In this document: positions 1 to 64,000 of the stretch, one piece after another
Layout: each line of letters starts with the position of its first letter
Position numbering within the stretch: the stretch's first letter is position 1
Translations under genes and position numbers: made by a program
Source: a virus
Length of the DNA: 64,000 bases
IMG/VR virus record: IMGVR_UViG_3300020173_000943
Span: 1 to 64,000 of that record
Reading direction: 5' to 3' (one strand)
Notes under the pieces: model-generated
Database searches by the model: none
Told to the model about the DNA's origin: nothing
What the model saw: only the letters and a program-made list of their open reading frames with translations

Positions 1-345
1 CAAGAAAGTAACTTTTGGATGGCAGAAGATGCATATGGTTATGTAAGTGATGATGCATTAAAAGTTACAGGTGGTCCATTAGAAAAGAAAATTCTTATTG
101 TAGATGATATCAACGATACTGGTGCTACATTCAATTGGATCAAAGAAGACTGGCAAGCAAGTTGTTTACCTAACGATCCTAAATGGGAACGTGTTTGGGG
201 TAACAATGTTCGCTTTGCTACACTCACTGAAAACCTAGCAAGTACTTTTCATGACGTAAATTACACTTGCCACGAAATTAATAAAGAAGAAAATGATGTA
301 TGGTTAGTATATCCTTGGGAGAATGTAGGCGAATATGACAGCTGA
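1..345 (+). CDS. Phosphoribosyltransferase-like protein, 5' end outside window
   Basis: The reading frame is open from base 1, so the N-terminus lies outside the window; 114 residues are visible. The stretch ILIVDDINDTGAT is the PRPP-binding loop of type I phosphoribosyltransferases (hydrophobic run, two acidic residues, then D-T-G). Such enzymes join a purine or pyrimidine base to phosphoribosyl pyrophosphate in salvage. The visible tail looks like the end of a hypoxanthine/xanthine-type enzyme, but the substrate cannot be told. The stop overlaps the next gene by 11 bases. The loop is clear; the exact enzyme is unknown. Confidence 0.72.
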   Translation, partial: QESNFWMAEDAYGYVSDDALKVTGGPLEKKILIVDDINDTGATFNWIKEDWQASCLPNDPKWERVWGNNVRFATLTENLASTFHDVNYTCHEINKEENDVWLVYPWENVGEYDS

Positions 346-1048
346 TATAGGGTGGTGTTGGGCAGGTGCTATTCCTGATCTATTAGTTATAGAACCTGAA
401 AGATTTAAAACGCCAAAAGTAGTTAACAAAGATTACAACAAGCGTGGTGTTATTGATTGTCCTTCATATCAAGGATTTTATAACAACTTGTTTCTATTAA
501 AGTCTCCTGTGTCGTTTGATGCAGAAGTTAAAGACGGAATAGTAGTTGTTACATCTAACGAAATTGATGACCATCAATTACATAACTTGTTTACTATACA
601 CCCTAAAGAAGATATGCACGATGTTAAAAAACCATTATTTCAATTTAATTTAAATTATTTGTTTGTTGCAGACGAGCCTTGCTTAATGGAAATACTTCCG
701 CCATTTATGCATAACGAAAACTTTCCAGGAGAAGTTGTTGGTGGATCTTTTAATATACACAAGTGGATAAGGACTACTAGTTGGGGGTTTATCTTTGATA
801 ATACGCGATCTAAGCTGTCTATTAAGCGTGGTGACCCGTTGTGCTACATTAAGTTTACAACAACTAACTTGACAAATAAGGTCGGTTTAGAAGAGTGTTT
901 ACTTACAGATGAACTGATTAAAGAATTAGAACGTAAAAGATATTTGACAAACTTTAAGAAAGGTGGTATAATTAATTTAATGACTAGAGCCTTAAAACTA
1001 AGACCTAAGAAGTTAATTAAACGTGATCCGAAATGGAGTATAAAATGA
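335..1048 (+). CDS. Hypothetical phage protein, 237 aa
   Basis: I recognise no catalytic motif. The protein is soluble, opens with MTADIGWCWAG, carries many aromatic and acidic residues through its first 150 positions and ends in a Lys/Arg-rich tail. It overlaps the phosphoribosyltransferase gene by 11 bases and its stop shares bases with the HIT gene start (ATGA), so it is translated as part of the same operon. A purine-rich stretch precedes the ATG. A consensus sigma-70 promoter lies inside its last 110 bases. Coding status is secure from length and coupling; function unknown. Confidence 0.72.
   Translation: MTADIGWCWAGAIPDLLVIEPERFKTPKVVNKDYNKRGVIDCPSYQGFYNNLFLLKSPVSFDAEVKDGIVVVTSNEIDDHQLHNLFTIHPKEDMHDVKKPLFQFNLNYLFVADEPCLMEILPPFMHNENFPGEVVGGSFNIHKWIRTTSWGFIFDNTRSKLSIKRGDPLCYIKFTTTNLTNKVGLEECLLTDELIKELERKRYLTNFKKGGIINLMTRALKLRPKKLIKRDPKWSIK
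944..972 (+). promoter_or_regulatory. Consensus sigma-70-type promoter inside a gene
   Basis: TTGACA at 944-949 and TATAAT at 967-972 are separated by exactly 17 bases. The pair lies inside the end of the preceding gene and would start RNA about 65 bases before the HIT hydrolase start. A match of all 12 bases with ideal spacing is unlikely by chance even in AT-rich DNA. It implies expression by unmodified host RNA polymerase, that is, early expression. Confidence 0.75.
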
Positions 1049-1425
1049 AAGTTGATAATTTAGAACAAGCTCAAGCAGATGGTAGAGCACCTTGGAACGA
1101 TGTACAGATTAGTACAAGAGACTTTGTTGTATACAATGACAAGTATCCTGTTACAGAAGGACACACACTAATTGTACCACGTGAAAACACACATGAAGCT
1201 ATTATGAAATGTTTTAATTATGGTGTTACTATGGGCTACGAAAATGTTGTAAGTAAAAACAATAATATTACAGGTTACAACATGGGTATTAATATAGGCA
1301 AGAGTGCAGGACAAACTTGTATGTATCCACATGTACATTTAATTTTTAGACGTGACGGGGATATGGACGATCCAAAAGGTGGTGTTCGTGGTGTTCTTCC
1401 TACAAAACAAAGTTACGAGTCATGA
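1045..1425 (+). CDS. HIT-family nucleotide hydrolase-like protein
   Basis: Histidine-triad proteins hydrolyse nucleoside phosphoramidates or dinucleotide polyphosphates. The N-terminal part VYNDKYPVTEGHTLIVPR (around residues 29-46) and the region GQTCMYPHVHLIFR fit the family. In the triad H-x-H-x-H the first histidine is Tyr94 here, while the nucleophile position (His96) and the last histidine (His98) are kept. Length 126 aa, normal for HIT. I chose the ATG at 1045 rather than 1033 because GGAG at 1034-1037 is well spaced for it and it overlaps the upstream stop as ATGA. Confidence 0.85.
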   Translation: MKVDNLEQAQADGRAPWNDVQISTRDFVVYNDKYPVTEGHTLIVPRENTHEAIMKCFNYGVTMGYENVVSKNNNITGYNMGINIGKSAGQTCMYPHVHLIFRRDGDMDDPKGGVRGVLPTKQSYES

Positions 1426-2270
1426 GAATTGCCGCTATAGGTTGTAGTCATACAAGTGGATATCACGTTGGTGATATGCCTGAAGCAAAAGAAGACATGA
1501 CACAAGAACACTGGCCTTATAGTGGTAAGTGGAATGATAACAACTGGGCCGAACATTATATTAATAGTAAAGATGCTGACGGCGTTATATTTGCTAATCC
1601 ACAAAACGGTTGGTGGACTTATTCAGAATGGTTAAGTCATTTGTTTAAAACATATGACGACATTGAAGAAGTTGTTGTGCAAATGACCTACTGGAATCGT
1701 TTTAGATTAAGTATTCAATTTCCTACACACTATGAAAACATTGTACCGCTAGATGCAACCTATGTTAAAGAACTTACAAAAGGACGCATCGACTGTTGGT
1801 ATCCTGCTAATCAAACATCTGACGGTAGTGTTAATGACATACCAATGCAAGTTTGGCCAATGGACTTTCAAAAGGAAGTACCCTTTAAATCAGTATACGA
1901 CCCAGACTTTAAATTAGCAAAGCCTGATCTAAGAAATGAACCATACATGACTGTAAAAACATGGATGGAAGTTATGAGCCTTAAAGCACAACGTGAGTGG
2001 TTTAAGGAGATATATATTATACAAGAATTGTGCCGTAACAACGGTGCTAAAGTAAAACTGTTTGGAATAAACAGTTGGACATGGATACCAAAAGAAATGA
2101 ACAAAGAATTTTTTGATTTCAATTATATCCAAGTAGCAAAGACGACCGTTGAAGATTGGTTTCTTCAACAAAAAGATATCAACGTAGGCAACTATACTGT
2201 AGACGGAGAGCATTTTGATGAAATGATTCATAAAATGATTGCTACAGAGTATTTGCCGTCACAATTTTAG
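1422..2270 (+). CDS. SGNH/GDSL hydrolase-like protein
   Basis: The N-terminus has the block-I nucleophile elbow of SGNH hydrolases as GCSHTSG with Ser9, and the C-terminus has a D-x-x-H pair (Asp261, His264) where the rest of the catalytic triad is expected. SGNH proteins are esterases or acyl-hydrolases, often acting on sugar O-acetyl groups. Length 282 aa. Middle blocks (Gly, Asn) are not obvious, so activity is uncertain. It overlaps the HIT gene by 4 bases. Three other SGNH-like genes lie in this window. Confidence 0.68.
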   Translation: MRIAAIGCSHTSGYHVGDMPEAKEDMTQEHWPYSGKWNDNNWAEHYINSKDADGVIFANPQNGWWTYSEWLSHLFKTYDDIEEVVVQMTYWNRFRLSIQFPTHYENIVPLDATYVKELTKGRIDCWYPANQTSDGSVNDIPMQVWPMDFQKEVPFKSVYDPDFKLAKPDLRNEPYMTVKTWMEVMSLKAQREWFKEIYIIQELCRNNGAKVKLFGINSWTWIPKEMNKEFFDFNYIQVAKTTVEDWFLQQKDINVGNYTVDGEHFDEMIHKMIATEYLPSQF

Positions 2271-2281
2271 AAAGGAACTTT

Positions 2282-2488
2282 ATGTTGAAACAGCAAATGA
2301 TACAAGCGGCAAGGAAACACGCAGAAGCGGAGATTGAATTGCATAAGACTAACATCGAAGTATATATGCAGAATGTTGTAGGTATTGGTGAGCATTCAGA
2401 TATTATCGAAACAATTCAAAAAGAGTTAGATAAAATGGCCACTGCTAATGACAGACTTGAAATGTTAGACAAACATTTTGGTGCTTAA
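2282..2488 (+). CDS. Small helical hypothetical protein, 68 aa
   Basis: A short, charged, leucine- and glutamate-rich protein with no cysteine, very likely one or two long helices forming a coiled coil. An AAAGGA ribosome-binding site sits 5-6 bases before the ATG. It is the last gene before a strong promoter, in line with the end of one transcription unit. Function not recognised. Confidence 0.6.
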   Translation: MLKQQMIQAARKHAEAEIELHKTNIEVYMQNVVGIGEHSDIIETIQKELDKMATANDRLEMLDKHFGA

Positions 2489-2493
2489 AGTCA

Positions 2494-2522
2494 TTGACAA
2501 AAACCTAAATAAAGTATATAAT
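2494..2522 (+). promoter_or_regulatory. Consensus sigma-70-type promoter for the folE operon
   Basis: TTGACA at 2494-2499, a 17-base spacer, and TATAAT at 2517-2522. It lies in the 78-base gap before folE, with about 38 bases of leader that include a small GGCA/TGCC inverted repeat and GGAG before the ATG. It is a perfect consensus match in a real intergenic gap and probably drives folE through QueE and beyond. Confidence 0.85.
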
Positions 2523-2566
2523 AATACTAACTTTGGCAATCCACTGCCTTAACATCGGAGAAACAA

Positions 2567-3250
2567 ATGAGTAAAAGTGAACAAATTAAAGCTCGCCTAG
2601 AAGAACAAGGCATACGTTACTGGGCGGGTGATAATATTAGTTTAGTCCTACAGAAGGGCGACAAAGAAGAACTGATTGAAGAACTTACACCTAAGTTTGA
2701 ATCAGTATTAGATAGTTTATTAATTGATAGAGCAAATGATCCTAACAGTATGGACACTGGTAGACGTCTTGCTAAAATGTATATTAATGAACTAATGGCA
2801 GGACGTTATGATCCTATGCCTAATGCAACTGCATTTCCTAATCATGTAGATGATGGTTATCAAGGTATGTTAGTTGTACGTTCAGAACTTAAAAGTGTGT
2901 GTTCACATCATCATCAACCAGTAACAGGTATTGCATACATTGGTATTATTGCCGCTGAAACACTAATTGGTTTAAGCAAATACACACGTATTGCACAATG
3001 GTGTGCTAGACGTGGTACACTACAAGAAGAACTTTGTAATGATATCGCACGTGAGATTATGAAAGCAACTGGTTCAAAGAACGTAGGTGTTTATATTCAG
3101 GCAACACATGGTTGTTGTGAGAATAGAGGCATTATGGCAACTAGCAGTTTAACACAGACAACTGTGCTTAAAGGTGCTTTTAATGAAGATGCGGGTACTA
3201 AAAAAGAATTTATGGACAATATTAAATTACAACAGGAGTTTTCAAAATGA
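2567..3250 (+). CDS. folE: GTP cyclohydrolase I
   Basis: Converts GTP to 7,8-dihydroneopterin triphosphate, the first step of both folate and 7-deazaguanine synthesis. Family signatures are clear: the zinc ligands Cys112 and His115 in VCSHHHQP, the third ligand in the HGCCENRG segment (about Cys183), and GLSKYTRIAQWCARR in the active-site region. Length 227 aa is usual for FolE. GGAG stands 7 bases before the ATG. The next gene starts inside its stop (ATGA). With QueE three genes downstream, the likely role is preQ0 synthesis for modified DNA or tRNA rather than folate. Confidence 0.95.
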   Translation: MSKSEQIKARLEEQGIRYWAGDNISLVLQKGDKEELIEELTPKFESVLDSLLIDRANDPNSMDTGRRLAKMYINELMAGRYDPMPNATAFPNHVDDGYQGMLVVRSELKSVCSHHHQPVTGIAYIGIIAAETLIGLSKYTRIAQWCARRGTLQEELCNDIAREIMKATGSKNVGVYIQATHGCCENRGIMATSSLTQTTVLKGAFNEDAGTKKEFMDNIKLQQEFSK

Positions 3251-3435
3251 GTGACGGACCATTAAAATCAGCAGTTGACAGCCTGGGCGATATGTCAGGA
3301 GTTGTTAAGCAAGAGTTTATTACGTATCGTGTTAAAGACGGTATGCTACGCAAAGAAACAACGGTACGTAGGTTCTTTGGTGATGACTATAATGATAGTA
3401 CGACTACTGAGCCTTTGCTTAAGGTGGTGTCATAA
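3247..3435 (+). CDS. Small hypothetical protein between folE and queE
   Basis: 62 aa, soluble, acidic in the middle (FFGDDYND) with no known motif. It overlaps folE and the next gene by a few bases at each end, which argues for translational coupling in the 7-deazaguanine operon. A second frame over the same bases encodes a hydrophobic peptide, but it lacks a good ribosome site. Function unknown. Confidence 0.6.
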   Translation: MSDGPLKSAVDSLGDMSGVVKQEFITYRVKDGMLRKETTVRRFFGDDYNDSTTTEPLLKVVS

Positions 3436-3623
3436 TGCCTATTCCAGAAAGAGTATTTGTACCACAACCTAGAGATCCTAATAAAAAACATTTTTATATT
3501 AGTATTATAAAAAGCACATTACGTATTGGTGCTTGTGCTATAGCATTGTATACTGGTAGTATTGTTTGGCTTGCAAGTGGATTTCTTATTGCTGAATTAC
3601 TAGGTATTGCGGAGGAATTATAA
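3435..3623 (+). CDS. Small membrane protein, 62 aa
   Basis: A basic N-terminal third is followed by a hydrophobic stretch from about residue 29 to 60 (Ile, Ala, Leu, Trp rich, with a central Gly-Ser), long enough for one membrane helix or a tight hairpin. It overlaps both neighbours by one base, and GGAGG before its own stop serves the queE start. Inner-membrane location is inferred; function unknown. Confidence 0.6.
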   Translation: MPIPERVFVPQPRDPNKKHFYISIIKSTLRIGACAIALYTGSIVWLASGFLIAELLGIAEEL

Positions 3624-4522
3624 TGCCAGCTCAACTTAGATACTCAGAAGCATTTTATAGTGTACAAGGTGAAGGACAATATGTAGGAGTACCTAGTGTG
3701 TTCTTACGTACATTTGGTTGTAATTTTCGTTGTATGAACTTTGGTACAGATGAGAAACGTGATCGTTGGGAACAACACAAAGACGGCAAAAAACACAATG
3801 CAGAAGTTAAAGCATTGATTGATGCTGGTGTACACGAAACTACAAAAGAATTTAATGACTTGCCTATTATACACACAGGTTGTGATACATACGCAAGTAT
3901 CTACCCTGAGTTTAAACACTTTAATAAACTAGCAGGTGTTGATGCTGTTGTTGAACATTTACTTTCACTTACTCCAAATGGTAAGTGGGTACAGGACAAT
4001 GGACAAGATGTCCATTTAATATTAACCGGAGGCGAGCCATTACTTGCATGGCAACGATTATATATTGAATTATTCGAGCATCCACGTATGCAGGACTTAA
4101 AAAATGTTACATTTGAAACAAACACTACGCAAACTTTACACGAAGATTTCTTTGACTATCTCAACAATCAAGACAGGATTAAAGTTACATGGTCTTGTTC
4201 CCCAAAACTTAGTGTTAGTGGAGAACCTTGGGATACTGCTATTAAGCCTGATGTGGCTAGTCAGTATAGTACTATTACTAATTGCGACATCTATCTTAAG
4301 TTTGTTGTCGCTACTCAAGGCGACTTTGAAGAAGTTGAAAGAGCTGTGGAGGCTTACAGAAGTGCCGGGGTACAATGTCCAGTATATCTTATGCCTTTGG
4401 GTGGACGCAGTGAAGAATATTCCCTCAACGTTAAAGATGTTGCTGAAGCGTGTATGGCAAAAGGATGGCGATTCACTCCAAGACTACACATCAGCTTATT
4501 CGGAAATGCCTGGGGAACTTGA
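3623..4522 (+). CDS. queE: 7-carboxy-7-deazaguanine synthase (QueE) with a split cluster motif
   Basis: QueE is a radical SAM enzyme that turns 6-carboxytetrahydropterin into 7-carboxy-7-deazaguanine. N-terminal YSVQGEGQYVGVPSVFLR and the TGGEPLL motif are typical, and the protein ends in the family signature LFGNAWGT. The 4Fe-4S motif is odd: Cys33 and Cys37 are in place, but the third ligand is missing there and a GCDTYA segment, normally right after it, appears at Cys87. A 49-residue insert thus separates the second and third cysteines. Length 299 aa against about 220 in short QueE. GGAGG precedes the start. Confidence 0.9.
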   Translation: MPAQLRYSEAFYSVQGEGQYVGVPSVFLRTFGCNFRCMNFGTDEKRDRWEQHKDGKKHNAEVKALIDAGVHETTKEFNDLPIIHTGCDTYASIYPEFKHFNKLAGVDAVVEHLLSLTPNGKWVQDNGQDVHLILTGGEPLLAWQRLYIELFEHPRMQDLKNVTFETNTTQTLHEDFFDYLNNQDRIKVTWSCSPKLSVSGEPWDTAIKPDVASQYSTITNCDIYLKFVVATQGDFEEVERAVEAYRSAGVQCPVYLMPLGGRSEEYSLNVKDVAEACMAKGWRFTPRLHISLFGNAWGT

Positions 4523-4526
4523 TGAA

Positions 4527-4607
4527 ATGTTAAAGGTTAAGAAGCACAACGCAACAAAAGACACTAGACCTCTTGATGAACAGTTAAGAGAAAAAGGTCT
4601 ACTATAA
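4527..4607 (+). CDS. Possible small ORF after queE, 26 aa
   Basis: A 26-codon frame starting at the ATG five bases after the queE stop, highly charged and ending REKGLL. GGGGA lies about 10 bases upstream and an AAAGGA follows it before the next gene. It fills the only gap between queE and the next gene. Its amino-acid make-up looks protein-like, but it is too short to be sure. Confidence 0.35.
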   Translation: MLKVKKHNATKDTRPLDEQLREKGLL

Positions 4608-4617
4608 AGGAAAGACT

Positions 4618-4995
4618 ATGATTGAAAAACTAAAAACTATGTTTACAAAGTCTAAATCAAGTAGTGATGGTAATACTCCTCCTACAAGTAAAGAGGCTAT
4701 GGAACGTGAAAAAGCTGAGGCAACAAAAGCAGGTAAACCTTGGGTTGGTGTATTAGATACACAAGTTAATCCAAAAGATATTAAGAATGGTTTCTTTGAA
4801 CTTGATTGGAATAACGAGTTTATTGAGCAGTTACTTGATGTTGGATATAAAGGTGAAACAAACGAAGAAATTATTGACGGTTGGTTTAAAGATGTTGCTA
4901 GAACAATTTTGACAGAACAAGGACATGATCCGCAAAGAGAAGCTGGCCATATTAAAATTGTTCCTAGAAAAGATGGCAAAAGTGAAGCATCCTAA
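4618..4995 (+). CDS. Conserved marine-phage hypothetical protein, 125 aa
   Basis: The N-terminal 35 residues are Ser/Thr/Lys rich and probably flexible. From about residue 40 there is a compact block: GKPWVGVLDTQVNP, NGFFELDWN and IIDGWFKDV. I recall this pattern from small conserved proteins of T4-like cyanophages, where its job is unknown. GAAAGG precedes the start. The next gene begins inside its last 23 bases in another frame. Confidence 0.68.
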   Translation: MIEKLKTMFTKSKSSSDGNTPPTSKEAMEREKAEATKAGKPWVGVLDTQVNPKDIKNGFFELDWNNEFIEQLLDVGYKGETNEEIIDGWFKDVARTILTEQGHDPQREAGHIKIVPRKDGKSEAS

Positions 4996-5929
4996 ATGGG
5001 TAGAACAAGTTACCTTTCCGTCAGATAGTTATACACCCGGAATAATCCAACAAAGTTTAGGAACTCGTGTATGGGTTCGTGAGTGCCCAACTAAACCAGA
5101 TTGGATTTCTGCTAGAAATACAGAAGTGTATGTTAAGAACAAGAAAAAATCAAGACTGTTAATTTCTGTAGGTGAAAGTTGGACCTATGGTGATAACTTT
5201 CAAGGTGTACAAAGCGGACTTGGTAGAGATAATATAACATATAGAGTCAATCATTCATTTGCAAGTCATAGTGCAAAAATGCTGGATAGTGATCTAATAC
5301 TATCAGCAGTTCCTGGTAACTGTAACCAAAACATGTTACAAGACTTAGATCGATTACTTGAAGAATATTCTGTTCTTTATGAAGAAGTATTTGTCCAATT
5401 ACAATTAACTAGTCCCGGTAGAGACCAATCTAAAATTGAAGATAAACATAGATTGTTAAAAGGTTATGATAATCTTTATACAACTAAACAAACATTAACG
5501 AACAAGATGACTGATGCCGAATGGTTTCAGGCATATGATACAATGATGTTAACCGAATATGATCGAATTCTTAAATTACATACAAATGTAAATGGTCTAG
5601 TTTGGAAGAATTTTAATCCATTTCAGGTTGACTTTAATACAGAATCGTTTATAATAGTAACATGTCCGTGGGTTAGATTAACTTCACAGATGCATGGTAA
5701 CGTTTTTGATTTACCTGTAATTAACGAAGCCGGTTGGTGGACTGAGCATTACAGTACATACGGAAATGTAGAAGGTAAACAAGAGTATATGATGAAACAG
5801 TTAGATAATTTAGAAGCAAGTAACAAATTATTAAAGACAAGCAGTCTTAATGGATTTCATCCTAATGAAACGTTTCATGCTATATGGGCATTATATATAT
5901 TAGGCAAAACGGAGTGGGTAACATTATGA
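4973..5929 (+). CDS. SGNH hydrolase-like protein
   Basis: 318 aa from the ATG at 4973; the longer frame from 4925 would overlap its neighbour by 71 bases and has no better ribosome site. LLISVGESWTYGDNF holds the SGNH serine elbow (Ser69), and GFHPNETFH near the end supplies His296 with an unusual Asn or Glu partner in place of the usual Asp. The middle is rich in aromatic residues. Probably an esterase-fold protein; substrate unknown. It overlaps the exonuclease start as ATGA. Confidence 0.62.
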   Translation: MAKVKHPKWVEQVTFPSDSYTPGIIQQSLGTRVWVRECPTKPDWISARNTEVYVKNKKKSRLLISVGESWTYGDNFQGVQSGLGRDNITYRVNHSFASHSAKMLDSDLILSAVPGNCNQNMLQDLDRLLEEYSVLYEEVFVQLQLTSPGRDQSKIEDKHRLLKGYDNLYTTKQTLTNKMTDAEWFQAYDTMMLTEYDRILKLHTNVNGLVWKNFNPFQVDFNTESFIIVTCPWVRLTSQMHGNVFDLPVINEAGWWTEHYSTYGNVEGKQEYMMKQLDNLEASNKLLKTSSLNGFHPNETFHAIWALYILGKTEWVTL

Positions 5930-6915
5930 AATACGTATTAGTAGACACGGCAAATACATTCTTTAGAGCAAGGCATGTAGTACGTGGTGACCTTGATACA
6001 AAAGTAGGAATGGCGTTTCATATTACATTAAACAGTATTAAGAAAGCATGGGAAGACTTTGATGCAGATCATATAGTGTTCTGCTTAGAAGGTCGTAGTT
6101 GGCGTAAGGATTATTACGAGCCTTACAAACGTAATCGGCAAGAGACACGTGATGCACTTAGTCCTAGTCAAGCAGAAGAAGAAAAAGTATTCTGGGAAAC
6201 GTTTGATGCATTTAAAGATTTTGTAACTACAAAGACTAACTGTACTGTTATGCAACATCCTGAACTTGAAGCAGATGATTTAATTGCTGGTTGGGTACAA
6301 CATCATCCAGACGATGAACACGTTATTATTAGTACTGACGGTGACTTTGCACAACTAATTGCACCTAATGTAACACAATACAACGGTGTTAGTAATACTA
6401 TTATCACACATGAAGGCTACTTTGATGATAAGAAAAGAAAACCTATAATTGATAAGAAAACAGGTTTAGAAAAGCCTGCTCCTAATCCAGACTATATGCT
6501 GTTTGAAAAATGTATGCGAGGCGACACTAGTGATAATGTGTTTAGTGCATATCCAGGTGTACGTAAAAAAGGTACAAAGAACAAAGTTGGATTGCAAGAA
6601 GCATATGCAGACAAAGACACAAAAGGTTACAACTGGAATAATATGATGTTGCAACGTTGGGTTGATCATAACGGTGAAGAGCATCGTGTACTAGATGACT
6701 ATCAACGTAATGTTGTACTATGCGACCTAACTGCACAGCCTGAAAACATTAAAGAAAAGATTTCTAATACTATTAACGAAAATGCACAACCTAAAAATAT
6801 TTCACAGGTTGGGTTGCGTCTTATGAAATTTTGTGCATTATATGATATGCAACGAATTTCTGATAATGCACAAGCATATTCAAAACCATTACAAGCGAGG
6901 TATCCGGTAAAATGA
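5926..6915 (+). CDS. 5'-3' exonuclease / flap endonuclease (T4 RNase H-like)
   Basis: Removes RNA primers and 5' flaps during phage DNA replication. Metal-binding acids are visible: Asp7 in LVDTANTFF, the EADD cluster at 115-118, Asp138 and Asp140 in STDGDF, and Asp200/Asp203 in RGDTSDN. The arch-type basic region KDYYEPYKRNR is at 61-71. A helix-hairpin-like PGVRKKG follows. Length 329 aa, close to T4 RNase H (about 305). I start at 5926 (MKYVLVDTAN) because GGAG at 5911-5914 serves it and it overlaps the previous stop; the start at 5884 adds an unlikely leader. Confidence 0.9.
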   Translation: MKYVLVDTANTFFRARHVVRGDLDTKVGMAFHITLNSIKKAWEDFDADHIVFCLEGRSWRKDYYEPYKRNRQETRDALSPSQAEEEKVFWETFDAFKDFVTTKTNCTVMQHPELEADDLIAGWVQHHPDDEHVIISTDGDFAQLIAPNVTQYNGVSNTIITHEGYFDDKKRKPIIDKKTGLEKPAPNPDYMLFEKCMRGDTSDNVFSAYPGVRKKGTKNKVGLQEAYADKDTKGYNWNNMMLQRWVDHNGEEHRVLDDYQRNVVLCDLTAQPENIKEKISNTINENAQPKNISQVGLRLMKFCALYDMQRISDNAQAYSKPLQARYPVK

Positions 6916-7394
6916 CAAAACTAAAAGCAAACGAAATATTAAAAAACAAGTTCTGGATTATTGAAGATACAGACTCAAATGAAAAGAAAGGCACACTATC
7001 ACGTGATGCTGATAACAAATATATGTATAGTTGCGACACTGGAACATATATGTATGATACAAAAAGTATTGTTGAAAAGAATTTAGGTTCTCTACTTTGG
7101 AATAAATCAGACGTTAGTGAAGCAAAGAAAAATATTTCAAAAGAAATTTATAATCTGCCAACTAGTACTATTCCTTACAACAGTATGTTTGATGTAAAAC
7201 GTAAGTTTGGGTTATTTACAAAAAGTAAAAAATCAAAGAGCTTGTATTGTGCAGGTTATTTTTGTATTCACTTTGATAAGGGTTGGGTCAAAAGTTTTTG
7301 CCCAAAACTAGTAACGTTAGAAACTTATGAATATAAAGGTCCATTCAAAACAGAGATTGAAATGAGACAGGAGTTATCACGTGCCAACCGTTAA
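6912..7394 (+). CDS. Conserved marine-phage hypothetical protein, 160 aa
   Basis: The N-terminus (ILKNKFWIIEDTDSNEKKGTL) and a Tyr/Asp-rich first half are followed by a basic region KSKKSKSLYCAGYFCIHFD and an FCPKL segment. Its family is known to me only as uncharacterised proteins in T4-like marine phages; no catalytic motif is evident. It overlaps the exonuclease gene by 4 bases and the next gene by 14, so it belongs to the replication operon. Confidence 0.68.
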   Translation: MTKLKANEILKNKFWIIEDTDSNEKKGTLSRDADNKYMYSCDTGTYMYDTKSIVEKNLGSLLWNKSDVSEAKKNISKEIYNLPTSTIPYNSMFDVKRKFGLFTKSKKSKSLYCAGYFCIHFDKGWVKSFCPKLVTLETYEYKGPFKTEIEMRQELSRANR

Positions 7395-7626
7395 TCCATT
7401 AAATACAATTCCATTACAGCAGTTTATTGACCGAGTTAAGACTGCTGATAACCAGCAACTAAAAGACATTACATTAAACATTAGAGATGCTAAGAACTTA
7501 GCATTTACTATCGGTAGTGTAATGAGTCGCTTACACGGCGATTTAGAAGCTCTAGTACACCAAGAAAAGAACGCTGAAGAAGTTATTAATGTAACTGTAG
7601 ACGGCGGCGGACAAGGCTGGAAGTAA
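7381..7626 (+). CDS. Small conserved phage protein, 81 aa
   Basis: Mostly helical by composition (residues 10-70 contain regularly spaced Leu, Ile and Val) with a short C-terminal VTVDGGGQGWK tail. The start is a GTG in CGTGCCAACC with GGAG about 9 bases upstream. It ends the operon that began at the folE promoter, since a late-promoter motif follows after 32 bases. Function unknown. Confidence 0.62.
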   Translation: MPTVNPLNTIPLQQFIDRVKTADNQQLKDITLNIRDAKNLAFTIGSVMSRLHGDLEALVHQEKNAEEVINVTVDGGGQGWK

Positions 7627-7658
7627 CTAATAAACTACGCATTTAACTCTCCTTTTTG

Positions 7659-7666
7659 GATAAATA
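7659..7666 (+). promoter_or_regulatory. T4-type late promoter motif
   Basis: GATAAATA sits 19 bases before the next ATG in a 59-base gap, with GGGAGAAG as ribosome site between. It matches NATAAATA, the form of the T4 late promoter used in marine T4-like phages. Context (true gap, correct strand, correct distance) supports it. Confidence 0.65.
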
Positions 7667-7685
7667 CTATGGGAGAAGATAATAA

Positions 7686-7976
7686 ATGAGTAGACCAAAA
7701 CCAAATATTTTATTAGAATATACAGACAAAAAGTCTTATAGAAGCGAGCAGATTCTAGCCGCTGAGGCTATTTGGGCAGTATTCTATCAAGGTAATCCTT
7801 TTAACTTAAAAAGTTTAAATTCATTAACTAATTATCCTGGGCCTAAATATAAAAAAGTTAGTTTCAGTAATCCTGGTCATGCACACAACTTAGCAAGTAA
7901 ATTAAACGAATTATTTACAACTAAAGAGTTTACTGTTGTAAAGTTAACTACCGGACCAGTAGTAGAAGAAGAATAG
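7686..7976 (+). CDS. Conserved phage hypothetical protein, 96 aa
   Basis: Contains SEQILAAEAIWAVFYQGNPF, a helical block with an acidic/aromatic core, then KYKKVSFSNPGHAHNLASKLN. Strong GGGAGA ribosome site. The late-type promoter before it suggests late expression. I recognise the type from T4-like marine phages but no function. Confidence 0.66.
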   Translation: MSRPKPNILLEYTDKKSYRSEQILAAEAIWAVFYQGNPFNLKSLNSLTNYPGPKYKKVSFSNPGHAHNLASKLNELFTTKEFTVVKLTTGPVVEEE

Positions 7977-7977
7977 A

Positions 7978-8367
7978 ATGAACTGGAAAGAAACCTATAC
8001 CAAGGTGTTCTTAAAACAAGCCAACATTAGTATTAATGATAGTACGTTAAAAGAATATATGCCTTTATGGTGGCAAAACACTAGAGCAGTTGGCGGGTTA
8101 CGTCTAACTGACGAAGGCATGATGTTTATTACAGACCAATTAGAATTAGTTACTTACGAAATACCATTTCCTCCCGAATTTAAAATAACTACCCAAATTA
8201 TACTGTTCTTAGATAAGTTTATTGATTGTCCATACTATGTAACTAACAAGCATATTACAGTTACAAGTGAAAAAAAGAGCATGGAATTACATCTGTTTAG
8301 TGGAGATGTCCGTAAATATGGACTAGCTAAAGCCCTAAAACGGACAGATGAAGAACTAACCCCTTGA
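7978..8367 (+). CDS. Conserved phage hypothetical protein, 129 aa
   Basis: Carries a pattern I recall as shared among T4-like cyanophages: YMPLWWQNTR, GGLRLTDEGM, ITTQIILFLDKFIDCPYYV and LHLFSGDVRKYG. No enzyme motif is present. It starts one base after the previous stop, which points to coupling. Followed by 126 bases that hold a promoter and the leader of the MoxR gene. Confidence 0.7.
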   Translation: MNWKETYTKVFLKQANISINDSTLKEYMPLWWQNTRAVGGLRLTDEGMMFITDQLELVTYEIPFPPEFKITTQIILFLDKFIDCPYYVTNKHITVTSEKKSMELHLFSGDVRKYGLAKALKRTDEELTP

Positions 8368-8408
8368 TATTACTACATATTTTTTCTTAAAAAAACTGCG
8401 TTTTCTGG

Positions 8409-8437
8409 TTGACCTTTTGATAAAGAGGTGCTATTAT
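8409..8437 (+). promoter_or_regulatory. Sigma-70-type promoter before the MoxR gene
   Basis: TTGACC at 8409-8414 and TATTAT at 8432-8437 with a 17-base spacer; 10 of 12 bases match consensus. It lies in the gap before the ATPase gene, leaving a leader of about 50 bases that ends in AAAGAGG-type purines. Confidence 0.68.
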
Positions 8438-8493
8438 ATATACATACTAAGAAATTAAGTATGGCACTGAACAAACAGAAAGAGGAATACAAA

Positions 8494-9579
8494 ATGGAAA
8501 ACATTGCAATTAGAACAGTAAGTCCTAATAATGCAAAGAAGAGCATTGTTAGAGCATTTAAAAAGAAACGTCCTTTGTTTATCTGGGGAGCACCAGGTAT
8601 TGGTAAATCGGACATCGTTGGACAGGTTGCGTCAGAGATTGATGCACACATGATTGACATTCGTTTGTCACTATGGGATCCAACAGACATTAAAGGCATT
8701 CCGTATTATAGTTCAAACGATAATACAATGCAATGGGCACCGCCACAAGAATTGCCAACTCAAGAGTTTGCTAAGAAACATAAATTTATTGTATTGTTCT
8801 TAGACGAAATGAACTCTGCGGCACCGGCTGTACAGGCGGCGGCTTATCAATTAATTCTTAACCGTAAGGTTGGTACTTATGTACTACCTGATAACGTTCT
8901 TATTGTAGCGGCTGGTAACAGAGATGCTGATAAGGGTGTTACATACAGAATGCCAGCACCGTTAGCAAATAGATTTGTTCACTTAGAACTTAAAGTTGAT
9001 TTTGACGATTGGTTCCAGTGGGCAGTAAACAATGATATCCACCAAGATGTTGTTGGTTACTTAACATTTAGCAAGAAGGACTTGTATGACTTTGATCCAA
9101 AAAGTCCAAGTCGTTCGTTTGCTACACCTCGTTCTTGGTCATTTGTATCCGAACTACTAGAGGATGATGATGACGAGACAACCACTACTGATTTAGTTAG
9201 TGGTTCAGTTGGCGAAGGCCTGGCAGTAAAGTTCATGGCCCATCGTAAAGTTTCATCTAAGTTACCTAACCCGAGTGACGTACTCGCAGGTAAAGTAAAA
9301 ACATTAGATACACGAGAAATCAGTGCCATGTATTCCTTGACTGTATCTTTATGTTACGAACTTAAAGAAGCTAACGACAAAGGCAATAAGAAGTTTGACG
9401 AAATGGTCAATAATTTCTTAAGGTTCTCAATGGACAATTTTGATACTGAGCTAGTAGTTATGGGTATCAAATTAGGTCTAACACAATATCAACTTCCAAT
9501 CGATCCAGATGAAGTTGAGTGTTTTGATGAGTTCCATGAAAAGTACGGTAAGTACATTACTGCCGCACAGGCTAGTTAA
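8494..9579 (+). CDS. MoxR-family AAA+ ATPase
   Basis: MoxR ATPases act as chaperones, usually with a VWA-domain partner to insert metals or remodel complexes. Walker A is GAPGIGKSD (32-40), Walker B LFLDEMN (101-107), sensor 1 AAGN (139-142) and the arginine finger lies in PLANRF (Arg160). 361 aa from MENIAIR; two upstream in-frame ATGs (8428, 8461) lie in or just after the promoter and are poor starts. The VWA partner is the next gene, across a terminator and promoter. Fold certain; client unknown. Confidence 0.88.
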   Translation: MENIAIRTVSPNNAKKSIVRAFKKKRPLFIWGAPGIGKSDIVGQVASEIDAHMIDIRLSLWDPTDIKGIPYYSSNDNTMQWAPPQELPTQEFAKKHKFIVLFLDEMNSAAPAVQAAAYQLILNRKVGTYVLPDNVLIVAAGNRDADKGVTYRMPAPLANRFVHLELKVDFDDWFQWAVNNDIHQDVVGYLTFSKKDLYDFDPKSPSRSFATPRSWSFVSELLEDDDDETTTTDLVSGSVGEGLAVKFMAHRKVSSKLPNPSDVLAGKVKTLDTREISAMYSLTVSLCYELKEANDKGNKKFDEMVNNFLRFSMDNFDTELVVMGIKLGLTQYQLPIDPDEVECFDEFHEKYGKYITAAQAS

Positions 9580-9584
9580 CTGAT

Positions 9585-9620
9585 AAGGGTAGGATATCTT
9601 TTGGTATTCTACCCTTTTTA
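9585..9620 (+). terminator. Strong rho-independent terminator
   Basis: Bases 9585-9596 pair with 9605-9616: twelve pairs including one G-U, with a GGGTAG/CTACCC core and an 8-base loop, followed by a T-rich tail. It starts 6 bases after the MoxR stop and ends just before the next promoter, so it separates two units that act together. Confidence 0.9.
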
Positions 9621-9625
9621 TTTGG

Positions 9626-9654
9626 TTGACAAACTCAATTAAATAGTGTATACT
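9626..9654 (+). promoter_or_regulatory. Consensus sigma-70-type promoter for the VWA gene
   Basis: TTGACA at 9626-9631, 17-base spacer, TATACT at 9649-9654 (11 of 12 bases match consensus). Located directly after the terminator and about 30 bases before the start codon, with AAGGA at the right place. Confidence 0.85.
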
Positions 9655-9682
9655 GTAAGTATAAACAATAAGGAATAGGCAC

Positions 9683-10951
9683 ATGGCAACAGACGTATTA
9701 GAATTAGAAACAGAAACTCCAGAAATAGAAATAACTGACGAACTTCGTGCAGAAGTTTTGGACAGAATTATTGTAGCTAGAGTTGGCTTGTTACTACGTC
9801 ACCCATTTTTTGGTAATATGGCTACAAGGCTTATTATTAAAGAAGCAAGTGATTGGTGTCCAACTGCGGCCACAGATGGTAGACACCTATTTTATAGTGT
9901 TCCGTTCTTTGCTAAGATGTCTAATAAAGAAATAGAATTTGTAATTGCACATGAAATACTTCATTGTGTATTTGATCACATGACACGTAGAGAAGATAGA
10001 GATCCGCAAATACATAATATTGCGGCAGACTATATTGTAAACAATACACTAGTACGTGATCGTATTGGAGATAAGCCTAAAGACATTCCAATTTTCCAAG
10101 ACTTTAAATATGATGGTTGGTCTTCAGAGGCTGTATATGATGACATCTTTGAAAAGTATGATCAAGAAGAATTAGATCAATTAGGTAAGTTACTTGACGA
10201 ACACGTTGATTGGGAGAAAGGTAATACCCCAGGACAACCTAAAACAGGTAAAGGTAAAAGTAAAAGCAATAAGCCTAGTTACTCAAAAGAAGAACTTGCT
10301 AAAATACGTGATGAAATTAAAGAGAACATGATGTCTGCGGCACAGGCGGCAGGTGCTGGTAATGTTCCTAAAGAAGTAGAACGTATGATTAAGGATCTTA
10401 CTGAGCCTAAAATGTCTTGGAGAGAGTTACTTAGACAACAGATTGAAAGTACTATCCGTAATGATTTTACTTTTGCTCGTCCTTCACGTAAAGGTTGGCA
10501 TACTGGTGCAATACTTCCAGGTATGAACTTCCAAGATACTGTTGATCTTTGTATTGCTATTGACATGTCAGGTTCAATTGGTGACGATCAAGCAACTGAC
10601 TTCTTAAGCGAAGTACAAGGTATTATGGATGAGTATCAAGACTATAAAATTAAACTATGGTGCTTTGATACAGCCGTATATGGTGAAGAAGACTTTAGTG
10701 CAGATTCGCCTAGTAACTTACGTGAATATAAAGTTATTGGTGGCGGCGGTACTGACTTTAATGCTAACTGGGAATACATGAAAGAAAATGATATTGTTCC
10801 TAAGAAGTTCATTATGTTCACTGATGGTTATCCTTGGGATAGCTGGGGTGATGAAGATTATTGTGATACTATCTTTATTGTACATAGCTATCATGATAAG
10901 AATATGCAGGCGCCATTTGGTGTTACTGCACATTACGAAAAAGGAAAATAG
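9683..10951 (+). CDS. VWA-like metallopeptidase-domain protein (MoxR partner)
   Basis: Two-part protein of 422 aa. The N-terminal half has a zincin motif HEILH (90-94) preceded by a hydrophobic helix, as in the putative metallopeptidase domain of DUF2201-type proteins. The C-terminal half is a VWA-like domain with the MIDAS motif D-x-S-x-S (Asp294, Ser296, Ser298), a GGGGTD segment and FTDGYP. The linker (180-205) is Lys/Ser/Pro rich. Such proteins pair with MoxR ATPases. Whether the peptidase site is active is not known. Own promoter and terminator-isolated from the ATPase gene. Confidence 0.86.
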   Translation: MATDVLELETETPEIEITDELRAEVLDRIIVARVGLLLRHPFFGNMATRLIIKEASDWCPTAATDGRHLFYSVPFFAKMSNKEIEFVIAHEILHCVFDHMTRREDRDPQIHNIAADYIVNNTLVRDRIGDKPKDIPIFQDFKYDGWSSEAVYDDIFEKYDQEELDQLGKLLDEHVDWEKGNTPGQPKTGKGKSKSNKPSYSKEELAKIRDEIKENMMSAAQAAGAGNVPKEVERMIKDLTEPKMSWRELLRQQIESTIRNDFTFARPSRKGWHTGAILPGMNFQDTVDLCIAIDMSGSIGDDQATDFLSEVQGIMDEYQDYKIKLWCFDTAVYGEEDFSADSPSNLREYKVIGGGGTDFNANWEYMKENDIVPKKFIMFTDGYPWDSWGDEDYCDTIFIVHSYHDKNMQAPFGVTAHYEKGK

Positions 10952-11241
10952 TGCTGGATAAGAAAAATACACCCAACGCCTTAGACTTTTTTGATGTTCG
11001 AGAAACAAAATCAGCACCAAAGCATTTTGAGTTTTGTAATCTAACACCAAAATATAATATGGAAGATTCAATCCGTAAATGGATTAAGACCAATCTAAAA
11101 GGCCGATTTTATATTGGAAAAACTATAGTGCTATCTGATAATCCAGATAGTGCATATAATCGGTGTATAAGAATTGGATTTGAACAACATCGAGAGTTAA
11201 GTTATTTCATGTTGGCTTGTCCACATTTAAAGTACAACTAA
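10951..11241 (+). CDS. Conserved phage hypothetical protein, 96 aa
   Basis: Begins with GTG whose first base is the last base of the VWA stop; AAGGA lies 5 bases upstream. Contains HFEFCNLTPKYNM, a helix, then FYIGKTIVL and a C-terminal YFMLACPHLKYN. No motif recognised. Placement suggests it is co-expressed with the VWA protein. Confidence 0.65.
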   Translation: MLDKKNTPNALDFFDVRETKSAPKHFEFCNLTPKYNMEDSIRKWIKTNLKGRFYIGKTIVLSDNPDSAYNRCIRIGFEQHRELSYFMLACPHLKYN

Positions 11242-11311
11242 GTATCAACAAGTAAATAATAATAGCATATAGATTAATATGCTTGTTATGATCAAAACAA
11301 GGAGAATATAA

Positions 11312-11665
11312 ATGTCAAATGATACAACAAAAGTTGCATCAACCCCTACAGTAGGAAAAGATGGCGCAGGCCAAGCACCTATGCCACAGGGTGGTGCACC
11401 AACAGGAGCTCAGGCCGCGGCAGAATTAACTGTACAGGACCTAGGCGTTTTAAAAACTATTATCGAAGTTGCACAAAGTCGTGGAGCATTTAAAGCTAAC
11501 GAACTAGAAGCAGTTGGAAAAACATTTAATAAATTAGATGTATTCCTAACAACGGTACAAAATCAACAAGTAGCCGAATCGGCTAATGCACCTACTATGC
11601 CTGCAACACCAGCAAAAGATACACCAGTATCACCAGCTGATGCAAGTGCAGTATTAGGAGCCTAA
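11312..11665 (+). CDS. Conserved phage protein with disordered ends, 117 aa
   Basis: The first 35 and last 35 residues are rich in Pro, Ala, Gly, Thr and Gln and probably unstructured; the middle (LTVQDLGVLKTIIEV, GAFKANELEAVGKTFNKLDVFL) is a helical hairpin type I recall from T4-like marine phages. GGAG lies 9 bases before the ATG. Upstream is a 70-base gap with a 7-bp AT-rich inverted repeat (11264-11283). Possibly virion-linked; function unknown. Confidence 0.68.
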   Translation: MSNDTTKVASTPTVGKDGAGQAPMPQGGAPTGAQAAAELTVQDLGVLKTIIEVAQSRGAFKANELEAVGKTFNKLDVFLTTVQNQQVAESANAPTMPATPAKDTPVSPADASAVLGA

Positions 11666-11676
11666 GGAGAAATAAT

Positions 11677-12270
11677 ATGGCGTTAAAACACATTGGAAGA
11701 ATTGAAAAGACAGGACGTAAAGTTGCTGTTGCATTCAGAACATTACCAAACGATGCAGAACATTGTTTAGTAGTACAAACAGAAAACTTAAAAGATCAAG
11801 ACCACGATGTCTTAATGAATCTTATTGAAAGTAATACAGGTCAAGTAGCTGAAGAATTAGCTGATGCTATGCAAAGAACACAACTACAAGATGGTAGCAC
11901 TATGTTACCAGCTTTTCATAGTAAAGGTAAGTTGACAAAAATCGCAACTAAAGACATTACTATGACTCCTGATAACTCAACTAACATTAATCTAGCAGAA
12001 TTAAATAAAATTATTGCAGAGCAAAAAGGTGTTAGTATTTCAGACCTAGCAGTAGGTGGAAGTTCAGTTACAGAAGTTGCTAGTGCGTCAAAAATTGCAG
12101 AGCCTACAGCGCCAACAGTAGCACCAGGAGATGCTCCACTTTCGGACGCTGACCTAGCTAAAAATCTAAGAGCAGATGCCGATAGACTGTTTAAAGAAGC
12201 TACAGACCTACGTAAACAAGCAGACGAACTAGCACCAGCAAAGAAGGCGGCTGGTCGTGGCAAATCGTAA
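11677..12270 (+). CDS. Conserved phage hypothetical protein, 197 aa
   Basis: Opens MALKHIGRIEKTGRKVAVAFRTLP, a beta-type start with DAEHCLVVQTENL, followed by a helical block (LIESNTGQVAEELADAMQ). The second half is Ala/Pro/Thr rich with a long charged helix (LRADADRLFKEATDLRKQADEL) and a basic tail KKAAGRGKS. Known to me only as an uncharacterised family of T4-like marine phages. Ribosome site AAGGAG. The next gene starts inside its end. Confidence 0.68.
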   Translation: MALKHIGRIEKTGRKVAVAFRTLPNDAEHCLVVQTENLKDQDHDVLMNLIESNTGQVAEELADAMQRTQLQDGSTMLPAFHSKGKLTKIATKDITMTPDNSTNINLAELNKIIAEQKGVSISDLAVGGSSVTEVASASKIAEPTAPTVAPGDAPLSDADLAKNLRADADRLFKEATDLRKQADELAPAKKAAGRGKS

Positions 12271-12577
12271 GAAAAAACGATTACCACAAGATATAATAGC
12301 TAAATGGCCTGAGGTATTTAAGGACATTGATATCGATGCCATACCTTTGGAATATGTAGAAAGTATAACAGTATTTTTCCACAACGGTAAGAAGTGGGAG
12401 ATTGAAATTAAAGATAAGTCAAAATTAGACCCCCTTAAAGAGGTCGAAAATGCACTTAACGAGATGTTTACTAACTACAATACTGCTATTAAAAATGTCG
12501 ATTTCCGTGTAGATTCGGAACGTGTTAAGACTGATGTACAAAAGCGTACTAAACAGTTCTTAAAAAAGCAGAAGTAA
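12257..12577 (+). CDS. Conserved phage hypothetical protein, 106 aa
   Basis: Starts at a GTG inside the end of the previous gene (14-base overlap). The block LPQDIIAKWPEVFKDIDIDAIP followed by VESITVFFHNGKKWEIEI is characteristic of a small protein family in T4-like cyanophages. Very basic at both ends, which could allow nucleic-acid or virion binding, but that is a guess. Confidence 0.68.
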   Translation: MANRKKKRLPQDIIAKWPEVFKDIDIDAIPLEYVESITVFFHNGKKWEIEIKDKSKLDPLKEVENALNEMFTNYNTAIKNVDFRVDSERVKTDVQKRTKQFLKKQK

Positions 12578-12591
12578 ATTTTAGGTATTGG

Positions 12592-12599
12592 CATAAATA
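12592..12599 (+). promoter_or_regulatory. T4-type late promoter motif before a tail-fibre gene
   Basis: CATAAATA lies 28 bases before the fibre gene ATG in a 50-base gap, with AGGAG as ribosome site. It fits NATAAATA, and its position ahead of a structural gene is what a late promoter should have. Confidence 0.72.
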
Positions 12600-12627
12600 C
12601 ATGTATAAGATACTAGGAGTGCTATAA

Positions 12628-14001
12628 ATGGCTTTAAGATTACGAAGAGGAACAGATGCCCAGAGGGCTTTAATTACTCCGTTAGACGGAGAGTTGATCT
12701 ATACTACAGACACTAAAAAGCTGTATGTAGGAGATGGAACTACCGCAGGCGGGTTAGCAGTTGACACAGCTGGTACGTTCCTTGGTGCAGACTTAGACCT
12801 AAATAACTACAATTTAACAGGTACAGGTAATGTAAACGTAACAGGAAACATTACTGCAACCGGTAATATCACTGCTGACGGAAATTTAACGTTAGGTGGT
12901 AATTTACAAATTGGTGATTCTAATACTGATACAGTTAATTTATCAGCTAAAATCGAATCAGATATTATTCCAGATGTTGACGGTGCTAGAAGTTTAGGTT
13001 CATCTAGTAACAAGTTTGCAACAGCACACCTTAACACTCTTAATGTAACAGACCAAATTGATGCACTTTCTATTAATGCAAATGTAATTGGTAACGACAG
13101 TACAGTATTACTTAATGTTGCAACAGGTGCAGTTAATGTAACAGGCGAATTAACAGGTACAGTCAAAGCCAACGATGCAACAACATTTTACAATCCAGCA
13201 CTTAAATCAATTGCGGCAAGTTCAGCTATCTTTTCAGCTACTGTAACTGCTCCAACTTTTAGTGGAACACTTGCAGGTGACGTAACAGGTTCAGTTTTTG
13301 CTGATGATAGTGGCGTACTAGTTGATGGTGTTAACAACACAGTTGTTATTGATAACGGTTCAATTTATGCACAAGGTAAAGTACTAAGAGTTAGAAACGC
13401 AGAAACAATTAAGATTGGTGACGTAACAGATGTATATAGTACTGGTTTAGAAATTACTAACGTAGACGGTTCACCGCCAATTGACATGGTCAGTTTAGCA
13501 CAGAGCAGTTTTGGTGGTATTTCTAAAATGGCATTTACTGGTCGTCATGGCGATATAGTAACTCCGGTACAAGGTACTGCTGGTGATTACCTAGGTGCTA
13601 TTGACGCTAGAAGTTATGATGCTACTACTGATACATTAGTTCCATCAAGTGTAATTGCATTCCAAATTGATCCTAACACTACAGTATCAAACGATATAGC
13701 AAAAGGTTCAATTAGAATTATTAACAACAATGGTTCTGCAAGTAGTCCAGAGTTAAAAACAATGTCAATCATGTCAAATGGTTGGGTTGCTATTAACAAC
13801 ACTCTTGCATTTACACCATTGGCTACATTAGACATTAACGGTTTTGCAAAATTGGCGGCTTCGTCAGCAGAACCTAACACTCCAACACTAGGTATGATTG
13901 CTGTCGCTGACAGAACTACTTGGGATCCAGTTGGGGTTGGTTCAGGAAACGCTTATCCAGTATTTTACGATGGCGCGGCTTGGATCAAAATGATTGCTTA
14001 A
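12628..14001 (+). CDS. Tail-fibre-like structural protein
   Basis: The N-terminus (LRLRRGTDAQRALITP, LDGELIYTTDTKKLYVGDG) is the usual attachment domain of marine T4-like phage fibres and hyaluronidase-type proteins. Residues 55-110 form short hydrophobic repeats of the kind NVTGNITATGNIT, typical of trimeric beta-helical shafts, and the C-terminus ends in YPVFYDGAAWIKMIA, a tip closing motif of such fibres. 457 aa. Driven by the late promoter just upstream. It is the last clear virion gene before the accessory island. Confidence 0.82.
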   Translation: MALRLRRGTDAQRALITPLDGELIYTTDTKKLYVGDGTTAGGLAVDTAGTFLGADLDLNNYNLTGTGNVNVTGNITATGNITADGNLTLGGNLQIGDSNTDTVNLSAKIESDIIPDVDGARSLGSSSNKFATAHLNTLNVTDQIDALSINANVIGNDSTVLLNVATGAVNVTGELTGTVKANDATTFYNPALKSIAASSAIFSATVTAPTFSGTLAGDVTGSVFADDSGVLVDGVNNTVVIDNGSIYAQGKVLRVRNAETIKIGDVTDVYSTGLEITNVDGSPPIDMVSLAQSSFGGISKMAFTGRHGDIVTPVQGTAGDYLGAIDARSYDATTDTLVPSSVIAFQIDPNTTVSNDIAKGSIRIINNNGSASSPELKTMSIMSNGWVAINNTLAFTPLATLDINGFAKLAASSAEPNTPTLGMIAVADRTTWDPVGVGSGNAYPVFYDGAAWIKMIA

Positions 14002-14045
14002 TTCACATCCAATAATTCCAAAATAGTTTTCAAATAAGTAAGTAT

Positions 14046-14714
14046 ATGCTTACTCTATTCACATCAGGTAGTACAGATGAACCAAAACGTGTAACACACT
14101 CTTGGGAATATATTAACCAATCTGCAAAACTTTCAGCAAAAGAAATTGGACTAACTAAAGACGATATTGTATTGGATGTCTTTCCAGCAAACACTATAGC
14201 ACACTATACTATAACAGCTCTTCCTGCTTATATAAGCGGCGCACAGCTAGTTAGTGCTAACTTTAATGCACTTACCTACCCTACGTTGTTTAGTAGCGTT
14301 AAACCGACGTATATAGCGTTAATTCCACGCCATTTAGAGTTGTTACAAAAGACAAAAGGCTTTAAAGACTTAGACATGAGTTGTGTACGTTATATGGTTA
14401 CTGGTAGTAGTAAAATTGAGCAATCATTTATTGATGCATTCAAAGAGCGTGGAGTACAGACTGTTGCTAATTGGTACGGCATGACAGAGTATGCTCCGCC
14501 GGTAATGATTGGATACGATTCACCTAGTTTTGATTTTAACACTATAGATGAAAAAAGAACACATGTGATGTTTAATCCAATTACTGCTACATCTAAGTTA
14601 GCCCATTGTATTATTAATGGTAAAAGTACAGGCGATATATTTGACATGAATACTAAAACATTTTCACACAGGATGAATATAGCTAATGGTAAAACTTGGA
14701 AAAATGAATTTTAG
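14046..14714 (+). CDS. Minimal AMP-forming ligase core (ANL superfamily), lid missing
   Basis: ANL enzymes activate a carboxylate with ATP as an acyl-adenylate. Residues 6-14, TSGSTDEPK, are the Ser/Thr-rich P-loop; Tyr144 to Glu148 (YGMTE) match motif A5; STGD (194-197) matches A7. The 222-aa protein starts right at the P-loop and stops near the hinge, so the usual 150 N-terminal residues and the whole C-terminal lid are absent. It could adenylate a substrate for another enzyme or be a binding remnant. It overlaps the next gene by 11 bases. Confidence 0.8.
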   Translation: MLTLFTSGSTDEPKRVTHSWEYINQSAKLSAKEIGLTKDDIVLDVFPANTIAHYTITALPAYISGAQLVSANFNALTYPTLFSSVKPTYIALIPRHLELLQKTKGFKDLDMSCVRYMVTGSSKIEQSFIDAFKERGVQTVANWYGMTEYAPPVMIGYDSPSFDFNTIDEKRTHVMFNPITATSKLAHCIINGKSTGDIFDMNTKTFSHRMNIANGKTWKNEF

Positions 14715-15264
14715 GTTTGCTACTAAAGACGATGAATCGTTAGTAGAGAAATTTTGCAAATCACAAAACTTCAGCAATAACACATCTCTTAAAAAAATGA
14801 AATGGGAATGGGTACTAGAAGAAGGTGCTTGGACTGTTGCTACACACAAAGATAAAATTGTTAGTATTGCTGGCATACATAAACTACCCGAAGTTAGTCC
14901 AGATGCATATAGATGTTTATTCCGTGGTGCCCAATTACCTGGTTATACATTAGGCACTGGTAGAGATATTTTTAAGACTGGAATACAACTAAGTCAGTTA
15001 TTAAATTTGCAAATCAATTGGGCATTAGAACAAAGTCTCAATGCAGAACTTTATATTAGTACAAACATAAATGATGATGGTGGTAAAAGTAAACGTATGA
15101 ATGATACTATGATGCCATTATTAGCAAGACGTGGTATATGGAAGTTAGAACAAAGTATGATGTTGTTTAATGTTCCACAGCGTCTGTGGCGTATTAATGT
15201 TCTAAAGTATATGGAAGAGCGTAACCTTTCGCTAGGCAACGATAACTGTACTCATCAAAAATAG
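14704..15264 (+). CDS. GNAT-like acyltransferase (tentative)
   Basis: 186 aa from MNFRFATKDDESLVEKF, an opening like that of many GNAT proteins. The middle has VATHKDKIVSIAGIHKLPE, the usual antiparallel strands, then a GYTLGTGRDIF segment where the acetyl-CoA loop would be, though the classic Q/R-x-x-G-x-G is not exact. I prefer 14704 to 14686 as the start because the latter deepens the overlap with the ligase gene. Its last 71 bases overlap the 3' end of the opposite-strand halogenase gene. Coupling to the ligase suggests joint work on an acyl group. Confidence 0.55.
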   Translation: MNFRFATKDDESLVEKFCKSQNFSNNTSLKKMKWEWVLEEGAWTVATHKDKIVSIAGIHKLPEVSPDAYRCLFRGAQLPGYTLGTGRDIFKTGIQLSQLLNLQINWALEQSLNAELYISTNINDDGGKSKRMNDTMMPLLARRGIWKLEQSMMLFNVPQRLWRINVLKYMEERNLSLGNDNCTHQK

Positions 15265-16309
15265 CAAACGGTGTCTTTTTAATCTTAATTTCTTTAACTT
15301 CGTTTTTCCAATATGGAGTATTTTTACTAGTTGCAGTATAGTGAAGTTCTAAAAACTTTTCAATATGCGTTACAACCTTTCTCCATTGTGCGTTATAGAT
15401 TTTTTGCTTGTTATAAAGTCTTACTAGCATTTCTACTTGGTATTGTATTAACCATATTGCTTGTGCTTCTAATGGTTCTAAAAATCCTGCACTTAAACCT
15501 ACATTTAGAATATTACCTTGATAAGGAGTATCACTATATTGTCCTGTCCACTCAATTACTCTTAACTTATCTAATTCTAGTTTATACGGACAAGTATCTA
15601 TGAACTCTTGTTTTGCATCTTCTATTGTTTGGTAGTCTTTATTAAATACATATCCATTACCTATTCTATTTTGTAAATAGATATTCCACATCCATCCTGC
15701 ACTCATAGCAGTAGTTTCTGTATAATACTTTAGTTCAGTATCATAACTAGGTGCTACTACTGCACAGTTATTTTTAAGACTAGATTTAATCATATTAGTT
15801 TCAGGAAATAGTTTATTAAATCCTGCACAATTAATAATTAAATCTGCGTCAATATCATCTATAGTGTCTAATGTTTTGTTTATTAGTTTAACGCCATTAG
15901 GTAATGCTACTTTATCTCTAAGCATTATTCCAAACTTGTTAGCATCAATATGATATGCGTGGCGCCATTTTTTATCTGGCATTTCATAATTTATCATCCA
16001 ACGCATTTGTTCGTCATGTTCTGATTCATTAAAACAAAAATGATGATACCAACTATCACCGTGCCAATTTTTGTGTTTAATTGTATACTTGCGTACAGCA
16101 TCACAATCATCAAACAGATCTTGTTCAGTTAATCCACACTCTTGAATAAAATCGTATATACTTGGAAGTGTGCTTTCGCCTACTCCAATGATAGGGATAT
16201 CTTGACTTTGAATAAGTGTAATGTCCCAATCGGTTTTTTTAGAAAGATAAGCGGCAGTCATCCATCCAGATGTACCACCGCCTACTATAACAATTTTTTG
16301 TTTAGACAT
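15194..16309 (-). CDS. Flavin-dependent halogenase-like protein (tryptophan halogenase family)
   Basis: The family adds Cl or Br to indoles and phenols using FADH2 and oxygen. Seen: FAD-binding GGGTSG (10-15), IGVGESTLP (41-49), a candidate catalytic lysine in IKHKNW (Lys78/Lys80), GWMWNI (205-210) which matches the W-x-W-x-I-P motif except that Pro is Tyr, and GFLEPLEA (275-282). At 371 aa it is about 150 residues shorter than PrnA or RebH, so the substrate site must differ. I start at 16309, overlapping the thioredoxin stop by 8 bases; 16354 would run far into it. Confidence 0.86.
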   Translation of the reverse strand: MSKQKIVIVGGGTSGWMTAAYLSKKTDWDITLIQSQDIPIIGVGESTLPSIYDFIQECGLTEQDLFDDCDAVRKYTIKHKNWHGDSWYHHFCFNESEHDEQMRWMINYEMPDKKWRHAYHIDANKFGIMLRDKVALPNGVKLINKTLDTIDDIDADLIINCAGFNKLFPETNMIKSSLKNNCAVVAPSYDTELKYYTETTAMSAGWMWNIYLQNRIGNGYVFNKDYQTIEDAKQEFIDTCPYKLELDKLRVIEWTGQYSDTPYQGNILNVGLSAGFLEPLEAQAIWLIQYQVEMLVRLYNKQKIYNAQWRKVVTHIEKFLELHYTATSKNTPYWKNEVKEIKIKKTPFAIFDEYSYRCLAKGYALPYTLEH

Positions 16310-16625
16310 GTTTATCAATAAATTGTTTGATTTGTTCTTTTGAACTGTCACCATATAATGTTCCTAATACAGTTGTACTTGAATCAGTGTGTTCAAATAC
16401 TTTAACGCAGGGAACCCCGTGTACTGTGAATCTGTTGTATGTAGAGGGATTAGGATCTACTTCTGATTGTGCAAAGTTAACTTCACTATAGCTAGATTCT
16501 AGTTGTGCAAAGTTAGTTTGAAACTGACTGCTAGGGCCGTTCCAGTTAGCATAGAACAACATCACACACCGACCACGTGTAGTATCTAAGTACTCGTTAA
16601 AGTTTGTATCTGTAACTTCTTTCAT
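16302..16625 (-). CDS. Thioredoxin-fold protein lacking the redox cysteines
   Basis: 107 aa with thioredoxin layout: VMLFYANWNGPSSQF carries the active-site region at 29-32 as N-G-P-S in place of C-G-P-C, and GVPCVKVF has the cis-proline. With both catalytic cysteines replaced it cannot work as a disulfide reductase. A scaffold or partner role, as for thioredoxin in some polymerase complexes, is possible. It is translated together with the halogenase (8-base overlap). AAGGAAG precedes the start. Confidence 0.82.
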   Translation of the reverse strand: MKEVTDTNFNEYLDTTRGRCVMLFYANWNGPSSQFQTNFAQLESSYSEVNFAQSEVDPNPSTYNRFTVHGVPCVKVFEHTDSSTTVLGTLYGDSSKEQIKQFIDKHV

Positions 16626-16633
16626 ACTAGTGT

Positions 16634-17350
16634 CTAACTTCCTTTTATATTTGGCTTTTCCCAGACTTTTTCAACCTGTGAAGTTTTTATACTGAAATAG
16701 ATATGTATTCTATCTGTGTCGCCATAATTTACAACATCATGAGGTTGTGTACTATTAATAATATAACACCCGTCAGTTGGCATTAAGAACGGAGTTCCGC
16801 CTATTGTCCAATTGGTTTTATCATTAGTGTATAAAGGTAAATGTACTGTAAGCCATTGTGGCTCATCTTGATGCATACCTAAGCGTGTTCCTGGTGTATG
16901 TTTTACTACTACCCATTCAAATGCATCTTTATCTAATCCCATATCAATTAGTGCATTGTGTATATCTAACAAATAACCAAATAACTGTTCTTCTTTAATA
17001 CTATATAACCCACACCCTTGTCCATATACACAACCCCAACTGTTAGGTTCTGTAGTTTCTCCTTGGTAGAGAAATTCAGTATCTGAATATTTTTCTAAAA
17101 ATTGTTTATACCAATCACGGGCTTTCTCTAGATCAAACTCAAACCATTTATGCATTTGAAATCCTAGATCATGGTATGGATATATTTCACTTACACGATT
17201 AAAACTAGGAGCAAAGGTTTCTCTGCCTTGAGCGTTTTTAAAATGGCATCTATCTGGATTATTCTTTTTATCGTAGTCTACATATTCGTGATAGTCAGCG
17301 AACATTTTTCCTGTGGCGTCTTGGCAGGGCGTATCGTTAAAACGCTCCAT
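16634..17350 (-). CDS. Fe(II)/2-oxoglutarate oxygenase, Asp/Asn beta-hydroxylase-like
   Basis: 238 aa. The iron triad appears as His160-x-Asp162 in MHQDEP and His204 in TQPHDVVN; Arg214 in DTDRIHIYF would bind 2-oxoglutarate. LTVHLPLYTND between them is the usual core strand of the aspartyl/asparaginyl beta-hydroxylase family. Such enzymes hydroxylate protein side chains or free substrates. A long Cys-containing N-terminal region (1-110) is extra and has GCVYGQGCGLY. It lies 8 bases upstream of the thioredoxin-fold gene in the same operon. Confidence 0.85.
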   Translation of the reverse strand: MERFNDTPCQDATGKMFADYHEYVDYDKKNNPDRCHFKNAQGRETFAPSFNRVSEIYPYHDLGFQMHKWFEFDLEKARDWYKQFLEKYSDTEFLYQGETTEPNSWGCVYGQGCGLYSIKEEQLFGYLLDIHNALIDMGLDKDAFEWVVVKHTPGTRLGMHQDEPQWLTVHLPLYTNDKTNWTIGGTPFLMPTDGCYIINSTQPHDVVNYGDTDRIHIYFSIKTSQVEKVWEKPNIKGS

Positions 17351-17355
17351 AACAA

Positions 17356-18603
17356 TTAACTAGAATAAGTTTCTAGGCTTAAATTAACTGGAATAAGTTT
17401 TGATGTTTTAGAATTAAGATCTACAATAGCCATATCACTACCTAACCCTGCATCACTAAAATCAAACTTGTAAGGTGCCAACATTGTAACACTATCAGTA
17501 TCATTAATTGATCCTGAAGTAATATTTGCAGTACCTAAGTCCATAACTTCGTTAATTGCAGTTCCTTCAACTTTAAAAACTTTAGTTGTTGGATTTACCA
17601 TGCTTGGATTTTGTATTGATGGAAACAAGTAAACGTCTCCAGCATTAATAACTGGTTTACTACCTAGTGACTCATTAGTTGCAAAGCTATCAATAGCAAG
17701 TGTATCTAAGTTTAATGATACAAACTCTTTACAGCCTTCCCAACAAGTATGTGTTAATAATGTGTTACCGTTCATAGTTCCGTATTTGAAACCCATTTGT
17801 CCACCCATGTCATCTGTGCTAGATGAATCATAAGCAACTGATTGAACTGTATCACCGTCATATACCCAGAAGTTAAATTCTGTAGTACCGTCCATAATTA
17901 ATGGAGCACCAACTGCTTTAGTTCCGTTTGTATTAACATGATAAAATGCACCGTTAGTTGGAGCTTCATGTGCAGTAATTGTATTTGTTTCCATGTCTAA
18001 TGTTAACAACTTGTTAGTTGTTTTACCATATGGAAAAAATACAACTTCATTTAAATCTTCTACGTACACACTATGAATAGAAGCAAACTTTTCTTCTGTT
18101 TCGTGTACAGTAAATGTATTAGCAACAGTATCAAACACAATAATCATTCCACTCATAATTGGTGGATAAACAATTTTAGTACCAACTGTAATTGGGCGAC
18201 CAAAGTTAAAGTGTCCACAGAATGTTTTAGGAGTTTCTGAGCCGTGTACTGTAACACCTTTTTCTTCAATCATTGTAACTTCATTAGTATCTAAGTTTAC
18301 AGCCGCTACTCTAATAATGCTGTCTACTTTGTCTTTTTGTGTACGCATTACATATGCTGTATTACCTACAACTGCAATACCTCGGTATCTGTCACCGTTA
18401 TCACTTTTATCAAAAAAGTCTACAAATGTAGTACTATCTGCATTTACTCTAAGCAATCCTGCTCTTGCACCTGCATCTTTGTTAAAATCTCTTGTTTCTT
18501 CGCCTTCGTGACGTGCTTTTCCGTTAGTGATTACTGACAAAAATTCACCATTTCCTAAGTGGTATGGTTCGTCTAATACCTGTGTAAAATATGTGTTGCT
18601 CAT
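17356..18603 (-). CDS. Beta-propeller-like protein, 415 aa
   Basis: Built of repeating units of four short strands with patterns such as VVGNTAYVMRT, VVFFPYGKTTNKLLTLDMETNTITAH and VGTKIVYPPIMSGMIIVFDT, as in six- or seven-bladed propellers. No signal peptide or catalytic motif. A late promoter (GATAAATA) and an AGGAGATAA ribosome site precede it, so it should be made late. Possibly a virion or cell-surface binding protein. Similar in style to the two plus-strand propeller genes at 25616-27965. Confidence 0.66.
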   Translation of the reverse strand: MSNTYFTQVLDEPYHLGNGEFLSVITNGKARHEGEETRDFNKDAGARAGLLRVNADSTTFVDFFDKSDNGDRYRGIAVVGNTAYVMRTQKDKVDSIIRVAAVNLDTNEVTMIEEKGVTVHGSETPKTFCGHFNFGRPITVGTKIVYPPIMSGMIIVFDTVANTFTVHETEEKFASIHSVYVEDLNEVVFFPYGKTTNKLLTLDMETNTITAHEAPTNGAFYHVNTNGTKAVGAPLIMDGTTEFNFWVYDGDTVQSVAYDSSSTDDMGGQMGFKYGTMNGNTLLTHTCWEGCKEFVSLNLDTLAIDSFATNESLGSKPVINAGDVYLFPSIQNPSMVNPTTKVFKVEGTAINEVMDLGTANITSGSINDTDSVTMLAPYKFDFSDAGLGSDMAIVDLNSKTSKLIPVNLSLETYSS

Positions 18604-18621
18604 TATTATCTCCTGTTACTG

Positions 18622-19350
18622 TTATTTATCTGCTATATTGCAGTTTATTAATAAAAGCGATTGCATAAAATCGTCATCAACTCTGGACAATAAGTGTACT
18701 CGCTCTGTACTTCCGTTATTTTCTGTACCATGTGGAACTAGGGTATTAATTATATATCCTTTGCCCAATTCCATGTGATATGTTCGTTCTCTGTTTTCGC
18801 CAAAAGTAAAAACAGCATCTTTATTTGTATAAAATGGAACATGTAGTTTTCTAGTTTTTCCGTCAGTATGTGTATTAACTTTAAGTCCACTAGGGTGTAA
18901 TGCTATTAACATCTGTCTTAATGATTGCAAAGATAGTGTTTCTAACATTTTGTTTAAGATACCAAATTTATAAACTTGCATTGGTACACAATCATAATAG
19001 AATTTTTCTTCATCTAAATTTTGTAATTCAGGATACATATCAATGTTAGCTTGTGATTTACTTGGACATGGAATATCTCGCTCTATTGGCCAACTAACAC
19101 TCCAACCTTGTACGTTTCCTTGATAATTTCCAACTGCATTTTCTTTTTGAAATCTATCATATATTTCAGGACGTAGATATTCTTTAGAATTAAAACTAAA
19201 GCATAAATTTTGTAATCGTGTTTTTAATTGTGTATAATAGAATTCTAAATCATCTTTATTAATGCTAAAGTCTAATTCAATTATATCCCATTCGAGACTA
19301 TTAAATAATGCATCAACATCTGTTATATCTTTAGCAGTTAATAATCTCAT
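18622..19350 (-). CDS. Fe(II)/2-oxoglutarate oxygenase, Asp/Asn beta-hydroxylase-like
   Basis: 242 aa. Iron ligands His161-x-Asp163 (THTDGKTRKLHVPF) and His207 (VPHGTENNG) with Arg217 (STERVHLL) for 2-oxoglutarate. The N-terminal 90 residues are unrelated to those of the oxygenase at 16634, so the substrates probably differ. It overlaps the next upstream oxygenase gene by 4 bases. A late promoter motif lies over its 3' end region and serves the downstream propeller gene. Confidence 0.85.
   Translation of the reverse strand: MRLLTAKDITDVDALFNSLEWDIIELDFSINKDDLEFYYTQLKTRLQNLCFSFNSKEYLRPEIYDRFQKENAVGNYQGNVQGWSVSWPIERDIPCPSKSQANIDMYPELQNLDEEKFYYDCVPMQVYKFGILNKMLETLSLQSLRQMLIALHPSGLKVNTHTDGKTRKLHVPFYTNKDAVFTFGENRERTYHMELGKGYIINTLVPHGTENNGSTERVHLLSRVDDDFMQSLLLINCNIADK
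18623..18630 (-). promoter_or_regulatory. T4-type late promoter motif, minus strand
   Basis: TATTTATC on the plus strand reads GATAAATA on the minus strand, 20 bases ahead of the propeller gene start at 18603. It lies in the last bases and just past the stop of the oxygenase gene. Distance and strand fit a late promoter. Confidence 0.65.
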
Positions 19351-19898
19351 ATGTAATGTTCAGCAGGTACTTTAAAAAATAAATGTACTCTATCTGTTTC
19401 TCCGTTATTAATAGTACCGTGTGGGCGTCTAGTATTTATTAGATATGCTTTTCCAATAACTAACGAATATTTTTTATCACCAAATACAAAACATGCATCA
19501 GGGTTACTTAGTATAGGAATATGTATTTTAAGATATCTATCAGTGTCGGTGTGCTGTGCTATTTCAGTTCCGGGTGGATGGCCGCTAATACTAAACTGTC
19601 TTGCTTGAGGAAATTTTACTTTAAGTCTATTAATTACACCGTATACTAATTCAGTATCTCTATAATCATCGCTACCTTCCTTGTGTACATTCCAAGGTGG
19701 ACAAGGTATTGTTAAGTCGTCTAAATTACTTTGTATACCCCAACCGTATACACCATCAGTTTTATGTTTTTCACTATTAACAGTATCAGCTACATTAGTA
19801 AATTTTAAATGTTCAAAGTTTGTTTGTAATCCTATGTAGTAACTTCTAAAGTCACTATATTCGATCCCTATAGGTAATTCTTTTACATCAAAGCTCAT
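19347..19898 (-). CDS. Fe(II)/2-oxoglutarate oxygenase, Asp/Asn beta-hydroxylase-like, short
   Basis: 183 aa, the smallest of the seven. His116-x-Asp118 (QHTDTDRYLKIHIPI), His160 (RRPHGTINNG) and Arg170 (TDRVHLFF) are complete. The segment from residue 105 on closely resembles the neighbour at 18622, so these two are probably recent paralogues. Overlaps the phosphatase gene upstream by 11 bases and the oxygenase downstream by 4. Confidence 0.86.
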   Translation of the reverse strand: MSFDVKELPIGIEYSDFRSYYIGLQTNFEHLKFTNVADTVNSEKHKTDGVYGWGIQSNLDDLTIPCPPWNVHKEGSDDYRDTELVYGVINRLKVKFPQARQFSISGHPPGTEIAQHTDTDRYLKIHIPILSNPDACFVFGDKKYSLVIGKAYLINTRRPHGTINNGETDRVHLFFKVPAEHYI

Positions 19899-20316
19899 CT
19901 AGTGTATTCCTTATAATTGTATATGCATACTTTCCATTATGTTTAATTCTAGTATTATTTACATAATCTGCAACTGCTTTGCTACGTGATTCGCCTTTCA
20001 TACAATGAACATGAATTGTTCCACAAGCATCTTTAAGGAAATTTGAAATGTGTTGAATTTGTGTTAGGGTTGGTGCAACTGCTTTGTAATATGATTGTAT
20101 ATCTTCTCCCCAATTTGTTTGATCTTCAGCAACATCATCAAAACATAAATTTAATACATTGGGATGAAATTGTTTAAAATAAGGCTCACTGTTTGGACCA
20201 CCTGTTGAATCAATGCAAATATAATAATCATTAGTATCTTCAACTGTTACATCTGTGATATTTTCACTTTGCATTTTAGATACAAAGTCTTTCTTACTAT
20301 AACTTACGGCAATCAT
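19888..20316 (-). CDS. Dual-specificity/tyrosine phosphatase-like protein
   Basis: 142 aa with the phosphatase loop H-C-x5-R-S: His104, Cys105, Arg111 and Ser112 in VHCMKGESRS. Upstream, LNLCFDD (55-61) sits where the general-acid loop of small dual-specificity phosphatases lies. The usual hydrophobic core of the family is recognisable, so it should be active on phosphotyrosine, phosphoserine or a small phosphate ester. It is tightly coupled between two oxygenase genes (20-base overlap upstream). Confidence 0.82.
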   Translation of the reverse strand: MIAVSYSKKDFVSKMQSENITDVTVEDTNDYYICIDSTGGPNSEPYFKQFHPNVLNLCFDDVAEDQTNWGEDIQSYYKAVAPTLTQIQHISNFLKDACGTIHVHCMKGESRSKAVADYVNNTRIKHNGKYAYTIIRNTLDEL

Positions 20317-20944
20317 CTGTCCAAACCTTTCCGTATAAATGTATCCTATCCGTTGTACCTTTGTTTTCTACACTATGCGGAATAGTTGTGTTAACAAGAT
20401 AAGCCCAGCCTACTTCCATATGGTATTCTTTTCCGCCTATTATCCAATTACTGTCTGCATTGGTATGTATAGGTATGTGTACACGTATTTTATCTGGAGC
20501 GTCTTGGTGTGTAATTAATTTAGTACCTGGTGTATGAATAGTTACTAACCATTTCTTACTACGCATAGGCAAATTGTTTACTAAATCTAATCCATATCCT
20601 TTAAAACATTCCCTTGGATTAAGCTCGTCATTATCATTATCTCTATACTCTGGCTTTGCACACCCTTGTTCAAATGGTTTAGGTCCCGGTTCATCACTAT
20701 TCCAACAAAGAGTATAGTATGCTGTATCGTCCATTAGACGATGCCCTGTCTTTGCTTCAGGATCACTAATAGGAAACTGCCATACATGTTGTTGTTCACC
20801 TATAACAAATTTCCAATCGCTGTAATCTTTTTCTAAGTCAGCGTACCAACTTTGTATTTCATCCGGATTAACTCTGCATAACTTTTTAACTGCCCAGCCT
20901 AAGTCTGCTTGGTCATGTTCCTCTATGTAACGCTTCATCTCCAT
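20297..20944 (-). CDS. Fe(II)/2-oxoglutarate oxygenase, Asp/Asn beta-hydroxylase-like
   Basis: 215 aa. His146-x-Asp148 (THQDAPDKIRVHIPIH), His190 (IPHSVENKG) and Arg200 (TDRIHLYG) form a complete site. The order H-x-D, 40-45 residues, H-x10-R is the same as in the other island oxygenases. GAGG lies 8 bases before the ATG at 20944, which overlaps the upstream stop, so I keep that start over the ATG two codons later. Confidence 0.86.
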   Translation of the reverse strand: MEMKRYIEEHDQADLGWAVKKLCRVNPDEIQSWYADLEKDYSDWKFVIGEQQHVWQFPISDPEAKTGHRLMDDTAYYTLCWNSDEPGPKPFEQGCAKPEYRDNDNDELNPRECFKGYGLDLVNNLPMRSKKWLVTIHTPGTKLITHQDAPDKIRVHIPIHTNADSNWIIGGKEYHMEVGWAYLVNTTIPHSVENKGTTDRIHLYGKVWTDDCRKL

Positions 20945-22413
20945 TAGGCGTACCTCTGATGTGTTAGTCTAACACCGTTACGCACTCGTGAATTCATATC
21001 AACTGCAACATAGTCGTGTCCATACAACACAAGATCGTCTGGTATTTGAGCTTCAAACTTTGCCCATTGTTGTTCTAACTCTTCTGGACCTAGATTCCAA
21101 TGAAGCATTTCGCTTGACCATATGTTTGTAGTCCATAATACCTTAGTACCATGCACACTATTAATAACATCAAATAATTTAGTATTATCATATACAAGAT
21201 CTACTACATGAAATTCATGTTTTAAATTTTTATATCTTTCCCAGAGTCTTTGAAATGCTAAACTACCACCAAAGTCTTTTAATTCTTGTTCCCAAAACTG
21301 TTTATAGTTTCCTCTATAGGTACTACTAAAATTATATTCAAGATCATGTTCAAGTAACCAAGCATCTAAATCATACCCGTCCCATGTTTCTAATAAATGC
21401 TTTTTATAGTTTAAACTTGCTTCGCACCAATCAAAATAATGTACTGTTGTACCCGCATGAAAGCCGTTAGCATTTAAAATAGCAAGAGGTTTAAAACCTG
21501 CGGCCGCACTAAACAGATGATCAATTAGTTTGCCTCCTGTACGAACACCTTCACTACTTAATGTTTCAGTATTAAAAGCATATACACGATTCTTTTCAAT
21601 TTCTTCTTGATATCCTAACTTACGTATCCACGCTCTTTGACTTTGATTTGTTAATTCGTCTACTACAGGGCTTTGTTTGTCATACCATACTTTGCTTAAT
21701 TTTTCAGAATCAATGTACGGATACAAAAATACTTTGCAGGCTCGCATATCGTTGTCTAAATTATCAATCTGTATGTTTTTACGCATAGCAATATCAATCC
21801 AATTAGAACCATCGCTAGTTGTAGCATACTTACTTGTGCCTTGCATGGGTTTAATCCATTTAGGTGTGTAAGTACTGTGAATAGTATCGTCACTTAGACA
21901 ATAATTTTGTAACTCCGGTTTTCTGTCCCAAAAAACACCCATCTCATCAAATGCTGGCTTTCCTAATTCAACCCATTTACTTAAATTTACAAACAAGTAT
22001 TGTCTATGTAACCCAGGGTATGCACCTTTAGTAAGATAATGTTGATTCTTCTTGTCCATAATATGTCCAACTACAAAAAACTGCGGATTATTTTTTGCAT
22101 ATTCCACACTTTGTTGCACTAAGTTTGGACCTCTAAACAATAACAGTCCTTGACATGCTACCATTGCAAACTCTTTGCCTTTTACTAGTGCTTCTTCAAG
22201 AATTGTTTCAACACGGTTATGAAATCCTACGTAACTACACATGTTCATCTTTAACATACGGTTAACATAAAAATATGTCATATCAAAAGAACGCTTTTGT
22301 ACTGTAGCATCTGGTATGTCACGACTAATATTAAGAATTCCTACACCAACACGATTGTCGAGATTGAGATTCTCGTAGTATCTATCAGCTGTGATGCTAT
22401 TCCAGTCTTTCAT
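20944..22413 (-). CDS. Large conserved hypothetical protein, 489 aa
   Basis: I do not recognise an enzyme family with confidence. The N-terminal 200 residues include VACQGLLLFRGPN and VVGHIMDKKNQHY and read like a nucleotide- or sugar-binding Rossmann fold. The C-terminal third is rich in Trp and Tyr: YFDWCEASLNYK, LEYNFSSTYRGN, VLWTTNIWSSEMLHWN and DLVLYGHDYVA. A glycosyl- or methyltransferase-like role is possible. It sits between two oxygenase genes and overlaps one by a single base. Confidence 0.62.
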   Translation of the reverse strand: MKDWNSITADRYYENLNLDNRVGVGILNISRDIPDATVQKRSFDMTYFYVNRMLKMNMCSYVGFHNRVETILEEALVKGKEFAMVACQGLLLFRGPNLVQQSVEYAKNNPQFFVVGHIMDKKNQHYLTKGAYPGLHRQYLFVNLSKWVELGKPAFDEMGVFWDRKPELQNYCLSDDTIHSTYTPKWIKPMQGTSKYATTSDGSNWIDIAMRKNIQIDNLDNDMRACKVFLYPYIDSEKLSKVWYDKQSPVVDELTNQSQRAWIRKLGYQEEIEKNRVYAFNTETLSSEGVRTGGKLIDHLFSAAAGFKPLAILNANGFHAGTTVHYFDWCEASLNYKKHLLETWDGYDLDAWLLEHDLEYNFSSTYRGNYKQFWEQELKDFGGSLAFQRLWERYKNLKHEFHVVDLVYDNTKLFDVINSVHGTKVLWTTNIWSSEMLHWNLGPEELEQQWAKFEAQIPDDLVLYGHDYVAVDMNSRVRNGVRLTHQRYA

Positions 22414-22414
22414 G

Positions 22415-23113
22415 TTACCCTTGATTAGTATAATAGCTTTGTCTTAGCACGTAAAAGAAATCTCTAATACGTCTACCTAATTCATAATGTATAATCATAT
22501 GTATACGAGGTTTATCACTATCGTTATATACTGCATGTACATTTGATATGTCCATTAAGAATGCACTACCGCTATCTTCAAACGGCACTATGCCGTGATC
22601 TTTAAAAATAAATTTGCAATTTTCTGGATTATTTAAACTAATATTGCAAACACTTAAACGTTTTTCTTCATCTGACCTATCTTGATGTGGAAGTATGTAA
22701 CCGCCTGGTTCAAGCAACATAAATCTTACTCGATTTAAAAACTCTGCAGGCCACACATCTGTTAAAAACTTTTTAGTAATAGGACATTCGTCTGCTACCC
22801 AAGTCCAATCTAATTGTTTGATAGTTTCATCTCTATCACCATACCCACCTAAACTTTGTGTGTCATCATTTAATCCGTGTAGTGTTAAACTTTTCCAACC
22901 TTTGCCATATGTAGTTTCTCTATGTGGATAAAACTTGTCTGCAAGTGCTTCTGCTTCTGCATACATTTCTTTCCAAGGTTGATTATCCAAAGCACTTAGC
23001 CTAAAACAAGGCCAGCCGCTTTCCATTACAATCCATTTAGGGTCAAATTGCTCTGGGTACTTTACAGTAACAATGTCTTTCCTACGCTTTATATGTTCTA
23101 TATCTGCTGTCAT
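22415..23113 (-). CDS. Fe(II)/2-oxoglutarate oxygenase, Asp/Asn beta-hydroxylase-like
   Basis: 232 aa. PGGYILPHQDRSDE gives His143-x-Asp145; SNVHAVYND gives His193; KPRIHMIIH gives Arg203. The N-terminal block GKGWKSLTLHG (71-81) is shared with the oxygenase at 31162, which marks these two as one sub-family distinct from the HTD sub-group. It is the first gene of the 15194-23113 minus block; a 39-base gap separates it from the divergent radical SAM gene. Confidence 0.86.
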   Translation of the reverse strand: MTADIEHIKRRKDIVTVKYPEQFDPKWIVMESGWPCFRLSALDNQPWKEMYAEAEALADKFYPHRETTYGKGWKSLTLHGLNDDTQSLGGYGDRDETIKQLDWTWVADECPITKKFLTDVWPAEFLNRVRFMLLEPGGYILPHQDRSDEEKRLSVCNISLNNPENCKFIFKDHGIVPFEDSGSAFLMDISNVHAVYNDSDKPRIHMIIHYELGRRIRDFFYVLRQSYYTNQG

Positions 23114-23152
23114 AACTCTACTATATCATTAAACTATCTGTTAAATATACTT

Positions 23153-24130
23153 ATGCCATACCTAACAGCTAATACCTTAGATGCGATTGTAGTAGATTTT
23201 ACAAGTCATTGTAATTCTATGTGCGGAAATTGTAGTAGGAATCTAGGTGGTGTTAAGGTAAATCCTTTAATGCCATTAAGCCATATGACTATGAAAACAT
23301 GGAAAAATATCATAGATAATGCTACTACTAATGAAATAATATTTAATGGTAGTTATGGAGATCCGTTAATGAATCCTATACTAGTTGAAGCACTCGAATA
23401 TGCCGCTTCAGAAGATATACAAATTATGATTCATACTAACGGTGGTATAGGTGTGCCAGAACAATACGTTGCACTAGCAAATGTATTAAAGAAGTTTAAA
23501 CAACCTAGTGGCATTACTTGGAGTATAGACGGATTAGAAGATACTAATCACTTGTATAGACGAGGTGTTATATGGGAACGTATTATGAACAATGCCAAAG
23601 CATTTATACAAGCTGGTGGTAAAGCACGTTGGCGTATGCTAGTATTTGATCATAATGCACACCAGTTAGAAGAATGTGAACAACTATCTAAAGACATGGG
23701 CTTTTTAAAGTTTGATGTCAATGGTGGATTTGCATTTACTGCTCTTAATAGTATGGTTGATAATGCTATTGAAAAATTTAAAGAAAATAAAAAGGACAAA
23801 GCTCGTGTAATTAAATATGATAGTAAACATCTTGATCATATTGAACGATTAGAAAAAATTAAAGACTTTAGTGACACTACTATTAAATGCAAATGGCAGA
23901 ACAAAAGAAAAATACAAATAAACCATGTAGGTGAAGTATTACCGTGTTGTTACTTACTAAGTGACCGTTGGCCTAAAGACATTAATAGTCCATATGCTAA
24001 ACAACAAAAAGATGTTGTATGGCCTAACGTAAATGATAAGTCACTAACAGATATAATTGAAGGTGAAGAATTATTAATGCCAAGTAAAAACAGATTTAAA
24101 ATATGTGAGGTAACCTGCGGTGAAATGTAA
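23153..24130 (+). CDS. Radical SAM enzyme with SPASM-like C-terminus (GDP-variant)
   Basis: 325 aa from MPYLTANTLD; the frame is open further upstream but that part overlaps the divergent gene. The 4Fe-4S motif C-x3-C-x2-C is Cys20, Cys24, Cys27 (HCNSMCGNC). The GGEP motif that holds the SAM amino group is replaced by GSYGDP. Near the end LPCCYLL and CEVTCGEM provide cysteines for an auxiliary cluster. The paralogue at 34355 has the same GDP change, so the two form a sub-family. Substrate unknown. Confidence 0.85.
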   Translation: MPYLTANTLDAIVVDFTSHCNSMCGNCSRNLGGVKVNPLMPLSHMTMKTWKNIIDNATTNEIIFNGSYGDPLMNPILVEALEYAASEDIQIMIHTNGGIGVPEQYVALANVLKKFKQPSGITWSIDGLEDTNHLYRRGVIWERIMNNAKAFIQAGGKARWRMLVFDHNAHQLEECEQLSKDMGFLKFDVNGGFAFTALNSMVDNAIEKFKENKKDKARVIKYDSKHLDHIERLEKIKDFSDTTIKCKWQNKRKIQINHVGEVLPCCYLLSDRWPKDINSPYAKQQKDVVWPNVNDKSLTDIIEGEELLMPSKNRFKICEVTCGEM

Positions 24131-25193
24131 GTACTTAGACAATCAAGTGTGTGTGCGATCAGATGGGCAATATCGTTTGTGTTGTGTTAGCCTTGAACAA
24201 AATAATAAAGAAAATATTAAAACACACACTCCACAAGAATGGCATGACAGCGATTTTCATAAAAAAACAAGAATGCAAATGTTAAAAGGTGAATGGCCTG
24301 ATGCTTGTACACGTTGCGAACTACAAGAACTACAAGGTATTGACAGTATGCGTACTAGGGTAAAACCAGACGGTACTAGATACGTTAGGAATTTCTTTGG
24401 TCCTGGAATAAGTCATCTTGATATTAGATTTGGTAATAGCTGTAATCTTAAATGTGTTAGCTGTTGGGAAATGAGCAGTAGTAGTATTGCTGAAGAAGCT
24501 ATTGAAATGAAAAAAGCTGGCATTGTTCCGTTGCACGGAGTACTTGAAGTTCCAAACTTTAATTGGGCTTCGGAAGAAACAATGAAAAAATTCGACGACT
24601 TACCTATTAGAGAAGTTTATCTAACAGGTGGTGAACCTATGATGGTTAGACACTTAGACAAGTTTTTAGAAAGACTTGATCCTAGCGTGTTAGTTAGATT
24701 TAATACTAACGGAACTATATGGAACCCTAAGATTGAAAAACTATTAAGAAGATTTAATATGGTAATCATGAGTCTTAGTTTAGATGCCGCAAGTAATAAA
24801 ATTGATTATATTAGAAGTGGAAGTAAATGGAGCGAGATAGAAGTTAATGCACAAAAGTATGCAGACTTTTGTAAGGTTGACGTAACTCCAACACTTAGTA
24901 TTCTTAATGCATTGTACTATAACGAAATTAAAGAGTATGCAGAAACAAATAATTTTAAATTGTACGATAATTTATTAATATTACCAGAATGGTTACATGT
25001 TAAAAATGCTCCAACTGTTTTAAAAGAACAGTTCAAAGGAATACACCCAGATGTTGATCAATGGGCAAATCATCCTAGTGATCCAAAAATTATTGAACAC
25101 TTCATAAGACAAATAACAAAACAAGATAATTGGCGTAAACTATATATTAAAGATTACTTGCCGGAGGTTGCACAAGCATATGGAATTGATTAA
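24120..25193 (+). CDS. Radical SAM enzyme with N-terminal twitch/SPASM-like cysteines
   Basis: 357 aa starting at GTG, overlapping the previous radical SAM gene by 11 bases. Radical SAM cysteines are Cys108, Cys112, Cys115 (SCNLKCVSCW), followed by TGGEPM. The auxiliary-cluster cysteines lie before, not after, the core: Cys3, Cys11, Cys21-Cys22, and Cys63/Cys66. This order (cysteine-rich N-terminus, then the barrel) recurs in four of the island's radical SAM proteins. SPASM enzymes often modify peptides or sugars. Confidence 0.86.
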   Translation: MKCKYLDNQVCVRSDGQYRLCCVSLEQNNKENIKTHTPQEWHDSDFHKKTRMQMLKGEWPDACTRCELQELQGIDSMRTRVKPDGTRYVRNFFGPGISHLDIRFGNSCNLKCVSCWEMSSSSIAEEAIEMKKAGIVPLHGVLEVPNFNWASEETMKKFDDLPIREVYLTGGEPMMVRHLDKFLERLDPSVLVRFNTNGTIWNPKIEKLLRRFNMVIMSLSLDAASNKIDYIRSGSKWSEIEVNAQKYADFCKVDVTPTLSILNALYYNEIKEYAETNNFKLYDNLLILPEWLHVKNAPTVLKEQFKGIHPDVDQWANHPSDPKIIEHFIRQITKQDNWRKLYIKDYLPEVAQAYGID

Positions 25194-25635
25194 AGAAAAT
25201 AAAGAAATAGGCAGAAAAGTTTTTGAACTTGAAGATAGGTTTCGTAAAGAGTGGACTATAATTGATCAAGAAAGACTTGAAGAACATATTATCATACTAG
25301 GTGAAGTTATGGAGGGTTGGGTAATTGACTGGGGTATCAAAGATGACAAAATGTTTATTGAGTATCACAAAGTTCCTGGTACACCTGCAAGTAAATTTGC
25401 ACATACTCCGCAGTTTATAAAAAAGATTTATGATTTTTGTATTTTTACTATCAACGAAACTAGTCCATATGCACACTTTGATTGGGTGCTAAGTAATATT
25501 ATGATCGACGGTGATAACATGTACATGGTTGACTGGGATAACGTTGGCTTATACAGTGAAGAACAAATTATGACTAAGTTACATTCAGACTTAAAAAGTG
25601 CATTTGGAGATAAATTTGACCCCGCAAGCCTTTAG
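25180..25635 (+). CDS. Small kinase-like protein (APH/choline-kinase fold, C-lobe)
   Basis: 151 aa. HFDWVLSN (His99, Asp101, Asn106) matches the catalytic loop H-x-D-x4-N of aminoglycoside/choline kinase-like enzymes, and VDWDN (Asp118) matches the metal-binding DFG-like motif. Only a short beta-rich N-terminal part is present, so it is about half the normal size. The ATG at 25180 has GGAGG 12 bases upstream; the TTG at 25168 sits too close to it. It overlaps both neighbours. Together with the phosphatase at 19888 it could manage a phosphate mark. Confidence 0.72.
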   Translation: MELIKENKEIGRKVFELEDRFRKEWTIIDQERLEEHIIILGEVMEGWVIDWGIKDDKMFIEYHKVPGTPASKFAHTPQFIKKIYDFCIFTINETSPYAHFDWVLSNIMIDGDNMYMVDWDNVGLYSEEQIMTKLHSDLKSAFGDKFDPASL

Positions 25636-26842
25636 TTATGCTACATTAGGTAGTAATGGAATGATCTATATTCCACCATTTGGATTAACTAAATCTATTG
25701 ACTATATGCTTAAAATGGATCCGACTACATATGCTATTACAAAAATTAAACTTGATGTTGATAAGTCTACAGAAAAGTGGCAGAATGGTATTGTTTATCG
25801 TAACTTAATTTATTTCTTACCGTATAACGAAAGTAAAATTTTAGTTGTCGATACCGAAACTGATGAGATAACATATATCGAAGTGTCTCATAAAGGTAAA
25901 GGCAAGTATATACAAGGACACATACACGGTAATGAAATTGTAGCACTACCTTACGGAGAACATGAACCATTTAGTTGGGTATTACATCTAAACTTAAATG
26001 ATCATACACTAACGTATGTACACATAGATGTACCAACTGAAGATTGTAAAAAATGGCATACTACACAAATGATAGACGGAATTATTTATGGAGTTCCTAG
26101 AGGCGAAGCGTGTGAAGATCCAATGTTTCATTACAGGATACATTACGATTGCAATTCTATGACTTATGAACTTATTGATATGCGTAACCATTGGTTGGAT
26201 CTAGCTAATAAACAATTTACTAATAAGAAATTTACTACGTTAGCAAAAGTAGGACGTAAATTATATGCGCCACCATATAGTGAAAATCCAGACTTTGATG
26301 TATTACTGCGGTTTGACGGAACACGTTGGTTTAGTGAACACACTGGATTAACAGATACAAGTAGAATGTATTATAGTCATACTGTTGCACGTAATGGAAA
26401 GATTTATTTTCCACCTGCAGGGCATGACGAAGATTGGAGCGATATGCTTGTTATTGATACCAACGTTGACGCATGGTATACACTTGACTTGCATATAGGA
26501 AAGGAAAGTAAAAAATACTTCACAGGTGTTGAAAATAGTAAAGGACTAATTTATTATATACCAAGAGGAGGATGTGTTTGTGAGCCAGAAGAAACTTGGA
26601 AAAGTCAAGGAGACCTTGCAGAAATATTAGTAATTGACACCAAGGACGATTCGTATTATACTCTAGATGTAGGAGAATATTTTAAAGACTCAACTACAAT
26701 AGAAAAATATAACAACTGTATAATACATAATGATGTAATTTTTGCATTTCCGTACGGTGAAAGTGAGTCATTTCAAACTGTACTAGTATTTGATACAACA
26801 AAAGAAAAAGTAGTACACACTATGGATTTAAAATATGTATAA
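25616..26842 (+). CDS. Beta-propeller-like protein A, about 408 aa
   Basis: Repeats of the kind NGIVYRNLIYFLPY / SKILVVDTETDEITYIEV recur six or seven times (for example GNEIVALPYGE, GRKLYAPPYSE, NGKIYFPPAGH, SKGLIYYIPRG, NDVIFAFPYGE), each with a four-strand blade pattern. The start is uncertain: TTG at 25616 has GGAGA 5 bases upstream and is my choice; GTG at 25598 is possible. It overlaps the kinase-like gene. Fold confident; ligand unknown, perhaps a carbohydrate. Confidence 0.7.
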   Translation: MTPQAFSYATLGSNGMIYIPPFGLTKSIDYMLKMDPTTYAITKIKLDVDKSTEKWQNGIVYRNLIYFLPYNESKILVVDTETDEITYIEVSHKGKGKYIQGHIHGNEIVALPYGEHEPFSWVLHLNLNDHTLTYVHIDVPTEDCKKWHTTQMIDGIIYGVPRGEACEDPMFHYRIHYDCNSMTYELIDMRNHWLDLANKQFTNKKFTTLAKVGRKLYAPPYSENPDFDVLLRFDGTRWFSEHTGLTDTSRMYYSHTVARNGKIYFPPAGHDEDWSDMLVIDTNVDAWYTLDLHIGKESKKYFTGVENSKGLIYYIPRGGCVCEPEETWKSQGDLAEILVIDTKDDSYYTLDVGEYFKDSTTIEKYNNCIIHNDVIFAFPYGESESFQTVLVFDTTKEKVVHTMDLKYV

Positions 26843-27965
26843 GGCATTTCAAGACTTTTACAAGGAACAGTCTATTAAACATATGTTGTTATCCGAGCAT
26901 AACAACGAACTGTTAAGTCCTCCGTTTGCTACTGAGCAATGTAGAGATTATAGTAAAATATTTTACAAAAATAATTACATTGAATTAAGTCTGCCGGCGG
27001 CAACTAGTAAAACAAATGCTATTGCACAAGTTGGTAATAGTAGTTGGTTTATTCCTTATGGTATTTACGATGAGTTTAATACTGTTGTAGAGTTACGTAA
27101 TACAACTCCGTACTATCATACACTACCATTTAAAGGTAAGGGACAATTTTATAGTGTAGCAACAGACAATAAAACTGCATTTAGTTTTCCATTAGGATAC
27201 GAAGATACAAACTACGGGTTATACATTAACAACGGAGTTGAAGCACATAAACTACCTACTGAAGGTAAAAAACTACACATGGGTACTGTTTATTGTAACG
27301 GAAAGTATTGGAGTATGCCTAGAGGTGATGAACCTGGGTATAATACTCTACTAAGTTTTGACGGCAAACAATATCAAAGTTATGAACTAGATGTTGATGC
27401 TAGTATTACTAGAAAATATACAGATATTATTGTTAAAGACAATACACTTTATAGTTTACCATTTGGTGAAACTAAAGGACTTAATACTATTGTAGAGTTT
27501 GATACAGAAACAAATACTGTAACCTATCACGACATACACGGAGTAGACTTTGCTAAAAAATATAACTGTGGTGTATTAGTAGGTAATAACATTATAGCAT
27601 TGCCCTATGGTGATGAACATACAAATGATAGTAATTGGGGATTAGTGTTTAATACCGTTACAAAAGAAACTACACAGTTTGATATCAAATTAAACTTTGG
27701 TGGTAAGTATAGATTTAGATCAGGTATAGAGTACATGGGTAATGCATACTTTTTTCCTAGTGGTACTCCTAGTTGTCCTATTTTAAAAATTGACCAAACA
27801 GGCGAAGTAGTTAGAGGCGTATATGTAAACAATATAATGTTTGGTAGACCTATTGTATACCAAAATCAAATACATGTTATTGGACATCATATGAAGACTA
27901 ACGAAGAAGCCATTTATATTGTTAAGGAGGATTTAAGTTATGAAATGTTACGCTCCTTGGCATAG
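26835..27965 (+). CDS. Beta-propeller-like protein B, 376 aa
   Basis: Same blade style as propeller A: GNSSWFIPYGIYDEFNTVVEL, NGKYWSMPRGDEPGYNTLLSF, DNTLYSLPFGETKGLNTIVEF, GNNIIALPYGDE and GNAYFFPSGTP. Each blade shows a hydrophobic strand, then P-x-G, then a T-V/L-F/L strand. It overlaps propeller A by 8 bases and the next radical SAM gene by 26. Adjacent paralogues suggest a duplication and perhaps a hetero-complex. Confidence 0.72.
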   Translation: MYKAFQDFYKEQSIKHMLLSEHNNELLSPPFATEQCRDYSKIFYKNNYIELSLPAATSKTNAIAQVGNSSWFIPYGIYDEFNTVVELRNTTPYYHTLPFKGKGQFYSVATDNKTAFSFPLGYEDTNYGLYINNGVEAHKLPTEGKKLHMGTVYCNGKYWSMPRGDEPGYNTLLSFDGKQYQSYELDVDASITRKYTDIIVKDNTLYSLPFGETKGLNTIVEFDTETNTVTYHDIHGVDFAKKYNCGVLVGNNIIALPYGDEHTNDSNWGLVFNTVTKETTQFDIKLNFGGKYRFRSGIEYMGNAYFFPSGTPSCPILKIDQTGEVVRGVYVNNIMFGRPIVYQNQIHVIGHHMKTNEEAIYIVKEDLSYEMLRSLA

Positions 27966-29061
27966 TATTTTGGTACGCTTTAATGGTGATATTGTACCCG
28001 ACGGAGTGTACAAAGAGCGTTATGGTAACGTGCTTAAATCGCCGTTAAACACCGTCTTAAACAGCATTACAGCGTCATACACAAAGGATAGTATCCGTAA
28101 TGGAGTGTTACCGCCCGAGTGTGTACAATGTGCTTTAAAAGAAGGTTCTGTAGGTCATAGCAGGCGTTTATTCTTTCGTGACATACTCAATCCAATGTTA
28201 GAAAATACCAATTACGACTACTCAAAAAACTTCACAGATATCTACTTTTTGGAGTTTAATATGAGTAATATTTGTAATTTGAAATGTCGCATGTGTAATG
28301 GTATTAGTTCTAGTGCTTGGGTTAAAGATGAAATTAAACTAGCTAATTTGGACAGTGATTATCAACGTCCAGTAGACCATCCAGAATTTGGTTATACTAA
28401 CAAAAGCGAACAAATTATAGAGCGACTGTTTGAAGACCCTACTCCATTAATGAATTTACGTTACCTAAGTATTAAAGGTGGCGAACCTTACATGGAGCCT
28501 GCAAATAAAAAAATATTACAGAAGTTTATTGACTTAGGTATTGCACAAAATATTACACTTGACTGGACCACTAATGGTACTATTGTAGATGAAGAAGTAC
28601 ACGCACTTGCAAAACAATTTGGTCATACTAAATGGACTGTGAGCGTAGAAGGCACTGACGGATTATACGAATACATTAGAGGTGGTAAGAACTTTACATT
28701 TGCACAACTAAATGAAAATTTAAAACACTATAACTTTGATAGAGTAATTATTGCTGTTACAGTTATGGCGTATAACATTTCACACTTGGATAAATTGTAT
28801 TGGTGGTTTGAAGAAAACAAAAAAGATAACTGGTCAATTTATTTTAATAATGTAGTTGCACAACCAGCATATTTAAATCCACAGATTTTACCTAACAACA
28901 TTTTAGACAAAATTGATTTTAGATTTCCTAATATAAATTATACTAGCAAAGACGATAGCAAACAGTTAGAGTTATTTGTTAAGTATACAAAAGACTTAGA
29001 TAAACTTAGAAATGAAAACGTATTAAACTACTGTCCAGAGCTTAAAGAGTTGTTTGAATAG
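27940..29061 (+). CDS. Radical SAM enzyme with N-terminal cysteine region, auxiliary CC lost
   Basis: 373 aa. Radical SAM cysteines are Cys112, Cys116, Cys119 (ICNLKCRMCN) with KGGEP. The N-terminal module opens CYAPWHSILVRFNGDIVP like its paralogues, but where they have a Cys-Cys pair this one has Asp-Gly (DGVYKERYGN). Cys61 and Cys64 remain, so the auxiliary cluster is probably reduced or absent. GGAGG precedes the start. Its 3' end overlaps the opposite-strand SDR gene by 20 bases. Confidence 0.84.
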   Translation: MKCYAPWHSILVRFNGDIVPDGVYKERYGNVLKSPLNTVLNSITASYTKDSIRNGVLPPECVQCALKEGSVGHSRRLFFRDILNPMLENTNYDYSKNFTDIYFLEFNMSNICNLKCRMCNGISSSAWVKDEIKLANLDSDYQRPVDHPEFGYTNKSEQIIERLFEDPTPLMNLRYLSIKGGEPYMEPANKKILQKFIDLGIAQNITLDWTTNGTIVDEEVHALAKQFGHTKWTVSVEGTDGLYEYIRGGKNFTFAQLNENLKHYNFDRVIIAVTVMAYNISHLDKLYWWFEENKKDNWSIYFNNVVAQPAYLNPQILPNNILDKIDFRFPNINYTSKDDSKQLELFVKYTKDLDKLRNENVLNYCPELKELFE

Positions 29062-29590
29062 GATCAACTGCAAGGTAATGAATATTTGTATTACGTGGGC
29101 TATCAATTAACCACTTAATAAGTTTACCTGCATCAAGCAAACTAATCTTCTTACGATCACTGTTGTCATTTACTTTTTTAGAATCAAGTTGTCCAAACGC
29201 AATATTGCTTACACGAATTTTGCTATCACCAAACGCACAATATTGTGAATATGTTTTACTTGCTTCATCTAGTGCAGTTTTACTTTCAAGATATCCTTTT
29301 GGACTATAACCGTCACCCCAATAACTTGTTGTACTAGAAATGTTAATTATATGTGACCCTTTGAAAGTTTTGTAAACTTTATGCAACAATTTTTCTTGAC
29401 CGTTATCTGGTATTAACAAACTGTTTACAAATACGTCATAGTCTTTTATATAATCTGCAACAGCATCTAAGTCTTGCATATCCCAACCATTGTGTCTACC
29501 AATAAATTCTAATTGGTTACCATTGTACGCTTCATATAGGCCTTTGCAAAGACCTTCATAATTAGGATTGCCTGTTATAATTATTTTCAT
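29042..29590 (-). CDS. Short-chain dehydrogenase/reductase-like protein
   Basis: 182 aa. Starts MKIIITGNP, a beta strand leading to a shortened nucleotide-binding loop, with VFVNSLLIP as the strand before the catalytic site. ISSTTSYWGDGYSP ends in the serine, and Tyr100-x3-Lys104 (YLESK) is the SDR catalytic pair. It is about 60 residues shorter than classical SDRs (about 250), mainly through trimmed loops. It probably reduces or oxidises a sugar or keto group with NAD(P). Translated with the radical SAM gene upstream. Confidence 0.76.
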   Translation of the reverse strand: MKIIITGNPNYEGLCKGLYEAYNGNQLEFIGRHNGWDMQDLDAVADYIKDYDVFVNSLLIPDNGQEKLLHKVYKTFKGSHIINISSTTSYWGDGYSPKGYLESKTALDEASKTYSQYCAFGDSKIRVSNIAFGQLDSKKVNDNSDRKKISLLDAGKLIKWLIDSPRNTNIHYLAVDPIQTTL

Positions 29591-30522
29591 GCTTCAATTC
29601 TGCTTTGTCTATCTCCGCGGTCCTTACGTATGTATATATCACTCAAACATCCGCACACAGTTTTTCCGCATGTAATAGGCTCAGTTGGTAGTTTATATCT
29701 TTCCATATTTCCTATTGGTCCACCAAACTGACAATCTGCTCTATACATGTTGCCCCACATGTCAATGTTTATTCCGTCAACGCCTGCCCAACATTTCCAA
29801 CCAGCAAAATTATTCATACCAGACATGATTAAATCATTTGCTGTAATAAGATTGTTATCAAGTTTAAGATCTCCACGGTGTAACTTCTCATCATTAACTT
29901 CTCTTGCAAACGGCCAAGCACCAATAATTTCTTTTTGTTCACTACTATAAGGTGCTACTGCATTAGTAATATGTTCACCGTCTGTTTTATCTAAAATAAC
30001 TTTAGGATATATTGACATCCTATCTGTTCTATCAAACAAGTATTGTGCTATTTTATACTGTTCTTCAAATGATTCTTTTCCAGGAGGTAACATTAAATTA
30101 ACAATAATTTCACACGATGTTGCGTTTGCAATATCTACAAAATGTTGTGAAGAAGAATACTCTGGATGATAACTCATAAGCATACCATCAGTATATGGAT
30201 CTATCTTTTGAAAATATTCAACTGATTGGCTACCGTTTGTAACAAAACTAAATGTGTGTCCTTGTTCCTTAACAAGTTTTGCAAGATCAATAAAGTGTTT
30301 CCAATAAGTAGGTTCTCCGCCACTAAGTCTGTAACAAATTTCTTTAGAAGGTACTTTAAAATTTTCGACAAAGTTTTTAACAGTTTCCCATTTGGGCTGT
30401 CCTGTAGTTCCGTTGTGTAATATATCCGGGCAGTAAGAACATTTGTAATTACATTTATTACTTAATGTCCAACTAACTAAGAACCAATCTTCTTTTGTTT
30501 TATCTTGATAATCTAGCTTCAT
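29587..30522 (-). CDS. Radical SAM enzyme with SPASM-like C-terminus
   Basis: 311 aa. Cys24, Cys28, Cys31 (KCNYKCSYC) and SGGEPT make a standard radical SAM barrel; the family name on this motif would be the CSYCP-type, as in anaerobic sulfatase-maturase-related enzymes. C-terminal cysteines in GWKCWAG, YRADCQF and ITCGKTVCGC give 5 or more ligands for extra clusters. The stop overlaps the SDR start by 4 bases. The protein at 36265 has the same layout, so these two are paralogues. Confidence 0.86.
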   Translation of the reverse strand: MKLDYQDKTKEDWFLVSWTLSNKCNYKCSYCPDILHNGTTGQPKWETVKNFVENFKVPSKEICYRLSGGEPTYWKHFIDLAKLVKEQGHTFSFVTNGSQSVEYFQKIDPYTDGMLMSYHPEYSSSQHFVDIANATSCEIIVNLMLPPGKESFEEQYKIAQYLFDRTDRMSIYPKVILDKTDGEHITNAVAPYSSEQKEIIGAWPFAREVNDEKLHRGDLKLDNNLITANDLIMSGMNNFAGWKCWAGVDGINIDMWGNMYRADCQFGGPIGNMERYKLPTEPITCGKTVCGCLSDIYIRKDRGDRQSRIEA

Positions 30523-31175
30523 TCGCTCATGCTATTCTTAATAATTAAATCGTGTGTGCGTTGATTTAGTTTAACTGTAAGTATTAAAGAATATAATCCG
30601 TTAGTGTAACTAAACACACTATGTTCTTTTTGAAAGTTAATAAAATGTACATACTCTGGATCAGGATAAATTAATTGCTTGTCAAGTATATGTGCATAGT
30701 TTTCTGGTTGTGCTTTGCCAAATGTACATAACAATCTAAAGTACTCTGGTCCTACTCCTGGAAAGTCTCTGTGCGGCGGAAAGAACCCACCTTCATCTAC
30801 TCTAAGTAAATGCACTCGGCCAATGTCAGGTGCAAACGCATCTACAAGACTAGCAAGTTGTGGAATTTTGTTATACACTTCTGTTGGTGTTGTAAAGTTT
30901 TCTTCTTTCATCTCAACATCGTGATATCGTTGCATATGGCCAAAGCTATTCAAATGATAGTTGTCCATTACATCACCTGTATGACTTGTTACAGGTAATC
31001 CCCATCGATTGTTGTGAGCATCTTTTTTTTGGTTGTAAGGACACCAGTTATCTTCAAACTGCTCTAATTGCTGTACAAGCTCATGCCCGTTAACTTTTAG
31101 CTTTAATTTTACCATGTCGCCTAAATTACATAGACTATTCCATAGCAATGCTCTTTCAATATTATTTTGTTCCAT
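30519..31175 (-). CDS. Fe(II)/2-oxoglutarate-oxygenase-like protein without the usual Arg
   Basis: 218 aa. EGGFFPPHRDFPG provides His135-x-Asp137, and QKEHSVFSYTNG supplies His185. The arginine that should follow ten residues later, to bind the 2-oxoglutarate carboxylate, is not there (SYTNGLYSLILTV). Either another residue takes over or the cosubstrate differs. It is the most diverged of the seven. Overlaps the next upstream gene by 14 bases. Confidence 0.72.
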   Translation of the reverse strand: MEQNNIERALLWNSLCNLGDMVKLKLKVNGHELVQQLEQFEDNWCPYNQKKDAHNNRWGLPVTSHTGDVMDNYHLNSFGHMQRYHDVEMKEENFTTPTEVYNKIPQLASLVDAFAPDIGRVHLLRVDEGGFFPPHRDFPGVGPEYFRLLCTFGKAQPENYAHILDKQLIYPDPEYVHFINFQKEHSVFSYTNGLYSLILTVKLNQRTHDLIIKNSMSE

Positions 31176-31806
31176 TATATACCTTGTCGTAACTGTTGCA
31201 GACTAGTTGCATAATTGTTTTATTCCACTTATCAATTGGTTCACTGTGTACAATAATATGTATCCTAGATTCACTACTGTTGTTTGTAATTTGGTGTATA
31301 CTTCCTAGATCAATCAGTCTTGATTCACCTTCTTGCCATTCTACATTGCCATAATTCTCAATATCAAACACTACTTCTTTGGGGTGTGTAATAGCAATAT
31401 TAATTCCGCCTAGTAATTGTCCATGTAAAAAGTCTTTGTGTGGACTAACATACCCGCCTGGGTCAACTATCATTATTCTAATTCTTCCGTACTTTTCAAA
31501 AGGTATATTTTTAATAATCCATTGTTTGGTTAACGGAAAGTGCTTTGCTACATCAGTCCATTCTTTGGTACCTAATGTAAATCCTTTTTCTTTGTAAGCA
31601 TCATCACTATCAGTCATTACAGAACTATGTCCATGAAGTGTTAAACTGCGCCAACCTTTGCCGTCAGTATCCCTGTGAGGAACAGCAATATCAACACTTT
31701 TTAATATTTCATCTCTAATATCATTTGTAGGCTTTGGAATATCTAACAGAAGTGTAGCAAGGCCACTGTTGTGTCTAATCCAATTAAATTTTTCTACTAG
31801 ATCCAT
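31162..31806 (-). CDS. Fe(II)/2-oxoglutarate oxygenase, Asp/Asn beta-hydroxylase-like
   Basis: 214 aa. PGGYVSPHKDFLHG gives His123-x-Asp125, GSIHQITNN gives His171, and ESRIHIIVH gives Arg181. The N-terminal GKGWRSLTLHG (50-60) and PGGY core are shared with the oxygenase at 22415, so the pair is a duplicated sub-family placed at opposite ends of the radical SAM cluster. It overlaps the methyltransferase-like gene by 10 bases. Confidence 0.86.
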   Translation of the reverse strand: MDLVEKFNWIRHNSGLATLLLDIPKPTNDIRDEILKSVDIAVPHRDTDGKGWRSLTLHGHSSVMTDSDDAYKEKGFTLGTKEWTDVAKHFPLTKQWIIKNIPFEKYGRIRIMIVDPGGYVSPHKDFLHGQLLGGINIAITHPKEVVFDIENYGNVEWQEGESRLIDLGSIHQITNNSSESRIHIIVHSEPIDKWNKTIMQLVCNSYDKVYNGTK

Positions 31807-32486
31807 GGCAATACCTTAAATTTATCGTCTAACGGCATGTCTACTAATTCACTTGCTAGTGTTTGAATATGTGTTCCGTTGACTGTTACCATATCAACAT
31901 ACCATTTGATTTTATCTTGTGCTAATAAACTAATTAATTCATTTTGTTTTTTAAGTCTTGCCTTTGCATCAAACATTACGCAATTAGGAAAGTATAAAAA
32001 CACATTACTTAAACAAAATAATCCTACGTTACCTTGGCATTTTGTTAAAAACTTTTTTACAGCTGGTATATCAAATAAATCAACTTGGTCGTATTTGTAA
32101 CTCTTATCTACATCTATATTATATTTTTCTTTTGTTTTTTCTAGTGCCATTGGACTAATGTCAATAACATATGTATGTTTGGCTGGTAACTGACTTGGAG
32201 TGTCTCCACTTGCTAACGCAACAACACAATCAAGATCAATTATTGTTTTTAACGGTACTTCGGTATTCTTTTTAAAATATACATTATAATTTAAAATACT
32301 ATTTAACACACTGATATTTTCAACTGTATGTGTGTCATCTAAGAAAATAGTTCCTAGCGGTACTCCTTTAATTGTAGAGTACTTAACTTTTAGTGCATGA
32401 GCAGTATGATACTCTGCAATATTTCTTGCTATACTATTAAGACTGTCGTTATTATAGTCAATATGTTTCCAAATTAGTTTGTTCAT
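31797..32486 (-). CDS. Methyltransferase-like protein (class I fold), tentative
   Basis: 229 aa. HTYVIDISPMALEKTKEKYN resembles the beta-2 acidic turn and helix of SAM-dependent methyltransferases, YKYDQVDLFDIPAVKKFL the next strand, and GLFCLSNVFLYFPN the beta-4 region. The glycine-rich first motif is weak (VVALASGDTP). So the fold is plausible but SAM binding is not certain. Stop and start overlap with neighbours (4 and 10 bases). Confidence 0.55.
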   Translation of the reverse strand: MNKLIWKHIDYNNDSLNSIARNIAEYHTAHALKVKYSTIKGVPLGTIFLDDTHTVENISVLNSILNYNVYFKKNTEVPLKTIIDLDCVVALASGDTPSQLPAKHTYVIDISPMALEKTKEKYNIDVDKSYKYDQVDLFDIPAVKKFLTKCQGNVGLFCLSNVFLYFPNCVMFDAKARLKKQNELISLLAQDKIKWYVDMVTVNGTHIQTLASELVDMPLDDKFKVLPWI

Positions 32487-33061
32487 GTTGATATCCTGTA
32501 CAATGGCATAGCATATTTGTTGCCGTCTAATTCAATTTGAACATATTTCTCTATTGGTCCTACTTCGTTAACTACTGTGTCTGTTATTTTTAAATTGCCA
32601 CTAGTTATATTACCTTGTGTAATTAAGTTACCATCACTATCAAGTTTTAATTTAATAGACGTGTCTGTATTATTAGACAATGCTATAACCATTTCATTAG
32701 CAACCGGACCTTGTTTATTATAATCTTTAGATACAAAAAATTGTATAGCACCATTCAACGGTGTTTCATCATGACAATATCCTAAACTACTGCCTGGCTT
32801 AGTTCTTCCATAAATTTGAACGCCACCTAAGTTATCTCCAGGTTCAACTGGTAACTTATTCTGCTGTGTTCCTCTTGATTTAGTTATTCCAAGAAAAATA
32901 GGTTCATTGCCGCCTGTGGCTCCGTCAATATATAACAACTGTTCGTTAGCAGTAGAACGCACAATAAGATTTGCATTTGTTTCTTCTGTACCAATAACAG
33001 TTTGTTCGTGTAGTTCTATAGGATCTACATCATGACAAACAATTTTATATCCTACGTCCAT
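32483..33061 (-). CDS. Short fibre-like structural protein inside the island
   Basis: 192 aa. Residues 20-60 (NLIVRSTANEQLLYIDGATG, PIFLGITKSRG) and the end (LKLDSDGNLITQGNITSGNLKITDTVV) are the beta-repeat style of phage fibre tips; the latter motif occurs in the large fibre genes too. No enzyme motif. It lies between a methyltransferase-like gene and a radical SAM gene with one-base and 4-base overlaps. It is the only island protein that looks like a virion part, so it is a possible substrate of the modifying enzymes. Confidence 0.66.
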   Translation of the reverse strand: MDVGYKIVCHDVDPIELHEQTVIGTEETNANLIVRSTANEQLLYIDGATGGNEPIFLGITKSRGTQQNKLPVEPGDNLGGVQIYGRTKPGSSLGYCHDETPLNGAIQFFVSKDYNKQGPVANEMVIALSNNTDTSIKLKLDSDGNLITQGNITSGNLKITDTVVNEVGPIEKYVQIELDGNKYAMPLYRIST

Positions 33062-34362
33062 TATATATGTTTTCCTAATTCTATAAATGTTGTTCTAAAG
33101 TCTGTTCCACGACGTTGGTCTAATACTTTTAAATAATCTTGTAACTGGGGCAATTTGTTAGACCAGTCTTCACTCATCATATAGTCTACTATACCTTTGA
33201 ATCTCTGTTTACCCATTGCGTGTTGATTCCACTCAGTATTAAATTTTTGACTGTCAATAAATTTTTCAATATTGTTTTTAGCAAATTCTTTATACTCTTG
33301 TGGTAACACTCGTACATTCAAATAACTTGGAAAATATACAAGGTGTGTTCCAATAAGGCCGCCGCCGAACGGTAATACATTAATGTTATTAAACTTTTGC
33401 TCTATTTTCCATTCAGCAAGTTCATGTATGTATGCTACATTTAATAACTGTACTGCACAAGCCATATTAACTCTAATATTAGGTCCTGCGTTATCTAATT
33501 TATGTAGGTTTGCACTTACGTCTTGCCATTTACTAGGATAGCGTATATAATCATTCTTATCTCCGTATGCATCAACACTAAAGTTAAATGTTACTTCTTG
33601 AAAGTGTTTCCACAATGCAAATAGTTTATCAGGTAGTTCTAATCCATTACTGTTATAACGTATACAAATATTTTTACTAAAGCCGTTGTCAACCATAAAC
33701 TCTAGTATAGCATAATGCTCTGGTATTAGTAAAGGTTCTCCACCAGCAAAATACAATTCTTTAATATGCTGTGATTGATCTTTCATTGAATCTAAGAAAC
33801 TTCCTTTTTTATACCAAGTATAATCAAAGTCTTCATCCCAACTTTGTTCTGCAATTAAATCTTTGTTTGTATATTTAGGTTTTTGTAGTTTCCATTCTTT
33901 AATCCAACTGCTTGAATCATGTGGACTACACATTACACACTTTAATTGACACAAGTTGCCAAGTCGTAAGTCAAAGTAAGGAATATTAACAGGCAAATTA
34001 CCTTCTGCATCTGTTTTATCTACAATACTATCAAGGTCTAAACGCTTTTCCCACACTTTAGTTTCCCATTGACGCTTACTTACGATGCCTTTTTCTTCTT
34101 CTGCAAAACATTTACGACAACTTGCAGGTATTTGGTCATTTAGCATTTGCAATCTTGTGTTACGCATATGCTCACTATTCCACACTTCTTCAATAGTATG
34201 GTCACGCATGTTCATAGCAATGCCGTCCTTTTTAACAAGGCCTGCTGTTTTGTCATCTTCAAGTCCAGCACCTGATGCATTAGCAGTACAGCAAACTCTA
34301 ACATCACCATTAGGTCGTGTTGCTAAGTGTATCCATGGTAACGGACAAAATGTCTTACGCAT
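33061..34362 (-). CDS. Radical SAM enzyme with N-terminal twitch/SPASM-like cysteines
   Basis: 433 aa from MRKTFCPLPW; the ATG at 34362 has GAAAGG 7 bases upstream, while the ATGs at 34368 and 34386 do not. N-terminal Cys6, Cys24-Cys25, Cys82 and Cys85 (CRKC) are the auxiliary module (FCPLPWIHLATRPNGDVRVCC). Core motif Cys138, Cys142, Cys145 (LCQLKCVMC) and AGGEPLL. The last 100 residues have no cysteine and form a helical extension ending RGTDFRTTFIEL. Close in layout to the gene at 42133. Confidence 0.87.
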   Translation of the reverse strand: MRKTFCPLPWIHLATRPNGDVRVCCTANASGAGLEDDKTAGLVKKDGIAMNMRDHTIEEVWNSEHMRNTRLQMLNDQIPASCRKCFAEEEKGIVSKRQWETKVWEKRLDLDSIVDKTDAEGNLPVNIPYFDLRLGNLCQLKCVMCSPHDSSSWIKEWKLQKPKYTNKDLIAEQSWDEDFDYTWYKKGSFLDSMKDQSQHIKELYFAGGEPLLIPEHYAILEFMVDNGFSKNICIRYNSNGLELPDKLFALWKHFQEVTFNFSVDAYGDKNDYIRYPSKWQDVSANLHKLDNAGPNIRVNMACAVQLLNVAYIHELAEWKIEQKFNNINVLPFGGGLIGTHLVYFPSYLNVRVLPQEYKEFAKNNIEKFIDSQKFNTEWNQHAMGKQRFKGIVDYMMSEDWSNKLPQLQDYLKVLDQRRGTDFRTTFIELGKHI

Positions 34363-35353
34363 GTTCATGCCTTTCAAATTGTGCATTCATTTTGTCAAAA
34401 CTTCCACATTGTTTTGAACATTCTTTTAGTCCGCAAGTGCTCCATGTCTTTTCTATCTTGTTAAAGAAGTTTGAAGAAAACACTTCTTGCATAGTATTCC
34501 TATGCAAATTAGGGAATTCTTTAATTTTTATCATATAATCTATTTTTGAATGGGCGTGTTGTGGTAACCATTCTAAATCTAACCAACAGCACGGACTAAC
34601 GTTTCCATTAGCACTAATATACAGTTGCTTGTCTTGAACTGCTTTACAATTAATAGTTGGTAATGTTTCGTTCCTAGCTTTTTCTGCTGGTGCAATCATT
34701 TCTAAACTTTTTTGCGACGGTAATAGTGTATGTGTAACATTGTAGTTGTCATCTATTACATCAAACTTACCATCTTTAAATCTTGTTGTATGCTTAATAC
34801 TAAAGCCTTTAAATCCCATGTCTTTACTTAATTGTTCACAAGTATCTACTTGATGTTCATTGTGTTTGAATACTAACATATCCCAACGTGCATCGCCGCC
34901 TTCGTCAATAAAATGTGATGCATTTTGCATAATCTTATTAAAGTCTGTATTGATCCTGTATAACTTATGAGTGTCTTCTAAACCGTCAATTCCAAAAACA
35001 ACTTTAACTTTTAGTTGTGCAAGTTGTTTCCACCATGTAATATTTCTTCCACTTCCGTTAGTGTGCATCTGTAGTGTCATTTCAGAGTTTGTATCACGCA
35101 GGTATTGAAAAATTTCTAATGTATCTTTAGCGACAATAGGATCACCCAAATTACCACACATACTAAGAAACTTTAATTGACGCACAAAGTCTCTTGGAAA
35201 CCAATTAACAAATGTTCCTAGATCTATTTCATCTAAATCTAATCCTTCAAGTAATGGTCCGCCATGTAAACGTCTTGGACACATAGGGCATCTTGCTTGA
35301 CATTTGGAAGTTACTTCTAAATGTATTGCTGTTATGTCTGTGTAATTATACAT
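34355..35353 (-). CDS. Radical SAM enzyme with SPASM-like C-terminus (GDP-variant)
   Basis: 332 aa. Cys18, Cys22, Cys25 (KCQARCPMC) open the barrel. As in the protein at 23153, GGEP is replaced, here by CGNLGDP, and the following DGLEDTH and RWDMLVFKHNEHQ segments match it closely, so they are paralogues about 11 kb apart on opposite strands. C-terminal SPCCWLD and CGLKECSKQC hold likely cluster cysteines. Overlaps the next gene upstream by 8 bases. Confidence 0.86.
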   Translation of the reverse strand: MYNYTDITAIHLEVTSKCQARCPMCPRRLHGGPLLEGLDLDEIDLGTFVNWFPRDFVRQLKFLSMCGNLGDPIVAKDTLEIFQYLRDTNSEMTLQMHTNGSGRNITWWKQLAQLKVKVVFGIDGLEDTHKLYRINTDFNKIMQNASHFIDEGGDARWDMLVFKHNEHQVDTCEQLSKDMGFKGFSIKHTTRFKDGKFDVIDDNYNVTHTLLPSQKSLEMIAPAEKARNETLPTINCKAVQDKQLYISANGNVSPCCWLDLEWLPQHAHSKIDYMIKIKEFPNLHRNTMQEVFSSNFFNKIEKTWSTCGLKECSKQCGSFDKMNAQFERHEHA

Positions 35354-35957
35354 GCTGTGTTCCTATAATCATAAATCTTTTATATTTTGCTAATTGTAAT
35401 TCGTTTGCTGTTTCAACATTTAACTTTGATTTCTTTACAAATTCATCTAATGTTTCACTACAATTAATATGTTCATCTAATTCAAAGTAATTGTTAGATT
35501 GTAAAATTATTTTTGCCGATGATGGAACATTATCTAACCATTGCATATACTGCTCTTGTGTAATATGTTCACAACTGGTATTGATAACAAAATAAGGATT
35601 AGTTGTATATTCATAACTACACATGTCTCCTGTAACTGCTTCAAACATACCTTCCATCTCTTGACGTTTGTTTATTGTACTTGCAATTTGTTTACAAGCT
35701 GGATCAATATCAATACTTATAATATGTTTAATACCAATGTCACTATTAAACAACATATTTGCTAGTACACCGTTCCAGCCGCCATGTATTACAGCATTAG
35801 CATTACTAATTGCTTTAGATTTTTTACTTAAACATTCTATTAACCAAGTTTTAGATTCTAACTGTCCTCCCCAGAAACTTTCAAGCGTACGGTCACGGTC
35901 ATCGCTGTTGCGAATTGCATCCATCCAAAACTTAATATCTTTAATATCTATTTTCAT
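35346..35957 (-). CDS. SAM-dependent methyltransferase-like protein (class I)
   Basis: 203 aa. NAVIHGGWNGVLANMLF (55-70) is a glycine-rich SAM-binding loop, and HIISIDIDPACKQIA supplies the acidic residue at the end of the second strand. TNPYFVINTSCEHI is in the place of the substrate-side strand. Fits small protein or small-molecule methyltransferases. Overlaps the membrane-protein gene upstream by 4 bases. Confidence 0.72.
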   Translation of the reverse strand: MKIDIKDIKFWMDAIRNSDDRDRTLESFWGGQLESKTWLIECLSKKSKAISNANAVIHGGWNGVLANMLFNSDIGIKHIISIDIDPACKQIASTINKRQEMEGMFEAVTGDMCSYEYTTNPYFVINTSCEHITQEQYMQWLDNVPSSAKIILQSNNYFELDEHINCSETLDEFVKKSKLNVETANELQLAKYKRFMIIGTQHV

Positions 35958-36268
35958 AATTCATTTACCAATTGATCAAACGCTTCTTCGCCTAGTATGT
36001 TATATAATAACACAACTATGAATATAAACCATAATACCCAAAACACATAATAACCTAACTTTGTCCATCCCAATCCTAGTATTTTATATACTGTTGGCAT
36101 AGGCAAATACTTTTCAAATACTGTAGTAATGTCCCATACAAATTTTAACATAAAGATCCACATGAATGCTCTCACGTATTTGTTCTCTATGTCAGACACT
36201 TTAAAATTTTTTTGTGCTTCTGTTACTTTTTTATCATGCGCCTTATAGCGTTCCCATAACTTCTTCAT
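35954..36268 (-). CDS. Membrane protein with two or more hydrophobic segments, 104 aa
   Basis: A charged N-terminal 30 residues (coiled-coil-like) precedes a hydrophobic stretch AFMWIFMLKFVWDI and a longer one GYYVFWVLWFIFIVVLLYNIL, which is a clear transmembrane helix. No signal peptidase site. It lies between a methyltransferase and a radical SAM gene and overlaps both by 4 bases. Inner-membrane location likely; it could anchor the enzymes, but that is only a guess. Confidence 0.65.
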   Translation of the reverse strand: MKKLWERYKAHDKKVTEAQKNFKVSDIENKYVRAFMWIFMLKFVWDITTVFEKYLPMPTVYKILGLGWTKLGYYVFWVLWFIFIVVLLYNILGEEAFDQLVNEL

Positions 36269-37224
36269 TTGTTTTCCTTGGGTATCTTGTTGTCAGCACT
36301 ACTAACACATGTATCAGTTATGCAACTAGTTGGTGTCTTAAACAGCGTAAACCCGTCCTGTAGCGTACCTAGAGGTTCATCGCTACAACTATAAGCTCTT
36401 TTAACTTCATCGCCGCGGATAATACAACTTTGATATCCTGCGTTACAACTCCATCCTTTAAATTTGTTAAACCCAAAAGCATTTAATCGTTCTGCTTGAT
36501 CAAGTTCGTAAGCTATTCCTTGATAGTCTTTGAGGAGTACTTGCGGGATTGTTTGTTCTGAATCTGTTTGGAGGATTTTTGTTTGTTCTTCCGTGTAACC
36601 ACTGACCACAAATGACGCAGTAGGATCTGATTGCGGCTTAAGAGTAACGTGTATTCCTCTTTTAATAAATCGTAAACTTCTTTCATAATATTCATCCCAT
36701 AGTTCTGGTACCATAACTTGATTAATAGTTACAAGTACTCCTGCTTTCATAAGTTGAAGACACTTGTCTCCAAACTCTTGTTCGTTAGCAAACTCTGCAT
36801 GAAAACTTGCTGTAATACTTCTACGTTGCAAATTATTAGTTGCTTCTAACCAATTGTTCCACCACTTGCTTCCTGGGCTTAGGTTTGTAGTCATATGCAA
36901 ACTTTGGTATTCGGGTGTTGCATCACTGCAATAATACTCTATAAGTTCCCCGAACTTTTTATATGCTGTTGGTTCGCCACCGCTAAAACTAAAATGAAAT
37001 TGTGTAAAGCCATTGTCTCTTGCTTGACGTTTAATTTCATCAATTGCGTTTGTGTATACTTCAAAGTCTTGATGATCTGGCTTATCTGTGTTTGCATAAG
37101 GCCAACAGTAACTACATTTATAATTACAAAACCTTCCAAGGATCCAGCTAACATTAAACAACGGATTGTTTAACATTGTTTTTTGTCCTAAAGATACGAT
37201 TTTAGTAAACGGAATCTTTTGCAA
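36265..37224 (-). CDS. Radical SAM enzyme with SPASM-like C-terminus
   Basis: 319 aa. Cys33, Cys37, Cys40 (FCNYKCSYC) and SGGEPT as in the gene at 29587. The C-terminus carries GWSCNAGYQSC, YSCSDEPLG, SCITDTCVS, so several cysteines are available for auxiliary clusters. An internal Met17 (MLNNPLFNVSW) could be the true start, but the paralogue has a leader of similar length. Overlaps the glycosyltransferase gene upstream by 23 bases. Confidence 0.86.
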   Translation of the reverse strand: MQKIPFTKIVSLGQKTMLNNPLFNVSWILGRFCNYKCSYCWPYANTDKPDHQDFEVYTNAIDEIKRQARDNGFTQFHFSFSGGEPTAYKKFGELIEYYCSDATPEYQSLHMTTNLSPGSKWWNNWLEATNNLQRRSITASFHAEFANEQEFGDKCLQLMKAGVLVTINQVMVPELWDEYYERSLRFIKRGIHVTLKPQSDPTASFVVSGYTEEQTKILQTDSEQTIPQVLLKDYQGIAYELDQAERLNAFGFNKFKGWSCNAGYQSCIIRGDEVKRAYSCSDEPLGTLQDGFTLFKTPTSCITDTCVSSADNKIPKENK

Positions 37225-37876
37225 ACTGCTCTCCTAACCATTCAAAATTATTTATTAACCCCAAATCAGCGCCGACACGAAGGCCAAACTGCATACCAGC
37301 ATTAGCACCTCGTAACGCATATCCACTATGTATTCCATCAGCATGAGTAGTCCAAGTTTTAAGTCTATCATTTGTTTCTTCCTCTAGTTGTCCTTGTATT
37401 GTTTTACTTGCCAACTTTGCACATTCTCTAAATGCGCCGCGCCATGTACTCAATGGATCTGTGTTAAATGCTGTAATATTACTTACAGTTGGCATTGCTT
37501 TAAATTTATTACTAATACTAGTAGTCATATCATTTGTTGTAGTATCCATCTTTAGTGTAAGCATACGTGGTAATAACTTAACCCCACCGTATCCATACTC
37601 TAATCCGTTAACAGGATTTCTTGCTCTCCACACATGAACACAATCTAAATCGTAACTACTAACTTCGTGATCAAATTTAAAATCGTCTACTATCTGAGCA
37701 TCACCATCTACAACCCAAAACATTTTTGTAAAACATTTTTTAGCACCTGCTACGTGTGCTTGGTGAATTCCTTTAACATCTTTAACACGCTTTGCCATTG
37801 GGTATTGTTGTTTAAGTTTATCCCAATTACTATCAGCGTTTGCTTCACCATAACTTATAAAAACAATATCATACAT
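37202..37876 (-). CDS. Glycosyltransferase-like protein (GT-A type)
   Basis: 224 aa. Opens DIVFISYGEANADSNWDKL and carries the metal-binding D-x-D as Asp57-Gly-Asp59 in FWVVDGDAQIVDDF. It closely resembles the first 110 residues of the protein at 44680 (same opening FLSYDEPN, same DGD, same NGLKYGNG), so both are one family. A WRGAFREC motif also recurs there. It would transfer a sugar from a nucleotide sugar; donor and acceptor unknown. Confidence 0.76.
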   Translation of the reverse strand: MYDIVFISYGEANADSNWDKLKQQYPMAKRVKDVKGIHQAHVAGAKKCFTKMFWVVDGDAQIVDDFKFDHEVSSYDLDCVHVWRARNPVNGLEYGYGGVKLLPRMLTLKMDTTTNDMTTSISNKFKAMPTVSNITAFNTDPLSTWRGAFRECAKLASKTIQGQLEEETNDRLKTWTTHADGIHSGYALRGANAGMQFGLRVGADLGLINNFEWLGEQFAKDSVY

Positions 37877-38794
37877 TTATTTTTGTAATCCGTTAATTAT
37901 TGGTTCAAGGTACTCAGCTAATTCTGCATGTACAGTTCTGTCCGGATGGCAATTATCAGGAAACTTATCATGCTGTTGCATAGTCTTAATTGTTTTTTCG
38001 TAGTCATCTACAATAGATGTAAATTCTGTTTTTTCTCCCTCGGGTATTTTAGGAATACCTAATTCTGGTTTTTCTCTAGCAAACAACCGTAGACTGTCGC
38101 CTGCATCTTCTGTTAAATCTGGTCGACGTCGGCGTAAATGATTTACAGTTGGCCAACTACTTAACAAAGGTATATCATGTCCTAGTAGTGTTGACATCCA
38201 ATCTTTTACTACATGTTTTGCGAAGGTATAGTTTGTAGTATCTACTTTACTCCAACCTTCAATTATTATCCACGGGATATTAGTTTCATCATATATACGT
38301 TGAGCGCCATCCATTGCAAGTTTTAGCAAGATGTCGTTTAATTCTTTAATACTTTTTGCATCTTTAATTGCACTATCACGTTGCTTGTAATATTTTTCAA
38401 GGTCGTACAATCCTGCTTCTGGAGGCCATTTAGAATCTCCAAGATCTCTACATGGTTCTGTTACTACCCATACAATAACATCTGGATTGTAAAATGCTGG
38501 ACTAGTAAAACAAGGTGCAAGTCCAAGTGCTTCTTCAACTTTAAACAATGATTCAAAATTAGAACCACCGCCGACTCCATAATCAGCACAAGCATGACCT
38601 TTTTGACCTAAGTTATAACCAAAGCCTGGCCATACAACTTGAAATCCTTTAGGATGAGCTCCGTGAAGATATTGTTCTTTATTGTAGGGTCTAAATAATT
38701 CTGGATGATCGTTGTTTGCACAAGCAGGTCCTGGAATAATTGTACCCCACTCGCCTAGTGCATTACTATCCCCTACAATTAATATTTTTTTCAT
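37877..38794 (-). CDS. SGNH hydrolase-like protein
   Basis: 305 aa. ILIVGDSNALGEW holds the block-I motif G-D-S with Ser10, and DNCHPDRTVHAELAEYL near the end supplies the Asp/His pair. GGGSNFESLF is a likely oxyanion-hole glycine/asparagine. The arrangement is a good match to a GDSL-type esterase, better than the other SGNH-like proteins here. It starts 1 base from the next gene's stop and overlaps the dehydrogenase gene by 4 bases. Confidence 0.8.
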   Translation of the reverse strand: MKKILIVGDSNALGEWGTIIPGPACANNDHPELFRPYNKEQYLHGAHPKGFQVVWPGFGYNLGQKGHACADYGVGGGSNFESLFKVEEALGLAPCFTSPAFYNPDVIVWVVTEPCRDLGDSKWPPEAGLYDLEKYYKQRDSAIKDAKSIKELNDILLKLAMDGAQRIYDETNIPWIIIEGWSKVDTTNYTFAKHVVKDWMSTLLGHDIPLLSSWPTVNHLRRRRPDLTEDAGDSLRLFAREKPELGIPKIPEGEKTEFTSIVDDYEKTIKTMQQHDKFPDNCHPDRTVHAELAEYLEPIINGLQK

Positions 38795-39963
38795 CGTGTG
38801 TTTCCATAATGGAATACTTCTACCTCTTCTGACTTATATTCTCTCCACGGATCAACTACAACACTTTCTTTATTTAAAAAGCAATAAAGTTCAGGATGTG
38901 CTAATAGTACTACTGCACTAAAAGGACCACGTTGCGGACTTGCTAACGGATCAACTTCTATGCAATGATATCCTAACTCTTTACAGTAGTGTCCAACTAG
39001 TAACGAATAACTGCCATCAGTATATGGTACTCCTGGTTTATATGCAATGCCATTTAGCAAAATTGGTAGATTACGCTCTTGTGCAATTTTTACCAAATAG
39101 TTTGCCATATTTTTAGCCTGCACTTCTCTTGCATTCATTATAGCATCGAATATGTCATATTGCAACCCCAAGTTTTGAGCCATGTAGCGTAGAGCTATAT
39201 TATCTCTTGGATGACACGCTCCTCCGTCGCCCATTCCTGCTTTCATATAACTTGGACCCATTATACGCTGATCGCTTTTGGCAAGTGCATTAGTTACTAC
39301 ATCAACATTAATATGTCCTTGTTTCTCTGCAACATCTTGTATCATATTAACCAATCCAATTTTTGCACTGATAAATGTATTATAAAATACTTTGATACAT
39401 TCACATTCGTCCCAAGTGCCAATTTCATAGCGTGGATCATTTTCCATTATAGTTTTATAAAAATCTACAAGTTGTTTTGCATCTCCAGTTTCACTTCCGT
39501 CATCTGTACCAATCATAACCATTTCAGGATTTACCATATCCCATGCTACTGTTCCCATTGCAATAAGATACGGGTTATAAACAAATCTAGTATTAGTTAC
39601 TAACGGATAAAATTCTCGGCGTACTGTGCCTGGTAATACTGTACTAATTAACACAAGCAATTGATTGTTGTTCATATGTGCATTTGCTTCACGCAATACA
39701 TCAAGTACAATATCATAACCAAAGTCTTTGGGTTCTAAGTGAGCTGTGGGTTTTTTGCCGTCATAGTCTGGATGATGGGGAGTAGGTACTGCAACAAATA
39801 CAATGTCTCTATTTTGAACAGTATCTTTAATTGTAGGACAAACAGTTACGCTATCACTTTTAACAGTAGTAACATCATAACCTGTTACATCATGCCCTTT
39901 GGTTGAAATGACTTCTGCACAAGGTAATCCTAATTTTCCTAACCCAATAAATCCAATCTTCAC
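38791..39963 (-). CDS. Nucleotide-sugar 6-dehydrogenase (UDP-glucose/GDP-mannose type)
   Basis: 390 aa. Oxidises the 6-hydroxyl of a nucleotide sugar to a carboxylate with 2 NAD. GFIGLGKLGLP is the NAD loop (G-x-G-x-x-G, Gly7 to Gly12), VPTP the next motif, Lys191 is in CIKVFYNTF, and the catalytic cysteine is Cys250 in GGACHPRDN. I start at GTG 39963 because GGAG lies 6 bases upstream and the product then opens MKIGFIGLG as in the family. Directly upstream is a late promoter. It would feed sugar acids to the glycosyltransferases. Confidence 0.9.
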   Translation of the reverse strand: MKIGFIGLGKLGLPCAEVISTKGHDVTGYDVTTVKSDSVTVCPTIKDTVQNRDIVFVAVPTPHHPDYDGKKPTAHLEPKDFGYDIVLDVLREANAHMNNNQLLVLISTVLPGTVRREFYPLVTNTRFVYNPYLIAMGTVAWDMVNPEMVMIGTDDGSETGDAKQLVDFYKTIMENDPRYEIGTWDECECIKVFYNTFISAKIGLVNMIQDVAEKQGHINVDVVTNALAKSDQRIMGPSYMKAGMGDGGACHPRDNIALRYMAQNLGLQYDIFDAIMNAREVQAKNMANYLVKIAQERNLPILLNGIAYKPGVPYTDGSYSLLVGHYCKELGYHCIEVDPLASPQRGPFSAVVLLAHPELYCFLNKESVVVDPWREYKSEEVEVFHYGNTR

Positions 39964-39989
39964 TATGTTCTCCAATCATTATATACGCA

Positions 39990-39997
39990 TATAAATA
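39990..39997 (+). promoter_or_regulatory. T4 late promoter (perfect TATAAATA), plus strand
   Basis: TATAAATA is the exact T4 late consensus, 27 bases before the ATG at 40025 in a 61-base divergent gap. A second late motif in the opposite direction begins 7 bases further on. Confidence 0.78.
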
Positions 39998-40003
39998 CAG
40001 TAG

Positions 40004-40011
40004 TATTTATG
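40004..40011 (-). promoter_or_regulatory. T4-type late promoter motif, minus strand
   Basis: TATTTATG on the plus strand reads CATAAATA on the minus strand, 40 bases before the dehydrogenase GTG at 39963. Head-to-head with the plus-strand TATAAATA, this makes a divergent late promoter pair. Confidence 0.68.
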
Positions 40012-40024
40012 GAAAGTTACCCTT

Positions 40025-41308
40025 ATGAAGTTAATTAAAGACTCGATCATTCGTAATGAATTTATTCAGCAACCAAGAACTACGCTATCTATTCAAAAAT
40101 TAATCGAACAACTAGGACGAAGCGAGACAGACTTTAGTGACGTGTCTATTGTACACTCGTTAATTAAGTATCCTAAGTGGCACAAAGAAACTAATATATT
40201 TCAATTTATCAAACACACTTGGCAAAAACAGTTACGTAAAGATCCAAAATGTTTCTTTTTCTTTGATGCTAGTACTGAAGGATTTAGTACCATACATGAT
40301 GTACCGTTTTTTGATGTTTTATACTATAGTTGTAATCAAGCAAGGATTGATCCTGAAAAGATTATTTTCTTTAGTTCAAACATGTACGACCAAGATAATA
40401 TTATTCGTTATAACATGGAAAATAATATTACAAATTCAATTAAAGTTGTTACGTTTAATAATTTTGAAAGTATGATATTTGGTATTGCAGGAGCTCAGGG
40501 AATTGGCAATAATGTAACTCAACATATTGAAAATAGAAATGTTGACGACTTTGTAGCAACTCGTCTAAAAGAAGAAAAATATGAAGCTGAACAACGATAC
40601 AAAGGAAAAATATTTTTAAGTCTAAGTCGTGTTAATAGACCTCATCGTACTGTGAGTGCATTTGAAATTTTTAATAGTGATTTAATTTATCATGGTATGG
40701 TAAGTCATAATAAATTTGAAAAACAAACATTAAAACATTGGCAAAGCTATCAAATGCCCGTTGGATGTAACATATCTAAAACTGAAATCAAAGCATGGAA
40801 TAAACATGCACTTCCTTTAGTTGTAGACACTCCTGATTTTGTAACTAATCATGCTATGAGTCTGAGTAGTTACTTGCATCAACAAACTTTGTTTCAAGTA
40901 GTAAATGAAACGTTTGCTGAAAATTGGAATGGCACTAGTTTATTTTGGAGTGAAAAAACATTTAGAAGTATATATCACTTACAACCATTTATTATATTTG
41001 GACAACACCAAGCTAATCAGAAATTACAAGACTATGGCTATAAACTATATGACGGTGTATTTGATTATAGTTTTGATAACGAACGTGATACATATAAACG
41101 CTGGACTAAACTTAAAAAAGAATTATCTAGACAGGTAAACGTATTATCAGCACTACCAATAAAGAAACAACTCCATTGGAAATGGAGAGTTGCAGATATT
41201 TCGGCACATAATCTTAAAACTATGATTGAAGAAGAACATACTAAAAGTGTTATGACAAATTTGATTAAATACATGAAAGAGAAAAAAGATGAAAAAACTA
41301 ATTCATAA
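40025..41308 (+). CDS. Glycosyltransferase-like protein (fucosyltransferase-type C-terminus)
   Basis: 427 aa. The C-terminal part has WSEKTFRSIYHLQPFIIFG followed by LQDYGYKLYDGVFDYSFD, the acceptor/donor-binding pattern seen in GT-B fucosyltransferase-like phage proteins. FLSLSRVNRPHRTVSAF (about 197-213) looks like the N-terminal domain border. I cannot name the donor sugar. AAAGTTACCC leader lacks a strong ribosome site. It overlaps the next SGNH gene by 20 bases. Confidence 0.7.
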   Translation: MKLIKDSIIRNEFIQQPRTTLSIQKLIEQLGRSETDFSDVSIVHSLIKYPKWHKETNIFQFIKHTWQKQLRKDPKCFFFFDASTEGFSTIHDVPFFDVLYYSCNQARIDPEKIIFFSSNMYDQDNIIRYNMENNITNSIKVVTFNNFESMIFGIAGAQGIGNNVTQHIENRNVDDFVATRLKEEKYEAEQRYKGKIFLSLSRVNRPHRTVSAFEIFNSDLIYHGMVSHNKFEKQTLKHWQSYQMPVGCNISKTEIKAWNKHALPLVVDTPDFVTNHAMSLSSYLHQQTLFQVVNETFAENWNGTSLFWSEKTFRSIYHLQPFIIFGQHQANQKLQDYGYKLYDGVFDYSFDNERDTYKRWTKLKKELSRQVNVLSALPIKKQLHWKWRVADISAHNLKTMIEEEHTKSVMTNLIKYMKEKKDEKTNS

Positions 41309-42155
41309 CACACCTCAAAGAATATTCACATTTGGTTGTAGCTTTACAGGATATCAATGGGGTACATGGGCTAACATTTTAGGTGTAGAATTTCCTGATG
41401 CAGAGTTTAGAAATTTTGGTCGCAGTGGTGCAGGTAATCAGTATATACATAATATGATTATGCAGGCTGATAATGTGTACACATTTGATCATAATGATTT
41501 AGTTATTGTGCAATGGACTAATGTATGTCGTGAAGATAGATTTTTACCTGAAAAAGATGGTTGGTTAGTTCCAGGTAATATATTTTCTCAAGGAGAGTAT
41601 GATCAGCATTTTTTAGAAAATTATTTTAGTGAGTATGGGTCATATGTTAGAGATTTTGCACTAATTAAAAGTGCTCATCAGTTATTAAAGCATCGCACAC
41701 AACATCACATGATTAAGATGTTAGATTTTGAATTTCCAAATCAATGGGAGTTGACATCAAAGAAAAATATAAATCTTGAAACACTTGCTGGATTATATCA
41801 CGAATGTTTAGATGCAATTCTTCCTAGTTTTTATCACACACTATGGAACAACGATTTACAGGCAAAGACTGTGAAAGATAAAGGACTAGTCCACAAAGGA
41901 TTTCAAGACGGGCATCCTAGTCCACTTGAACATTACGATTATCTAAAACATACATTTAAACACGACTGGAAGGAATCTACTGACAAAGCAGTCGGTGCCG
42001 CACAAACTAAATGGATTAAGTTGATGCAAAGTGCTGTTCTAAGTCAAGAAGGTGCATTTAGTTTATATAGTATGAAACCGCGTTGGTTAGATATGTTAAA
42101 GTACGAAACTATTATGCGTCCTAATACACAAATTAATCCGTTAATACATCAATAA
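41289..42155 (+). CDS. SGNH hydrolase-like protein
   Basis: 288 aa. IFTFGCSFTGYQWG holds the serine elbow with Ser18; GRSGAGNQY is the next block (Gly, Asn); DGHPSPLEHYDYL supplies the Asp/His pair near residue 215. Blocks I, II and V are thus all present, so activity is plausible. The last 23 bases overlap the opposite-strand radical SAM gene. Paired with the glycosyltransferase gene by overlap, it may act on a sugar ester. Confidence 0.78.
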   Translation: MKKLIHNTPQRIFTFGCSFTGYQWGTWANILGVEFPDAEFRNFGRSGAGNQYIHNMIMQADNVYTFDHNDLVIVQWTNVCREDRFLPEKDGWLVPGNIFSQGEYDQHFLENYFSEYGSYVRDFALIKSAHQLLKHRTQHHMIKMLDFEFPNQWELTSKKNINLETLAGLYHECLDAILPSFYHTLWNNDLQAKTVKDKGLVHKGFQDGHPSPLEHYDYLKHTFKHDWKESTDKAVGAAQTKWIKLMQSAVLSQEGAFSLYSMKPRWLDMLKYETIMRPNTQINPLIHQ

Positions 42156-43326
42156 GTTCAGGAAACGTTTCGTTAAAAGAACGATTACGAATTTTATCAA
42201 AGTACATATTGTTAGATTTAAACAAATCATTTGCACTTTGATCAAATGTTGACTTGTGCAAGTAATCAATAACACCATTTACATATCTTAAATGTTCTGT
42301 ATGTGTTACTGTATTTGCGTATGCTTGTAACTTATCTATTGCAGTTTGTCTTTGTTCATCTGTTAGTGCATTAAAACTGTAGTAATTAGGTTCAACAATA
42401 TTATAAAGCGTACTGTTGTTTACATCAAATCCTTTGCTAGACATATATTCTAAAAAGTCTACAAGTGTTAATACATTAAATGCACTTACTACACAATTAA
42501 AACTAATAATTACATGCGGACTTTCTTTTTTAATAATTTTTAAGTTTTGTTCTATAGTTGGCCAATCAGTACCTTCTCTAATATACTCGCCTCTGTTTCC
42601 ATAGCCGTCAATACTTGCACGTACTTCAACGTGTTTAAAATTATTCCAATACTCTGTAATACTTTTCTTCTTAAAAAATAAATTACTTAAATTACTGTTG
42701 TATTGCAGTACAGCATCAGTCTTTTTATTTTCAATTAAATAATCTAAAATATCATAATGCTTATCTGTAATAAGAGGCTCGCCACCTGCAAAATAATAAT
42801 CTTGAATACCTTTAAGGTACGGCTTAAACTGTTCAAACAAATTATCGTTGTTATCTCCGCCTGCAAAAATGTATACAGGTTTATTTTCACCTTGCTTGTT
42901 ATCTTCTACAGCCCATGTAGAACTGTAAGTACTACTACAGGTTCTGCATTTAAAATTACAAATGTTGCTCCAACGTACATCAAAGTATAGTAACTTCATT
43001 ATATCTAACGAACCGTCAAAATTGGTTTCGTCTTTTATACTAATATGCTGTGCAAATCTATTATTTTGTGCAATTCTATTGCTTTCTATTCCTGCTTCTT
43101 CGTGTTTCCAACATTGTGTACAAGCACTAGGCTTTTCATTGTTTAATAATGCAAGTCTTAATTTTTTATATTCTTCACTATTCCATATTTCTTTAATAGT
43201 GTTTTTACGTGTGTTGCCAAGAGGTTGACGCCAATCACCTATACAACAAGGAAGTACATTGCCGTCTGGATTAGCATAGAAATGAATCCACGGAAGTATG
43301 CAAAATGTATTACTTTCCGCAGTCAT
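42133..43326 (-). CDS. Radical SAM enzyme with N-terminal twitch/SPASM-like cysteines
   Basis: 397 aa. N-terminal FCILPWIHFYANPDGNVLPCC with Cys9, Cys27-Cys28, Cys69 and Cys72 is the auxiliary-cluster module; the core motif is Cys123, Cys127, Cys130 (ICNFKCRTC) and AGGEPLI. C-terminal 120 residues are cysteine-free and end with RSFNETFPELIDVL. Very similar in order to 33061 and to 43310. Overlaps the upstream radical SAM gene by 17 bases. Confidence 0.87.
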   Translation of the reverse strand: MTAESNTFCILPWIHFYANPDGNVLPCCIGDWRQPLGNTRKNTIKEIWNSEEYKKLRLALLNNEKPSACTQCWKHEEAGIESNRIAQNNRFAQHISIKDETNFDGSLDIMKLLYFDVRWSNICNFKCRTCSSTYSSTWAVEDNKQGENKPVYIFAGGDNNDNLFEQFKPYLKGIQDYYFAGGEPLITDKHYDILDYLIENKKTDAVLQYNSNLSNLFFKKKSITEYWNNFKHVEVRASIDGYGNRGEYIREGTDWPTIEQNLKIIKKESPHVIISFNCVVSAFNVLTLVDFLEYMSSKGFDVNNSTLYNIVEPNYYSFNALTDEQRQTAIDKLQAYANTVTHTEHLRYVNGVIDYLHKSTFDQSANDLFKSNNMYFDKIRNRSFNETFPELIDVLTD

Positions 43327-44683
43327 TATAAAAGCCTTCTAGTTCTGGAAAAGTTTCTACCAAATTACAGTTACGTCTACGATCAAATTCTTTGAACCAG
43401 TTATGAAAATCTCTACGTGCTTGTTCTAGCTTACGTGGTTCATAATGTGTTGTACGCATATACTCTACTACACGTTTAAACTTTTCGTATTCTAACCCTG
43501 TAAACTTAGTACGATTAGTATCGTCTTGGTTATCTTTAATAAATTGTAAGTGTTTTTCCATATACGGCATAAATTCTTCTTTAGGTAAAATGTTCATGTC
43601 ATATATGCTTGGTTCTTTTAAATGAGGTGTATCAAATCTAATACGTTGCCACTGAGTAGCATTGTCATCACTATTGTATTTTGTACGCCACTCTAGTATT
43701 TTTTCTAATAGTTGCGTAAAACTAGTTACACCAAATATATTAAACGTAATCATAAATGTTACAGGCCAGTTTGTATTGCTTAGATAATAATCTAAGTTTT
43801 GTTCCCATAACTTAATGTCTAACCCGGTACGTGCATATTCTGCTCTTGGTCCCCAAGTATCAATACTAGTGTACAATTTAAAACTTTTAATCTTGCCTTC
43901 TGCTTTTAAACGCTTAACTGTTTCAGTTAGTCTTTCAACTAGCTTGGGCTTAACACCCATGTTACTGTTTACTTCAATTTGTATGTGTGGCTTAGGATCG
44001 TTATCTAACTTTTCTAACAGTTTCCAAAAACTTTTATGCATCAATGGTTCGCCGCCTGTAATACGCAAAATGTTTAGTGTCTTACTAAGTTCAGGCCACC
44101 ATTCCCAAAACGCTTTTACGTATGGATTCGTGTCTTCGTCTTTTTGTACTTCAAACCAATCAATGTCTTGTCTATGTGTGCTTGACATATCGTATGGTCC
44201 ATGTTGTTTTATTTCGTTCCAATACCTACTAGAGGCTTTAGGGTGACAGTATCCACACTTAAAATTGCATTCATTACTAAAACTAATTTCAATATACTCA
44301 GGATTTACGTTAAAATCCGCCCCTTTTTGTTTTATTTCCGCTACTCTTTCAGGTGTGTATATACTTGCAGTTTTAATATGTCTATCACTTACAAAGTCTT
44401 TACCCATTGCTTCAATTTTCCAACAGTAACTACAACCGTCTGGTTTATCTCCGCATAGCATTTGTTTACGCTGTTCTTTTTTCTCAATAGTATTATGTAA
44501 CGCACTAGGATTGCCTTCTAATTCTTCTAAAGGAATTTTATGCGGAGCAGGATGATAACAACTATGTGTTTCTCCTGTTGCAAGATAGATAGTTGTGTGA
44601 TGCCATTTTGCTAAACAGAATGTTGGAGAGGTTTCATCCTCAATTTTAGGCATTAGTGTTTTAATTTTTTCTAATTCACTCAT
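43310..44683 (-). CDS. Radical SAM enzyme with N-terminal cysteine module, 457 aa
   Basis: The longest of the set. N-terminal TFCLAKWHHTTIYLATGETHSC with Cys23, Cys42 and Cys84/Cys87 replaces the usual CC pair with a single Cys. Core motif Cys139, Cys143, Cys146 (ECNFKCGYC), TGGEPLM. The C-terminal 150 residues are helical and end with RNCNLVETFPELEGF, which matches the tail of the gene at 42133. GEHSCYHP suggests a different metal environment from its paralogues. Confidence 0.86.
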   Translation of the reverse strand: MSELEKIKTLMPKIEDETSPTFCLAKWHHTTIYLATGETHSCYHPAPHKIPLEELEGNPSALHNTIEKKEQRKQMLCGDKPDGCSYCWKIEAMGKDFVSDRHIKTASIYTPERVAEIKQKGADFNVNPEYIEISFSNECNFKCGYCHPKASSRYWNEIKQHGPYDMSSTHRQDIDWFEVQKDEDTNPYVKAFWEWWPELSKTLNILRITGGEPLMHKSFWKLLEKLDNDPKPHIQIEVNSNMGVKPKLVERLTETVKRLKAEGKIKSFKLYTSIDTWGPRAEYARTGLDIKLWEQNLDYYLSNTNWPVTFMITFNIFGVTSFTQLLEKILEWRTKYNSDDNATQWQRIRFDTPHLKEPSIYDMNILPKEEFMPYMEKHLQFIKDNQDDTNRTKFTGLEYEKFKRVVEYMRTTHYEPRKLEQARRDFHNWFKEFDRRRNCNLVETFPELEGFYNDCGK

Positions 44684-45564
44684 TTACGAATAACTCTGTC
44701 CGTGTTAATGTATACTTGTTTGAAAAAATGACTTTGTTCATCGTCAAAGGGTGTAGATGAGATAGGTAATCCGCACTCGCTACTAAGACTTTGACCTAAT
44801 TCTTTGCTGTATACTAATGGATCTTTATTTTTTGTTTCTTCCCACAGTTTATTAAGATATATAAAATCTCTTGTTTGCACAAAGTCCCAATCTGTACACA
44901 TTGTCATGTAACAACCTTGTCTTGCTCCCATTACACTCCATATTCCATTGTCTACATCAGCACCAACCTGCATCCATATCAACAAACGTTGATAATTTTG
45001 CCACCAAGTATCGTTTGCAAGGTCTTTAACTTTAGCACCCCTATTCAAACTCATCTTAACTCCTTCACGGAACCCTGCTCTCCAGGCTTGATGTGGAGTT
45101 GCATTTATAAGACTTGTACTATAGTTGTCATTTAATTGATAGTAATTATCAAAGTAACAAAATTCAATACTAGTATCATCTTCACCGTCTGTGTTTTCAT
45201 GCGTTTGCATATTTTTTACAAAGTCTTTAGTCCACATTTTTAAACTGCCATTACCATATTTTAGTCCGTTAACATTAATATGTCCGCACCAACTAAATTG
45301 ATAATCATCGTCAACTTTTAATTCGTCTAAGTCTAGTACTACGTTTAAAAACTCTGGGTCAATAATTGTATCGCCGTCTACTGTAACAAAGTGTTTAGTT
45401 TCGCTCAATTCAGCACAGGCTTTGTGTGCGGCATCTGATCCTTCTACACCGTGTACACGTTTTGCCCACGGAACCTTGTTAACTAAATCAACAAAATTCT
45501 TTTCACAGTTAGGTTCGTCATAACTTAAAAAGATAATATCTTGCTCTGCAATGTTTATTTTCAT
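44680..45564 (-). CDS. Glycosyltransferase-like protein (GT-A type)
   Basis: 294 aa. Begins INIAEQDIIFLSYDEPNC and has D-x-D at Asp63-Gly-Asp65 (FVTVDGDTIID). NGLKYGNGSLKMW and QAWRAGFREGVKMSL match the protein at 37202, which is shorter by 70 residues. The same enzyme type therefore occurs twice in the island. Overlaps the neighbouring genes by 4 bases each side. Confidence 0.76.
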   Translation of the reverse strand: MKINIAEQDIIFLSYDEPNCEKNFVDLVNKVPWAKRVHGVEGSDAAHKACAELSETKHFVTVDGDTIIDPEFLNVVLDLDELKVDDDYQFSWCGHINVNGLKYGNGSLKMWTKDFVKNMQTHENTDGEDDTSIEFCYFDNYYQLNDNYSTSLINATPHQAWRAGFREGVKMSLNRGAKVKDLANDTWWQNYQRLLIWMQVGADVDNGIWSVMGARQGCYMTMCTDWDFVQTRDFIYLNKLWEETKNKDPLVYSKELGQSLSSECGLPISSTPFDDEQSHFFKQVYINTDRVIRK

Positions 45565-46148
45565 TTGATTACCTCGTATAAGTATCTATCAAAGTTTTTA
45601 ATTGTATACACACTAACTGGTTTTGCTTTAAATTCAAAATCGCTATCAAATGGAAGTATTACATATTTTACGTCTGATAAATCAGCAAAACTAAAACTTA
45701 ATGTTTTTAGTAATATATTTGGATCGTCTTTTTCAGTAACACTAAACGATATAGTATTTTTAAAATTAACTTTTTGTGCTAAAATATTTGCTTTTAGATC
45801 TCCGCCAATAGTAATCTTCCAACATGTGTCTTTGATATTTTGTAATACATGAATGTCTGGCTCATTAACTGATGTCATTGGTAATTCGTATATTAAATCA
45901 TTTACTAGATAACTATCAATGCTAGTATTTGAACGCTGTCTAAGTTCATATTGTTTAGTATGTTTGATGTAATGTACATAATAATAACTTAGCGGTTCTT
46001 GTCCCGAAATTAATCCTTTAACTTCGTGTTCCTCTACAGGAATATAATTACCATCTGGTTTATAATTAGGTACTGCTAACACATCACCGTTATTAGGATC
46101 AAATACTACATATCTTTCTTGTTTAGGCAACTCCGCAGTTAATATCAT
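45561..46148 (-). CDS. Hypothetical protein, beta-rich, 195 aa
   Basis: Alternating hydrophobic and polar residues (VVFDPNNGDVLAVPNY, YVHYIKHTKQYELRQRS, SFSVTEKDDPNILLKTLSFSF) suggest a beta-sandwich or propeller fragment. No catalytic motif. It lies between two glycosyltransferase genes in the minus-strand operon, so it may be a binding domain for the same glycan. Unrecognised. Confidence 0.58.
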   Translation of the reverse strand: MILTAELPKQERYVVFDPNNGDVLAVPNYKPDGNYIPVEEHEVKGLISGQEPLSYYYVHYIKHTKQYELRQRSNTSIDSYLVNDLIYELPMTSVNEPDIHVLQNIKDTCWKITIGGDLKANILAQKVNFKNTISFSVTEKDDPNILLKTLSFSFADLSDVKYVILPFDSDFEFKAKPVSVYTIKNFDRYLYEVIK

Positions 46149-46978
46149 ACGTTAAGATACCTTTCGTATTTTTGTATTTTAGACTGATCTAAAAATTCTT
46201 TTTCAGTATAATGAAAAATACCTTGCTGTTGATGATTGCCTATTTTTAATTGTAGGTCATCAGTTAGATATGCACCCACTCTACTACGCCATGTTTCACT
46301 AGGATTATACCATCCTTGTATTCTAGGCTTCATATGTGTAAAACTAGGAAATGACACTTTCTTATTTGTAATTCTGTCTTCACAATCAAGTATCTTTGTA
46401 ACGATTGCTGTGCTTGTGTCAACGCTTAACCAATTTTGATATTCTTTACTTGCATATTTTCCATAAAATAATTGCCAGTTGTTCATTACTAATTCTAACA
46501 TTGTATAAAATTCTTTTGCAAAGTCACATTTTTTGAAATAATGAAAGCCTGCATAAACGTTTGGTAAGTTATTTGCAATATATGTTTTACGATAGTAAGT
46601 GTCGTTAACTTCGTCACCTCTATATGTGTATACTTTGCTAGTATAAAACACTTCATAGTTGCTTAAAAAGTTCCACCATGAATCTAAATTTTGTAATACA
46701 AGCATATCAGTATCCATTACAATAGTTTCATCATACGGACTAGCATGATATAACTTCCAACGATTAGCTACTTTCCATTCCATATTAGCGGAATCGTCTT
46801 CCCACGGTATTTCTTTAATAACATCAAACAGATCTACATACCTAGATGGTACTGTATCGTTGGTTAACAAACAAACTTTAGTGTCATTAGTAGCTCTAAT
46901 ACTCATAGCTAACGCACACGCTTGTTCTACGTAGTTATATTCGCTGTTTTGTGCTATTAAGACTATACCTTTAGTCAT
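46145..46978 (-). CDS. Glycosyltransferase-like protein (GT-A, family 8-type)
   Basis: 277 aa. After GIVLIAQNSEYNYVEQACALAMSIR the protein has TIVMDTDMLVLQN with D-x-D at Asp89 and Asp91, and NVYAGFHYFKK further on, the order seen in GT-8-like and related enzymes. A WY/H-rich C-terminal third (IQGWYNPSETW, GNHQQQGIFHYTE) may hold the acceptor site. Pairs with the next gene, which has the same order, so they are paralogues. Confidence 0.75.
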   Translation of the reverse strand: MTKGIVLIAQNSEYNYVEQACALAMSIRATNDTKVCLLTNDTVPSRYVDLFDVIKEIPWEDDSANMEWKVANRWKLYHASPYDETIVMDTDMLVLQNLDSWWNFLSNYEVFYTSKVYTYRGDEVNDTYYRKTYIANNLPNVYAGFHYFKKCDFAKEFYTMLELVMNNWQLFYGKYASKEYQNWLSVDTSTAIVTKILDCEDRITNKKVSFPSFTHMKPRIQGWYNPSETWRSRVGAYLTDDLQLKIGNHQQQGIFHYTEKEFLDQSKIQKYERYLNV

Positions 46979-47819
46979 TGTCTATGATCCTATTCAAACT
47001 AAACTTGTTCATAACGTGAACACTACTACCTTTAATACGCAAAGGTGTGTATTCTCCAAGGTGTCCTTCTTTTTCTACTAAAAATAAAAAGTTGTCATCT
47101 TTTAATTCCCACAAAATATCTCTATCTGCTGTATAATATTTTTTACCCGGTAATGAACTTGCAAAATCTCCTGCTTGATAACCATTCATAATATGTATTG
47201 CAATACTAAACACCCAATCATTACGAAACGTTGGTTTGTTAATTTGAAATATACTGTTATAGTGTTGCCAGTTATCTTGTATATGTTGTGTTAAATTAAA
47301 AAATGTTTCTACTTCTTTGCTTTTTTTAAAATATACAACTGTCGCCCAATAAAAATCAATACTAGTTTCACTAATTTTTTGAAACTCGGTAGTATCTCTA
47401 AATCCTGTTAGGTCTTTTGCATCTTTATATATTAAGAAATTGTGTTCTTGTGTAAAACAATGTTTGAGTACATCATTTGCAATTATATAATCACTGTCTA
47501 ACATTATTGTTTCGTCATACGGTGTTAGTTTATAGGCTTGTGTACGCAAGTCATTTTTAAATGATAGTTGTTTGTATACCCCCGAGCCGTCATAGTAACG
47601 TTTTTCGCTGGCGCCGCGAGCATATGGAACTTCGATTACATTATCAAATACTGTATCATAATCGACATAGGTATCTTTTAAGTATTCAACACTATCTGTT
47701 ACAACAGTTGTTGGTAAATTAAGATATTTGCTTATACGCTTTGCTAGATAATATGCTTGTTTAAGATAATCAACTTGTTCGTTATTTCTAGCAAATATTA
47801 ATGCACCTTTATTCTTCAT
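46971..47819 (-). CDS. Glycosyltransferase-like protein (GT-A type)
   Basis: 282 aa. ALIFARNNEQVDYLKQAYYLAKRI is followed by TIMLDSDYIIAND with Asp108 and Asp110, then WATVVYFKK and FSIAIHIMNG, in the same order as in the protein at 46145. It overlaps that gene by 8 bases and the small conserved gene upstream by 11. GT-A fold likely; donor unknown. Confidence 0.74.
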   Translation of the reverse strand: MKNKGALIFARNNEQVDYLKQAYYLAKRISKYLNLPTTVVTDSVEYLKDTYVDYDTVFDNVIEVPYARGASEKRYYDGSGVYKQLSFKNDLRTQAYKLTPYDETIMLDSDYIIANDVLKHCFTQEHNFLIYKDAKDLTGFRDTTEFQKISETSIDFYWATVVYFKKSKEVETFFNLTQHIQDNWQHYNSIFQINKPTFRNDWVFSIAIHIMNGYQAGDFASSLPGKKYYTADRDILWELKDDNFLFLVEKEGHLGEYTPLRIKGSSVHVMNKFSLNRIIDND

Positions 47820-48162
47820 ATTCTACAAGCCCAGAGACCTTTCGAAGGCTCCGTATCTTTTCGTATTCTGTTAGGTACTCGTTTGATGCTGTAAAGTAGA
47901 TATTTAAAATGTCACCTAAGAATGTTTCAACATCTGCAACTTTAATAGGAATATCATTGTCGTCAATTAGTACTACAGACTCTTGTCCTGTGTTTACTAA
48001 CATACTACAAAAATTCATTAGGTCTTTGTTTACGGAGAATTGTCCACCATTGTGGTAGTGTATTGCACTTTCATAAAACTTCTCTTTTAACACCCGTTTT
48101 TGGTTGTTAAGAGTAGTCATATAATTGGCAAAATCTAATGCTTTTTCAAGACGTTCATCCAC
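47809..48162 (-). CDS. Conserved phage protein, 117 aa
   Basis: The pattern ALDFANYMTTLNNQKR, YHNGGQFSVNKDLMNF and VLIDDNDIPI matches a small protein family I recall beside fibre genes in T4-like cyanophages; its job is unknown. It carries no catalytic motif, is helical at both ends and acidic at its C-terminus. It is the first gene of the minus-strand accessory operon (42133-48162) and has a likely sigma-70-type promoter in front. AAGGAG ribosome site lies about 10 bases before the ATG. Confidence 0.7.
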   Translation of the reverse strand: MDERLEKALDFANYMTTLNNQKRVLKEKFYESAIHYHNGGQFSVNKDLMNFCSMLVNTGQESVVLIDDNDIPIKVADVETFLGDILNIYFTASNEYLTEYEKIRSLRKVSGLVEYEE

Positions 48163-48175
48163 AGTAATTCTCCTT

Positions 48176-48192
48176 TAGTGTATTATACACTA
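48176..48192. repeat. 17-base perfect palindrome over a promoter -10 box
   Basis: TAGTGTAT-T-ATACACTA is symmetric about base 48184. It contains the minus-strand TATAAT at 48182-48187, so a protein bound here would cover the -10 element. There is no T-run after it on either strand, so it is more like an operator than a terminator. Confidence 0.5.
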
Positions 48193-48210
48193 TTTAAAGA
48201 GAAAGAGCAA
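48182..48210 (-). promoter_or_regulatory. Likely sigma-70-type promoter for the 42133-48162 operon
   Basis: Minus strand: TTGCTC at 48210-48205, 17-base spacer, TATAAT at 48187-48182. The -10 is perfect; the -35 matches only TTG. It lies in the 51-base gap just past the stop of the structural gene at 48214 and 20 bases before the conserved gene's start. The palindrome over the -10 suggests control. Confidence 0.55.
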
Positions 48211-48213
48211 TGA

Positions 48214-49107
48214 TTAATTTAGATTTGAACTGCCGTTTGTGCTATATGTAGGGGATACCAATGAAACTGCTGAACCAGTTGGTCTTAATTGTGTAATAGT
48301 ACTGTTTACAACACCCAAAACGTTTTCGTCTGTGTTTGGGTTACCTGTGTTATCATCGTTAAATGTAACTCTAAAACGTAAAACTGTATCACTTACTTTG
48401 GTTGCTTCAATTTTATAATCGTTTGCGGCATATAATCCAGAACCATCTTTTTGGAAAATTTGTTGGTAACTAGCATCTAAATCATGATAACCAATTGCAC
48501 TACCATTTCCTGATCCAGTTGCTGTTGTTGATGTATAATTCATGCTAACTGTACCCATGTTAACTAACATCGTCATCCAGTCAATTGTTTTACTACTTGC
48601 TCCAACATATGTAATGTTTGCCGCAAAACGTATTGTTCCGCCTGCATTAAAAAAATGTCTTTGATGATTTCCATCAATAAATGTTACGTCAATAATGTGT
48701 GAAATTGTTCCGTTCCACTGAGTAGTTCTAGTACCTGCAATAGCCGCTTCCGCAGTAGTTTGACTAGGGTGTGCTACAAATTTATCATTTTCAAGTGTTG
48801 TAGCAAGATTTTCAAATTGTACTACACCTTTTTTATTAATTGTATCACTGTCTAATACTAAATCAACATTCTGTGTTACAAGATTAATTTCTGTTGGAGT
48901 AGTACCTGTTTGATGAATACGCCCAGCCGCCATATCTTGGTAAAGTTGATTAATATCAATTGCTTGAACATTGGCTCCTACTGCTACTTGAGAACTGTTT
49001 AAGTTTTGTCCGTATCCGTCATCTCCTGACCCTACGCCCATTACTGTTGCAACTCTTGATTGTAAGTTATTGTACCTTGCCGCTGTAATAATATCGCCGA
49101 CTGCCAT
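48214..49107 (-). CDS. Virion structural protein (T4-like marine-phage type)
   Basis: 297 aa. Opens GDIITAARYNNLQSRVATVMG, a start I recall from structural proteins of T4-like marine phages, and has residues such as TRTTQWNGTISHIIDVTF, HFFNAGGTIRFA and DLDASYQQIFQKDGSG in a beta-rich body. Composition is low in charge and rich in Asn, Thr, Ser and Gly, as is usual for fibres and baseplate proteins. 5 bases from the fibre gene upstream. Virion part likely; exact place unknown. Confidence 0.75.
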   Translation of the reverse strand: MAVGDIITAARYNNLQSRVATVMGVGSGDDGYGQNLNSSQVAVGANVQAIDINQLYQDMAAGRIHQTGTTPTEINLVTQNVDLVLDSDTINKKGVVQFENLATTLENDKFVAHPSQTTAEAAIAGTRTTQWNGTISHIIDVTFIDGNHQRHFFNAGGTIRFAANITYVGASSKTIDWMTMLVNMGTVSMNYTSTTATGSGNGSAIGYHDLDASYQQIFQKDGSGLYAANDYKIEATKVSDTVLRFRVTFNDDNTGNPNTDENVLGVVNSTITQLRPTGSAVSLVSPTYSTNGSSNLN

Positions 49108-49111
49108 AATC

Positions 49112-50602
49112 TTATACCTTTAAAATAGCTTCTACTAAGCCTTCTTCATCTGCTTCTGGTTCCCATGTCTCTAACGCAATACCTACTAATTGATGCCCTT
49201 CGGCTCTAATAGTATGTCCAACGCCGTCCATGTCTGCATAAATTGCTTCACCTTTATTAATGATGCCTTTTACTCTTACTGGAACACGCCCTTTAAGTGC
49301 AACTGCTTGGCCTTCTGCTTCGCTGTTCATTAAGAATGCTGGTTTAGCACTAATTACACCTACTGGAATTTCAGTTGGCTCAATAGCTCTTACTTCTGCA
49401 TCTGTTTCTTCGTCAAATTTTGGAACAGTAACAATAGTCCCTGTTGGTAGTTCTTCTGCTGTTTTGTAAATCTCAGCCAAGTCAGCATATTCTGCTGATG
49501 TTGCTGTACCTGTAAATTTATTTGCTACTAAATTACCACTTGCATCTCTAACTGCTACTGTATTGTTAGTTGCCGCTGTATCTGCACTACGGTAGTTTGC
49601 ACCAACCTGCATTTTTTGTGCATTTTCTGCTAACCCATAAAAATTAGTGGCATGCATTTCGCTAAACACAGCACCTGTTGCTCCAATTGAGTATGTGTTA
49701 GTAGACCCTGGCATAATACCTGTATCTTGTACAGTCGCTACATGCTGTTCAACTCCACCTGTGTTATCAACTTTAAGTTTAATTTTTGTTCCAACGTCAT
49801 TTTTAATAACGCCTTCGTTGTCATTTTCAATAAAGATTTTTAAATCACTTGAGTTACCAATTGAAATACCTGCATCTGCAAAACTAACAAGTGATGTAAA
49901 TGATCCTGAACCTGCTAATGCAAAGTCAGTAGCACTATAGCCACCTAGTTTTAATGAGTTACTTGCTGTACCCCAGTAATAATCCTGTGTACTTGTAACA
50001 CCGCCTGTTGCGTTTGTTGTATTTCTTAGTGTTAAACCCTTTTTAACAACATCAAATCCTGTAATAGCATTAAGTGGATCTGTACTGTCAATAGTAAATG
50101 TTGCACCTGAAATAATATAAATTGTTTCATCGTTAACAACAGCCTTAATAACTAATCTGTTTACGTTAGTTGTATCTCTAACGTTTGCTGAAACCATCTG
50201 TGTAACAGTTGTACCTGCACCTTGTGGTCCTACTAGTACATAACCTGTACCGCTATATGCATATAATTGTTCGTTTGTTGAATCCCACCATAAGTCGCCA
50301 GTAGCTAAACCAGCTGGTGCAGTTGCGGCTACTTCAGCACCGCCTGTAGTTCTAAACTTAGATCCATCATAAAATTTTAGTTTATTAGCACCTGAGTCAT
50401 ACCAAACCTGTCCTGAAATGGCCTTTGGAGGTTGGTTAGCACCACTAAAGTTTTCTAATAAGTGTAAAAAGTTTTCGTTTTGAATCTCACCGTAACCGGC
50501 GTAATTTTTTCCAACTAGTTTAATATCACTAGTTTGATCTACGGTTCCATCTTCAACAACTGTTAAAGTAGTTCCATTATATCTATCAATAGTATATGCC
50601 AT
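49112..50602 (-). CDS. Tail-fibre-like protein, paralogue 1
   Basis: 496 aa. The first 110 residues share with the two next genes the pattern NENFLHLLENF, GQVWYDSGANKLKFYDG, GDLWWDSTNEQLY. A shaft of beta repeats follows. The C-terminus (EYADLAEIYKTAEELPTGTIVTV, then a basic glycine-rich domain with VRVKGIINKGEAIYAD) resembles the intramolecular-chaperone or peptidase-G2 type end domain of fibres. Late promoter GATAAATA lies 20 bases before the start. Confidence 0.83.
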   Translation of the reverse strand: MAYTIDRYNGTTLTVVEDGTVDQTSDIKLVGKNYAGYGEIQNENFLHLLENFSGANQPPKAISGQVWYDSGANKLKFYDGSKFRTTGGAEVAATAPAGLATGDLWWDSTNEQLYAYSGTGYVLVGPQGAGTTVTQMVSANVRDTTNVNRLVIKAVVNDETIYIISGATFTIDSTDPLNAITGFDVVKKGLTLRNTTNATGGVTSTQDYYWGTASNSLKLGGYSATDFALAGSGSFTSLVSFADAGISIGNSSDLKIFIENDNEGVIKNDVGTKIKLKVDNTGGVEQHVATVQDTGIMPGSTNTYSIGATGAVFSEMHATNFYGLAENAQKMQVGANYRSADTAATNNTVAVRDASGNLVANKFTGTATSAEYADLAEIYKTAEELPTGTIVTVPKFDEETDAEVRAIEPTEIPVGVISAKPAFLMNSEAEGQAVALKGRVPVRVKGIINKGEAIYADMDGVGHTIRAEGHQLVGIALETWEPEADEEGLVEAILKV

Positions 50603-50621
50603 TTCTTTTCCTCTATGTTAC

Positions 50622-50629
50622 TATTTATC
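50622..50629 (-). promoter_or_regulatory. T4-type late promoter motif, minus strand
   Basis: TATTTATC on the plus strand reads GATAAATA on the minus strand, 20 bases before the fibre gene at 50602 in a 29-base gap. GAGGAAAAG serves as ribosome site. Confidence 0.7.
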
Positions 50630-50631
50630 TC

Positions 50632-52443
50632 TTACCACAAGCCGCCGCTCGAACCAAGATCGTTATCAAATACCCATGCGCCTGAAGCAACTCTAAAGCG
50701 TTTTAAACCACGTGTAATAGTAACATTAACACCGCCTGAAGCTGATGCAAACGCAACGTCTTGTACTACACTTTGATTTAACACACCGTTAGCATCTACT
50801 GCAACGTATGAGATGTTTTTAGCCGCATCTACATCAATACCTGTAACTGTTGCTCCTGCAATAGTTGATGTAGATATGTATGCATATGTTCCGGTTTTCT
50901 TATTACTTGCTGGATAAATGTCTTCGATGATTGTTCCAATATCTGCATTAGATAACCCAGTAATATCCAAACTCATTACAACCGGTTCTAAGTTAATTTG
51001 ATCATCAACATAAAACTTAGTAGCGGCGTCTGTATTAGTTGTTGGTTCCGCTAGTCCTGTAATTCTTTGGTTATTAGTAATTTCTATAGCCCCATTACTT
51101 TCTAATTGTAATGGAGTACTAGTTGTAATTTTTGCACCTTCAATATTAGTTTGATCAACATTAAGCTGATTCAATGTACCAATGTCTGTAAGTCCAAGTG
51201 CTTGTGTTACTGTTGACCCTAATTCTGTTTTGTTTAATACGTTAACACCTTCAGCTTTGTACCACTTAGTTGCAACAACATCAATGTTTTCACTTGATGT
51301 CCAAGCACCTGTAGCATTTCTCCAAAGCCATTCTTTATCAAGGTCGCTGGATTTAAGAATAATTCCACCTTGGTCTACGTTTGCATTGTCTAATGCTGTA
51401 CTATCACTGGTAATACCTAATTCAATATTTTTATCTTGAACTCTTAAATTTTGTGTTTCAATATTAACAGCTGGTGATGTTAAAAATAAGTTACCATCAA
51501 CTCTCATATCTCCGCCAACATGTAATGTATGTGCCGGATTGGATTTAAAGATACCTACAAAAGATTCTGATGTGTCAATTGTTACTGCATCTACAAAGCC
51601 TGTTGATTTTCTAACTCTAATTTTGTAATCATGGTTTGATAATTGATTTTCGTTAACAACACTAGTTCCAACTACCTTTTGAATATTATTTTGTGCAGTA
51701 CCAATTGTGATTCCGCCACTGTTAGCAACTGTTAATGTTCCAGATGTAACAGAGTTTGCATCTGATGATAAAAACTGTGATGCACTTTTTGCTACGCCAA
51801 GATTGTCAATAATTGCCGCCGCACTATCTGATGATCCTCTAAATACAAAATCAGTAACTGTTGAAACAATATTAAAGCCTTTCTTAATAGTAGTTAATCC
51901 TGCAATAGCATATGATGCCGCTGGTGTAAATTCGTTGTTTGAAAATATTCCAATTAACGTTCCTGCTATTGAAAATCTTACAACAGTTTTACTATTATTT
52001 TGATTATCTAATATTGTTACAGTTTCAAATCCAGACTTACCTTGGTCGCTAGTATATATTGGACCTGCTAAATTAAAATCTGTACCGTCATAAAAGTGTA
52101 ATTGTTTTGTTGCATTGTTAATCCAAAGATCGCCTGCAACTACGCCAACACCTGGTTGTGAATTTTGTACAATCGGGCCACCACTAGTTCTAAAGTTTGT
52201 TCCGTCATATACTTTAAGTCTTGCTTCTGCACTATCAAACCATAGTTGGCCTTTTAATGGTAAACTTGGTGCTGTTGTATTTGCAAAATTTTCTAAAATC
52301 TTAATAAAGTTTTCGTTGATACTTTCACCAAATCCTGAATAGTTTTTACCTATTAAAGAAATATCAGTGGTTGTAGTATCTAAACTGCCATCAACTAAAT
52401 CAACTAGCAACGAGCCATCTGTTCTATTTAATTTATAACTCAT
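50632..52443 (-). CDS. Tail-fibre-like protein, paralogue 2
   Basis: 603 aa. N-terminal INENFIKILENF, GQLWFDSAEARLKVYDG and GDLWINNATKQLHFYDG match paralogues 1 and 3. The shaft contains DMRVDGNLFLTSPAV, NLRVQDKNIELGI and an ITGLAEPTTNTDAATKFYVD segment typical of fibre shafts that repeat in T4-like marine phages. The C-terminus has FRVASGAWVFDND, a tip-type ending. Start overlaps the stop of the next gene by one base. Confidence 0.82.
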   Translation of the reverse strand: MSYKLNRTDGSLLVDLVDGSLDTTTTDISLIGKNYSGFGESINENFIKILENFANTTAPSLPLKGQLWFDSAEARLKVYDGTNFRTSGGPIVQNSQPGVGVVAGDLWINNATKQLHFYDGTDFNLAGPIYTSDQGKSGFETVTILDNQNNSKTVVRFSIAGTLIGIFSNNEFTPAASYAIAGLTTIKKGFNIVSTVTDFVFRGSSDSAAAIIDNLGVAKSASQFLSSDANSVTSGTLTVANSGGITIGTAQNNIQKVVGTSVVNENQLSNHDYKIRVRKSTGFVDAVTIDTSESFVGIFKSNPAHTLHVGGDMRVDGNLFLTSPAVNIETQNLRVQDKNIELGITSDSTALDNANVDQGGIILKSSDLDKEWLWRNATGAWTSSENIDVVATKWYKAEGVNVLNKTELGSTVTQALGLTDIGTLNQLNVDQTNIEGAKITTSTPLQLESNGAIEITNNQRITGLAEPTTNTDAATKFYVDDQINLEPVVMSLDITGLSNADIGTIIEDIYPASNKKTGTYAYISTSTIAGATVTGIDVDAAKNISYVAVDANGVLNQSVVQDVAFASASGGVNVTITRGLKRFRVASGAWVFDNDLGSSGGLW

Positions 52444-54473
52444 TATACTGCTCCTGTATTAGCGCCGGCATATATGATCATGTTAATTGCCATGTATGGG
52501 TTCATAATATCAATTGGTTGTCCAATTGTGCTATTTGTTAGTACACCTCCTGATGATGGATATGCTTGTCCTGCTTGGGCACCAGTTGGAGCATCATATT
52601 GGATGCCTTGTGCATCGTTTGGTACTCCGCTAATATCTCTAGTAGTGTAATACTGGTCTCCACTTGGGCCACGTAAATCATGTTCGTGTTCTGGTAAATT
52701 AGTAAGTCCAATACTCTGTGTTTGAGAACCTTCAACGTTACCAATTGTATCTGCCGCAGAACTTGTTACACGGTTAGCACTTTCACCGCCCATGTTATCT
52801 AAGCCTAGCATAAATCTACCACGCAAGTCTGGTAGGGCAAATTTACCTGCTGTTACAAGTGCTTGTGCTTTAAAGTTATATTCAATAACATTAAACAAAT
52901 TTTGATATTCAGCAATAGTAACTTCTCTACCGTCACATATTAACCAATCTGCTGGTATTACACCAGCCGCAAATGCAGTAATCATTCCAATTGGTAATTG
53001 TGGAACTGATTTAAACAAATTAGTTCTTGAAATTTTAAATACGCCAGTGTCTCCTGTGACTCTGTTAAACATATATTCATCAGTTGGTTCACTTAAAGAC
53101 TGTTCTGTTTTATTTGCAATAAATGTATTATCAATAGTTGTTGTAAAAGTTTTAACGCTTTCGTCTTGACCATCGAATGTGTATTCAGGAGCACTAACAT
53201 CTCCAACCATTCTAAATGTAGTTGCACTTGCTAGTTTATCAGTTGATCCTGATCTTCCACTAACTGATCCTGTAACGTTACCTGTTAAGTTACCTATAAA
53301 GTTTTGCGAAAATACATTTAAGAACTGTTCGTTAGCAGTACCAATATTTCTTGTTGTTGTAATGTTTGGAACAATATTACCTGTAGTTAAAAGTCCTGCA
53401 ATGTTTGTATCACTGCCAACTTGTAATCTTTTAGCAATACCTACTCCACCTCTAACAATTAAACTACCTGTACCAATAGTTGCTGAATCAGTTGTTCCGT
53501 TAACTAATACACTACTGTCTGTTTGTATATTTCCAACTACGTCTAATGACTCAACTGGTGCTAAATTATTAATACCAATTTTGCTTGTTGAATCAACACG
53601 TAAAACTGTAGTAGTTGTACCTTCGTTGTTAACTCTAATATCAATGTTTGATCCACTTGTTTGGTGACCAATAATACCTGCTTGTCCTTCAATACCAATA
53701 TTCAATGCACTATCTGCACCTACTGTGATACCTGAATTGTTTTTAATTTTTAATGGAACTATACTGTTAGTTTCTTTGTCAGCTCTTAAAAAGTTTGAAG
53801 CTGGAACATTTTCTTGTCCAATAACTAATGCTTCTGCTTTTTCTGCTGTACCTAAATATTTTGCAGTACCTGAACCAGTGATATCAAATGTACTTAAATT
53901 GTATCCTGGTCTAATTGAAGTAAACCCTTGTAATGTTGTTTTAGGTGTAAATGCACTTGTCGAAATAATTGCTAATGTTTTTGCTTTTACTTCTACTACT
54001 AATACTGTATATGTAACATTGTCAGTACCGATAATAGTTGTAGGTTTAACCCCTGTTGCTAATCCATCACTAAAACTTGGTCCAACTAAGATCCAACCTG
54101 AACCTGTAAACAAATATAATTGTTGGTTATCAGTATCAACCCATAAGTCTCCAACTACTGATTGATTTGCTTCTGGTTGTGTTGTTGCTTTTTTAAGACC
54201 ACTTGCACTAACCCAGTTAGTACCGTCATAAATTTTTAATTGATCAACACCTGGTGTTGTATCATACCATAATTGACCTTCAACTGGATTTGTTGGTGCT
54301 GTGTTGAATGCAAAATTTTCTAATAAATGTAAAAAGTTTTCAGCAATAGCTGTACCATACGCAGTTGTGTTTCTTCCTGGTAAGTCTAAAGAAGTTTGTT
54401 GGTTGATAGTATTATCTTCAACAATAATAGTACCCTTTTGGGATAAGTCAGTGTATTGTACAGTATATGCCAT
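52443..54473 (-). CDS. Tail-fibre protein with gp12-type collar domain, paralogue 3
   Basis: 676 aa. N-terminal IAENFLHLLENF and GQLWYDTTPGVDQLKIYDG as in paralogues 1 and 2. After a shaft with GTGSLIVRGGVGIAKRLQV the C-terminal 170 residues are a tail-collar domain: LPIGMITAFAAG, WLICDGREV, FALPDLRGRFMLG and NLPEHEHDL with conserved histidines, then PYMAINMIIYAG. This domain is found in T4 short tail fibres (gp12) and related proteins. 3 bases before the next gene. Confidence 0.88.
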   Translation of the reverse strand: MAYTVQYTDLSQKGTIIVEDNTINQQTSLDLPGRNTTAYGTAIAENFLHLLENFAFNTAPTNPVEGQLWYDTTPGVDQLKIYDGTNWVSASGLKKATTQPEANQSVVGDLWVDTDNQQLYLFTGSGWILVGPSFSDGLATGVKPTTIIGTDNVTYTVLVVEVKAKTLAIISTSAFTPKTTLQGFTSIRPGYNLSTFDITGSGTAKYLGTAEKAEALVIGQENVPASNFLRADKETNSIVPLKIKNNSGITVGADSALNIGIEGQAGIIGHQTSGSNIDIRVNNEGTTTTVLRVDSTSKIGINNLAPVESLDVVGNIQTDSSVLVNGTTDSATIGTGSLIVRGGVGIAKRLQVGSDTNIAGLLTTGNIVPNITTTRNIGTANEQFLNVFSQNFIGNLTGNVTGSVSGRSGSTDKLASATTFRMVGDVSAPEYTFDGQDESVKTFTTTIDNTFIANKTEQSLSEPTDEYMFNRVTGDTGVFKISRTNLFKSVPQLPIGMITAFAAGVIPADWLICDGREVTIAEYQNLFNVIEYNFKAQALVTAGKFALPDLRGRFMLGLDNMGGESANRVTSSAADTIGNVEGSQTQSIGLTNLPEHEHDLRGPSGDQYYTTRDISGVPNDAQGIQYDAPTGAQAGQAYPSSGGVLTNSTIGQPIDIMNPYMAINMIIYAGANTGAV

Positions 54474-54476
54474 TTA

Positions 54477-55091
54477 TTAAACCTCGTTAAAACCTGTTAA
54501 ACTCTGTACTCTAACAGTATAATCAATTTGAATTAATCTGTTTAGTGATTTTTGTACAGGGTGGAAAATTACGTGTGTTAGCAATCGGCCTGTTCCGCTA
54601 GTTGCATAACTTACAAGTCCTAGTTCATCAAATACATATAAGCTGTCGTTAGCTGTTGCATTATCAAGAGCATCTTGCCCATTTGGCTCACCATAGTCAA
54701 GTAAACAAGTTGCTACAATATCTGTGTAGTTTGTTCCGCTTACGTGTCTAGTTTCTAATTTGTTTCTAGTAGGATCAACGTTATTAACATTATTATTATC
54801 AATAACTTTAGCATATGTTTGATTGTACAAACTAGCATTGGTTCCTGTTGAGTTTGGTGACAAGTATGTAATAATACCTGTTGGATCAACGTTAGTACCG
54901 CCGTTACCAAATGCCATCTGGTACACCATTCCCTGTCCTTGATTAGATAAACTTTCCGCTAATGAAATACTCATGTTCTCGTAGTGAATAGCATTACGCT
55001 TGTCCACCAAGATTTCACCAGTCTCTGGATTGTGTATCTTGATGTGCCCTTGCAAAAGAACACCTTGTTTATCATTAAATTTGTCTGTCAT
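54477..55091 (-). CDS. Virion structural protein, 204 aa
   Basis: MAFGNGGTNVDPTGIITYLSP and a Asn/Thr-rich body, with LTHVIFHPVQKSLNRLIQIDYTVRVQS at the end, read like a baseplate or fibre-attachment protein of T4-like marine phages. The N-terminus (LLQGHIKIHNPETGEILVDKRNAIHYENM) is a beta start common to such proteins. AATAAATA lies 19 bases before the start. No known enzyme motif. Confidence 0.72.
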   Translation of the reverse strand: MTDKFNDKQGVLLQGHIKIHNPETGEILVDKRNAIHYENMSISLAESLSNQGQGMVYQMAFGNGGTNVDPTGIITYLSPNSTGTNASLYNQTYAKVIDNNNVNNVDPTRNKLETRHVSGTNYTDIVATCLLDYGEPNGQDALDNATANDSLYVFDELGLVSYATSGTGRLLTHVIFHPVQKSLNRLIQIDYTVRVQSLTGFNEV

Positions 55092-55109
55092 TATTATTTC
55101 CTACAAGTG

Positions 55110-55117
55110 TATTTATT
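55110..55117 (-). promoter_or_regulatory. T4-type late promoter motif, minus strand
   Basis: TATTTATT on the plus strand reads AATAAATA on the minus strand, 19 bases before the structural gene start at 55091. It overlaps the stop region of the giant gene, so the giant gene and the fibre block may be separate late units. Confidence 0.65.
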
Positions 55118-58100
55118 TAGGTAACGCCGCCTCTGTTGTTCTTAAGAACCTTGCAATGTCATTTTCCTGCCTATGTAAAGGAATTCCACTGTCAGTCCAA
55201 GGTCTACCAATGCGTCTAACCACCACTATCTTGGTATTAATAGGTGGTGTTTCAGCTAATACAACAGTTGAAGTTACTCCATCGACACTAAACTCCGCAG
55301 GCATAACAATATCTGCCTCTGGACTGTCTAAATCAACAGTTGGATCATATGTATTTATTGCATTTTTACGAAGGCGCTTACCAGCAACAAATATTTCAAA
55401 TTCATGTACTGATTTTGGAATAAAGTCTACTACAATGCTACTAGTTGAGCCATCTGCTGTAAATGTTTGCTGAAGTGTTCTATCTTGGTATGGAACAGTT
55501 TGCTTGTTACTCTGATCTATTAGTTCAGTTCCTTTAGCATGTACTGTTGCAATACCAGTTCCTAGTGTACCTCTACGTAATTGTCTAAGTACTCCGCCTT
55601 CTTTTAAGTAATATTCAATACGTTCTCCGTTAATAAACACAATACCTGGAATACTACGTTCTTTATTTGGGAACGGTAGTAAATCAGCATTGCTAACTTT
55701 GATACTTGTATCATAATAGTTTAAATCTTCAGCTAAGAAGTAACGTACTTCGTCACCTAAACGCTTGAAGTGAGTTCTATTAAGCATATCTTTAAACTGA
55801 CTAAATCCAAATTTAGGAATTATAGTGCTATTACTAAAGTGTATTACTTCTAATTCGTCGTTTGCATCAATATCAATTGACACTTTAACAGTTACGTTAT
55901 CTTCTAATAGTGCATATTCAACATTTGGACTTAATAGTGTACCGTTTTTAGTTAACCATACATACTGAGTATCAATTGCCGGCGTTCTTAATTTAATAAA
56001 TCCGTTTGCTAACTGATTATACTCTGAATATTCTGGAGTACCTATTGTTACTGTTGATCTTGCAACAACATCTAAATTTATTCTTTCAATTTTTGCAACA
56101 TCGTGATTACTAAACTGATAAACTGTTATTTTTTCTCCACTCATTGGTGCAGTTGTTAGATAAAGTGTATTTGGTGTTTCAACCCAGAATCCGTTATTAT
56201 CAAATTGCCCAAAGTCATATTCACCGTCACCGAGTAAGTAAACATCTAAAATGTCTCCATTTTCTCCAATACCAGGAAATAATTCAACGCTTGAATTAAA
56301 TCTATTCCAAATGTATCCTGTTGACTGATCAAGTTCTACAGAGTTTAAAAATACTTTAATTTTTTCTGCTGGAATTTGTGCAAGTCCAACTTGCCAATCA
56401 CGTAATTTATATTCTCTAACTGCTGAAACTACATACTGTTGATTGTATCCTGGTGTAAGTATCTTATTACCCACTTTAACAACTACACTAGTTGCTAATG
56501 GACGTTGTGTAAACGGAGCAGTAGTAAGATTAAATATTTGGTTTGAACCTGTGCCTGTAAATTCTTCTACAGATATTTGTGAGAACGACTTAGCTGAACT
56601 ATCGTAAATAACATACTGAATAAGTTTTCCTGGTAATGGTGCAACTGGTAATCTAAGTAGTACTTGTCCTGATGTTTCATATGTTGAATCTGTTTCTGCA
56701 AGTACAGCGTCAATTGGTTCGCCATCTTGTGTAATAAACAAACTTAGTCCTTGTTTAAATTTAACTGAAGTAACAAATACTGATGTTGATCCATCACCTG
56801 TAAACGTATCAGCATCTAAAATATTTTCACCATTTGCTGACATTGTAATAATATTAACAGGATTGCCTGCTACTATTGCAACACTTGGATCTAGTTGTAA
56901 TGTTTTTTCTTGATAATTTACTGTAAACTTAGAACTATCTAAAATTGTTCCATTAGCTTTAACAAATATATCTTTATTACTTGCTGGTACTCTATCAAGT
57001 TTAAATGTATTACTTGCTTCGTAAATATAATTGTAGTTATTAATAATACTTGATCCATCATTAATTCTATCATACACTTTAATGTTTACACTATCAAGTA
57101 ATTGTCCTGGTACTAATTCTTCTGGTCCTTTTGATGTTAAAGGAGTTACAAATCCGTCACCGTCTACAACAATTTCTTCTGCATTAATACCTTTTGCTGT
57201 TTCATACGCCATATTGCCGCCTTGAATCATTGTGTCGTATGCATCAGCGTCTGGTAAGAAACTACCATCACTTGTTGATTTTCTAATAACAATTACATCA
57301 TTAGTATTAGTTGTAATTTTATCGTTGTCAATAGCAAATGTATCTGTGACACCGTCACCTACAAGTGAAAGCATTACAGCATTTGGATTGCCTGGAACTG
57401 TTGATCCGTCATATTCTGGATCATCAATTCTAATACCATTTTTATATACATTATATGTTACACCGTTAGCTAATGGAGCTGATAGTGTTAATACTTGTGT
57501 ACTTCCATCTAATTGGAAGATCTCATCTTCGTATGTTGCATCGTATGAATCCCAAGTAGTTGTATAGTATGGTTCGTTACCATAACCTGTACCAGTATTA
57601 AATGCAAAACTCTTAACTTGCACTCCACCGTAATCGATACCGTCCATTAACTGTGAAATATCGTTACCTAGCTGTCCTGTTGTTGGATTGTAGAACAAGT
57701 TAATTCTGTCTTGTGCTTGTAGCATTGATACATCTTTTTTGTATGTAACAACAATAACTGCATTATTAGCTGGAGGATTATCAAAGATAATACGACCTTT
57801 GTATCTTGTATAAGATTTATCAGTGTATTCAGTATTAGTAACAGAATAGTTTCCTTGTAATTCTTCAATGCCGTCAACTGTAATAGTAACTTGGTTACGT
57901 CTTACGTCCATTGGCCATTTAACATCAAATCTTGTTAAACTATTATTACCAGTAAATGTTTGTGTTTCTGCTAGTGTTGTAATTAAGAATGTTCCTGATA
58001 CACGGTCAAACTTGCTACGCAAGTGCATAGCTCTAATTTTACTATTACCTAGTTGTGCTGATGCTTTAGCAATTCTGCTTTCGTTAACAGTTGATAAACT

Positions 58101-61100
58101 ACCTTCAATTTCTATATCAGGTGCTGACAAATACCCGCTTCCAGGATTTGTAACTTCAATGTTTACAATACTTCCGCCTGATCCTAGTTTAGCAAGTGCT
58201 TTAGCACCAGTGCCGCCACCGCCAACAAATTTAATAATAGGAATTTCTGTGTAACCTAATCCTTTATCACTAATACTACAACTAGTAACTTCAAAGCCAA
58301 CATTGTCTACCCAATGTTTGTTTGGATAAGAATCTAATAATACATCTTGTCCGTAAATTAAATTATCTTTAACTTTAACAGAAGCTGGTTCAATTTTCTG
58401 TGTATCTTCATTATACTGTGGAGCAAAGTCAAAGTCACTAATACTACTTGAGGTTGAATCTGTTTTAGTGTAGTTACTTAAATATTCTCTAATTTTTGTT
58501 TTAAAAGGTTTAGTTTCTTTAACAAAATCTTCATAACTTGGTAAGCTATCATTTTGGAATGTAACTTTTTGTTGTAATTCACCAGCATTGTGTTTTGCTT
58601 TAATGAAGCTAGTTTTAAATGCCCAGTCAACAAATGGCTGTTCTGCAAATGCATATCTAATACTTGCAAGGAATAACTGATTGTATTCTACTTCTAAAGC
58701 ATCAACAAAAATATCGTCTCTAAGTGCTTTTAAGATAATACGTAATTCTCTAGTTGGTTGGTTATCATAAAAACTAGTATCGTAACTTAATCCATCAAAT
58801 CCAACATAACTAATTGCAAAGTTATATAACGACTCTTTAAACTTAATAGTTCCGTTTTCTCTACCAATTGTTCTATAGTTACTTGTATAGTCACTTGCTT
58901 CTTCATTACTAATTTTTTCTAGTAGTAACCATCCGCCTGCACCAATGTTTTTAATTTTTACAATATCACCAAGTGTGTCATCTAATGAAGTTAGTAAGTA
59001 ACTTTGTTCAATTATGTAATCAACTTCTGTAAACTTACTGTATCCTGATGCATACCAGTCAATGTAATCCCACCAAGCACTTACATCGTATGATTGAGTA
59101 GAAGTTCTTTGATATTGTTCGCTGGCAGTATTATACTCAAAGATTGACCATTTATTGCCTACATTCTCGTCACTCTTAACAAGTACACTAAACAATCTTA
59201 CTGCTAAGTTTGTATTAGTAGAATAGTTTTTGCCAGGATTTCTAACTGTTACACTAGCAATTCCCCCACTATTATTAAGTGTTAAAATAACTTGTGCATC
59301 TACGCCATCGCCAACTTGTTCAAACTCGTAAGTAGGAACAGTAATATATCCTGATCCTGGATTTGTAATATCAACTCTAATTAATTTTCCTTCTTCAAAG
59401 ATTGGAGTTAATGTTGCTGGTTTAACTTTTGAAATATTAACAAAACTAATTTCTGAATAAGTGTCAATTTCTACATCGTACTTAGAACTAATAAGATCCG
59501 GAGCTGGGTCTTTTGAAAGTAGTTGGTCAAAGTTATATTCGTCAACAATTAATTGTTCAGCTAATACTCTGTTAGTGCGTTCAATTACTTGTTTTAGAGC
59601 TTCAATATTATTTTTAAACATAGACTGTCTAGGTCTATTTAAAATTCCATATTTTTGTTTAAACGCTAATGCTGGATCCGGAACTGGTCTATTATAAACA
59701 TCAACACCAACTAAACTATCAACCCATTTCTGTTCTAAGTCTTTTTTAGGTTTACTAGTTGGTAATCCGTCACTTATAATTTGATATTGATTGTGTGAAT
59801 TAATATCTTGGTTTTTAATTGTCCAGTATCTAAAGTTAATTGCTTTTTTATCTTCTTCGACTAACCCAGTACAGTTATACAATCCAAATCTGTTATTACC
59901 ATAAATTGCAACAAACTTATAACCCTGTGCCGCTGGATCTTCAATCAACTGTGCTACATCGTATGCACTTGATTTTCTGTTTTCTAAGTTTGGAATAATT
60001 TTAGTATTCTTAACCCAATAGTAGTATCTATTATAAAACTTAGAACTTGCATTATTAAACAATCTTTTAGTTACAAAAGTGTTTGTTCCGTATTTAGGAG
60101 TTCCACTTATACCTCTTGATAGGCCTTCTTCAGTATCTGCAAGTGCCAACCATTGTGTTGGAGTTAAAGTAGATTCAACCCATTCGTAAACATCTACACT
60201 AGCACCTACCATTAATTTATTAAAGTTAGCTGTGTTATAAATGATATTACTTTGATATGGCTCTATCCATTGTACTGTACTAATATCCCACCATAGTTTT
60301 CCTACGTGTTCATCGGCCCAATAGTTTTCTGTATCTACGTTTACAGTTGTTTGATCACTTGTAGTATAAGTTGCAGGATCAAACGGTGTTGTAAATGCTA
60401 GTTCTTCTTCAGCTGGTCCAGCAATTTTTCCTTGGATTGCATCAATATAATCTAGTTGAGTTGAAGTGCCACTACCGTCTTTGTTGTAAATAAACACACC
60501 TTTAAATTTACTTAAATTAACTTGTTTAGTTGGATTTCTATATCCCGACCATGGAAGTTCATTACGTTGACGTTTGTAATCAACCACTGTACCAATAAAG
60601 TTATTACCTGTGTTTGATGAACTTAGTTCTGGCATTGACACATAAATGTGGTTAGATGACGCATGGATAAATTCTCCAAAGCGTTCAACATTACTGTTGT
60701 TAAATGTTAATTTTTCTGCATATAATAAGTATCCGCCAATATATTGATAAACAAATACTTCTCCTGAATCTAAGTTTTCTTTACTAAACTGTGTTAAGTT
60801 GTTATCAAATGTAGTTTCAGATGCTAGATCCGATTCTTTATTATTAACATATTGTGCTGTAACTAGTGTACTATCATCTAAGTATGTTTGTGGTTGCGGT
60901 TCCATTGGAACTTCATATCTATCAAACGAAGTATTGTCAACTAAATTACCACCTTGTGATGATACCATTAGTTCATTACCTGAAAAGTCAACTGTTTGGC
61001 CAAAGCGTTCTGCTACTGAACTATCAGGGCTGAATAACGACTGGAATTCTTCAAAGATTCCTTCATTATTTTTATATAGATAAACCTTTCCGTTATCATT

Positions 61101-64000
61101 TGATACACTATCATCAAGTGGTGCACCAACTGCTAGTAACTCGCCGTCGTCGGATAGCGAAATTGCTGAAGCATATTTTGTAGATGTTACCGGAGTGTTA
61201 ATAACTTGAGTGTATTCGAAATGTCCGTTTTCAAATCTATAAATTGCAATTTTAGGACTTGCATTTTCAAAGTCTGCAACAGTTGCTAATACTCTACCAT
61301 TTTTACTTACTGTAAACGGATGTGCAAAGTTATACAATGTGCCACCGTCATTATCAAACGTACTGTCACCATCTGGTTGATAGCCGCTAGTGTTTGGAAC
61401 ATGTCCTAAGAAATCTGTGTGCAATGGAAGTAATTTCCAACTTGCTGAAAATGCTGATGCAACTTGATTAGTTATGCTTTGATAAAACTGATTATTATAA
61501 AGTACAATGTCATTAGTGTAATATGGAGAAGCATCACTAAATACTCCTTTATATAAAGGATCACGTGTAACTTGCCATTCATATTCACCAAGTTCGTCAG
61601 ATCCGTTTTTAATAAAATGTATTCTTCCTGGATTTGAACCTGTTCCGTCACCTGGAGCACTTACAAATAATGTATATAAATTATTGTGTTTAGTTACTTC
61701 AAGTTGTGTACCTAAGTTTTTATTATCGCCTCTTAGTAAATTTGTATATCCACGTTGTAAGCTATACTCTCCGCTACCTGTTTTATTATAAACAAAGTAT
61801 GCTCCTTCATTGCTGTATGAACTTGCAATTCCGTCTGCTGGATCAATTGGTATATTAAGTATTTGTGTATATTCTTTGTTAAGCGGAGATGGAATATTTG
61901 CAGGACGAGATGCGCCAAGTATTGTTTGTTGTTTATAAAACTGGAACTCAATTTCATTTTTAAATGACGGACTTTGTACTTGTAGTAATGTACTGTCGTT
62001 ATTTCTAACAATAATATACTTTCCTGAATAACTGGTTGTTAAATCAGTTGATTCCATTCTTCCTGTTAATCTGTTGAACCCTTGTCCTTGCCAGTTACTA
62101 ATATATAAATCACCCGTAGCACCATGTAGATTGCCGTAACTAAATGTGCCTGTTAAATTTTTAACAAATACTCTTGCACCAAGTAATGATTCTTGTACAT
62201 ACACTACTTCTGCATAAGCACCAGTAAACGGTTCTGTTACTATATCTCCTTCAACAGGCACGTATGGTACTTGCACCGGAGGAGGTGTAAAATTAGTAAA
62301 CGTAATATCAATGTATCCGTCCCATAAATCATAAACAACGTGTGGTTGATTTAAATAATTAACCGATAGTCCTAATACTGACGGATCATAAATTGTGTTC
62401 AAACTATCTTTAATTTGATTTATGGACATTTGGAATGTGTCAGCTACATTAAGTCCATCTGTAATAGTTTTAGGAGATCTAATAAACCAATACGGCTCTG
62501 TAACAGGAAGTCCAAGTTTATCGTAATGGCTTAGTATTCCTATTTTTCCGCCTCTAGTTGGATTTCCTAAATCTTGGTTAAATGCATAAACATCATCCAT
62601 TGTATTTGCTGTAATCTCTGCTGAACGACTTTCTGATGCTAGTACAATATCACCAATAACGATATTTGGAATTGTAATTTCTTTTTCTGTAGTTGTAAAA
62701 CTAGAAATGCCGTCAATTCTCCACCAGCCGCCAAATGCCGAACTAGGATTAGTAAATTCAACAGCTTCATATGTTCCCATACTAACACTATTTGTTATTA
62801 AGGTTCCTGATGACTCAAACTCACCATTAACATCAGTCATATAAAGCATTGCTGAACTAACATTGCTTATAATAATATCTTGTACTGTACCAATAGCAGT
62901 ATCAGTTGACACAATGTCTCCTACTGCTGGTATTCTTAATATATTTTCAACAAACAGAATTGCGTCAATTTTAGATGCAATAGGTTTGAGTCCTTCAAAA
63001 CTTGCAACACCTGGTCCGTTAACGCCAAATGGTAAAATGCCAGTTGGATAATTTTGAGAATATTGATTCCATTGTAAACTAATTTTATCGCCTGCCAATG
63101 ATCCTGTATATTGATTAAGTGGTGCTCTAACTAAAATATGATCTGTTGCACCGTCAAAGCTATAGCGGCCGCGGATTGCATATACAGTCTCTGGATATGC
63201 TCCGTCTTTAAAAGTTGGTACTGCAACATCATGTGATGCATAATAACTGTTAAAACTAAATGCGCCTGATGCCGCAGAAATATCGTAGTTTGCCTTCCAT
63301 ATTCCTTGTTGGTAGGACACAATGTCGCCTGCTGTATAATTTTCACTATTTGAAAACGGACCTTTGTATAATGTTTTAACATTACTTGCTTGAGGTGCTC
63401 CAATTATTAAAAATTCACCATCTTCGGATATAGCGACTGACTTACCAAAGTTACCGTTGCCGGCATAATAAAGCGATCCAGGAGCTTCAATAGTTTGTAA
63501 ATGATTGAAGTCAACTGTATCTGTAGTTCTGCCAAATAAGTATACTTCATTATTTCCTGGTGTTGCTATTGCAAGTGTTGTATTTCTACTGTCAGCGGCA
63601 ATTACTTTTCCAAACTCTACACTTGAATCACTAGTTTTAACATTTGATATTGTTTGTTGTTGTACATGCACTGGATCATTTTTTAATACTAGCCAGTTAT
63701 TGTCAATATCTTTATCAATCCAAATAGTTTCGCCAACTTTTAAATCATTGTTATAGTCTGATAGTAATAAATTTGCAGTATCAAACCCAGCTGTTCTATT
63801 AGAATTAAACTTAGTAACAAAACCATTAACAAGTTCAGCATCTTCAGTTTCGCCGTTTGGATAACAAATTAAAGTATCAAGTTCGTTACGTTTGACTCTA
63901 TAGAATTTTTCTGCTCCAGCAACATCAACTACACCGACAATTTCGTCAACTGTGTATTTTGACTGCCTACTAAGTGTTAAGACTAATTCTTCTACTCCAG
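55113..64000 (-). CDS. Giant virion-associated protein, N-terminus outside window
   Basis: More than 2,960 residues: no stop codon occurs between 55113 and 64000 on the minus strand, and the GTG at 63669-63671 is only an internal valine (the frame continues through WIDKDIDNNWLVLKNDP). The N-terminal half visible has FG-GAP-like propeller units such as FGKSVAISEDGEFLIIGAP and ELLAVGAPLDDS, then FGQTVDFSGNELMVSS. The middle has GSGY-type modules. The C-terminal part repeats FTGxGST-type modules at least five times. No signal peptide or enzyme motif is visible. A large fibre or tail-tip protein is most likely. Confidence 0.85.
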   Translation of the reverse strand, partial: GVEELVLTLSRQSKYTVDEIVGVVDVAGAEKFYRVKRNELDTLICYPNGETEDAELVNGFVTKFNSNRTAGFDTANLLLSDYNNDLKVGETIWIDKDIDNNWLVLKNDPVHVQQQTISNVKTSDSSVEFGKVIAADSRNTTLAIATPGNNEVYLFGRTTDTVDFNHLQTIEAPGSLYYAGNGNFGKSVAISEDGEFLIIGAPQASNVKTLYKGPFSNSENYTAGDIVSYQQGIWKANYDISAASGAFSFNSYYASHDVAVPTFKDGAYPETVYAIRGRYSFDGATDHILVRAPLNQYTGSLAGDKISLQWNQYSQNYPTGILPFGVNGPGVASFEGLKPIASKIDAILFVENILRIPAVGDIVSTDTAIGTVQDIIISNVSSAMLYMTDVNGEFESSGTLITNSVSMGTYEAVEFTNPSSAFGGWWRIDGISSFTTTEKEITIPNIVIGDIVLASESRSAEITANTMDDVYAFNQDLGNPTRGGKIGILSHYDKLGLPVTEPYWFIRSPKTITDGLNVADTFQMSINQIKDSLNTIYDPSVLGLSVNYLNQPHVVYDLWDGYIDITFTNFTPPPVQVPYVPVEGDIVTEPFTGAYAEVVYVQESLLGARVFVKNLTGTFSYGNLHGATGDLYISNWQGQGFNRLTGRMESTDLTTSYSGKYIIVRNNDSTLLQVQSPSFKNEIEFQFYKQQTILGASRPANIPSPLNKEYTQILNIPIDPADGIASSYSNEGAYFVYNKTGSGEYSLQRGYTNLLRGDNKNLGTQLEVTKHNNLYTLFVSAPGDGTGSNPGRIHFIKNGSDELGEYEWQVTRDPLYKGVFSDASPYYTNDIVLYNNQFYQSITNQVASAFSASWKLLPLHTDFLGHVPNTSGYQPDGDSTFDNDGGTLYNFAHPFTVSKNGRVLATVADFENASPKIAIYRFENGHFEYTQVINTPVTSTKYASAISLSDDGELLAVGAPLDDSVSNDNGKVYLYKNNEGIFEEFQSLFSPDSSVAERFGQTVDFSGNELMVSSQGGNLVDNTSFDRYEVPMEPQPQTYLDDSTLVTAQYVNNKESDLASETTFDNNLTQFSKENLDSGEVFVYQYIGGYLLYAEKLTFNNSNVERFGEFIHASSNHIYVSMPELSSSNTGNNFIGTVVDYKRQRNELPWSGYRNPTKQVNLSKFKGVFIYNKDGSGTSTQLDYIDAIQGKIAGPAEEELAFTTPFDPATYTTSDQTTVNVDTENYWADEHVGKLWWDISTVQWIEPYQSNIIYNTANFNKLMVGASVDVYEWVESTLTPTQWLALADTEEGLSRGISGTPKYGTNTFVTKRLFNNASSKFYNRYYYWVKNTKIIPNLENRKSSAYDVAQLIEDPAAQGYKFVAIYGNNRFGLYNCTGLVEEDKKAINFRYWTIKNQDINSHNQYQIISDGLPTSKPKKDLEQKWVDSLVGVDVYNRPVPDPALAFKQKYGILNRPRQSMFKNNIEALKQVIERTNRVLAEQLIVDEYNFDQLLSKDPAPDLISSKYDVEIDTYSEISFVNISKVKPATLTPIFEEGKLIRVDITNPGSGYITVPTYEFEQVGDGVDAQVILTLNNSGGIASVTVRNPGKNYSTNTNLAVRLFSVLVKSDENVGNKWSIFEYNTASEQYQRTSTQSYDVSAWWDYIDWYASGYSKFTEVDYIIEQSYLLTSLDDTLGDIVKIKNIGAGGWLLLEKISNEEASDYTSNYRTIGRENGTIKFKESLYNFAISYVGFDGLSYDTSFYDNQPTRELRIILKALRDDIFVDALEVEYNQLFLASIRYAFAEQPFVDWAFKTSFIKAKHNAGELQQKVTFQNDSLPSYEDFVKETKPFKTKIREYLSNYTKTDSTSSSISDFDFAPQYNEDTQKIEPASVKVKDNLIYGQDVLLDSYPNKHWVDNVGFEVTSCSISDKGLGYTEIPIIKFVGGGGTGAKALAKLGSGGSIVNIEVTNPGSGYLSAPDIEIEGSLSTVNESRIAKASAQLGNSKIRAMHLRSKFDRVSGTFLITTLAETQTFTGNNSLTRFDVKWPMDVRRNQVTITVDGIEELQGNYSVTNTEYTDKSYTRYKGRIIFDNPPANNAVIVVTYKKDVSMLQAQDRINLFYNPTTGQLGNDISQLMDGIDYGGVQVKSFAFNTGTGYGNEPYYTTTWDSYDATYEDEIFQLDGSTQVLTLSAPLANGVTYNVYKNGIRIDDPEYDGSTVPGNPNAVMLSLVGDGVTDTFAIDNDKITTNTNDVIVIRKSTSDGSFLPDADAYDTMIQGGNMAYETAKGINAEEIVVDGDGFVTPLTSKGPEELVPGQLLDSVNIKVYDRINDGSSIINNYNYIYEASNTFKLDRVPASNKDIFVKANGTILDSSKFTVNYQEKTLQLDPSVAIVAGNPVNIITMSANGENILDADTFTGDGSTSVFVTSVKFKQGLSLFITQDGEPIDAVLAETDSTYETSGQVLLRLPVAPLPGKLIQYVIYDSSAKSFSQISVEEFTGTGSNQIFNLTTAPFTQRPLATSVVVKVGNKILTPGYNQQYVVSAVREYKLRDWQVGLAQIPAEKIKVFLNSVELDQSTGYIWNRFNSSVELFPGIGENGDILDVYLLGDGEYDFGQFDNNGFWVETPNTLYLTTAPMSGEKITVYQFSNHDVAKIERINLDVVARSTVTIGTPEYSEYNQLANGFIKLRTPAIDTQYVWLTKNGTLLSPNVEYALLEDNVTVKVSIDIDANDELEVIHFSNSTIIPKFGFSQFKDMLNRTHFKRLGDEVRYFLAEDLNYYDTSIKVSNADLLPFPNKERSIPGIVFINGERIEYYLKEGGVLRQLRRGTLGTGIATVHAKGTELIDQSNKQTVPYQDRTLQQTFTADGSTSSIVVDFIPKSVHEFEIFVAGKRLRKNAINTYDPTVDLDSPEADIVMPAEFSVDGVTSTVVLAETPPINTKIVVVRRIGRPWTDSGIPLHRQENDIARFLRTTEAALPK
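55440..57970 (-). repeat. Repeated FTGxGST-type modules in the giant protein
   Basis: At least five copies of a protein module read as F-T-G/A-x-G-S-T ... F-x-x ... V/F-x-V-x-x-x-G: near 55470 (FTADGST), 56550 (FTGTGSN), 56800 (FTGDGST), 57360 (VGDGVTDTF) and 57945 (FTGNNSLTRF). Each is followed about 25 residues later by a glycine after a strand. The DNA itself is not identical, so this is protein-level repetition. Confidence 0.6.

Follow-up and report, generated by a model that had tools for sequence, protein, structure and literature searches.

A recurrent, fibre-flanked island of radical SAM, oxygenase-like and glycosyltransferase-like genes that may decorate the tail fibres of a probable T4-related jumbo phage

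We analysed a 64,000-nt window (positions 1 to 64,000 of the 186,342-base viral record IMGVR_UViG_3300020173_000943) and found a 34-kb island of 41 genes (14046-48162) bracketed by fibre genes on the left and right. The source is probably a giant (jumbo) phage, T4-related, with a bacterial host and a marine origin. With moderate confidence, we regard the island both as the enzyme section of the tail-fibre (host-recognition) locus of such a phage and as a block that decorates fibre proteins. Through these enzymes, virus parts that contact the host may be chemically modified. Each protein was scanned against Pfam (40 genes at E up to 0.01, and 47809 as well) and audited for motifs; features are listed in Table 1. 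The enzyme-rich island described in the original prediction was confirmed, and its interpretation was partly supported. As predicted, nearly all genes overlap: when the 23048 gene is counted from 23153, 33 of 40 neighbouring pairs overlap, one abuts, and six are separated by gaps of 1-49 nt. The dN/dS values (0.03-0.22 in 28 of 29 genes tested, of the 41) indicate purifying selection.

Table 1. Features of the island and its flanks, with positions in the window and the evidence for each call.
Feature	Position	Strand	Evidence
Tail-fibre/tropism-determinant-like, left border	12628..14001	+	Pfam Mtd_N 44.3 bits (cut-off 26.3)
Minimal AMP-binding (adenylation-like), 222 aa, starts near TSGST motif	14046..14714	+	PF00501 E 2.9e-21
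Acetyltransferase-like (our reading)	14686..15264	+	No Pfam/PHROG match; beside 14046 homologues in relatives
Flavin-dependent halogenase, short (386 aa)	15194..16354	-	PF04820 E 2.6e-72; PHROG tryptophan halogenase
Thioredoxin-fold without CxxC	16302..16625	-	PF00085 9.9e-14; active-site region NWNGPSSQ
Asp/Asn beta-hydroxylase-like 2OG oxygenase	16634..17350	-	PF05118, HQD...H
Repetitive, propeller-like (our reading)	17356..18603	-	No Pfam match; weak match to phrog_29595
Asp/Asn beta-hydroxylase-like 2OG oxygenase	18622..19350	-	PF05118, HTD...H
Asp/Asn beta-hydroxylase-like 2OG oxygenase	19347..19898	-	PF05118, HTD...H
Dual-specificity-phosphatase-like (HCMKGESRS)	19888..20316	-	DSPc E 0.0032, below cut-off
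Asp/Asn beta-hydroxylase-like 2OG oxygenase	20297..20944	-	PF05118, HQD...H
GT-A-like with second C-terminal domain	20944..22413	-	AF2 pLDDT 75; 31 distinct homologues
Asp/Asn beta-hydroxylase-like 2OG oxygenase	22415..23113	-	PF05118, HQD...H
rSAM with C-terminal SPASM	23153..24130	+	PF04055, PF13186
rSAM with N-terminal SPASM/twitch Cys cluster	24120..25193	+	NF033640 227.8 bits; Cys positions
Mini-kinase-like (H-x-DWVLSN ... DWDN)	25168..25635	+	Weak kinase profile matches, E 0.018
Two repetitive propeller-like proteins (our reading)	25598-26842, 26835-27965	+	No Pfam family above cut-off
rSAM with N-terminal SPASM/twitch	27940..29061	+	NF033640 223.5 bits
SDR-like protein	29042..29590	-	PHROG FabG-like E 0.0024, weak
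Short rSAM, C-terminal Cys cluster	29587..30522	-	PF04055 40.1 bits
2OG-oxygenase-like protein	30519..31175	-	HRD...H; no Pfam match
Three-gene mobile cassette	31162..33061	-	Hydroxylase 31162; methyltransferase-like 31797 and fibre-like 32483 (both our reading)
rSAM with N-terminal SPASM/twitch	33061..34386	-	NF033640 418.5 bits
rSAM with C-terminal SPASM	34355..35353	-	SPASM 28.4 (cut-off 21.5), PF04055 28.6 (cut-off 29.5)
Small membrane protein, 104 aa	35954..36268	-	Hydropathy 2.47
Short rSAM, C-terminal Cys cluster	36265..37224	-	PF04055 48.9 bits
GT of 44680 family	37202..37876	-	Alignment with 44680, about 30% identity
UDP-glucose/GDP-mannose dehydrogenase-like	38791..39975	-	PF00984, PF03721
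T4-type late-promoter octamer TATAAATA	39990..39997	+	27 nt before 40025
rSAM with N-terminal SPASM	42133..43326	-	NF033640 387.2 bits
rSAM with N-terminal SPASM/twitch Cys cluster	43310..44683	-	NF033640 329 bits; Cys positions
GT-A-fold glycosyltransferase-like, core gene	44680..45564	-	AF2 pLDDT 86; fold matches
Small protein between GTs	45561..46148	-	Fast-evolving or replaced in relatives
Two GT8-like proteins	46145-46978, 46971-47819	-	DxD motifs (our reading); invariant order
Core small protein	47809..48162	-	Invariant order; no Pfam match
Tail-fibre/structural module, right border	48214..55091	-	Genes 48214, 49112, 50632, 52443, 54477
Giant virion structural protein	55113..63671	-	phrog_10938 E 8.3e-66; frame still open at window end

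Nine radical SAM (rSAM) proteins are encoded in the island, as predicted (23048, 24120 and 27940 on the plus strand; 29587, 33061, 34355, 36265, 42133 and 43310 on the minus strand). All nine contain CX3CX2C and match PF04055, above the curated cut-off in seven by protein scan and in eight by six-frame search; the two below it in the protein scan (34355 and 42133) exceeded the cut-off for SPASM. The listed frame of 23048 begins at a TTG, and the start at 23153 is our choice. Across the whole record PF04055 gave nine matches, all at 23.2-44.3 kb, and QueE at 3623, called from PHROGs, is separate from the island, as had also been stated. In detail, 24120, 27940, 33061, 42133 and 43310 exceeded the cut-off of 170 for NF033640 (N_Twi_rSAM), so that this subfamily takes in five of the nine; 23048, 29587, 34355 and 36265 did not reach it. 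In a search of solved structures with the N-SPASM rSAM profile, the peptide maturase SkfB came first (E 2.8e-9), and MoaA and a sugar-nucleoside decarboxylase were matched more weakly.

The seven oxygenase-like proteins proposed earlier all carry HxD...H, and six of them (16634, 18622, 19347, 20297, 22415, 31162) exceeded the cut-off for PF05118, the Asp/Asn-hydroxylase family. No further PF05118 match was found in the record, and none in 14 control genomes. The halogenase-like protein also held up: 15194 scored 244.6 bits against PF04820 (cut-off 21), and its closest solved structure was tryptophan 5-halogenase (PDB 2wet, 5e-44). In the alignment with 2wet, the Lys and Glu that we take to be catalytic were both aligned; WMWNIY stands in place of WxWxIP, presumably the motif of flavin-dependent halogenases, with the Pro missing. 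VirX1 (PDB 6qgm; cyanophage halogenases, excerpt of PMC10452541) ranked seventh (1.6e-39) and belongs to the same family, but has 531 residues against 386.

The claim of four or five glycosyltransferases (GTs) stood in part. Structural models assign predicted GT-A-like folds to 44680 and the N-terminal half of 20944, and 37202 aligns with 44680; 46145 and 46971, GT-like by our reading, had no Pfam match, and GT-like 40025 had none in Pfam or PHROG. The fold matches were generic GT-A with low TM-scores and many unrelated ties; for 20944, the best Foldseek match was COLGALT1, a weak one (E 8e-3), and VIA Z was 8-9 to many GT-A folds. Gene 20944 neighbours, and is paired with, the hydroxylase gene 22415, an arrangement like that of collagen-type hydroxylation followed by glycosylation (LH3/COLGALT1, mimivirus R699); the fold likeness is nevertheless weak and tied with unrelated GT-A folds, and the LH3/COLGALT1-type hydroxylase presumably belongs to another oxygenase family than 22415. 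Two Pfam families bear out the dehydrogenase (38791), and the proposed SDR (29042) matched weakly to PHROG. The genes called methyltransferase-like (31797 and 35346) are present, and neither matched Pfam or PHROG.

Several genes lay outside the earlier list, namely 14046, 16302, three propeller-like proteins, 25168, and the fibre genes on both flanks. The 25168 motif was invariant in all 12 aligned sequences, and the propeller-like proteins 25598 and 26835 share 21% identity. Genes 37877 and 41289 look SGNH-like in our reading.

The island is a recurrent, ordered block in related phages, a check that the original prediction had named. Searching with the core GT 44680 gave at least 587 matches, and we surveyed the best 80. 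Among these best 80, the order structural gene, 47809, GT, GT, GT was found in all 61 loci with enough upstream sequence; the fibre gene was present in 54 of 54 loci, with rSAM genes downstream in 52 and the GT core without rSAM nearby in two. The same core occurred in four more divergent contigs, in two of which 47809 was recognised by eye only. Because order is conserved in relatives, the genes are not scattered morons without order. The cassette 31162/31797/32483 was complete in 7 of 27 spanning loci, absent in 20, and partial in none (24 distinct contigs, excluding loci with low-scoring flanking genes). Since order and cassette counts were both drawn from related contigs, they represent few independent events. 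Genes 24120, 25168 and two propeller-like genes travel together in many relatives and are missing from others. In the 45561 slot, the ORF was 20-58% identical where 44680 is 60-79%, a different gene stood in some loci, and none was found by the rule used in 10 loci. A match to the left-border fibre gene lay beyond the 14046 homologue in all 41 loci with room, some sharing a contig: at most 2.5 kb away in 35, and slightly farther, as an N-terminal piece only, in six. The right-border module matched PHROGs for tail fibre, tail collar and structural proteins, and 54477 matched a family of unknown function.

Two cultured phages carry smaller versions. In Agrobacterium phage Atu_ph07 and Sinorhizobium phage Phosso, four PF04055 matches and a JmjC/cupin protein follow soon after a homologous fibre gene; in contrast to the island, there are fewer genes, no PF05118 match and no relative of 44680. 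Between their rSAM genes sits a structural-looking protein (Atu_ph07 gp170/Phosso gp289) ending in CHxSCHASCH, whose last 18 residues are identical at 15 positions while the body is 42% identical. With its conserved, odd tail it is a candidate substrate, judged from sequence. The one pointer to gp170 in the Atu_ph07 virion is the cluster boundary 'CDS 170-215' in the excerpt of PMC6102473. No counterpart of this protein was found in the window, and no hyperconserved tail in four fibre/core protein families of this clade. A few genes away from GT-like and rSAM genes, KVP40 and QD01 have a protein whose start looks structural in our reading and whose tail consists of Ser/Thr/Tyr repeats; for KVP40, no adjacency of rSAM and fibre genes was established.

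The original statement that no phage system combines such parts at this scale was too strong. According to the excerpt of PMC2853527 (published 2010), Campylobacter phages CP220 and CPt10 have 11 and 12 rSAM proteins, including an exchangeable cluster holding five. They resemble our phage in having many rSAM proteins and several T4 homologues; the island, with nine, likewise clusters at least five. That excerpt mentions neither fibre linkage nor hydroxylases, and in its authors' view it is the host's metabolism that would benefit. CP220 and CPt10 have a glycine amidinotransferase, whereas none was matched by Pfam among the 41 island proteins. The pelagimyophage host-recognition cluster, or T4-like hyperplastic region (excerpt of PMC7029224), is likewise a large, variable, fibre-tied block with several GTs and rSAM cassettes that changes gradually by cassettes. 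The island similarly has fibre genes, content that varies between related phages, and several predicted GTs (44680 and 20944 from models, 37202 from alignment, 46145 and 46971 by our reading); it differs in its nine rSAM proteins, seven oxygenase-like proteins, halogenase and fixed GT trio. Its exact mix of chemistries is not described in the excerpts of these two papers, and a tblastn search of 50,697 phage records with 44680 came back without a match. One related contig has 15 PF04055 matches.

The earlier proposal named a virion protein, a glycan or a peptide as the decorated target. A virion protein is the best supported of these, because fibre genes bracket the block and two cultured relatives have an odd-tailed candidate substrate. 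Our best explanation, with about an even chance of being right, is that tail-fibre or adhesin proteins are decorated after translation. Modification would occur inside the infected cell, before assembly. The core GT trio, fixed beside the fibre genes, would add sugars that the UDP-sugar dehydrogenase and SDR-like proteins would provide or change. The Asp/Asn-hydroxylase-like oxygenases would hydroxylate side chains, and 20944 or other GT-A-like proteins may then act on the new hydroxyls. At positions that are not activated, the SPASM/twitch rSAM enzymes would introduce C-C, C-S or C-O changes, and the halogenase would target aromatic residues. The benefit may be altered or variable receptor binding, or particle protection. 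In its favour we counted the fibre flanks, the core order, the cassette joining two enzymes to a fibre-like protein, the Atu_ph07/Phosso and KVP40/QD01 proteins, the single clear transmembrane protein, the first rank of SkfB, the low dN/dS, and complete relatives without an rSAM island (PA5oct, no PF04055 match; an Erwinia phage, one). Against it we counted the generic GT folds, the lack of a hyperconserved tail, the MoaA and decarboxylase matches, and the two of 54 loci without rSAM.

More tentatively, many large phages may run a dedicated adhesin maturation line with fixed GTs and exchangeable rSAM, hydroxylase and halogenase cassettes. Such a line would resemble ribosomal-peptide chemistry, with virion proteins as its targets. 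If so, the receptor-binding surface would be diversified by gene exchange in chemistry, not in sequence alone, and the CHxSCHASCH tail would be the first recognisable substrate.

The main alternative, which we consider unlikely, is that O-antigen-like surface glycans of the infected cell are remodelled to block superinfection by competitors, with rSAM enzymes and oxygenases tailoring the sugars. The GT-like proteins, the UDP-sugar dehydrogenase, the SDR-like protein and the SGNH-like pair agree with this, and the authors of PMC7029224 proposed, in the excerpt, the same role for pelagimyophage cluster GTs. A remote relative, L147, carries a sugar aminotransferase, epimerase, PIG-L deacetylase and carbamoyltransferase; with the sugar dehydrogenase, these suit a glycan pathway equally well. 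Phage O-antigen conversion of the gtr type uses a flippase and a membrane-bound GT. Neither had a Pfam match among the island proteins (E up to 0.01), and 35954 is the sole clear transmembrane protein (hydropathy threshold 1.6); 31797 (1.63) and 42133 (1.84) were discounted as barely above it. Moreover, the GT genes keep a fixed place beside fibre genes, the cassette includes a fibre-like protein, and rSAM genes surround a structural-looking protein in Atu_ph07 and Phosso, all of which count against glycan remodelling.

It is improbable that there is no single pathway and that a recombination hot spot by the fibre genes gathers metabolic cassettes, each selected separately. Cassettes do vary independently of each other, identity in the halogenase slot ranges from 26 to 100%, and PF04055 matches per record range from 0 to 15, fragments included. 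However, the core order was kept in all 61 such loci among the best 80 of at least 587 matches, sub-block order is kept in many relatives, the tested genes are under purifying selection, and all PF04055 matches of the record lie in the island.

Still less probable is a diffusible product, a ribosomal peptide or small molecule, made by the AMP-binding protein, halogenase and rSAM enzymes. Natural-product clusters often contain halogenases, adenylation-like proteins and SPASM proteins, and family matches to all three types are present (PF04820, PF00501, NF033640). On the other hand, no PqqD-like leader-recognition domain, carrier protein or exporter was matched by Pfam in the island (E up to 0.01), and 14046 spans under half of its profile (168-331 of 384). 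Because 33 of 40 pairs overlap and no gap exceeds 49 nt, the spaces between genes, which were the places considered, offer no room for a separate precursor peptide gene. Modification of phage nucleic acid, which would fit the queuosine-type genes at 2567-4522, including QueE, and a nearby GTP cyclohydrolase gene, is very unlikely, given that relatives keep the block together with fibre genes and that the oxygenases match the Asp/Asn hydroxylase family.

Late expression, also part of the original prediction, is hinted at by the octamer TATAAATA upstream of 40025, a pattern about as rare as its reversed control. There are five copies in 186 kb, three of them intergenic; four are followed by an ORF that starts 5-34 nt away, and the fifth has no scored start.

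The island of 41 genes is the enzyme part of a tail-fibre locus, because fibre genes stand at both of its borders. The gene bordering it on the left is fibre-like and encodes an Mtd_N domain; on its right follow fibre/structural genes and the gene for a giant virion protein. A stretch homologous to the Mtd_N gene was found beyond the homologue of gene 14046, at the left end of the island, in all 41 loci with room for it, within 2.5 kb in 35 of them (several loci share a contig).

Pfam was run on all 41 island genes. The enzyme set agreed with that listed in the original prediction, that is, nine radical SAM proteins, seven oxygenase-like proteins and a PF04820 halogenase, according to Pfam and motifs. 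All nine radical SAM proteins carry CX3CX2C, and the whole record has no PF04055 match besides them (9/9, between 23.2 and 44.3 kb). Five of the nine exceeded the N_Twi_rSAM cut-off, and in these five the SPASM/twitch Cys cluster is N-terminal to the radical SAM core, as assigned by Pfam for 27940 (weak), 33061 and 42133 and by Cys positions for 24120 and 43310. The cluster comes after the core in 23048 and 34355. Six proteins exceeded the cut-off of the Asp/Asn-hydroxylase family PF05118, and the seventh oxygenase-like protein was recognized by its HxD...H motif. In the halogenase, a short PF04820 member, the expected Lys and Glu, which we take to be the catalytic residues, were aligned. The claimed gene overlap was also borne out, in 33 of the 40 adjacent pairs. 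In pairwise comparison with one relative per gene (29/41 genes), dN/dS was 0.03-0.22 in 28 genes, with some dS values saturated at ~2-3, and 0.35 in the methyltransferase-like gene 31797, whose dS was just 0.14. Homologues of gene 14046, which encodes the short AMP-binding protein, adjoin a homologue of gene 14686 in the compared loci.

Coordinates of individual features in the window, the record and related loci
Feature	Location	Remarks
GTP cyclohydrolase and QueE-like radical SAM genes	window 2567-4522	suggest 7-deazaguanine DNA or queuosine chemistry
AMP-binding protein, very short	window 14046-14714	starts near TSGST motif; under half of profile covered
Thioredoxin-fold protein	window 16302-16625	CxxC replaced (NWNGPS)
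Divergent intergenic gap	window 39976-40024	TATAAATA on + strand, CATAAATA on - strand
Slot between two glycosyltransferases	window 45561-46148	ORF evolves much faster than neighbours, or another gene replaces it
Three paralogous Gly-rich, extremely Cys-rich proteins (L017)	record 119533-120273, 121008-121778, 121791-122597	25-27 Cys each in ~250 aa; CCC motifs
Radical SAM region of a 169-kb viral contig (contig of L290)	G025 16.5-53.4 kb	15 PF04055 matches over 37 kb, exceeding the number in the window
KVP40.0254	L320 7225-7818	structural-looking N-terminus, then Ser/Thr/Tyr/Trp/Arg-rich repeat tail of ~100 residues or more
QD01_260	L059 16152-16658	same architecture as KVP40.0254

With three island proteins as queries, 36, 35 and 24 loci were found (several from shared contigs), among which gene order is kept while genes and cassettes are gained and lost. 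PF04055 matches numbered 4-10 per contig in eleven related contigs and 0-15 per record in 18 further records. A profile of the core glycosyltransferase 44680 matched at least 587 stretches in IMG/VR. We analyzed gene order in the best 80 of these, a sample that leans towards close relatives, using HMMs whose source sequences came from the window and contigs outside the 80. The order 48214 (fibre/structural), 47809 (small core protein), 46971 and 46145 (both GT8-like) was present ahead of the 44680-family gene in all 61 loci with 4 kb upstream, and a fibre gene in all 54 with 6.5 kb. At least one radical SAM gene was present in 52 of the 54 loci with 7 kb downstream, L303 and L315 having none. 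As many of the contigs are closely related to each other, the counts do not represent independent events. The island is thus a recurrent block in related phages, an outcome that the original prediction had named as one that would support it. The same core was found in L057, L147, L149 and L165, whose 44680 counterparts show 39-55% identity; the 47809 counterpart in L147 and L149 was assigned by eye, and L149 has one extra ORF. L147, L149 and L165 (perhaps also L119 and L126) are filed as bacterial, under Pelagibacter, Verrucomicrobia and Rickettsiales genomes, but appear to be phage contigs with the fibre-glycosyltransferase-radical SAM core.

The N-terminal part of the right-border fibre gene 52443 matches two cultured phages, Agrobacterium phage Atu_ph07 and Sinorhizobium phage Phosso, which have four PF04055 matches within ~6.5 kb in genomes of 490 and 469 kb, respectively. 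Between the fibre gene and the radical SAM genes lie three small opposite-strand genes and a JmjC/cupin gene in Atu_ph07, and one gene in Phosso. A JmjC/cupin protein adjoins these radical SAM genes; against JmjC_2 (cut-off 22), the Atu_ph07 protein scored 33.8 bits and that of Phosso 22.1. Encoded between the radical SAM genes is gp170 in Atu_ph07, or gp289 in Phosso; the bodies of the two proteins are 42% identical and their last residues 15/18 identical (DFCHSSCHASCHNSRSRR vs DYCHTSCHASCHSSRSRR). Pfam assigned gp170 to no family, and a search of 50,697 phage records found no relatives beyond these two phages. According to the accessible part of the Atu_ph07 report, CDS 170-215 form one of three clusters with most virion proteins (PMC6102473), and the virion may therefore contain gp170. 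KVP40 and QD01 encode a protein whose tail is a Ser/Thr/Tyr-rich repeat, a few genes away from glycosyltransferase-like and N-SPASM-type radical SAM genes; KVP40 0256 matched Glyco_transf_52 below the cut-off. As a negative comparison, PF04055 had no match in the complete related genome of PA5oct and one short match in that of an Erwinia phage. PA5oct does have fibre-type relatives of 52443, with five matches, and its structural proteins were annotated by mass spectrometry.

No hyperconserved tail was found in four fibre or core protein families of the present clade, and a scan of the record's ORFs for low-complexity or Cys-rich proteins flagged within the window just the radical SAM protein 24120. 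The Cys-rich, fibre-like paralogues elsewhere in the record come after a 2040-aa fibre-like protein and are conserved in the close clade. They were rejected as a general radical SAM substrate, being present in 4/16 records (G000, G001, G002, G012; the remainder consists mostly of fragments) and 1/9 of a second set, and absent from the complete KVP40, Atu_ph07 and Phosso genomes.

Because of its position, its core glycosyltransferases and oxygenases and the conserved Cys/His tail of the candidate substrate gp170, we favour the view, at about an even chance, that the island decorates virion proteins. Foldseek with 44680 ranked SunS/ThuS (protein S-glycosyltransferases) and a PBCV-1 capsid glycosyltransferase first (E ~1e-4, TM ~0.3), and a second fold comparison ranked many unrelated GT-A proteins equally. 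The best rows for the GT-A-like protein 20944 were COLGALT1 (E 8e-3, weak), and solved-structure searches with 20944, a propeller-like pair and 44680 gave nothing meaningful. In these models, the glycosyltransferase folds are GT-A-like and generic and do not reveal the acceptor. Remodelling of host surface glycans by the island is the main rival and appears less likely; the scarcity of membrane proteins in it (one of 104 aa clearly transmembrane, two borderline) counts against this reading, though host machinery could serve.

A cassette of hydroxylase 31162, a methyltransferase-like protein (31797) and a fibre-like protein (32483), the last two labels being our own reading, was completely present in 7 loci, completely absent in 20 and partial in none (27 loci on 24 contigs, spanning 30519 to 33061; loci with low-scoring flanking genes were dropped). 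That the island's cassettes are independent of each other seems to us still more doubtful than host glycan remodelling.

The IMG/VR virus record is 186,342 bases long, and its bases 1-64000 make up the window. The terminase is nearest to that of the PA5oct group of jumbo phages (54% identity, against 50% for Phosso), by which the virus is classed as a T4-related jumbo phage; it is probably marine, as relatives occur in contigs assigned to Pelagibacter and the like. The island recurs at 99-100% protein identity in another record, which is 267,783 bases long. A near-identity search with 24 kb found no match in the 50,697 phage records. In the same records, tblastn found none for radical SAM protein 24120, hydroxylase 22415, 44680, a Cys-rich fibre-like protein or 32483. 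Five Vibrio phages had a match to radical SAM protein 33061 (22-25% identity), and 42133 matched 37 records below 60%.

According to the original prediction, no phage system was known to combine such parts at this scale. This is too strong, since the available part of one report lists 11 radical SAM proteins for Campylobacter phage CP220 and 12 for CPt10, and describes a cluster of five that is exchangeable (PMC2853527). The portions seen of other reports note five in Campylobacter phage CC_R7 (PMC12398825), glycosyltransferases and radical SAM cassettes in a pelagimyophage host-recognition cluster (PMC7029224), and phage halogenases (PMC10452541). VirX1 (PDB 6qgm) was among the solved-structure matches to the island halogenase. 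In the accessible literature, excluding subscription journals and preprints, we recognized no description of radical SAM action on phage tails, and found no assigned function for the abundant phage radical SAM genes reported in 2010. As far as our searches go, the invariant fibre-glycosyltransferase-radical SAM core, the scale and composition of the enzyme set, and the radical SAM-associated conserved tail in cultured phages are new. The radical SAM genes are now placed beside tail fibres and behind a fixed glycosyltransferase set, with a small form in cultured phages. The proposal is testable, as it names a definite candidate substrate, and a related phage that lacks radical SAM genes can serve as control. 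If it is true, the host range of these phages and the properties of their particles would hinge on covalent chemistry invisible to sequence-based host-range prediction, and such islands would be a rich supply of new protein-acting radical SAM, hydroxylase and halogenase enzymes.

As a putative late-promoter motif, TATAAATA was rarer than in shuffles (1 vs 12.8). In the record, the pattern written in reverse is similarly rare (7 vs 5); therefore, rarity is uninformative and only position counts. Among five distinct sequences upstream of 40025 relatives, TATAAATA occurred in one (near-identical), CATAAATA in three and neither in one (remote). The divergent gap carries CATAAATA on both strands in three distinct relatives, and is possibly a bidirectional late promoter.
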